From a virus, in IMG/VR virus record IMGVR_UViG_3300032086_000297, positions 1-22,914 of that record: 22,914 nucleotides of DNA; one strand, 5' to 3'. Below the pieces are notes generated by a model. That model saw nothing but the letters and a program-made list of their open reading frames with translations, made no database searches and was not told the origin of the DNA. Below, piece after piece: positions 1 to 22,914 of this stretch (position 1 is the stretch's first letter; every line of letters begins with the position of its first letter). The position numbers and the translations under genes are program-made.

Positions 1-37
1 TTTAACAACAAATGATTTTTTTTATTATATAATTAAT
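1..37 (+). promoter_or_regulatory. Copy A of the 37-nt late-promoter-like element, upstream of terS
   Basis: This is one of six copies of an A/T-rich element. Invariant in all copies are ACA at element positions 5-7 and ATTA at positions 24-27. This copy begins TTTAACAAC and ends ATATAATTAAT. Unlike the other five it does not end in a start codon; the terminase small subunit ATG lies about 20 nt further on, behind an AATT-rich stretch. A promoter role is inferred from the conserved spacing. The window edge hides what lies upstream. Confidence 0.4.
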
Positions 38-57
38 TAATTAAATTTTATTAATTC

Positions 58-312
58 ATGGACGGTCGCAGAAATAACGGGGGACATTCAACAAAAGGAT
101 TCGCGGGTCGTAAACCCAAGGCCGAGGAAATCGAACTTATTGAACGATTATCCCCATTGGATGACCTTGCATTCGAAGCCTTAAAAGACGGCATAAAACA
201 AAAAGATTTCCGATACGTTAAATTGTTCCATGAATACCGATACGGAAAACCAAAAGAAACAAAGGACATTTCAATCGACCACGAAACGCCTTTCATCATA
301 GAAATGGATTAA
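58..312 (+). CDS. terS: Terminase small subunit-like DNA-packaging protein
   Basis: An 84-residue protein whose N-terminus has the Gly/Arg/Lys-rich form (NNGGHSTKGFAGRKPK) common at the start of phage small terminases. A short helical, charged segment and an acidic C-terminus follow. Small terminases recognise phage DNA and hand it to the large subunit. The call rests on this N-terminal signature and on lying 24 nt upstream of an unmistakable large terminase. It is short for the family, so the oligomerisation part may be reduced. The stop at 310-312 is in the same frame as terL, so the two genes are separated only by one TAA and 24 nt. No Shine-Dalgarno is seen, as is usual for Bacteroidetes. 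Confidence 0.6.
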   Translation: MDGRRNNGGHSTKGFAGRKPKAEEIELIERLSPLDDLAFEALKDGIKQKDFRYVKLFHEYRYGKPKETKDISIDHETPFIIEMD

Positions 313-336
313 CCATTCCCATTTCGTGATTCCCAT

Positions 337-1515
337 GTGGAAATAAAAAAAACCGAAGCATTACGCAAAATTTATAAACTGGACAAACGTATCCGTTTAA
401 TCCGTGGGGGATCAGCGGCCGGGAAAACAATTTGCATCCTTACAATCATGATCAACGAATGTGTCAAGTTTGACAAGATTCGTGAAATGTCAGTTGTGGC
501 TTCTACATTCCCAATGCTTCGACGTGGCCCGGTAAGGGATTTTAAATTGATAATGAAGGGTCTTGGATTGTGGCGTGATTCACGTTGGAATCAAACGACA
601 TTGAAATACACATTTTCAAGGGGATCGACAATTGAATTCTTTAGTACGGAAAATCCGGAACGTGTACGCGGTGCGCGTCGTTCACATTTGTTCATCAATG
701 AGTGCAACGTCGGAATCAACTTCGAATCATACAATCAACTTGCAATAAGAACAACAGACATCATTTGGTTGGATTACAACCCTTCACAATTGTTTTGGGC
801 GGATCACGAACTTGTCCCAAGGGATGACGTGGATTTTATCACGGTAACATACAAAGACAACGACACACTTCCACAATCAATCCTTGATGAATTTAATGTC
901 GCAAGACAAAAGGCAAAAACAAGCGAATACTGGCGCAATTGGTGTTCGGTATATCTTGACGGTCAAGTGGGACGATTAAGCGACGTGGTGATCCCGGATT
1001 GGATTGAAATACCAAAACTTCCCGAAGATGCCCGGCTTCTTTGTTATGGACTTGACTGGGGGTATTCAATCGACGAAACAAGTTGTGTGGCATTATACAA
1101 GCACAATGATTCTTATATCTTCGATGAGGTATTGTATCAAAAAGGAATGTTGAATTCAAACATTTCCCAGTTCCTTAAAAACAATGACATCAATGGTCAG
1201 TTGTGGGCGGATTCCGCTGAACCAAAATCAATCGCCGAATTGCAATCGTATGGACATACAATCAACCCAGTTACCAAGGGACGTGATTCAATAGTGTACG
1301 GCATCAACTTAATAAACCAAAACCAAATATTCGTCACATCAAGGTCAAAGAACCTTATTACGGAATTGAATGGATATGTGTGGGCAACTGATAAGGTCGG
1401 AAACAAAATACAGAAACCAAATCCATTAAGTGGGGATCACGCAATCGATGCGGCCCGTTATGCATTAATGATGCAATTGGAAAACCCCAACAAAGGAAAA
1501 TATTTTATTTATTAA
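337..1515 (+). CDS. terL: Terminase large subunit (packaging ATPase and nuclease)
   Basis: This 392-residue motor protein pumps DNA into the prohead and cuts the concatemer. The ATPase half has a Walker A motif GGSAAGKT (residues 24-31), a Walker B-like HLFINE (117-122), and a following IIWLDYNPS segment (142-150) typical of this family. The nuclease half has the RNase H-like acidic residues in LDWGYS (D240), WADSAEP (D292) and GDHAIDAARYA (D367, D371). Length is slightly below the usual 400-550. The start is GTG at 337: the ATG at 335 is out of frame and stops after three codons, and the next in-frame ATG would remove Walker A. It follows the small terminase in the same frame. Confidence 0.95.
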   Translation: MEIKKTEALRKIYKLDKRIRLIRGGSAAGKTICILTIMINECVKFDKIREMSVVASTFPMLRRGPVRDFKLIMKGLGLWRDSRWNQTTLKYTFSRGSTIEFFSTENPERVRGARRSHLFINECNVGINFESYNQLAIRTTDIIWLDYNPSQLFWADHELVPRDDVDFITVTYKDNDTLPQSILDEFNVARQKAKTSEYWRNWCSVYLDGQVGRLSDVVIPDWIEIPKLPEDARLLCYGLDWGYSIDETSCVALYKHNDSYIFDEVLYQKGMLNSNISQFLKNNDINGQLWADSAEPKSIAELQSYGHTINPVTKGRDSIVYGINLINQNQIFVTSRSKNLITELNGYVWATDKVGNKIQKPNPLSGDHAIDAARYALMMQLENPNKGKYFIY

Positions 1516-1532
1516 AAATAATTATTAAAAAA

Positions 1533-1563
1533 TTTGGTTAATAAAATAAATGTTGTATATTTG
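1533..1563 (+). promoter_or_regulatory. Bacteroidetes-type housekeeping promoter
   Basis: TTTG at 1533-1536 and TATATTTG at 1556-1563 are separated by 19 nt. This matches the known Bacteroidetes primary sigma consensus TTTG / 19-21 nt / TANNTTTG at every fixed position. It lies in the 77-nt gap after terL and about 30 nt before the ATG of the winged-helix-like gene. This implies transcription of that gene by unmodified host polymerase, possibly early in infection. It is also the best single clue to host phylum. Confidence 0.75.
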
Positions 1564-1592
1564 AATCATAATAACAAATAAAAACACATAAA

Positions 1593-1901
1593 ATGAAAAC
1601 ACAAATTACAAAACTAGAAAATCAAGTATTAAAATCAATACAAAGATTTACGTCGGAAGATTTTTCTTCAGATACGGGAAACTGGGCATACGTTCACGAA
1701 ATTGCTGAATCAATCGACATAAGACAATTAAGGGCCTTGATAAGCACATTGTGTCAAAAAGGTATTTTGTATCACGAGGACAACGAAGGCGGATTTGACG
1801 GTTCTTATGTTGAAGTTACAGAAAATTACTACAAAGAAACGGGTAAATCAACACCCGCCGGAAGTCCCGAAATTGAGTTTATCAATTTAGAATTAAGATA
1901 A
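1593..1901 (+). CDS. Small winged-helix-like protein, candidate regulator
   Basis: A 102-residue protein not matched to a named family. The predicted layout is helix (LENQVLKSIQ), helix (YVHEIAESI), helix (RQLRALISTLCQKGIL), then a wing-like hairpin ending in SYVEVTE. This resembles a MarR-type winged helix-turn-helix. The C-terminal 25 residues look disordered. It is a transcription unit of its own: a host-type promoter ends about 30 nt upstream and a strong intrinsic terminator starts 8 nt after the stop. A DNA-binding role, perhaps early control of the phage programme, is inferred from fold-like features and regulatory context only. Confidence 0.55.
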   Translation: MKTQITKLENQVLKSIQRFTSEDFSSDTGNWAYVHEIAESIDIRQLRALISTLCQKGILYHEDNEGGFDGSYVEVTENYYKETGKSTPAGSPEIEFINLELR

Positions 1902-1908
1902 AAATAAC

Positions 1909-1932
1909 GGGGGTCATCCGGCCCCCTTTTTT
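1909..1932 (+). terminator. Intrinsic terminator after the winged-helix-like gene
   Basis: Five G pair with five C (1909-1913 with 1922-1926). The stem is extended by a T-G wobble and a C-G pair to 7 bp around an ATCC loop, and six T follow at 1927-1932. This is a textbook Rho-independent terminator 8 nt after the stop codon. The next gene starts only 5 nt downstream of the T tract. Confidence 0.85.
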
Positions 1933-1936
1933 AATC

Positions 1937-2161
1937 ATGTATAAATACACAAAAGAAATTTACGAATACGACGGGGACATATTCCATGTGATAACGGAAC
2001 CCGGAAAAGATGTTGCCATTTTCGAAAATGAAATTGGATACGATGTCACGTTGATGACTGAAGTGTTTGACGGTGAAATCATTCACCAAGAAGAAATCGA
2101 ATCTGATTTGGACTTCGAAGACTTCACGCACGAATTTGCTTGTAATTTTAAAAAATACTAA
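1937..2161 (+). CDS. Small acidic hypothetical protein
   Basis: A 74-residue strongly acidic protein, rich in Asp, Glu and aromatic residues, with alternating hydrophobic positions suggesting beta strands. No family is recognised and no membrane segment or Cys motif is visible. The ATG is 5 nt after the terminator T tract, so expression needs readthrough or a promoter inside the upstream gene. It is followed 1 nt later by a small membrane protein gene. Acidic compact proteins of this size are often host-takeover factors, but nothing here shows a specific target. Confidence 0.55.
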   Translation: MYKYTKEIYEYDGDIFHVITEPGKDVAIFENEIGYDVTLMTEVFDGEIIHQEEIESDLDFEDFTHEFACNFKKY

Positions 2162-2162
2162 A

Positions 2163-2372
2163 ATGGAAAATAATCAAGTCGAGTGGATCATGATCAAAAA
2201 GATCAGTAAAAAAGAAAACCGCAAAAACTTGCGCAAATTGATATTCAATGCAATCATGGCGGTTGCGTTGTCTTATGCGGCGTTTATATTCGCAATCAAT
2301 GCATTTGTTTGGTTTTGGAATTCCGAATTATTAAATGAAGCGGCGACATGGCTACGATACATAATAAAATAG
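2163..2372 (+). CDS. Small single-pass membrane protein
   Basis: 69 residues beginning MENNQVEWIMIKK. I chose this ATG because it lies 1 nt after the preceding stop; a longer in-frame reading would run back through that gene. A very basic stretch rich in Lys and Arg (about residues 14-27) is followed by one hydrophobic segment around residues 29-55 (AIMAVALSYAAFIFAINAF), then a short C-terminal tail. By the positive-inside rule the N-terminus is probably cytoplasmic. No function is recognised. Its end overlaps the next gene by 25 nt. Confidence 0.5.
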   Translation: MENNQVEWIMIKKISKKENRKNLRKLIFNAIMAVALSYAAFIFAINAFVWFWNSELLNEAATWLRYIIK

Positions 2373-2593
2373 AATATTGGAAGGTTTTGGATGCGTGTTG
2401 GAAGAACGACATCTTTGTTCACCAAAAACCCACTAACATCGGATATGTGCGCGGGGGACACAAAGTCAAATTAAACCTTGAAATAAATGGACGAATTGTT
2501 AAATTTGGAACAATGGAGTTTCGACAAAATACAAAAGAACTTTACGACAAGATTGAAGAAATATATCGATCCCGTTACGAATTAATTTCGTGA
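2348..2593 (+). CDS. Small hypothetical protein
   Basis: 81 residues, MATIHNKIEYWKVLDACWKN onward, with basic and aromatic residues and a central GGHKVKLNLEINGRIVKFGT that looks like a beta hairpin, then a C-terminal helix. No family is recognised. It overlaps the end of the membrane-protein gene by 25 nt, consistent with translational coupling. It is the last gene before a hairpin terminator, closing the small-gene block between packaging and tail genes. Confidence 0.5.
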   Translation: MATIHNKIEYWKVLDACWKNDIFVHQKPTNIGYVRGGHKVKLNLEINGRIVKFGTMEFRQNTKELYDKIEEIYRSRYELIS

Positions 2594-2624
2594 CCCTTTT
2601 TTCATTTGTTTTTGTTTGGGATTT

Positions 2625-2652
2625 GGCCGCTTCTTAGCGGTCATTTCTTTTT
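2625..2652 (+). terminator. Intrinsic terminator closing the small-gene block
   Basis: GGCCGCT (2625-2631) pairs with AGCGGTC (2636-2642), including one G-T wobble, around a 4-nt TCTT loop. A T-rich stretch with one interrupting C follows. The hairpin lies 32 nt after the stop of the upstream gene and directly before copy B of the 37-nt element, so transcription appears to end here and restart for the tail genes. Confidence 0.7.
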
Positions 2653-2687
2653 ATACACATTCGACACTTATTTATTATATAAATATG
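2651..2687 (+). promoter_or_regulatory. Copy B of the 37-nt late-promoter-like element
   Basis: It begins TTATACACA and ends ATATAAATATG, whose last three bases are the tail chaperone ATG. It shares with copy C the A/T blocks, a TCGA tetramer near element positions 10-14, and the invariant ACA and ATTA. It starts within the T-rich tail of an intrinsic terminator, where a new promoter is needed. A transcription start near the ATG would leave little or no leader. Confidence 0.5.
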
Positions 2688-3329
2688 AAAGTCAAAATAA
2701 ATGTACCTGAAGATTTAAGCGAAATCACACTTGGCCAATACATGAAGTTTTTGGAACTGGATTTCGACAAGAATTCAAGCAATTCATTCGCACTTCAAAA
2801 GACCGTTGAAATATTTTGCGGTGTCAACTTGAAGGATATTGCAGAAATAAGATTTTCGGACATTACAAGCATCACAAATCACTTACAAGACATATTCAAC
2901 CAAGATTGCAAAATGATTCCGCAAATCGCCTTAAATGGCGTCAAATACGGTTTTATTCCAAACCTTGATGAAATGAGTTTGGGTGAATACATCGATTTGG
3001 ATAATTACTTCCATGACTGGGACACAATGGACAAGGCAATGGCCGTCTTATATCGTCCGATAAAATATTCAAAGAACGGCAAATATTTAATTGAAGAATA
3101 CAAAGGAAGTGACAATCACATGGAAATGCGCGACCTTCCCTTAAATGTTGTGATGGGTGCCAAGGTTTTTTTTTACCATATCGCAATCGAATTGTTGAAT
3201 CATATCCCGAACTTTTTAGCGGCGGCGGACATGACGGATCAGCAACATCAAATTTTTCAACAAAATATGGATGGTATTCAAGCATTTACGGACTTGCTTC
3301 GGGGGACATTACCCGGTTCGACGACGTGA
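2685..3329 (+). CDS. Tail assembly chaperone, short (zero-frame) form
   Basis: 214 residues, beginning MKVKINVPEDLSEITLGQYM. This ATG is used because an earlier in-frame TTG at 2616 lies in the terminator region. The protein is helical with paired LGQYMKFLELD-like and LGEYIDLDNYFHD segments and an MAVLYRPI motif seen in chaperone-like genes of Bacteroidetes phages. Such proteins bind the tape measure and recruit tail tube subunits, as lambda gpG does. The short form ends LPGSTT at a TGA inside the extension frame. A nine-T slippery run at codons 161-163 allows a second product. Tail-terminator-like and gp10-like genes follow. Confidence 0.65.
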   Translation: MKVKINVPEDLSEITLGQYMKFLELDFDKNSSNSFALQKTVEIFCGVNLKDIAEIRFSDITSITNHLQDIFNQDCKMIPQIALNGVKYGFIPNLDEMSLGEYIDLDNYFHDWDTMDKAMAVLYRPIKYSKNGKYLIEEYKGSDNHMEMRDLPLNVVMGAKVFFYHIAIELLNHIPNFLAAADMTDQQHQIFQQNMDGIQAFTDLLRGTLPGSTT

Positions 3330-3418
3330 CAAGATTGAACGTACACAAGTGTTTAATGTATTTGGCATTCACAAAAGAAAAAACGGAATTAGAAAGGAAA
3401 ATGATAAATAAAAAATGA
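2685..3418 (+). CDS. Tail assembly chaperone, long form made by -1 frameshift
   Basis: Residues 1-163 are shared with the short form. Slipping back one base on the nine-T run gives 81 further codons in the -1 frame (3173-3415), ending TGA at 3416-3418, for about 244 residues. The extension contains GWYSSIYGLASGDITRFDDV (starting near residue 196) and then NVHKCLMYLAFTKEKTELE. This reads as real protein and lies far past the zero-frame stop. The -1 frame has no stop between 3113 and 3416. The stop overlaps the next ATG as ATGA. By analogy with lambda gpG/gpGT this would be the minor, tube-recruiting form. A missing T from sequencing error would give the same picture. Confidence 0.65.
3166..3174 (+). 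other. Slippery nine-T run for -1 frameshifting
   Basis: Nine T in a row, read in the zero frame as GTT TTT TTT TAC (Val-Phe-Phe-Tyr). T TTT TTT is a perfect X XXY YYZ slippery heptamer. It is the only good slippery heptamer I found within the window 3113-3329 where both frames are open. Ribosomal slippage or polymerase slippage on the T run could each produce the shift. I did not identify a convincing downstream stimulatory hairpin. Confidence 0.65.
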
Positions 3419-3873
3419 AACAAGTTTACGAAACCACAACCAAAATAAAAGACCAACTTCAGGCCGAACCGTTCATCAATACGGTGACGTTCGGTTCACT
3501 TAATGATGTTGACCTTGACAAGCAATCAATTTTCCCATTGTCACACCTGACAATCAATTCAACAAGCGTTGCAACAAATGTATTCCGTTTCAATATGTCA
3601 ATCCTTGTCATGGACATCGTGGATATATCAAAAGAAGAAACAACTGATAAGTTCACCGGGAATGACAATGAACAAGATGTGCTTAACACAACACTTGCAG
3701 TTTTGACGCGAGTGCTGAACATAATGCAAAAGGGTGACTTGTATTCACAAAAATATCAAATCGAAGATGTGGTATCATGTGAACCATTTGTGGATAGATT
3801 TGAAAACAAACTTGCGGGATGGGCGGCGACATTTGATGTGGTTGTACAAAACGACATGACAATTTGCGATTAA
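3415..3873 (+). CDS. Putative tail terminator or tail-completion protein
   Basis: 152 residues. The central beta-rich region IFPLSHLTINS... and the C-terminal DVVSCEPFVDRFENKLAGW... DVVVQNDMTIC recur, as I recall, in Bacteroidetes phages next to tail chaperones. Size, mixed alpha/beta pattern and neighbourhood resemble gpU-like tail terminators, which cap the tube end joining the head. The ATG overlaps the frameshift-product stop (ATGA) and the stop overlaps the next start (TAATG), giving tight translational coupling. A specific gpU assignment is inference, as no diagnostic motif is visible. Confidence 0.5.
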   Translation: MKQVYETTTKIKDQLQAEPFINTVTFGSLNDVDLDKQSIFPLSHLTINSTSVATNVFRFNMSILVMDIVDISKEETTDKFTGNDNEQDVLNTTLAVLTRVLNIMQKGDLYSQKYQIEDVVSCEPFVDRFENKLAGWAATFDVVVQNDMTICD

Positions 3874-4409
3874 TGGATTTTAAGAAAACAAAACTTGCAC
3901 TTGAATTGTTTGCCAAGGCCGTGAAGCTGAAGGCGCAACAAACCCTTAAAAAAGAAAAACAAATTTCTTCGGGTAAGTTGTATGATTCCATTGATTACAA
4001 TTTGGATGTGGTTCAAACACAAAAAAAGACATTGTATTTCACCCTTGAATTTTATATGGAAGATTATGGGACATTTATGGATTTAGGTGTTAAGGGTTCC
4101 GAATCGACATATCCCGAATCAAGAAATTCCCCATATAAATATTCAGGCCGATTTAAAATGATAAATCCCGCGTCACTTGACAAATGGCTTATAAAAAAAT
4201 CAATTGCACCACGTGACAAATCCGGACGTTTTATTGAACGTAAGAATTTGAAGTATGCAATTGCGACAAATATTTATCGCAAGGGTTTAAAAGGGTCACG
4301 ATTTTTTACCGGTGCATTTGAAGAAGAATTTAAAAACATTGACAACCAAGTACAAGAAGCATTCGGACTTGATCTTGAGGACTTCTTAATTAAAACACAA
4401 GTCGTATAA
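3873..4409 (+). CDS. Putative HK97 gp10-like neck/tail-completion protein
   Basis: 178 residues starting MDFKKTKLALELFAKAVKLK; an upstream in-frame TTG was rejected because the ATG forms the TAATG junction with the previous stop. An N-terminal helix is followed by KLYDSIDYN, a strand FTLEFYMEDYGTFMDLGVKG and a C-terminal YAIATNIYRKGLKGSRFFTG. This order of helix, a Y-G-x-F-x-D-x-G-type strand and a late NIYRKG-type helix resembles gp10-family head-tail connection proteins. Its position beside the candidate tail terminator fits. Confidence is moderate because only the overall pattern supports it. Confidence 0.5.
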   Translation: MDFKKTKLALELFAKAVKLKAQQTLKKEKQISSGKLYDSIDYNLDVVQTQKKTLYFTLEFYMEDYGTFMDLGVKGSESTYPESRNSPYKYSGRFKMINPASLDKWLIKKSIAPRDKSGRFIERKNLKYAIATNIYRKGLKGSRFFTGAFEEEFKNIDNQVQEAFGLDLEDFLIKTQVV

Positions 4410-5869
4410 TGGCAACAAAAATAAACGTAAGATCACCGTTTTATATTAACATCACCGAACCGTCGGTTCCGACACCAACATTCACTTGTGAAGTTGCTGA
4501 AGTGTTGAATCTAAGTATTGACCAACAAGGGCAAATCAGTACACCAACATTGGCTTATGGTCAAATTGATTCAATCACATCAACCGATTCCGATTTTTCA
4601 AATGGCAAATTTGCAACGGTTACAACCGCAACGGATCGCACAATTACAATAAGAATATTGATTCCAAGTAATTTTCTAAACGCAAGTGATGTTTATATTG
4701 ATTGTGATTATCTTGTCACGCAACCCGCTTATATTTTAAATACAACTTGTACGGGTGGCCCAACAACAAATGGATCAATACCTTCACAAACATTGGATGT
4801 GGGTGGTGATTCCGACACAATTAATTTGTCATCTTATTTTACACAAGGAAGTCAAGCAATTGCGGGATATACAATATACAATCCCTCAACGGTTGTAAAT
4901 GCTTCAGTTAATGGTAACACACTTACATTGTCATCAAATCAAATTGGTGGTTCAACGACGGTTCATGTTTCGGCTTATGACAACGCATCAAATTCGTGTA
5001 CTGCGACACAATCAATAAGTGTGACGGTAAATGCACCAAGTCAAGATTTCGATTGTGTGAATAGTGGAATAAATGCATTGGCCGGGGGATCGATTGACCA
5101 AGACGGAACAATCACCGACCCCAATACAACCGCCGCATCAATAAATTACATAAGTGAAACCGAAGGTGGTTCAGCAATAACATCTTATTCAGCAAATACA
5201 ACTGGAAGTGACCGAAGCGTGACATTGTGGTTTAATTTAACCGCACCCGCCGGATATGCAAATGCGGGATCAACAATAAATTGTTCACACACATTCACGC
5301 AACCGGCCGACGATCCTGAATTTATTTGTCGTATTGCAAACTTAAGTGGACAACAAATTTCCACAAAAGGAATAATAAATCCGGGGACGGCACAGAAAGG
5401 AACCATTTCAGATTGGTCACCAAAAACATTTTCGGAAGTTTCAACGGATACCGGAAGAAGTATTACATTTTATGTCACACCCCCGGCAACGGGATATTCC
5501 AATTCAGGCGGTTCAGATATTCCGTGTGTCAAAACAATAACACAACCCGCGGCAACACCAACGTGTGGAACAAACAATTTTTACATAAGTGCGGGATCAT
5601 TGGTTCCGGATTCTTTTTGTACTGCGGTTTATCAAGTCACAACCCCAATATCAAGCACGGGCAATCTTTACGGACTTGGAAGTGTTGTTTGTAAAAATGG
5701 AACACCCTTTGACGGTGATGACAGATATTATGCAGTTGCAACAAGCACGGTGAATGTTGGCCCAAGTTATGGCAACTTTATTATTTGGCAAATTGCTTCC
5801 AACGGCGTGATATTAAGTGTAAGGGAATCAAATTGCAAGGGAACAATCGGCGACACCGTCGCATTATAA
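4409..5869 (+). CDS. Repetitive Ig-like virion protein, candidate tail adhesin
   Basis: 486 residues, Thr/Ser/Asn-rich, with almost no long helices. Three related segments each end in a Cys followed by a TQPA box: about residues 27-107, 216-300 and 307-381. Each also has a DR- or GR-containing strand and the latter two a GY-N-x-G turn. Between the first two is an Ig/cadherin-like domain (about 120-208; SQTLDVGGDSDTINLSSYF to TVHVSAYDNAS). A Cys-bounded module (386-476) ending in IIWQIASNGVILSV...C resembles the C-terminal modules of the large baseplate-like protein at 6867. Such architecture suits a surface-exposed appendage binding host glycans or proteins. Receptor binding is inference. Confidence 0.6.
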   Translation: MATKINVRSPFYINITEPSVPTPTFTCEVAEVLNLSIDQQGQISTPTLAYGQIDSITSTDSDFSNGKFATVTTATDRTITIRILIPSNFLNASDVYIDCDYLVTQPAYILNTTCTGGPTTNGSIPSQTLDVGGDSDTINLSSYFTQGSQAIAGYTIYNPSTVVNASVNGNTLTLSSNQIGGSTTVHVSAYDNASNSCTATQSISVTVNAPSQDFDCVNSGINALAGGSIDQDGTITDPNTTAASINYISETEGGSAITSYSANTTGSDRSVTLWFNLTAPAGYANAGSTINCSHTFTQPADDPEFICRIANLSGQQISTKGIINPGTAQKGTISDWSPKTFSEVSTDTGRSITFYVTPPATGYSNSGGSDIPCVKTITQPAATPTCGTNNFYISAGSLVPDSFCTAVYQVTTPISSTGNLYGLGSVVCKNGTPFDGDDRYYAVATSTVNVGPSYGNFIIWQIASNGVILSVRESNCKGTIGDTVAL

Positions 5870-5879
5870 AACATAAAAA

Positions 5880-6866
5880 ATGGCATTAGGAAGCGCAACA
5901 TTACGATTGTATATTTATTCAGGAACTGAAGGAACATATTCCGACACGGACTTAAAATATACATTAAGCAAAAACAAAATATCCGGACAATCAAACATTG
6001 TTCTTGAAATCGGTGAATTGGTTCGTGATTATCTTGATATAACATTTGATGGAACATATACATCACACACAAAGTGGGTTTCCGCAGTTGTGACATATTT
6101 TGACACCGATGGGGTTGAATTTACACATTCAAGTCCGCAAACATTTAATTACATCGCATTTGACGGATATGGATATTTTGAAGATCAAATCAATCCTGAA
6201 CTTCAGCGTCACGCACTTATAAGTTCAAACAACATTTATTTACCTGAAGGAACTGCGGGAAAACTTCCAATATTTGCCGAAGGTGTTGGCAAGGTGACAA
6301 TTGATTCAAGTGATACACAAATCACGGATTCAGGAAATTCAAATCAAAAAATCCAATACATTACAATTCCCGCAGATTCGTCAACAATACAAGTGTACGA
6401 TACGGACGACACAACCTTATTAAAAACAATCACGGTCAATAATATATGTGAACCAAAATTCACACCGTATAAGGTCGTTTTTCAAAACAAATACGGCGCA
6501 CTTCAGGACGTTTATTTTTTCAAGAAGACAACGGAATCATTCAATGTGACGGATGAAATATTTAAAAGAAATATAATCAATTCATCTTCAGTCACTTATG
6601 GAACAAGCGAAACACAAAATCAAAGATATAATGTCAACGGAAAAACAAGACTGACTTTAAATACTGGTTTCATAAAAGAAGACATGAACCAAACCATTGA
6701 AGAATTGTTTTTGACTGAAAATGCTTGGATTGATTATGGCGGAAATATTCTTCCAATTATCCCGGCAAGTAAATCAATGACATTCAAGACTTCATTGAAC
6801 GACCGTTTAACAGATTACACAATTGACTTCGAATTTGGATTCGATAAGATAAACAACATCCGATAA
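5880..6866 (+). CDS. Phage structural protein, probably distal tail
   Basis: 328 residues, beta-rich throughout. A notable segment is VVFQNKYGALQDVYFFKKTT (about residues 199-218); an FxNxYGAxQDxYFFK motif is one I associate with structural proteins of Bacteroidetes phages. The C-terminus (DRLTDYTIDFEFGFDKINNI) looks like paired strands. There is no signal peptide or membrane segment. The next gene starts directly at the following base, and that gene looks like a baseplate or tail-tip protein, so distal-tail location is likely. The exact role (for example distal tail protein) cannot be fixed from sequence. An A-tract (ATAAAAAATG) precedes the start. Confidence 0.55.
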   Translation: MALGSATLRLYIYSGTEGTYSDTDLKYTLSKNKISGQSNIVLEIGELVRDYLDITFDGTYTSHTKWVSAVVTYFDTDGVEFTHSSPQTFNYIAFDGYGYFEDQINPELQRHALISSNNIYLPEGTAGKLPIFAEGVGKVTIDSSDTQITDSGNSNQKIQYITIPADSSTIQVYDTDDTTLLKTITVNNICEPKFTPYKVVFQNKYGALQDVYFFKKTTESFNVTDEIFKRNIINSSSVTYGTSETQNQRYNVNGKTRLTLNTGFIKEDMNQTIEELFLTENAWIDYGGNILPIIPASKSMTFKTSLNDRLTDYTIDFEFGFDKINNIR

Positions 6867-9800
6867 ATGCTTCAAATACAATTATACGTCGAAAATGATA
6901 ATGGGGTTCTTGAAGAAGTCGAATTGTATAAGGACGAATCAATCACCCTGACACAATCGATTCAAGATATTATGGACATCGAAAAGGTGTTCACCGATTA
7001 TTCCAAGACGTTTAATGTCCCGGCATCAAAAACAAACAATAAGTTTTTTAAACATTTTTACAATTACCACATTGACGGATTTGATGCAAGAAGAAAAAAG
7101 AATGCGGAACTTCACCTTAATTATAAGCCGTTCAAAAAAGGAAAAATAAAACTTGAAGGTTCACAACTTAAAAACAACGAACCACATACTTACAAGTTGA
7201 CATTTTTCGGAAACACAACGACATTAAAAGACTTAATTGCTGAAGATCAACTTGGCAACCTTACATTATTGGACACGTTTAATTTTACTTACAACGACAC
7301 CAATATTGAAGCATACATGGCCGACGGAATTGATGGGTATATTGGTGGGACGGATGAAATAGAAAATGCAATTATCATTCCCTTAATCACACACACGGAT
7401 CGTTTAATTTATGATTCTTCAGATACTTCAGCGGGAACAAATAACTTGTATTATAATATTCTTGACACAAATGTACACGGTGTCAATTTCGCACAATTAA
7501 AACCCGCAATCCGTCTTTATGCAATAATTAAGGCAATTGAAAAGAAATATGAAATTGAATTTTCAAATGATTTTTTCAATACTTCAAATCTTGCGTTTTA
7601 CAATTTGTATATGTGGCTTCATACAAAAGAAGGTTCTTTATTTGAAGACCAAGAAGCACAATACACAATCAAAGGATTCACCAATGTACGTGGTGACGTG
7701 CAAAACATTACCGGTGTACACAATTCATATTTTTCAAATTCATTTGACGAATCAAAAGAAGAACGAAAAATTCGTGTAAAAATTACACCGTCATCAAGTG
7801 ATGAATATTCACTTATCATAAAACAAAACGGTGAAGAATTCAAGAAGTTTTCAGGGTTAAGTGGAACAACAACAAACGGTTCGACAAGTGATGTCCCTGA
7901 AATACAAATCCCGAATGGCGAATATACTTTTTTTATTGAAGCGACAAACGCCGCGACATTTGACGTTGATATTACAATCATACAAACCGGTGGCGGCTTA
8001 CTTGGATTAAGGGGTGAAAAACAAATCACATTCACGGGAACCGCCGGAGTGCTTACAGATCAAAATATCAATATCAGTTCCAACCTACCTAAGATGAAAA
8101 CCTTGGATTTCTTGACTGGTATTTTTAAAATGTTTAACCTTACGTCTTATGTGGACGACAACGGCAAGATTGTAGTCAAGACATTAGATTCATTTTATGC
8201 GTCTTCGACAAACACTTGGGACATTACAAAACACTTGGACAAGGAAGAATCTATTGTTGATTCGGTGATCCCTTATTCGCAAGTGAATCTTGGATACAAA
8301 GGTGGCGACACATTCCTTGCAAAGAACCACGAAAATCTTGCAAACAAAAAATGGGGGACACTTGAATATCAAGCGTCAAAATCACCAACGGATTTAAAAT
8401 TTGAAGGTGAAGCATACAACATTGAACTTCCATTCGAACACATGAAGTTCGAACATTTAATTGATGCCGCAGACGGAACAACCGAATCAAGAATACAATG
8501 GGGTTGGTCAGTAGATTCAAAACAAGAATCGACAATCGGTGAACCAATTATTTTTTATGTGGGCAAACCAATTGCAACGGTTGCCGCAGTAAAGATTGAC
8601 GGAAGTCGCACAAATATTGCATCACCTTGGGTTCCTTCAAATTCATTACAATTGACAAATTTATTTGGTGACGATCAATCGCAGTCATTAAATTTTCACA
8701 CGGAATTTGACGAATATACAAGAAACCCCAACGACAATACTTTATTCGAAACATATTATAAGGAATACATTAAGGATTTATTTGACAAACAAAAAAGACT
8801 GACTTTTGTTTCAGCTTATTTACCGATGTCAATTACCGAACAATTATCCCTTGCGGACAAGATTATTGTATTCAATAATTTATATCGAATTAATAAAATC
8901 ACGACAAACTTCGAAACCAACAAATCGGATTTGGAATTGTCGAACATTCTTGAAGAAAAAACATTCACGGTCAATCCTTACGAAATCAACATTGATTTGT
9001 CAACGGATTTAATTACTGCGGACACAACTGCATTCACGGCTGACATTGGAAATTTACTTGCAGACGGTTTCCTTATACTTGGCCAACCAACGGTTCCGGA
9101 TGAAATTGAATCAAATACAGTTACACCGCCAACAACTGAACCTTGTGTTGTGACGGCACCAACAATTGATTATGAAAACGGAGTTCCGGGTTGTGACAAT
9201 ATTAAATTTTATGCGACAATTTTAACAAAAGGAACATTGTGCGGAACAAGTCAAATTGATGAATATGGATTCTTATTATCAACGACATCTTCTTATTTGA
9301 CTGCAAGTGACGACATCGACACATTAAAGGCCGATTCAAATATTCAAGTTGTCCCAGTTATAAGACAAACGGGATCACCTTCACTTACAGTTGGTGAAAA
9401 ATTAACAACAAAAACTGGACTTGTTGATCCCGCGACATATTATGCAAGATTTTATGTCCGTACAAATACAAATGACACATACGATTTTGCGGATGTCATA
9501 TCTAATGTGTTTAGCGAAACAACAAGTTGCGCCGAATCAAGTCTTGCGGATTCAACAACATTAACGGTTGACAATAGTGTGTTAACGGCTGACGTTGCGG
9601 ATACTGACGGTGACGGAATACCTGAAGGACAATTGTCAAATGCGTTCTTGGTATCTAATGCCGGAACCGGAAGTTCAACCGGATATTCTTCACTTCCAAC
9701 ATTTGACGACATTGAAGCAAACACAAACACAAATGCGGGTGGCCGTTGTAATACAAATGTGACGGGATATACGTATTATCACAATGGTTCGGGTGATTTA

Positions 9801-10463
9801 CCAGTCGTTGGCGATTCAATCAAGGCAAGTCAATCAAGTTCTTATGCCGGGGGATATAATTCATTCCCACAAATTGACGGAACAACAAATGATTATGGCG
9901 CGTTTGCTTATGCAGAAACAAGCGAAGGAACACTTTGGTATGGAAGTACTTATTTCTTCGCCGCAAAAAAATATATTGTTTTCCAATGGTCAACGGCAAA
10001 AGTTGTGTCCATTTATACTTGTCCCGCAGTTGAAACAAGAACGCCTTGGAATAATTTAACTTCAGGATATGGCCCTTATGGTTTCCAAACAATACCAACA
10101 TCATTAAATGAAATATTGAATTCTTCATGGTACACGGTTCTTGGAAAACAACCCCCAAGTTGTACCGGCACAAGAAACATTAGGGCTGACATTACAAGTT
10201 TACACAATGGGTCAGGAAAATTCCCGCAAGTAGGTGATAAGATTGCAATTCGTTCTGACCATAATTTTGACGGTGGCACATCTTCATTTCCCACAAATTA
10301 CTTCCCGACTTATCATGCGGGTGCGCCTTTTGATTGGGAAGATTATCCGTATGCGGCGTTTGGTGTCTTGGATTTCGCAATTAGAACCGGAAACAATTTT
10401 GTTGGATTTATTGTTGCGGATATTCGAACCGCTGAAGTCGTGGCAAAATTTGATTGTCCATAA
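6867..10463 (+). CDS. Large baseplate/tail-tip protein with repeated C-terminal modules
   Basis: 1198 residues, the longest gene here. The N-terminus (ELYKDESITLTQSIQDIMDI, then YSKTFNVPASKTNNKFFKHF) and PFKKGKIKLEG resemble a tail-tip/baseplate family that I recall from Bacteroidetes phages. The middle (about 130-710) is beta-rich. At 715-733 there is a seven-residue TAD repeat (ITADTTA, FTADIGN). A fibronectin-III-like segment spans 760-890, and a second heptad stretch 894-909 has Asp at 895, 902 and 909. Two C-terminal modules run from C961 to C1052 and C1099 to C1197, sharing HNGSG-x2-P-x-VGD-x-I and GG-x2-SFP. Likely role: distal tail hub carrying receptor-binding modules. The function of individual modules is inferred. 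Confidence 0.65.
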   Translation: MLQIQLYVENDNGVLEEVELYKDESITLTQSIQDIMDIEKVFTDYSKTFNVPASKTNNKFFKHFYNYHIDGFDARRKKNAELHLNYKPFKKGKIKLEGSQLKNNEPHTYKLTFFGNTTTLKDLIAEDQLGNLTLLDTFNFTYNDTNIEAYMADGIDGYIGGTDEIENAIIIPLITHTDRLIYDSSDTSAGTNNLYYNILDTNVHGVNFAQLKPAIRLYAIIKAIEKKYEIEFSNDFFNTSNLAFYNLYMWLHTKEGSLFEDQEAQYTIKGFTNVRGDVQNITGVHNSYFSNSFDESKEERKIRVKITPSSSDEYSLIIKQNGEEFKKFSGLSGTTTNGSTSDVPEIQIPNGEYTFFIEATNAATFDVDITIIQTGGGLLGLRGEKQITFTGTAGVLTDQNINISSNLPKMKTLDFLTGIFKMFNLTSYVDDNGKIVVKTLDSFYASSTNTWDITKHLDKEESIVDSVIPYSQVNLGYKGGDTFLAKNHENLANKKWGTLEYQASKSPTDLKFEGEAYNIELPFEHMKFEHLIDAADGTTESRIQWGWSVDSKQESTIGEPIIFYVGKPIATVAAVKIDGSRTNIASPWVPSNSLQLTNLFGDDQSQSLNFHTEFDEYTRNPNDNTLFETYYKEYIKDLFDKQKRLTFVSAYLPMSITEQLSLADKIIVFNNLYRINKITTNFETNKSDLELSNILEEKTFTVNPYEINIDLSTDLITADTTAFTADIGNLLADGFLILGQPTVPDEIESNTVTPPTTEPCVVTAPTIDYENGVPGCDNIKFYATILTKGTLCGTSQIDEYGFLLSTTSSYLTASDDIDTLKADSNIQVVPVIRQTGSPSLTVGEKLTTKTGLVDPATYYARFYVRTNTNDTYDFADVISNVFSETTSCAESSLADSTTLTVDNSVLTADVADTDGDGIPEGQLSNAFLVSNAGTGSSTGYSSLPTFDDIEANTNTNAGGRCNTNVTGYTYYHNGSGDLPVVGDSIKASQSSSYAGGYNSFPQIDGTTNDYGAFAYAETSEGTLWYGSTYFFAAKKYIVFQWSTAKVVSIYTCPAVETRTPWNNLTSGYGPYGFQTIPTSLNEILNSSWYTVLGKQPPSCTGTRNIRADITSLHNGSGKFPQVGDKIAIRSDHNFDGGTSSFPTNYFPTYHAGAPFDWEDYPYAAFGVLDFAIRTGNNFVGFIVADIRTAEVVAKFDCP
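9747..10460 (+). repeat. Two tandem Cys-bounded protein modules in the tail-tip protein
   Basis: Module 1 (9747-10022) and module 2 (10161-10460) each begin and end at a Cys codon and are 92 and 99 residues long. Both contain HNGSG, then P-x-VGD-x-I, then (Y/F)-x-GG-x-x-SFP in the same order. The DNA has diverged more than the protein pattern, so this is an old duplication. A third, more distant relative ends the protein encoded at 4409-5869. Confidence 0.6.
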
Positions 10464-10473
10464 AATAAAAAAA

Positions 10474-10617
10474 ATGATTGATAATATTTTAAACTTATTA
10501 CAACTGGCAAAACAAGAAGGATGGCAAGGCGAACACATCGACATCGCCCTTGGAAAAAACAAATTTCCCCAAACCTTAAAAGAAGCAATAAAACAATTAC
10601 GACATGAAACAAACTGA
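10474..10617 (+). CDS. Small hypothetical protein before the tape measure
   Basis: 47 residues starting MIDNILNLLQLAKQEGWQGE, mostly helical, with no Cys or membrane segment. The ATG follows an A-rich tract (AATAAAAAAAATG) of the kind seen before other genes here. I chose it over longer in-frame readings that run back through the upstream gene. The 3-prime end overlaps the tape-measure start by 14 nt, which favours a coupled, translated gene. No family recognised; a role in tape-measure folding is only suggested by position. Confidence 0.5.
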   Translation: MIDNILNLLQLAKQEGWQGEHIDIALGKNKFPQTLKEAIKQLRHETN

Positions 10618-12493
10618 AATTGAATTAATCCTTCGGGCGGAAAAAACCATTGACCAATTAAATGAAGTCAAGGCCGCAATTGAAAATAATATCATTGAAT
10701 CCGAAAAACTTCGTGAAACAAACGAAAAGGGATTTAAGGGTCTGAAGGGTGTTTTGAAGAATGCACAAAACGGTGTCAAGAATCTTGCAAAAGGATTTTC
10801 GGGTGCAAGTCTTGCGGCCAAGGGATTTGTGTTGGCGTTGGGTGCAAAGATATTCGACACATTCCTTGAAATTGCAAAACAAAACCAAGTTGTTGTCGAT
10901 GCGCTTGGTGTTGCATTTGGAACAGTTTCATCCGTTGTCAATCAGGTTGTGAATAGTCTGACCGATGCTTACAAATCAGTACAAAATGCAACTGGTGGTT
11001 TTAATGCACTCGGTAATGTCTTAAAAAATGTTGTATTAATTCCGTTGAATGTAATCAAGACACAATTCTTTGCATTACAAAAGGCGTTATATACGGCCCA
11101 AGCGGCATGGGAAATGTCATTCCTTGGTGGCAAAGACCCTGAAAAAATTGCTGAATTAAACACAAAACTTGAAGAAGTTGATACAAATCTTAAAAATGCG
11201 GCGGGATCACTTGTCGATAATTTTAAAAATATCGGTGAAGGTTTCGGACAAGCAATTGAAGAAGTCAAAACATTTGGAAGTGCGGCAATTGATAATATTA
11301 AAGAAATCGATGTTGCACAAACATTGTCAAATCAACAACGCATTCAAGATTTAAGAAATGAAACGGAAATTGCAATTGCAGAAAACGACAAACTTCAGTT
11401 TAAATATCAACTTGCGGCGGAACGGCAAAGACAAATTCGTGACGATGTAACGGCATCAATCGAAGATCGTACTGCGGCAAACAACAAACTTGGTGAAGTA
11501 TTAAAAGAACAATTTGACCTTCAAGAAAAAAATGCGCAAAAACTTGTTGATTTAAGAAAGGCAGAACTTGCAGAAAATCCAAAATCAATTGAAGCAAAGG
11601 TTGCACTTATTGAAGCTGAAAAGAATCTTCTTGACGTAAAAGAAAACATTGCCGGTTTTGAATCTGAACAACGTGTCAACGCTGAAGCATTGGAACTGGA
11701 AGCAATTGAACTTATCAATTCCAAGAAGGAAGCAGAAAACGCACGTCTTATCGCAAAGAAACAATTCAATGCCGAAGAAATTGACGACGAACTTGCAAAA
11801 CTTCAAGCACTTCGTGAAATTGCTGAACAAGAAAAACAAATCGAAGAAACAAGATTGCAAGAACAAATCAATCGTCTTGGTGTTGGAACACAAGCGCGTC
11901 AAGATGCGGAACAACAATTGCTTGATTTCCGACAAGAAAAAGACTTGCAAATCCAAGAACTTGATAATCAAATAAAAGACCAAAAAGACAAAAACGACAA
12001 GGAAGAACTTGCAAAAGAACAATTGTTGCAAAAACAAAAACTTGCAATTACATCCGATGCCCTTGGTGCGGTGTCTGCATTACTTGGTGAAAATTCCAAG
12101 GCCGGTAAGGCGGCGGCAATTGCTCAAGCAATTATCAATTCATATCTTGGATTTACTGAAGTCCTTAAAACACCGACAACAATACCGGAACCATTTGGTT
12201 CAATTCAAAAGGCGGTTTCTGCGGCGGGTATCCTTGCAAGTGGTTTAAAAACCGTCAAGCAAATTGCATCAACAAAAATCCCCGGTGGTGATTCAGGAAT
12301 GAGTGGCGCAAGGGGTGCTTCAGCACCACAAGCACCGGCATTCAATGTTGTGGGCGCATCACCTGAAAATCAATTGGCCGAAGCATTAGGCGACCAACAA
12401 AAACAACCGGTCAAGGCATACGTTGTTTCTGACGAAGTTACAAATGCACAAGCAATGGATCGCAAGATTGTACGGGGTGCTTCAATTGGATAA
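10604..12493 (+). CDS. Tail tape measure protein
   Basis: 629 residues. The N-terminus is helical, followed by a hydrophobic stretch near residues 66-90 (GASLAAKGFVLALGAKIFDT) as often found in tape measures. Residues about 245-475 are dense coiled coil rich in Glu, Gln, Lys and Ala. A second Ala/Gly-rich helical part (about 490-555), a flexible Gly/Ala/Pro linker and a C-terminal end with AYVVSDEVTNAQAMDRKI follow; I recall similar ends in Bacteroidetes phages. At 1.5 angstrom per residue a fully helical protein would span about 94 nm. Its distance from the tail chaperone gene, some 7 kb, is unusual since these are normally adjacent. Its TAA falls inside copy E of the 37-nt element. Confidence 0.75.
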   Translation: MKQTEIELILRAEKTIDQLNEVKAAIENNIIESEKLRETNEKGFKGLKGVLKNAQNGVKNLAKGFSGASLAAKGFVLALGAKIFDTFLEIAKQNQVVVDALGVAFGTVSSVVNQVVNSLTDAYKSVQNATGGFNALGNVLKNVVLIPLNVIKTQFFALQKALYTAQAAWEMSFLGGKDPEKIAELNTKLEEVDTNLKNAAGSLVDNFKNIGEGFGQAIEEVKTFGSAAIDNIKEIDVAQTLSNQQRIQDLRNETEIAIAENDKLQFKYQLAAERQRQIRDDVTASIEDRTAANNKLGEVLKEQFDLQEKNAQKLVDLRKAELAENPKSIEAKVALIEAEKNLLDVKENIAGFESEQRVNAEALELEAIELINSKKEAENARLIAKKQFNAEEIDDELAKLQALREIAEQEKQIEETRLQEQINRLGVGTQARQDAEQQLLDFRQEKDLQIQELDNQIKDQKDKNDKEELAKEQLLQKQKLAITSDALGAVSALLGENSKAGKAAAIAQAIINSYLGFTEVLKTPTTIPEPFGSIQKAVSAAGILASGLKTVKQIASTKIPGGDSGMSGARGASAPQAPAFNVVGASPENQLAEALGDQQKQPVKAYVVSDEVTNAQAMDRKIVRGASIG

Positions 12494-12525
12494 CAAAATC
12501 GACAAAAAAATATTAATATAATATG
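12489..12525 (+). promoter_or_regulatory. Copy E of the 37-nt late-promoter-like element
   Basis: It begins GATAACAAA and ends AATATAATATG, the last three bases being the protease ATG. It shares ATAACAAA and a nearby TCGA with copy C, and the invariant ACA and ATTA. The stop of the tape-measure gene lies in its first block. It would start a head-gene transcript (protease, scaffold, capsid). Confidence 0.5.
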
Positions 12526-13569
12526 GACATAATTGAATTATTTATCGACGACGAAGACGAAGTGTCAGGAATTGATGCAATAAGTGTTGTCGAAAATCCC
12601 GCAATCGAAGAAGATTTCATTGCCCTTAAAAATCAAGAATTTAATCTTGCCGAAGTTGACAAGGAAAAACGTATCCTTATGGGTGCGGCACTTGTTCCAA
12701 ATAAACCCATATATCGACGTTCAGGCGAAAATGAATATTATATATATTTTAGCCGAGAAACGGTGCGTAAGGCATCCGAATTGTTTTTTATTCGTGGCAA
12801 TCAATCACGTTCGACACTTGAACATGATATTCCGTTGAACGGACTTACCGTTGTGGAATCTTGGATCGTAGAATCCGAACAAGACAAATCACGTCAATAC
12901 AATATGAATGTTCCGGTCGGCACGTGGATGGTTTCCATGAAAGTCTTAAATGACGACATTTGGGAAAATTATGTCAAGACCGGAAAAATAAAAGGTTTTT
13001 CAATTGAAGCGTATTTCACCGACAAAATGGAACGTCCAAAAGACAAGTCAATCACGGATGAACTTGCGGCAATTGAAGAAGAAGAAAAACAATATATTTT
13101 ATCACAAATACGTGCAATCATTAAAAATGACAAACGTACAAAATCAGGCAAACGGACTGAAATGGAATCTTATTCAGATTATCCGGATGCGGTGGCCAAT
13201 AATGCACAACGTGGAATTGACTTAAATAAAAAGAACGGAAACAAGTGCGCAACCCAAGTGGGGAAAATACGCGCCCGTCAATTAAGCCAAAAAAATCCGA
13301 TTTCGAAGGAAACTTTGGTTCGAATGTTTTCGTATTTAAGTCGCGCACAAGAATATTACGACGAAGGTGATACAAGTGCGTGTGGAACAATATCTTATTT
13401 ATTGTGGGGTGGTAAGGCCGGACTTCGATGGGCGACATCAAAAATGCGTGAACTTGATTTATTAAAATCAGTAATGGATGACGACAATCCGTGTCAAGCC
13501 GGTTATGAAATGGTTGGTTTTAAAATGAAGAATGGACGTCGTGTCCCCAATTGCGTACCTGAAGAATAA
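12523..13569 (+). CDS. XkdF-like prohead maturation protease with extra C-terminal domain
   Basis: 348 residues. Residues about 45-165 match the XkdF-type phage serine protease pattern: ILMGAALVPNKPIYRR, YYIYFSRETVRKASELF, LEHD with H101, VVESWIVE, GTWMVSMKV, and KGFSIEAYF with S160. H101 and S160 are the likely catalytic pair. A Glu-rich linker leads to a second domain (about 216-310) with YSDYPDAVANNAQRGI, a Cys, and LLWGGKAGLRWA; I do not know its function. The tail has Cys residues and GRRVPNC. The protease would cut scaffold and capsid during maturation. It lies directly upstream of head genes and overlaps the next start as TAATG. Confidence 0.75.
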   Translation: MDIIELFIDDEDEVSGIDAISVVENPAIEEDFIALKNQEFNLAEVDKEKRILMGAALVPNKPIYRRSGENEYYIYFSRETVRKASELFFIRGNQSRSTLEHDIPLNGLTVVESWIVESEQDKSRQYNMNVPVGTWMVSMKVLNDDIWENYVKTGKIKGFSIEAYFTDKMERPKDKSITDELAAIEEEEKQYILSQIRAIIKNDKRTKSGKRTEMESYSDYPDAVANNAQRGIDLNKKNGNKCATQVGKIRARQLSQKNPISKETLVRMFSYLSRAQEYYDEGDTSACGTISYLLWGGKAGLRWATSKMRELDLLKSVMDDDNPCQAGYEMVGFKMKNGRRVPNCVPEE

Positions 13570-14207
13570 TGTCGACAACATTCAACACATCATATAAAGT
13601 ACACGTTCAACACACCAACCAAACGGAAGTTGATGCGGTCAATATTGAAGACGGTGCAATGCTTCACACAACCGATGCGTTGTATATGGGTCACAATGAT
13701 GTAAATAAAATTGTTTATCCACAAGGCGGAATAAAATCTTTAGGATGGGCAAGATACATGGACACACAATACACGGAAGCAAGCCCATTATCTTTGGCAA
13801 CCGACACACCTACCACATTACCAAATAATTCGGGAACCATTATTCGAAGTCATTCTTCAATTGATTTTTATCAAAATGGCATTAATTCAAAATTATATGG
13901 TCAAAATTTAAGTGATGTCTACATCGTTTCGGTTGAATTTAAGGCATCAGCACCAAACGCAAATCAAACGCATTTGGACTTATCTATTCAAAACGGTGGT
14001 GGTAATATTCAAAACCTTGAAATTGCATTATCATACATAAAAGGAAATAATGTGTCACAAGTTTTTCACACAATGTTCCAATACTACATTGACCAAAACT
14101 TTTTAAGTAATGGTGCATTCTTAAACATACAATCCCACGGCGGAACATCTTCAATTTGGGATATTGAATATTTTGTACAACGAACACAAAACGCAAGTTT
14201 ATCATGA
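13569..14207 (+). CDS. Beta-rich virion protein, possible decoration or fibre protein
   Basis: 212 residues rich in Asn, Ser, Thr and aromatic residues with no long helix, consistent with a beta-sandwich or jelly roll. It starts YKVHVQHTNQTEVDAVNIED and contains GWARYMDTQYTEASPLSL, YIVSVEFKASAP and SIWDIEYFVQRTQ near the C-terminus. No catalytic signature is visible. It sits between the protease and a small Cys protein upstream of scaffold and capsid, which suggests a head-associated surface protein. A tail appendage is the alternative. ATG overlaps the protease stop. Confidence 0.45.
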   Translation: MSTTFNTSYKVHVQHTNQTEVDAVNIEDGAMLHTTDALYMGHNDVNKIVYPQGGIKSLGWARYMDTQYTEASPLSLATDTPTTLPNNSGTIIRSHSSIDFYQNGINSKLYGQNLSDVYIVSVEFKASAPNANQTHLDLSIQNGGGNIQNLEIALSYIKGNNVSQVFHTMFQYYIDQNFLSNGAFLNIQSHGGTSSIWDIEYFVQRTQNASLS

Positions 14208-14398
14208 GTAAATTTCAAGTTCCTTCAGACAATCGACGTGCGTGTTTATGCCGTGACGGATCATATTCAACAAAATGTTGCAATCAAGACGATTATTTCG
14301 CACAAGGTATCGGAAGCATTTACCAAGGTGAAACCGATTCAGCGGGTACGATAATTGAAGTCGATACGACACGAACAATCACAAGGTCAAACGGTTAA
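14204..14398 (+). CDS. Small Cys-motif protein of the head gene cluster
   Basis: 64 residues with the cluster RRACLCRDGSYSTKCC followed by YFAQGIGSIY. Four Cys (C14, C16, C25, C26) lie in a CxC-x8-CC arrangement that could bind metal or form disulfides. I have the impression of similar CLCxDGxYSxKCC proteins near capsid genes in marine phages, with no known role. The ATG overlaps the previous stop (ATGA). Codon use and context suggest a genuine late gene rather than a chance ORF. Confidence 0.6.
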   Translation: MSKFQVPSDNRRACLCRDGSYSTKCCNQDDYFAQGIGSIYQGETDSAGTIIEVDTTRTITRSNG

Positions 14399-14401
14399 AA
14401 A

Positions 14402-14438
14402 TATAACAAAACAAATCCTTAATTATTAATTAAATATG
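14402..14438 (+). promoter_or_regulatory. Copy F of the 37-nt late-promoter-like element
   Basis: It begins TATAACAAA, identical to copies C and D, and ends AATTAAATATG, whose last bases are the scaffold ATG. It has the invariant ACA and ATTA at the same spacing as the other copies. It begins 4 nt after the Cys-protein stop and would drive scaffold and capsid genes. Confidence 0.5.
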
Positions 14439-15035
14439 AATTCGAATGATATGATAAATCAAATCAAAACCTTGCTTGGCATGGAAACAAAACTTGCACA
14501 AGCAAAATTGGAAAATGGGACGATCATTGAAGCTGAAGAAATGGCTCAAGGAAACGAAGTTTTCATCGTCACCGAAGAAGAACGAATTGCAATGCCCATC
14601 GGGGAATATCAACTTGAAGACGGTCAAGTCTTAATCGTTGAAGAAGAAGGAATCATTGCATCCGTTGGCGCGGCTGAAGAAGCACCCGAAGTCGAAGAAG
14701 AAGTTGAGGCGTCTGAAGAAACATCTGAAGAATTATCTGAAGAAGTGACTGAAGAAAACCTTGAAGAAGACGACAAGGAAGAAATGGGGTACGCGACAAA
14801 AGAAGAACTTGCCGAAGTAAAAGACATGATTGAAGAAATCAAGGCAATGATCAAGGACAAAGAAGAAATGTCCGAAGAACCACAAGAAGAAGTAAAAGAA
14901 GAATTATCAGCGGTTGAAAAGGTTACACACAACCCGGAAGCCGAAGAAAAGAAAATCAACTTCTTATATGGCCAATCACGTCCACAAAACACAATGGATC
15001 GCGTAATGGCAAGAATTTCACAAATCAAAAAATAA
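14436..15035 (+). CDS. Acidic scaffold-like protein
   Basis: 199 residues. The N-terminal half contains a small folded segment (LAQAKLENGTIIEAEEMAQG, then GEYQLEDGQVLIVEEEG). A very Glu-rich stretch (about 79-115), a helical coiled segment (ELAEVKDMIEEIKAMIKDKE) and a basic C-terminal end (MDRVMARISQIKK) follow. An acidic, helical protein directly before the major capsid gene and downstream of the protease is the classic scaffold position. Its basic C-terminus could contact capsid subunits. It is probably cleaved and lost during maturation. No motif alone proves the role. Confidence 0.65.
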   Translation: MNSNDMINQIKTLLGMETKLAQAKLENGTIIEAEEMAQGNEVFIVTEEERIAMPIGEYQLEDGQVLIVEEEGIIASVGAAEEAPEVEEEVEASEETSEELSEEVTEENLEEDDKEEMGYATKEELAEVKDMIEEIKAMIKDKEEMSEEPQEEVKEELSAVEKVTHNPEAEEKKINFLYGQSRPQNTMDRVMARISQIKK

Positions 15036-15064
15036 AACCTTAAATATTTAATAATCAATAAGTT

Positions 15065-16018
15065 ATGGCTACAACTACCAGTTTGACAACAACTTATGCG
15101 GGTGAATTTGCCGGTGAATATATCGCGGCCGCCTTATTAAGTGGTTCAACAATCGAAAACGGTTTAATCACAGTTAAACCAAACGTGAAGCACAAAGAAG
15201 TGCTTAAAAAAGTAAGCACCGACGCAATCTTAAAAGATGCTTCTTGTGATTTTACTGCGACATCAACACTTACACTTACTGAAAGGGTAATTGAACCAAA
15301 GGAACTTCAAGTTAACCTTCAATTATGTAAAAAAGATTTCCGTGGTGATTGGGAAGCGGCACAAATGGGAATGAGTGCGCATGATTCATTGCCGCCTTCA
15401 TTTGCTGATTTCTTAATCGGACACGTAAGCGCGAAAGTTGCACAAAGAATCGAACAAAACATTTGGAATGGCGACGCTTCAACAAGTGGTGATTTCGATG
15501 GAATTTCAACAATTATCGCGGCTGATGCAAACCTTCCCGCGGCGCAAGAAGTTGCCGGTACAACCGTAACATCTTCAAACGTAATTGCACAACTTGGAAG
15601 CATCGTCGATGCGATTCCTTCAACATTATACGGAAGTGAAGACTTATATATCTACGTTTCGCAAAACATTGCACGTGCATACGTACGCGCATTAGGTGGA
15701 TTTTCTGTGGCGGCTACTGCAAACTCAGGGGTTGGCGCACAAGGAACACAATGGTGGAACGGTGGCGCACTTAGCTTCGATGGCGTAAAACTCGCAATTG
15801 CGAATGGCCTTGGGGATAATACTGCAATCGCGGCTGAAAAATCAAATATCTTTTTTGGCACCGGCCTTGTAAACGACACGAATTTGGTCAAGGTCTTGGA
15901 TATGTCCGACTTAGACGGAAGCGACAATGTACGTGTGGTAATGAGGATGACTGGCGCGGCACAGTATGCCGTGGCTGAAGACGTAGTGACCTACGGAATC
16001 ACAAACTCAGCAAACTAA
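15065..16018 (+). CDS. Major capsid protein, HK97-like
   Basis: 317 residues. It follows scaffold and protease and is followed by a strong terminator. An N-terminal arm (TTTYAGEFAGEYIAAALL) leads to strands and a helix with PPSFADFLIGHVSAKVAQRI, an IWNGD turn, then LGSIVDAIPSTLYGSEDLYIYVS, a pattern typical of HK97-fold capsids where a spine helix precedes the A domain. The C-terminal VVMRMTGAAQYAVAEDVVTYG fits the end of that fold. Length is normal for the family (about 280-400). Two internal Cys are present; no cross-linking Lys-Asn pair can be assigned from sequence alone. Confidence 0.75.
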   Translation: MATTTSLTTTYAGEFAGEYIAAALLSGSTIENGLITVKPNVKHKEVLKKVSTDAILKDASCDFTATSTLTLTERVIEPKELQVNLQLCKKDFRGDWEAAQMGMSAHDSLPPSFADFLIGHVSAKVAQRIEQNIWNGDASTSGDFDGISTIIAADANLPAAQEVAGTTVTSSNVIAQLGSIVDAIPSTLYGSEDLYIYVSQNIARAYVRALGGFSVAATANSGVGAQGTQWWNGGALSFDGVKLAIANGLGDNTAIAAEKSNIFFGTGLVNDTNLVKVLDMSDLDGSDNVRVVMRMTGAAQYAVAEDVVTYGITNSAN

Positions 16019-16042
16019 GAATAAATAATTAATCGGAAAAGG

Positions 16043-16079
16043 GGTGGGCGATCCAAAAGGTTCACCCGCCTTTTTTTTT
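16043..16079 (+). terminator. Strong intrinsic terminator after the capsid gene
   Basis: A 12-position stem (10 pairs, two mismatches, one G-T wobble) from 16043 to 16070 has an AAAA loop and is followed by nine T. It lies 25 nt after the capsid stop. The next gene starts only 15 nt after the T run, with no copy of the 37-nt element in between, so that gene probably relies on readthrough. Confidence 0.85.
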
Positions 16080-16093
16080 AAAACAAAATAAAT

Positions 16094-16642
16094 ATGGCTT
16101 GTGACTTAAGTTTAGGAAGAAAGGTTCCATGTAAAGACGTTGTTGGCGGGATTAAGGCGGTGTATTTTATCGATTACGGTGATATATCAATTTCTTATGA
16201 TGCGACTGACACGGACTTGATTGAAGACCTTGGCGCGGTGACCGCGTATAAATACGAATTGAAGGGCAATTCATCGTTTGAACAAACATTTACATCTTCA
16301 CGTGAAAACGGGACGACATTCTTTGAACAAACATTGAACTTGACCTTGACGAAACTTACAAAAGAAGACCACAAGGAACTTAAGCTGATGGCTTGGGGAC
16401 GTCCGGTGGTGGTCATTCACGATTTCAACGGGAATGCGTTCTTGATGGGTGCCGAACACGGTGCCGAAGTAAGTGGCGGAACAATTGTGACCGGTGGTGC
16501 AATGGGTGATCTTAGCGGTTACACATTAACATTGTCAGCACAAGAACAAACTCCCGCAAACTTCTTGGAAGGTGCAACTGAAGCTGATCCATTTGGTGGT
16601 TTAACATCAACCGTGACGGTAACAGTTGGAACAAATTCTTAA
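16094..16642 (+). CDS. Probable tail tube protein
   Basis: 182 residues, beta-rich with a short Cys-containing N-terminus (MACDLSLGRKVPCKDVVGGI). Segments FEQTFTSSRENGTTFFEQTL and LTKLTKEDHKELKLMAWGRP, then SGYTLTLSAQEQTPANF, resemble the strand-helix-strand layout of tail tube subunits, and the SRENGTTFFEQ segment is one I recall next to capsid genes in Bacteroidetes phages. Being flanked by two terminators fits a highly expressed structural gene. A head decoration protein is the main alternative. The tail chaperone that would act on it is about 13 kb away. Confidence 0.55.
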   Translation: MACDLSLGRKVPCKDVVGGIKAVYFIDYGDISISYDATDTDLIEDLGAVTAYKYELKGNSSFEQTFTSSRENGTTFFEQTLNLTLTKLTKEDHKELKLMAWGRPVVVIHDFNGNAFLMGAEHGAEVSGGTIVTGGAMGDLSGYTLTLSAQEQTPANFLEGATEADPFGGLTSTVTVTVGTNS

Positions 16643-16666
16643 GAATTTTTTCATTTGATTGAAGAA

Positions 16667-16692
16667 GGGTGTCCGATTGGATGCCCTTTTTT
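16667..16692 (+). terminator. Intrinsic terminator after the probable tail tube gene
   Basis: GGGTGTCC (16667-16674) pairs with GGATGCCC (16679-16686) in an 8-bp stem with two G-T wobbles and a GATT loop. Six T follow at 16687-16692. Copy C of the 37-nt element starts 3 nt later. Confidence 0.8.
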
Positions 16693-16694
16693 AT

Positions 16695-16731
16695 TATAAC
16701 AAATCGAAGTCTTTTTTATTATATTAATATG
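16695..16731 (+). promoter_or_regulatory. Copy C of the 37-nt late-promoter-like element
   Basis: It begins TATAACAAA followed by TCGA, and ends ATATTAATATG, whose last three bases are the next gene's ATG. It lies directly downstream of an intrinsic terminator, as copy B does, and can be aligned to copy B along its whole length without a gap in the 9/8/9/11 block layout. Confidence 0.55.
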
Positions 16732-17067
16732 ATAATATTGCAAGAATCGGCATCGTCACAAACAATCAATTTCATTCCACGTGAATACACAAGTGGGACG
16801 ACATATACGGTCAAGATTGTAAACGAATCAACAAACGCGGAAGTGTACAATGAAGACGTCACATCATTCACCGAAAATCTTTATTATTATCAGCATTCGG
16901 ACACATTCAGTTTAAAAGAAGACACATTTTATATGCTGACAATCACATCGTCGGAAGTCGTGTACAAGGACAAAATATTTTGCACGAATCAAACGGTCAC
17001 CGATTATTCAGTCAATGAAGCTGAATACACACCGCACACAACGGACAATGAATTTATATTTATCTAA
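16729..17067 (+). CDS. Small beta-rich hypothetical protein upstream of portal
   Basis: 112 residues starting MIILQESASSQTINFIPREY. A longer reading to 16669 would begin inside the terminator hairpin and is rejected. Alternating hydrophobic positions (YTVKIVNESTNAEVY, FYMLTITSSEVVYKDKIFC) suggest a single Ig-like beta sandwich. No motif identifies a function. It shares the TAATG junction with the portal gene, so it is co-translated with it; a virion accessory or neck-associated role is inferred from that position only. Confidence 0.55.
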   Translation: MIILQESASSQTINFIPREYTSGTTYTVKIVNESTNAEVYNEDVTSFTENLYYYQHSDTFSLKEDTFYMLTITSSEVVYKDKIFCTNQTVTDYSVNEAEYTPHTTDNEFIFI

Positions 17068-18806
17068 TGGATACACACATCATAAATTTATCGTCATACG
17101 TTAAACCCAAGGTCATTGAAGACAAAAGAAAAGATTGGGTTGCTTATGGCGAAGACAATGATTATTACCAGTACTTAATTGACTTGTTTATCAATTCAAC
17201 GACAAACGGTGCAATCATAAACGGTGTCGCAAATATGGTTTACGGTAAGGGAATTGACGCCCTTGATTCATCAACCAAACCGGATCAATATGCGGCCATG
17301 AAATCAATCTTTTCCGATTCATGTATGCGTAAGGTCATCTTGGATTTTAAAATGCTTGGTGAAGGCTCATTTCAAGTTTTAAGACGTGATGGGCGTGTTG
17401 TAAGTGCTGAACATTTTCCACGTCAAACATTACGTGCGGAAAAGATGAACGACGACGGCCAAATCGAAGCATATTATTATCACCCAAAATGGAAGGAAGT
17501 AAAACCTTCAGATAAACCAAAAAGAATTGCGGCATTTGGTTTTGGTAATGGAAAAGAACCGGAAATCAAAATGATCAAAAGATATATTTCGGGTTATGAT
17601 TACTATTGTCCGCAAGATTATGAAACGGCATACGCTGAACTTGAGTGCGAAATTTCTGACTTCTTAATCAACGACGTAAAGAACTCATTTTCAGGTACTA
17701 AGGTCGTAAATTTCAACAACGGAACCCCTGACATGGAACAACAACTTCGCATCAAAAATGATGTGATGAATAAACTTACCGGGTCAAAGGGTGAAAAAGT
17801 AATTGTTTCATTCAACAACAACCAAGAATCAAAAACCACGGTTGACGACATAAGTTTAAATGACGCACCAAGTCATTATGAATACCTTTCAAGGGAATGT
17901 CAAAACAAACTTATTATTGCGCACCGTGTTACGTCACCGCTTCTTTTGGGAATGCGCACGGAAAACAATGGTCTTGGATCAAATGCCGACGAAATAAAAA
18001 CGGCTTCTTTGTTGTTTAACAACGTCACAATTCGTCCTTATCAAGATATGATTATTGAAGCAATGGACGACATCCTTGCAGTCAACGACATATCCTTAAA
18101 ATTATACTTCAAGACACTTCAACCGTTGGAATTCATTGATCCAAGCAATGCAATAACAGACGAAGCACGTGAAGAAGAAACCGGGGTCAAGTTGTCCAAG
18201 GATTTCAGCGACGAAGAAGGCGACATCATGCTTGATTTGTTGGTTGGTGAAACAATGGACGAATATGAACTTATTGGAAAACGTGAATACAAGGAAGACA
18301 ACGAAGACTTGGAAACGTGGACAAAAAAAGTAATCGACGGAAACATTGAACTTGAATCCATAAAATCAAAACCAAGCGGTGATTCATACCTTGACAAATC
18401 AGTTTATAAGGTTCGATATGCTTACGAAGAAAAATATACAAGCGGAAATTCACGCAAATTTTGTAAGCAAATGATGACAAGAACGCGAAACGGTGTTGTG
18501 TATCGTCTTGAAGACATTGACAAGGCATCACGTGGCGGGGTCAATAAATCACACGGTCACAAAGGCCAACCGTACGATTTGTTTAAATACAAGGGGGGCG
18601 TTAACTGCGGCCATTATTTCGAAGAACGATTATATCGTCTTAAAAAGAAGGACGGCGAATATGTCGAAGATAAGGCATTGTCATCGTCTGAAGAAGTTGA
18701 CACAATTCCAAAATCTTATCGTCCAAGACCGGCGGGTCACAAGGAAGCCAAAAAGGCCCCGAAGGATATGCCGAACAATGGACATCACCCAAATTATAAA
18801 GGATAA
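17067..18806 (+). CDS. Portal protein with Cys/His C-terminal extension
   Basis: 579 residues. Residues about 25-345 have portal features: an N-terminal helical region (YYQYLIDLFINSTTNGAIIN), a central wing/stem region with LDFKMLGEGSFQVLRRDGRV, and CQNKLIIAHRVTSPLLLGMR followed by NADEIKTASLLFNNVTIRPY, typical of HK97/SPP1-like portals. Residues about 446-526 form an extra domain with RKFCKQMMTRTRNGVVYRLE and GGVNCGHYFEERLYRLK (C466, C514, H516), reminiscent of SPP1 gp7/Mu gpF-type morphogenesis domains. The Lys/Pro/His-rich tail looks disordered. The portal forms the dodecameric DNA channel. Here it lies downstream of the capsid gene, far from the large terminase. Confidence 0.75.
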   Translation: MDTHIINLSSYVKPKVIEDKRKDWVAYGEDNDYYQYLIDLFINSTTNGAIINGVANMVYGKGIDALDSSTKPDQYAAMKSIFSDSCMRKVILDFKMLGEGSFQVLRRDGRVVSAEHFPRQTLRAEKMNDDGQIEAYYYHPKWKEVKPSDKPKRIAAFGFGNGKEPEIKMIKRYISGYDYYCPQDYETAYAELECEISDFLINDVKNSFSGTKVVNFNNGTPDMEQQLRIKNDVMNKLTGSKGEKVIVSFNNNQESKTTVDDISLNDAPSHYEYLSRECQNKLIIAHRVTSPLLLGMRTENNGLGSNADEIKTASLLFNNVTIRPYQDMIIEAMDDILAVNDISLKLYFKTLQPLEFIDPSNAITDEAREEETGVKLSKDFSDEEGDIMLDLLVGETMDEYELIGKREYKEDNEDLETWTKKVIDGNIELESIKSKPSGDSYLDKSVYKVRYAYEEKYTSGNSRKFCKQMMTRTRNGVVYRLEDIDKASRGGVNKSHGHKGQPYDLFKYKGGVNCGHYFEERLYRLKKKDGEYVEDKALSSSEEVDTIPKSYRPRPAGHKEAKKAPKDMPNNGHHPNYKG

Positions 18807-19309
18807 TGGCAAAAGGATTAATGATTTCACGGAAGGACTTGATTAAATACACAAGTTTAAGCGGAAATATCGACACGGATAAATTCATTCAATATGTGCT
18901 TATTGCACAAGAAATCACCGTTCAACAATTGCTTGGAACTGATTTGTATGAAAAAATTCAAACAGACATTGAAGGCGCGTCTTTGACTGGTGATTATTTG
19001 ACACTTGTCAATGATTACATCAAACCCGTTTTAATCCATGCCGCGGCCGTACAATATATCCCATTTGCTTCATATACATTTGGGAACAAAGGTGTTTTTA
19101 AACACACATCGGAAACCGGGGAAACGGTATCAAAAGAAGAAGTGGATTATTTGGTCGAAAAGGAACGCGACACAATGCAATTTTATGCAGACCGATTAAT
19201 TGATCATTTATCATTTAACGCGCCGTCAAAATACCCGGAATACAACACAAACACAAACGAAGATATTTCGCCAATAACTGGTCAATCTTATACGGGATGG
19301 GTATTGTAA
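18806..19309 (+). CDS. Head-tail connector-like protein (DUF6712-like)
   Basis: 167 residues, all-helical with IDTDKFIQYVLIAQEITVQQ, LLGTDLYEKI, LTGDYLTLVNDYIKPVLIHA, VEKERDTMQFYADRLIDHL and a C-terminal SYTGWVL. This helical layout and position directly after the portal match connector/adaptor proteins of Bacteroidetes phages that I recall as DUF6712-like. They form a ring beneath the portal to join head and tail. The start overlaps the portal stop (TAATG). The family number is from memory; the structural role is supported by both position and helical pattern. Confidence 0.65.
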   Translation: MAKGLMISRKDLIKYTSLSGNIDTDKFIQYVLIAQEITVQQLLGTDLYEKIQTDIEGASLTGDYLTLVNDYIKPVLIHAAAVQYIPFASYTFGNKGVFKHTSETGETVSKEEVDYLVEKERDTMQFYADRLIDHLSFNAPSKYPEYNTNTNEDISPITGQSYTGWVL

Positions 19310-19392
19310 GGACATATAAACCAAAAGAAATAAATGTCGTCAAATTAAAAACATTCTTGACTTCATTGTATAACAAAAAGGAAAAAAAATAA
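19297..19392 (+). CDS. Possible overlapping 31-residue basic peptide
   Basis: An ATG at 19297 inside the end of the connector gene opens a 31-codon frame, MGIVRTYKPKEINVVKLKTF then a Lys-rich end, stopping at 19392. Overlap with the connector is 13 nt. The bulk of it fills an otherwise empty 93-nt gap and reads as a plausible basic helical peptide. Its 3-prime half overlaps copy D of the 37-nt element. No family; it may be a chance ORF. Confidence 0.35.
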   Translation: MGIVRTYKPKEINVVKLKTFLTSLYNKKEKK

Positions 19393-19405
19393 TTATATAA
19401 ATATG
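19369..19405 (+). promoter_or_regulatory. Copy D of the 37-nt late-promoter-like element
   Basis: It begins TATAACAAA, as in copies C and F, and ends ATATAAATATG, identical over the last 11 bases to copy B. The final three bases are the next gene's ATG. Invariant ACA and ATTA are present at the common spacing. It would start transcription of the tail-fibre and possibly lysis genes. Confidence 0.5.
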
Positions 19406-19591
19406 GCGAATACAATTGATTGGGGGAAAGTTTATTGTTCGACTTGGTTTGGTGATATATCCGAAACAACGGACGCAATTCCTTCAGTATCCGCACCGGC
19501 TTGTTGGGCGGGTGCATTGATATTGTCGGCAGATGACACGGCATATTCAGCAGATTCGACATTATTAACGGCAGACGCAACAGAAGAATAA
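19403..19591 (+). CDS. Small protein with heptad TAD repeats
   Basis: 62 residues beginning MANTIDWGKVYCSTWFGDIS. The C-terminal part (41-60) is a perfect seven-residue repeat LSADDTA, YSADSTL, LTADAT with Asp every seventh position (D44, D51, D58). The same type of repeat occurs twice inside the tail-tip protein encoded at 6867. Two Cys (C12, C34) are present. Its place ahead of tail-fibre genes suggests a virion protein. Function unknown. Confidence 0.55.
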   Translation: MANTIDWGKVYCSTWFGDISETTDAIPSVSAPACWAGALILSADDTAYSADSTLLTADATEE

Positions 19592-19600
19592 AAAAAATAA

Positions 19601-20230
<630 letters not shown>

Positions 20231-20242
20231 AATTAATATAAA

Positions 20243-20707
20243 ATGAAAGGAATAAATATAAACGGTACAATCAAAACTTATTCATCAGTTCCAAAAACTT
20301 GGGGTGCGATGCTTGGTGTAAATTATATGTCGGATGAAGATTTAAAAGGTATTGGATTTTATGATGTCGTAAGACCTTCAACAACTGCATCACAAGAACT
20401 TGGCGACATTTATTTCGATGCTGACAATGAAGTTTTTACTTATCCGGTTGAATCAAAAACATTTTCACAAACGGTTGCCGAATTAAAATCACAAAAGATT
20501 GCAAACTTAAAAGATTTGTACAATCGTGAACTTGCAAAAACTGATTGGATAATTATTCGTGATCAAGAACTTGGAAACACAACCGACCAAACCGTACTTG
20601 ATGACCGAGCGCAACTAAGAACAGATTGTGCGACACACGAAACCGCAATCAATGCAAAAACAACAAAGGCAAGTGTCGTTGATTATGAACTTCCAAATAT
20701 TGATTAA
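20243..20707 (+). CDS. Tail fibre accessory/chaperone-like protein
   Basis: 154 residues. An N-terminal beta part (MKGININGTIKTYSSVPKTW) and FDADNEVFTYPVE are followed by a helical hairpin (ELKSQKIANLKDLYNRELAK, TDWIIIRDQEL, LDDRAQLRTDCATHETAINA). The second half resembles C-terminal segments of phage tail fibre assembly proteins, with TDWIIIRDQE and a following LRxxC helix. It sits between two fibre genes; the stop overlaps the next ATG (TAATG). A structural hinge or base role is an alternative to a chaperone. Confidence 0.5.
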   Translation: MKGININGTIKTYSSVPKTWGAMLGVNYMSDEDLKGIGFYDVVRPSTTASQELGDIYFDADNEVFTYPVESKTFSQTVAELKSQKIANLKDLYNRELAKTDWIIIRDQELGNTTDQTVLDDRAQLRTDCATHETAINAKTTKASVVDYELPNID

Positions 20708-21723
20708 TGGGATTAAATAAAAGACTTATTGACCAAGCCGGAGGCGGAGGCGCATTAGTAGGAACTGATCATTTTGGCGCATTAGAATATAGTGGGAATT
20801 CAAGCACACAATCAATATCTGGATTGGATTTTTCGCCTGACTTAGTTGTAATCAAATGCTCAACTGATACATTTGACCCTTTATGGTTTGATACTGAACG
20901 AGGCGCACCTTACGCATTGTGGTCAACACAAACTTACGCCCATCAAAACGATACTGACTCACTTACTTCGTTTGATTCAAATGGTTTTACAACAAGTGAT
21001 GACAATAAGACAAATCGAAGTGGTGAAGATTACGTCGCTTGGTGTTGGAAGGCGGGTGGTACAGGAGTAACGAACACCGACGGAAATTTAAGCACCGTTG
21101 TTCGTGCGAACGTGGATGCCGGATTTTCGATTGTTGAATATACAGGAACAAACGATTCTACAAACACATTAGGTCACGGACTGAATTCTGCACCCGAACT
21201 TATTATCATCAAAAAAACGAGTAGCACGGGAAGATGGTCAGTCGGTGTTTGGGAAAGTGGTTCAAATGTCTTTGCGATGTTTTTAAATAATACTGAATAT
21301 AGAACTTTTAATAGTTTATTTTATTCATCGATTGTACCAACCGATTCTGTTTTCACAATTAGTGGTTGGGATGAAATAAACGACCCTTTTAATTACATCG
21401 CTTATTGTTGGCACTCGGTAGAGGGTTATTCAAAAATTGGCACCTACTCCGGAACGGGATCAAGTAATTCAATAACAACAGGATTTGCGCCAAGATTTGT
21501 AATGATGCGCCGTTCAAGTGGTGTTGGAAGTTATATTATACACAGTAAACCGCCAACCACAGGAAGCACTTCGACGAATCATCTAAGATGGAATACAAAT
21601 TCAGCATCAGATTCAGGTGTTAATGAACGAATAACATTCGATTCTGACGGCTTCACAATAACAGGAACAGGAACAAATGTTAACGGTTCAGGCGAAACTT
21701 ATATATATATGGCAATCGCATAA
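20707..21723 (+). CDS. Tail fibre/receptor-binding-like virion protein
   Basis: 338 residues, Gly/Ser/Thr/Asn-rich and beta-strand throughout. Two related blocks each have a Y-x-G-x-(N/G)-S turn, a hydrophobic strand such as PDLVVIK or PELIIIKK, and a Y-(V/I)-A-(W/Y)-CW motif (DYVAWCWKAGG, NYIAYCWHSVEG). FSIVEYTGTNDS and YSKIGTYSGTGSS mark repeat boundaries, and a third block ends YIYMAIA. I recall this repeat style from marine phage virion proteins (DUF7483-like, from memory). Likely host recognition, placed last before the lysis genes. No enzymatic motif seen. Confidence 0.6.
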   Translation: MGLNKRLIDQAGGGGALVGTDHFGALEYSGNSSTQSISGLDFSPDLVVIKCSTDTFDPLWFDTERGAPYALWSTQTYAHQNDTDSLTSFDSNGFTTSDDNKTNRSGEDYVAWCWKAGGTGVTNTDGNLSTVVRANVDAGFSIVEYTGTNDSTNTLGHGLNSAPELIIIKKTSSTGRWSVGVWESGSNVFAMFLNNTEYRTFNSLFYSSIVPTDSVFTISGWDEINDPFNYIAYCWHSVEGYSKIGTYSGTGSSNSITTGFAPRFVMMRRSSGVGSYIIHSKPPTTGSTSTNHLRWNTNSASDSGVNERITFDSDGFTITGTGTNVNGSGETYIYMAIA

Positions 21724-21726
21724 AAA

Positions 21727-21867
21727 ATGAATGATTTGAAAATATATATTTTAAACGCGTTTGCGCTTCTTGTAAGTCTTACAGAAATTGAACCGTTCCT
21801 TCAAGTGGTGTCATTGTCCTTGGCAATAATTTATACCTTAATCAGTATTTACAAAAAACTTAAATAA
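21727..21867 (+). CDS. Small two-segment membrane protein, candidate holin
   Basis: 46 residues (MNDLKIYILNAFALLVSLTE, then EPFLQVVSLSLAIIYTLISI and a basic KKLK end). Two hydrophobic stretches (about 6-18 and 24-42) are separated by a short acidic loop. Size, topology and basic C-terminus are holin-like, and it starts 3 nt after the fibre stop and directly abuts another membrane protein gene in the lysis block. Which of the two is the holin, or whether they act as holin/antiholin, is undecided. Confidence 0.55.
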   Translation: MNDLKIYILNAFALLVSLTEIEPFLQVVSLSLAIIYTLISIYKKLK

Positions 21868-22272
21868 ATGCAACTTCCAAAAAACGGTGTCGCAAAAGAA
21901 ATTCGACATTATGTCGGAAGTCTGTTTATTTTCTTGTTTGTCATTGGAATTATTGTTGCACTTATACAATTCCCAGTTCTTGACACAAACAAAGAAGTCG
22001 TCATGATGTTGATTGGAACAATCTCGGCCAGTATCGGAATCGTCGTTTCGACAATAACCGGAAGCAAACCGGACGACATAAATCAATTAAAAAACAACCT
22101 TGAAAAAAAGGAACATCAAATTGAATTACTTGTCAAGGCAAAAGATCAGCTTGAAGCAATGGTCATTGATTTACAAAAACAAATGTTGGAAAATCAAGAT
22201 GCAATAATGGACAAAATAATCCTTAAGGCGGCCATTGATTATGACGAAAAAAATAATCCCCCGAAGAAATGA
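21868..22272 (+). CDS. Holin-like membrane protein with coiled-coil tail
   Basis: 134 residues. Two membrane segments (about 15-38, VGSLFIFLFVIGIIVALI; and 43-65, VVMMLIGTISASIGIVVSTI) are followed by a coiled coil (about 68-115) rich in Lys, Glu and Leu (NQLKNNLEKKEHQIELLVKA) and a disordered charged end. This layout is common in phage membrane proteins next to endolysins. The coiled coil probably oligomerises the protein. It abuts the previous membrane gene and overlaps the CDGSH gene as ATGA. A spanin-like or inner-membrane tether role is an alternative. Confidence 0.55.
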   Translation: MQLPKNGVAKEIRHYVGSLFIFLFVIGIIVALIQFPVLDTNKEVVMMLIGTISASIGIVVSTITGSKPDDINQLKNNLEKKEHQIELLVKAKDQLEAMVIDLQKQMLENQDAIMDKIILKAAIDYDEKNNPPKK

Positions 22273-22346
22273 AAAAAGTAAAATGCAAATGTGGATGTAC
22301 AAACAATCCAAGTGGATATTGTGACGGATCACACTTAAATAAATAA
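22269..22346 (+). CDS. 25-residue CDGSH iron-sulfur-like micro-protein
   Basis: The frame starts at an ATG overlapping the previous stop (ATGA) and encodes MKKVKCKCGCTNNPSGYCDG followed by SHLNK. It holds the CDGSH signature: CxC (C6, C8), then CDGSH with C18 and H22, the three Cys and one His that bind a [2Fe-2S] cluster in known CDGSH proteins. The spacing CxC-x2-T-x2-P-x3-CDGSH is one residue longer than the usual CxC-x2-[ST]-x3-P-x-CDG[SAT]H. An extra Cys (C10) is present. Nearly the entire protein is the motif. Cluster binding and any role are inferred. Confidence 0.55.
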   Translation: MKKVKCKCGCTNNPSGYCDGSHLNK

Positions 22347-22356
22347 TAAATATTAG

Positions 22357-22518
22357 ATGGAAAAAATAAAAGAATACGCAAATCTTGCCATTGAAAAAAT
22401 TAAAAAGTGGTATTTTATTAATTGGAACGGGGGAATGTTCGATCGTGGAAAAACAATATTTGTTTCCGTGGTTGCATTTTTCGTTTTATGGAAAATCATT
22501 TATTCAATTTTTGCATGA
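22357..22518 (+). CDS. Small single-pass membrane protein of the lysis block
   Basis: 53 residues beginning MEKIKEYANLAIEKIKKWYF. An amphipathic basic helix is followed by NWNGGMFDRGK and one C-terminal membrane segment (about 33-53, TIFVSVVAFFVLWKIIYSIF). Stop overlaps the endolysin start as ATGA. Could be an accessory lysis protein, an antiholin-like factor or part of the release system; nothing in sequence distinguishes these. An alternative reading that extends the endolysin upstream was rejected in favour of this gene. Confidence 0.5.
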   Translation: MEKIKEYANLAIEKIKKWYFINWNGGMFDRGKTIFVSVVAFFVLWKIIYSIFA

Positions 22519-22877
22519 AATATTTTAACATCCAAGAATTCGATTCACCGGATCACCCCGGTTCGGGCATCAATATGCAACAAGGTTTCCTTGAAATGTT
22601 GGACAATGCCCGTGAAATTTACGGACGACCAATGCACATCAATTCAGCGTATCGCACGGTTTACAAAAATCAAGAAGTCAATGGGCGACCCAATTCGGCT
22701 CACCTTGAAGGAATCGCGGCGGATGTACATTGCAACAATTCCCGTGACCGACACGACATGGTCAAGGCATTTATCGAAGCCGGATTCAGTCGTTTGGGGA
22801 TCGGAAATACATTCATTCATATCGATTCCGGCGACATCCATTCAGACAAAGACCCCAATGTCATTTGGACATACTAA
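22515..22877 (+). CDS. M15-family peptidase endolysin
   Basis: 120 residues starting MKYFNIQEFDSPDHPGSGIN. It carries the M15 zinc pattern SAHLEGIAADV with H63 and D70, and FIHID with H102 as third ligand and D104 near the active site; SAYRT (44-48) is also typical. Such enzymes cleave peptide cross-bridges or D-Ala-D-Ala bonds in peptidoglycan. No signal peptide, SAR segment or separate cell-wall-binding domain is visible, so export depends on a holin. It overlaps the preceding membrane-protein gene by 4 nt, which supports this start over one at 22422. Confidence 0.85.
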   Translation: MKYFNIQEFDSPDHPGSGINMQQGFLEMLDNAREIYGRPMHINSAYRTVYKNQEVNGRPNSAHLEGIAADVHCNNSRDRHDMVKAFIEAGFSRLGIGNTFIHIDSGDIHSDKDPNVIWTY

Positions 22878-22895
22878 CACGGTAGGATCAACGAT

Positions 22896-22914
22896 ATGTC
22901 AAAAGATACAATAA
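22896..22914 (+). CDS. Start of a further gene, cut by the window
   Basis: Six codons MSKDTI at the window end begin 18 nt after the endolysin stop. Too little is present to assign anything; codon pattern and spacing are compatible with a real start but do not prove it. Confidence 0.25.

Follow-up and report, generated by a model that had tools for sequence, protein, structure and literature searches.

It is already established that phages can switch on their late genes from promoters of their own by means of a phage-made sigma factor, as phages 7-11 and phiEco32 do. In phage 7-11, the sigma factor SaPh711_gp47 acts at bipartite late promoters of the form GTAAtg-16-aCTA, and transcription starts 6-9 bp from the element (PMC8948821). 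The phiEco32 protein gp36 has been called an ECF sigma factor in the literature (PMC4331800, PMC7881722, PMC8948821). Leaderless mRNAs that are translated have been reported for the Thermus phage phiYS40 (PMC3594737). The late promoters of phage AR9, AACA-6N-TA/G, have been attributed to a non-virion multisubunit phage polymerase, and AR9 UTRs measure 26-491 nt (PMC5312081). In the same host phylum, Flavobacterium psychrophilum has sigma-A promoters as well as an ECF-type motif, SM6, with CGT in its -10 region, and only 5.5% of its mRNAs are leaderless (PMC9723704); in Flavobacterium, an A at -12/-13 helps translation (PMC6847099).

Here we analyze six elements that very probably are promoters switching on the virion genes in an abundant marine phage family, in which a diverged ECF-like phage sigma factor and promoters peculiar to each lineage would go together with late mRNAs that are predicted to be mostly or nearly leaderless. 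As in 7-11, a phage sigma factor with a region 4 would take the host polymerase to bipartite promoters before late genes; the sequences, host phylum and phage family are different, and the 7-11 passages covered by this comparison describe neither a fixed abutment to the ATG nor a leaderless class (PMC8948821). The likeness to phiEco32 is that a phage sigma factor turns on middle and late genes from a phage-specific motif, but that motif is the single element tAATGTAtA with no -35 part, and its sigma factor lacks region 4 homology. phiYS40 differs in having a Thermus host and in that leaderlessness is reported there and predicted here. The late promoter of phage T4 is TATAAATA, a sequence with which some copies of the type found in this fragment also end; here, however, the invariant part (ATT) lies upstream of the TATAAATA stretch, which is itself variable, and a -35 part is conserved.

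The Six Elements and Their Genes

The window, meaning the entire 22.9-kb IMG/VR virus fragment studied (22,914 nt, IMGVR_UViG_3300032086_000297), contains terminase, protease, virion structural protein, portal and tail genes. A preliminary description had reported six copies of a 37-nt element, and direct checking of the sequence confirmed their coordinates and letters: ACA at element positions 5-7 and ATTA at 24-27 recur in all six, positions 18-26 consist of A and T only and end in ATT, TATAACAAA is exact in three copies with GATAACAAA in a fourth, and five copies end with an ATG. Features written below as start..end, and the predicted transcription starts, are on the + strand.

Copy 1 (1..37), with a -35-like part at 3-9 and a -10-like TATTAT at 23-28, is the one that lacks an ATG. 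Its predicted +1 at 35 would leave a leader of ~23 nt before the ATG at 58, where a terS-like gene (58..312) begins, assigned by its place before terL and its match to P12024S gp36; the terminase large subunit gene (337..1515; phrog_2, 1.4e-28) completes the unit. Copy 2 (2651..2687) has a variant -35 part, TTATACACA, a -10-like TATTAT at 2673-2678 and a predicted +1 at 2685, the A of the ATG, and the same gene carries the element in three relatives (G001, G002 and G014). It directly adjoins an intrinsic terminator (2624..2650, stem 2624-2643), and a similar hairpin, read directly, precedes its equivalent in the same three relatives. Copy 3 (12489..12525; -10-like TATTAA at 12511-12516) has its predicted +1 at 12523, the A of the ATG of a head maturation protease gene (12523..13569; PHROGs), and is kept at the protease gene of relatives. 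Copy 4 (14402..14438), also present in relatives, has its predicted +1 at the A of the ATG at 14436 and opens a unit with a scaffold-position gene (14436..15035; phrog_24921, 1.8e-7), which precedes a virion structural protein gene (15065-16018). Copy 5 (16695..16731), with TATAACAAA and TATTAT at 16717-16722, has its predicted +1 at 16729, the A of the ATG of a gene (16729..17067) that has no PHROG match, is conserved in relatives and stands before the portal gene (17067..18806; phrog_33693, 6.9e-92). The intrinsic terminator that adjoins this copy (16667..16694), formed by AAGGGTGTCC-GATT-GGATGCCCTT and then a T-run, escaped a consensus scan and was recognised by direct reading. Copy 6 (19369..19405) has its predicted +1 at the A of the ATG at 19403, the start of a 62-aa ORF.

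The placement of two copies directly after intrinsic terminators thus stands as first described. Among the gene names given earlier, protease and portal agree with PHROGs, and scaffold is a probable name, given the place of that gene before the virion structural protein. The names tail chaperone, for the gene at copy 2, and TAD-repeat protein, for the gene at copy 6, are putative.

The preliminary description had left open whether A/T richness inflates the similarity among copies. When a weight matrix was built from five copies and the sixth was sought across the window on both strands, the held-out copy was the top-ranked position in 6/6 trials, and with the six-copy matrix the lowest site scored 27.3 bits against 13.6 for the best non-site of the window. 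Since each copy outranks all other positions on both strands, A/T richness alone does not explain the copies. A second background was 1 Mb of synthetic sequence, generated with an order-2 Markov model from the A/T-rich parts of the window. In it, the four strong copies, at 2651, 14402, 16695 and 19369, were matched 0-1 times. The copies at 1 and 12489 were matched 39 and 46 times and are singly not significant, so that they need outside support; relatives supply it, since they keep the element at the corresponding genes.

The Phage Family and Conservation of the Element

The window's phage closes to a map of ~30.9 kb by way of three overlapping contigs, of which L120 equals window 1-5040 at 100% identity (a 5040-nt overlap), L001 covers window 10830-22914 at 99.93% identity, and L119 has overlaps with each of these two contigs. 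Genomes of this phage family measure ~31-36 kb. The nearest named relatives are the Nonlabens (Persicivirga) phages P12024S/L of the genus Inhavirus, with a portal identity of 33%; no cultured phage matched the window in megablast, and we found no promoter description for P12024S/L in the open-access literature searched.

To follow the element across relatives, the window matrix was run against 80 portal-selected loci. Relatives with 60-97% identical portals carry it at the same gene starts, nearly always ended by the ATG, whereas portal-selected relatives more divergent than these had only 2-3 recognised copies, or none. In all, the element comes back at these late-gene positions across dozens of related phages. 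In general form it reads YTAACAAA, ~14 nt, TATTRT and then 6-7 nt as far as the predicted start. Spacing between AACAA and TATTRT is rigid: a gap of 14 nt accounts for 50 unique sites and any other gap for ~10, and the ATG follows 6 nt on in 34 of these 50 and 7 nt on in five. This spacer of ~14 nt after AACAA is short compared with the usual 16-17, which counts against the promoter model.

The placement of the element supports its assignment to late genes. In two near-complete relatives (G021 and G022, 32.0 kb each), strong sites lie at the terS, protease, scaffold, pre-portal and post-portal units, and the early region of ~14 kb has no strong sites on either strand; similarly, in the phage of the window itself nothing in the early region exceeds 13.2 with the window matrix. 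The copies at the putative tail-chaperone gene have a weaker -35 part in the G021/G022 scan. Copies at this gene have TACA, and AAC is present in nearly all copies. A portal-independent exact-pattern scan of IMG/VR yielded at least 135 sites, and among the matches listed, 126/135 open four known late genes of the family (pre-portal 53, protease 47, 19403-type 20, scaffold 6); of the other nine listed, eight open a small gene beginning MDxxTKxIL and one a 19403-like gene. In a second portal-independent sample, of contigs chosen solely for encoding the sigma candidate described below, 16 viral contigs contained 63 instances of the core AACAA-N14-WATTRT on one strand and a single instance on the opposite strand, against six for a reversed control, and in nine such contigs 44/46 coding-strand sites precede known late units; related sequences are not independent, so these site counts overstate the evidence. 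A bacterial assembly retrieved alongside had the core pattern and the control in equal measure (17 and 16). The element is what phage sigma/late-promoter pairs display, a phage-specific motif of low copy number upstream of late genes.

More divergent relatives carry altered forms. In P12024S, seven late genes are preceded by the architecture AAAACAAA-N~15-CGTTA-N6/7-ATG; all but one of these copies are strong, with top or nearly top ranks in a leave-one-out scan. AACAA..CATTTATA stands at the tail-chaperone and scaffold genes of G017/G020, and G008/G016 have AACR..CGTTTRTA. Across these divergent relatives and the window clade, the -35 half is kept and the -10 half drifts by phage lineage, from TATTA and TATTG to CATTT and CGTTA, with the CGT type in P12024S, G008 and G016 and none in the window clade. 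ECF-type promoters have AAC in their -35 element and a -10 of CGT type.

A Sigma-Like Protein Encoded by the Phage

In P12024S, annotation, synteny and profile led to gp33, a protein annotated with sigma region 2 and encoded just before the terminase genes, which passes the Pfam Sigma70_r2 model (25.2, cut-off 24). The corresponding candidate of the window's phage is a 186-aa protein encoded at L119 3487-4044 (also L120 230-781), beside a gp35-like gene, the same neighbor that P12024S gp33 has. This gene lies beyond the window and offers a candidate reader of the element, which the preliminary description lacked. As in described pairs of phage sigma factor and late promoter, the sigma-like gene thus lies within the same genome as the candidate late promoters. 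Relatives of the protein are encoded on 393 IMG/VR stretches.

By sequence, the candidate of the window's phage falls below the Pfam sigma cut-offs, and Pfam matches among 53 relatives are weak (r2 in 23, r4_2 in seven). A tblastn search against cultured phages gave no match, and a sequence-profile search of the PDB gave no sigma chain, where a later fold search did match. The profile of a 21-member alignment (A1) matches P12024S gp33 across both domains (E = 1.8e-6). A scan of bacterial genomes returned a single match, on a contig of a 'Candidatus Thioglobus' assembly, which is unusable as host evidence.

The predicted fold of the candidate is sigma-like. Its model, built from a 53-member alignment (A2), has a pLDDT of 82.6, with helices at 9-80 and 101-176 and a disordered stretch at 80-98, and thus the two-domain ECF architecture of sigma2 and sigma4 joined by a linker, with no sigma3. 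The top PDB matches in Foldseek were E. coli sigmaE, Mtb SigL and AlgU, at probability 1.00, and nearly all top matches were ECF sigma factors; in BFVD, phage sigma factors, several of them called ECF, were frequent among the leading matches that have names. Region 4 of the model fits sigmaE region 4 on -35 DNA (2h27) at 1.7-1.8 A, and the domain fit to 4lup is 3.1 A. The disordered linker keeps the TM-scores of the whole chain low (0.3-0.4), and the fold match is therefore one of domains. Membership in the ECF family is accordingly favored by the modeled fold more than by sequence.

Residue-level co-variation between the fifth -10 position (A/G) and sigma region 2 is not claimed: the pattern is not clean, because G025 and G026 carry RSLYY, like the G-type G014 and G007, yet have A-type sites.

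Proposed Mechanism and Alternative Readings

In the mechanism that we propose, the element serves a marine Bacteroidetes-type siphovirus family as its late promoter. A small two-domain (sigma2-sigma4, ECF-like) sigma factor would be made from the phage early region and carried by the host RNA polymerase, and the two would bind YTAACAAA as the -35 part and, as the -10 part, TATTRT in the window clade or CGTTA in P12024S. Transcription would begin 6-7 nt past the -10 part, which in most late units is the A of the ATG and would give a leaderless mRNA; at terS, and at the scaffold gene of some relatives, it would begin 10-30 nt upstream of the start codon. The intrinsic terminators just upstream of two copies may insulate the units. 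To this mechanism as a whole, in which a phage ECF-like sigma factor with host RNA polymerase acts at late promoters to make mostly leaderless mRNAs, we assign a probability of about 75%.

That a phage-made sigma factor reads the elements is probable from co-occurrence, position and shared descent. The late promoters may instead be read by host machinery, either a host ECF sigma factor or sigma-A with a phage activator, rather than by the linked phage protein. Flavobacteria do have several ECF sigma factors, one of them with a CGT -10 box (PMC9723704), which the CGTTA of the P12024S copies, from the same host phylum, resembles (the window clade differs from SM6 in having TATTA/TATTG), and the TATTRT -10 half is near generic. 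We nevertheless regard this as unlikely: the -10 half varies by phage lineage, and the clades that bear the element carry the sigma-like gene. Nor do the six copies fit the Bacteroidetes sigma-A promoter (TAnnTTTG -7 box, TTG/TTTG near -33), a mismatch already noted in the preliminary description. A host-type (Bacteroidetes sigma-A) promoter-like site, TTG..TATATTTG (1534..1563), stands by way of contrast outside the late set, before the gene at 1593; a scan for such sites on both strands was swamped by chance matches and is usable for single intergenic examples only.

It could also be supposed that the element acts in leadered mRNAs as a signal for translation initiation, a Bacteroidetes Kozak-like A-rich region with an upstream enhancer, and that its fixed distance to the ATG reflects ribosome geometry. 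The element is A/T-rich and abuts the ATG at 198 unique sites among all fetched loci, and Bacteroidetes, which do without Shine-Dalgarno signals, use A at -3, -6, -12 and -13 (PMC6847099). In genes with the element, however, T stands at -12 in 84% and at -13 in 68%, where other genes of these phages have A in 53-54%, a comparison that partly follows from the motif by construction; -6 and -3 are A-rich in both sets, and the element genes thus depart from the Bacteroidetes initiation region. A ribosome footprint would not reach the -30 half of the element. The element is also kept where no ATG adjoins it. The terS copy is retained in more than 20 related contigs with a leader of ~20-30 nt and abuts the ATG in G022/L124 only, and the scaffold copy makes the same switch between leadered and abutting (G036 and G037 versus others). 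Of 37 non-abutting contexts, 35 have a purine at the predicted +1, where the A of the ATG stands in the abutting copies, and 29 have a T just before it, as in a pyrimidine-purine initiator. A ribosomal role for the element is on these grounds improbable.

The same observations bear on where transcription begins. The initiator at non-abutting copies is the best evidence in the sequence for a transcription start at that position, and hence at the ATG elsewhere; together with the retention of the element without an adjacent ATG, it leads us to infer leaderless late mRNAs for most units, which should start exactly at the start codon. The earlier proposal of a late promoter is thus strengthened by late placement, by the terS and scaffold copies and by the initiator, and its corollary of starts at or near the ATG probably holds for most units but fails for terS, and for scaffold in some relatives, which are clearly leadered.

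A phage-encoded RNA polymerase, T7-like or AR9-like, is a very improbable reader of the element. The AR9 late promoters share AACA with it (PMC5312081), but their spacing is 6, and the bipartite spacing seen here is that of sigma promoters; moreover, the genomes are only ~31-36 kb, and the large and other proteins scanned had no polymerase match in PHROGs or Pfam. Chance similarity among A/T-rich intergenic sequences, for which the two singly non-significant copies might speak, is refuted by the leave-one-out ranking, the rigid gap, the strand bias and the conservation at orthologous genes.

Implications for the Phage Family and Its Hosts

We lean, by a small degree, towards a broader picture in which this abundant marine Bacteroidetes phage family expresses most of its virion genes from leaderless mRNAs, the -10 half drifts with a divergent ECF-like sigma factor, and a switch in the mode of translation is imposed. 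If the proposed mechanism is true, it would supply the late-transcription logic for a family represented in hundreds of viral contigs and a cultured pair, P12024S/L, and late units in contigs of uncultured phages could be recognised simply by the element. Joint drift of sigma factor and promoter would then become testable, given a -35 half that keeps AACA and a -10 half that differs from lineage to lineage. The phage transcription switch would at the same time impose a switch in translation mode on hosts whose own mRNAs are seldom leaderless, and one could test how the ribosomes of Bacteroidetes, which work without Shine-Dalgarno signals, cope with a whole class of leaderless late mRNAs.

Late Element Copies and a Host-Type Site

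Overlaps among four IMG/VR contigs (the window, L120, L119, and L001) yield one phage map of ~30.9 kb. Within its late region, upstream of a small gene at 1593, lies a site resembling a Bacteroidetes sigma-A-type promoter, TTGGTTAATAAAATAAATGTTGTATATTTG (window 1534-1563), and a similar site is present at 22240 in the viral contig G002. In two relatives, G014_L049 and G006_L023, a long leader separates the late element, the candidate 37-nt promoter, from the start of terS, which is apparently TTG rather than ATG.

In the interval from protease to scaffold, some relatives have an additional small gene (MDxxTKxIL..) that comes with its own late element (G031 7620; G034 16741; L154 1755), as if gene and element had been inserted as one unit. 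An antisense copy of the element, TATAACAAT..TTTTGTATAAATAG, is kept on the minus strand of two contigs, G032 (23657) and G035 (9713).

The Sigma Candidate and Its Neighbor

The gene for the sigma candidate itself contains a close match to the clade's element in both G016_L056 (16304) and G008_L030 (16437). The match may be a by-chance product of the coding sequence, or else a promoter within the gene through which it activates itself. The sigma relative, at 92%, is encoded at 2427-2996 of L270, a 13.5-kb contig from a 'Candidatus Thioglobus' assembly; this is probably a phage contig inside the bacterial assembly, and its placement there does not prove the host.

In the genomes compared, the sigma candidate is adjoined by a small Cys-containing protein with the pattern GLGDT..TKxTGI..C.C..R...LN. 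The gene for this protein (L119 3971-4420) overlaps the 3' end of the sigma candidate in the window's phage, and its counterpart in the cultured Nonlabens phage P12024S (21280-21639) has a late element copy of its own. The small protein is a possible partner of the sigma candidate.
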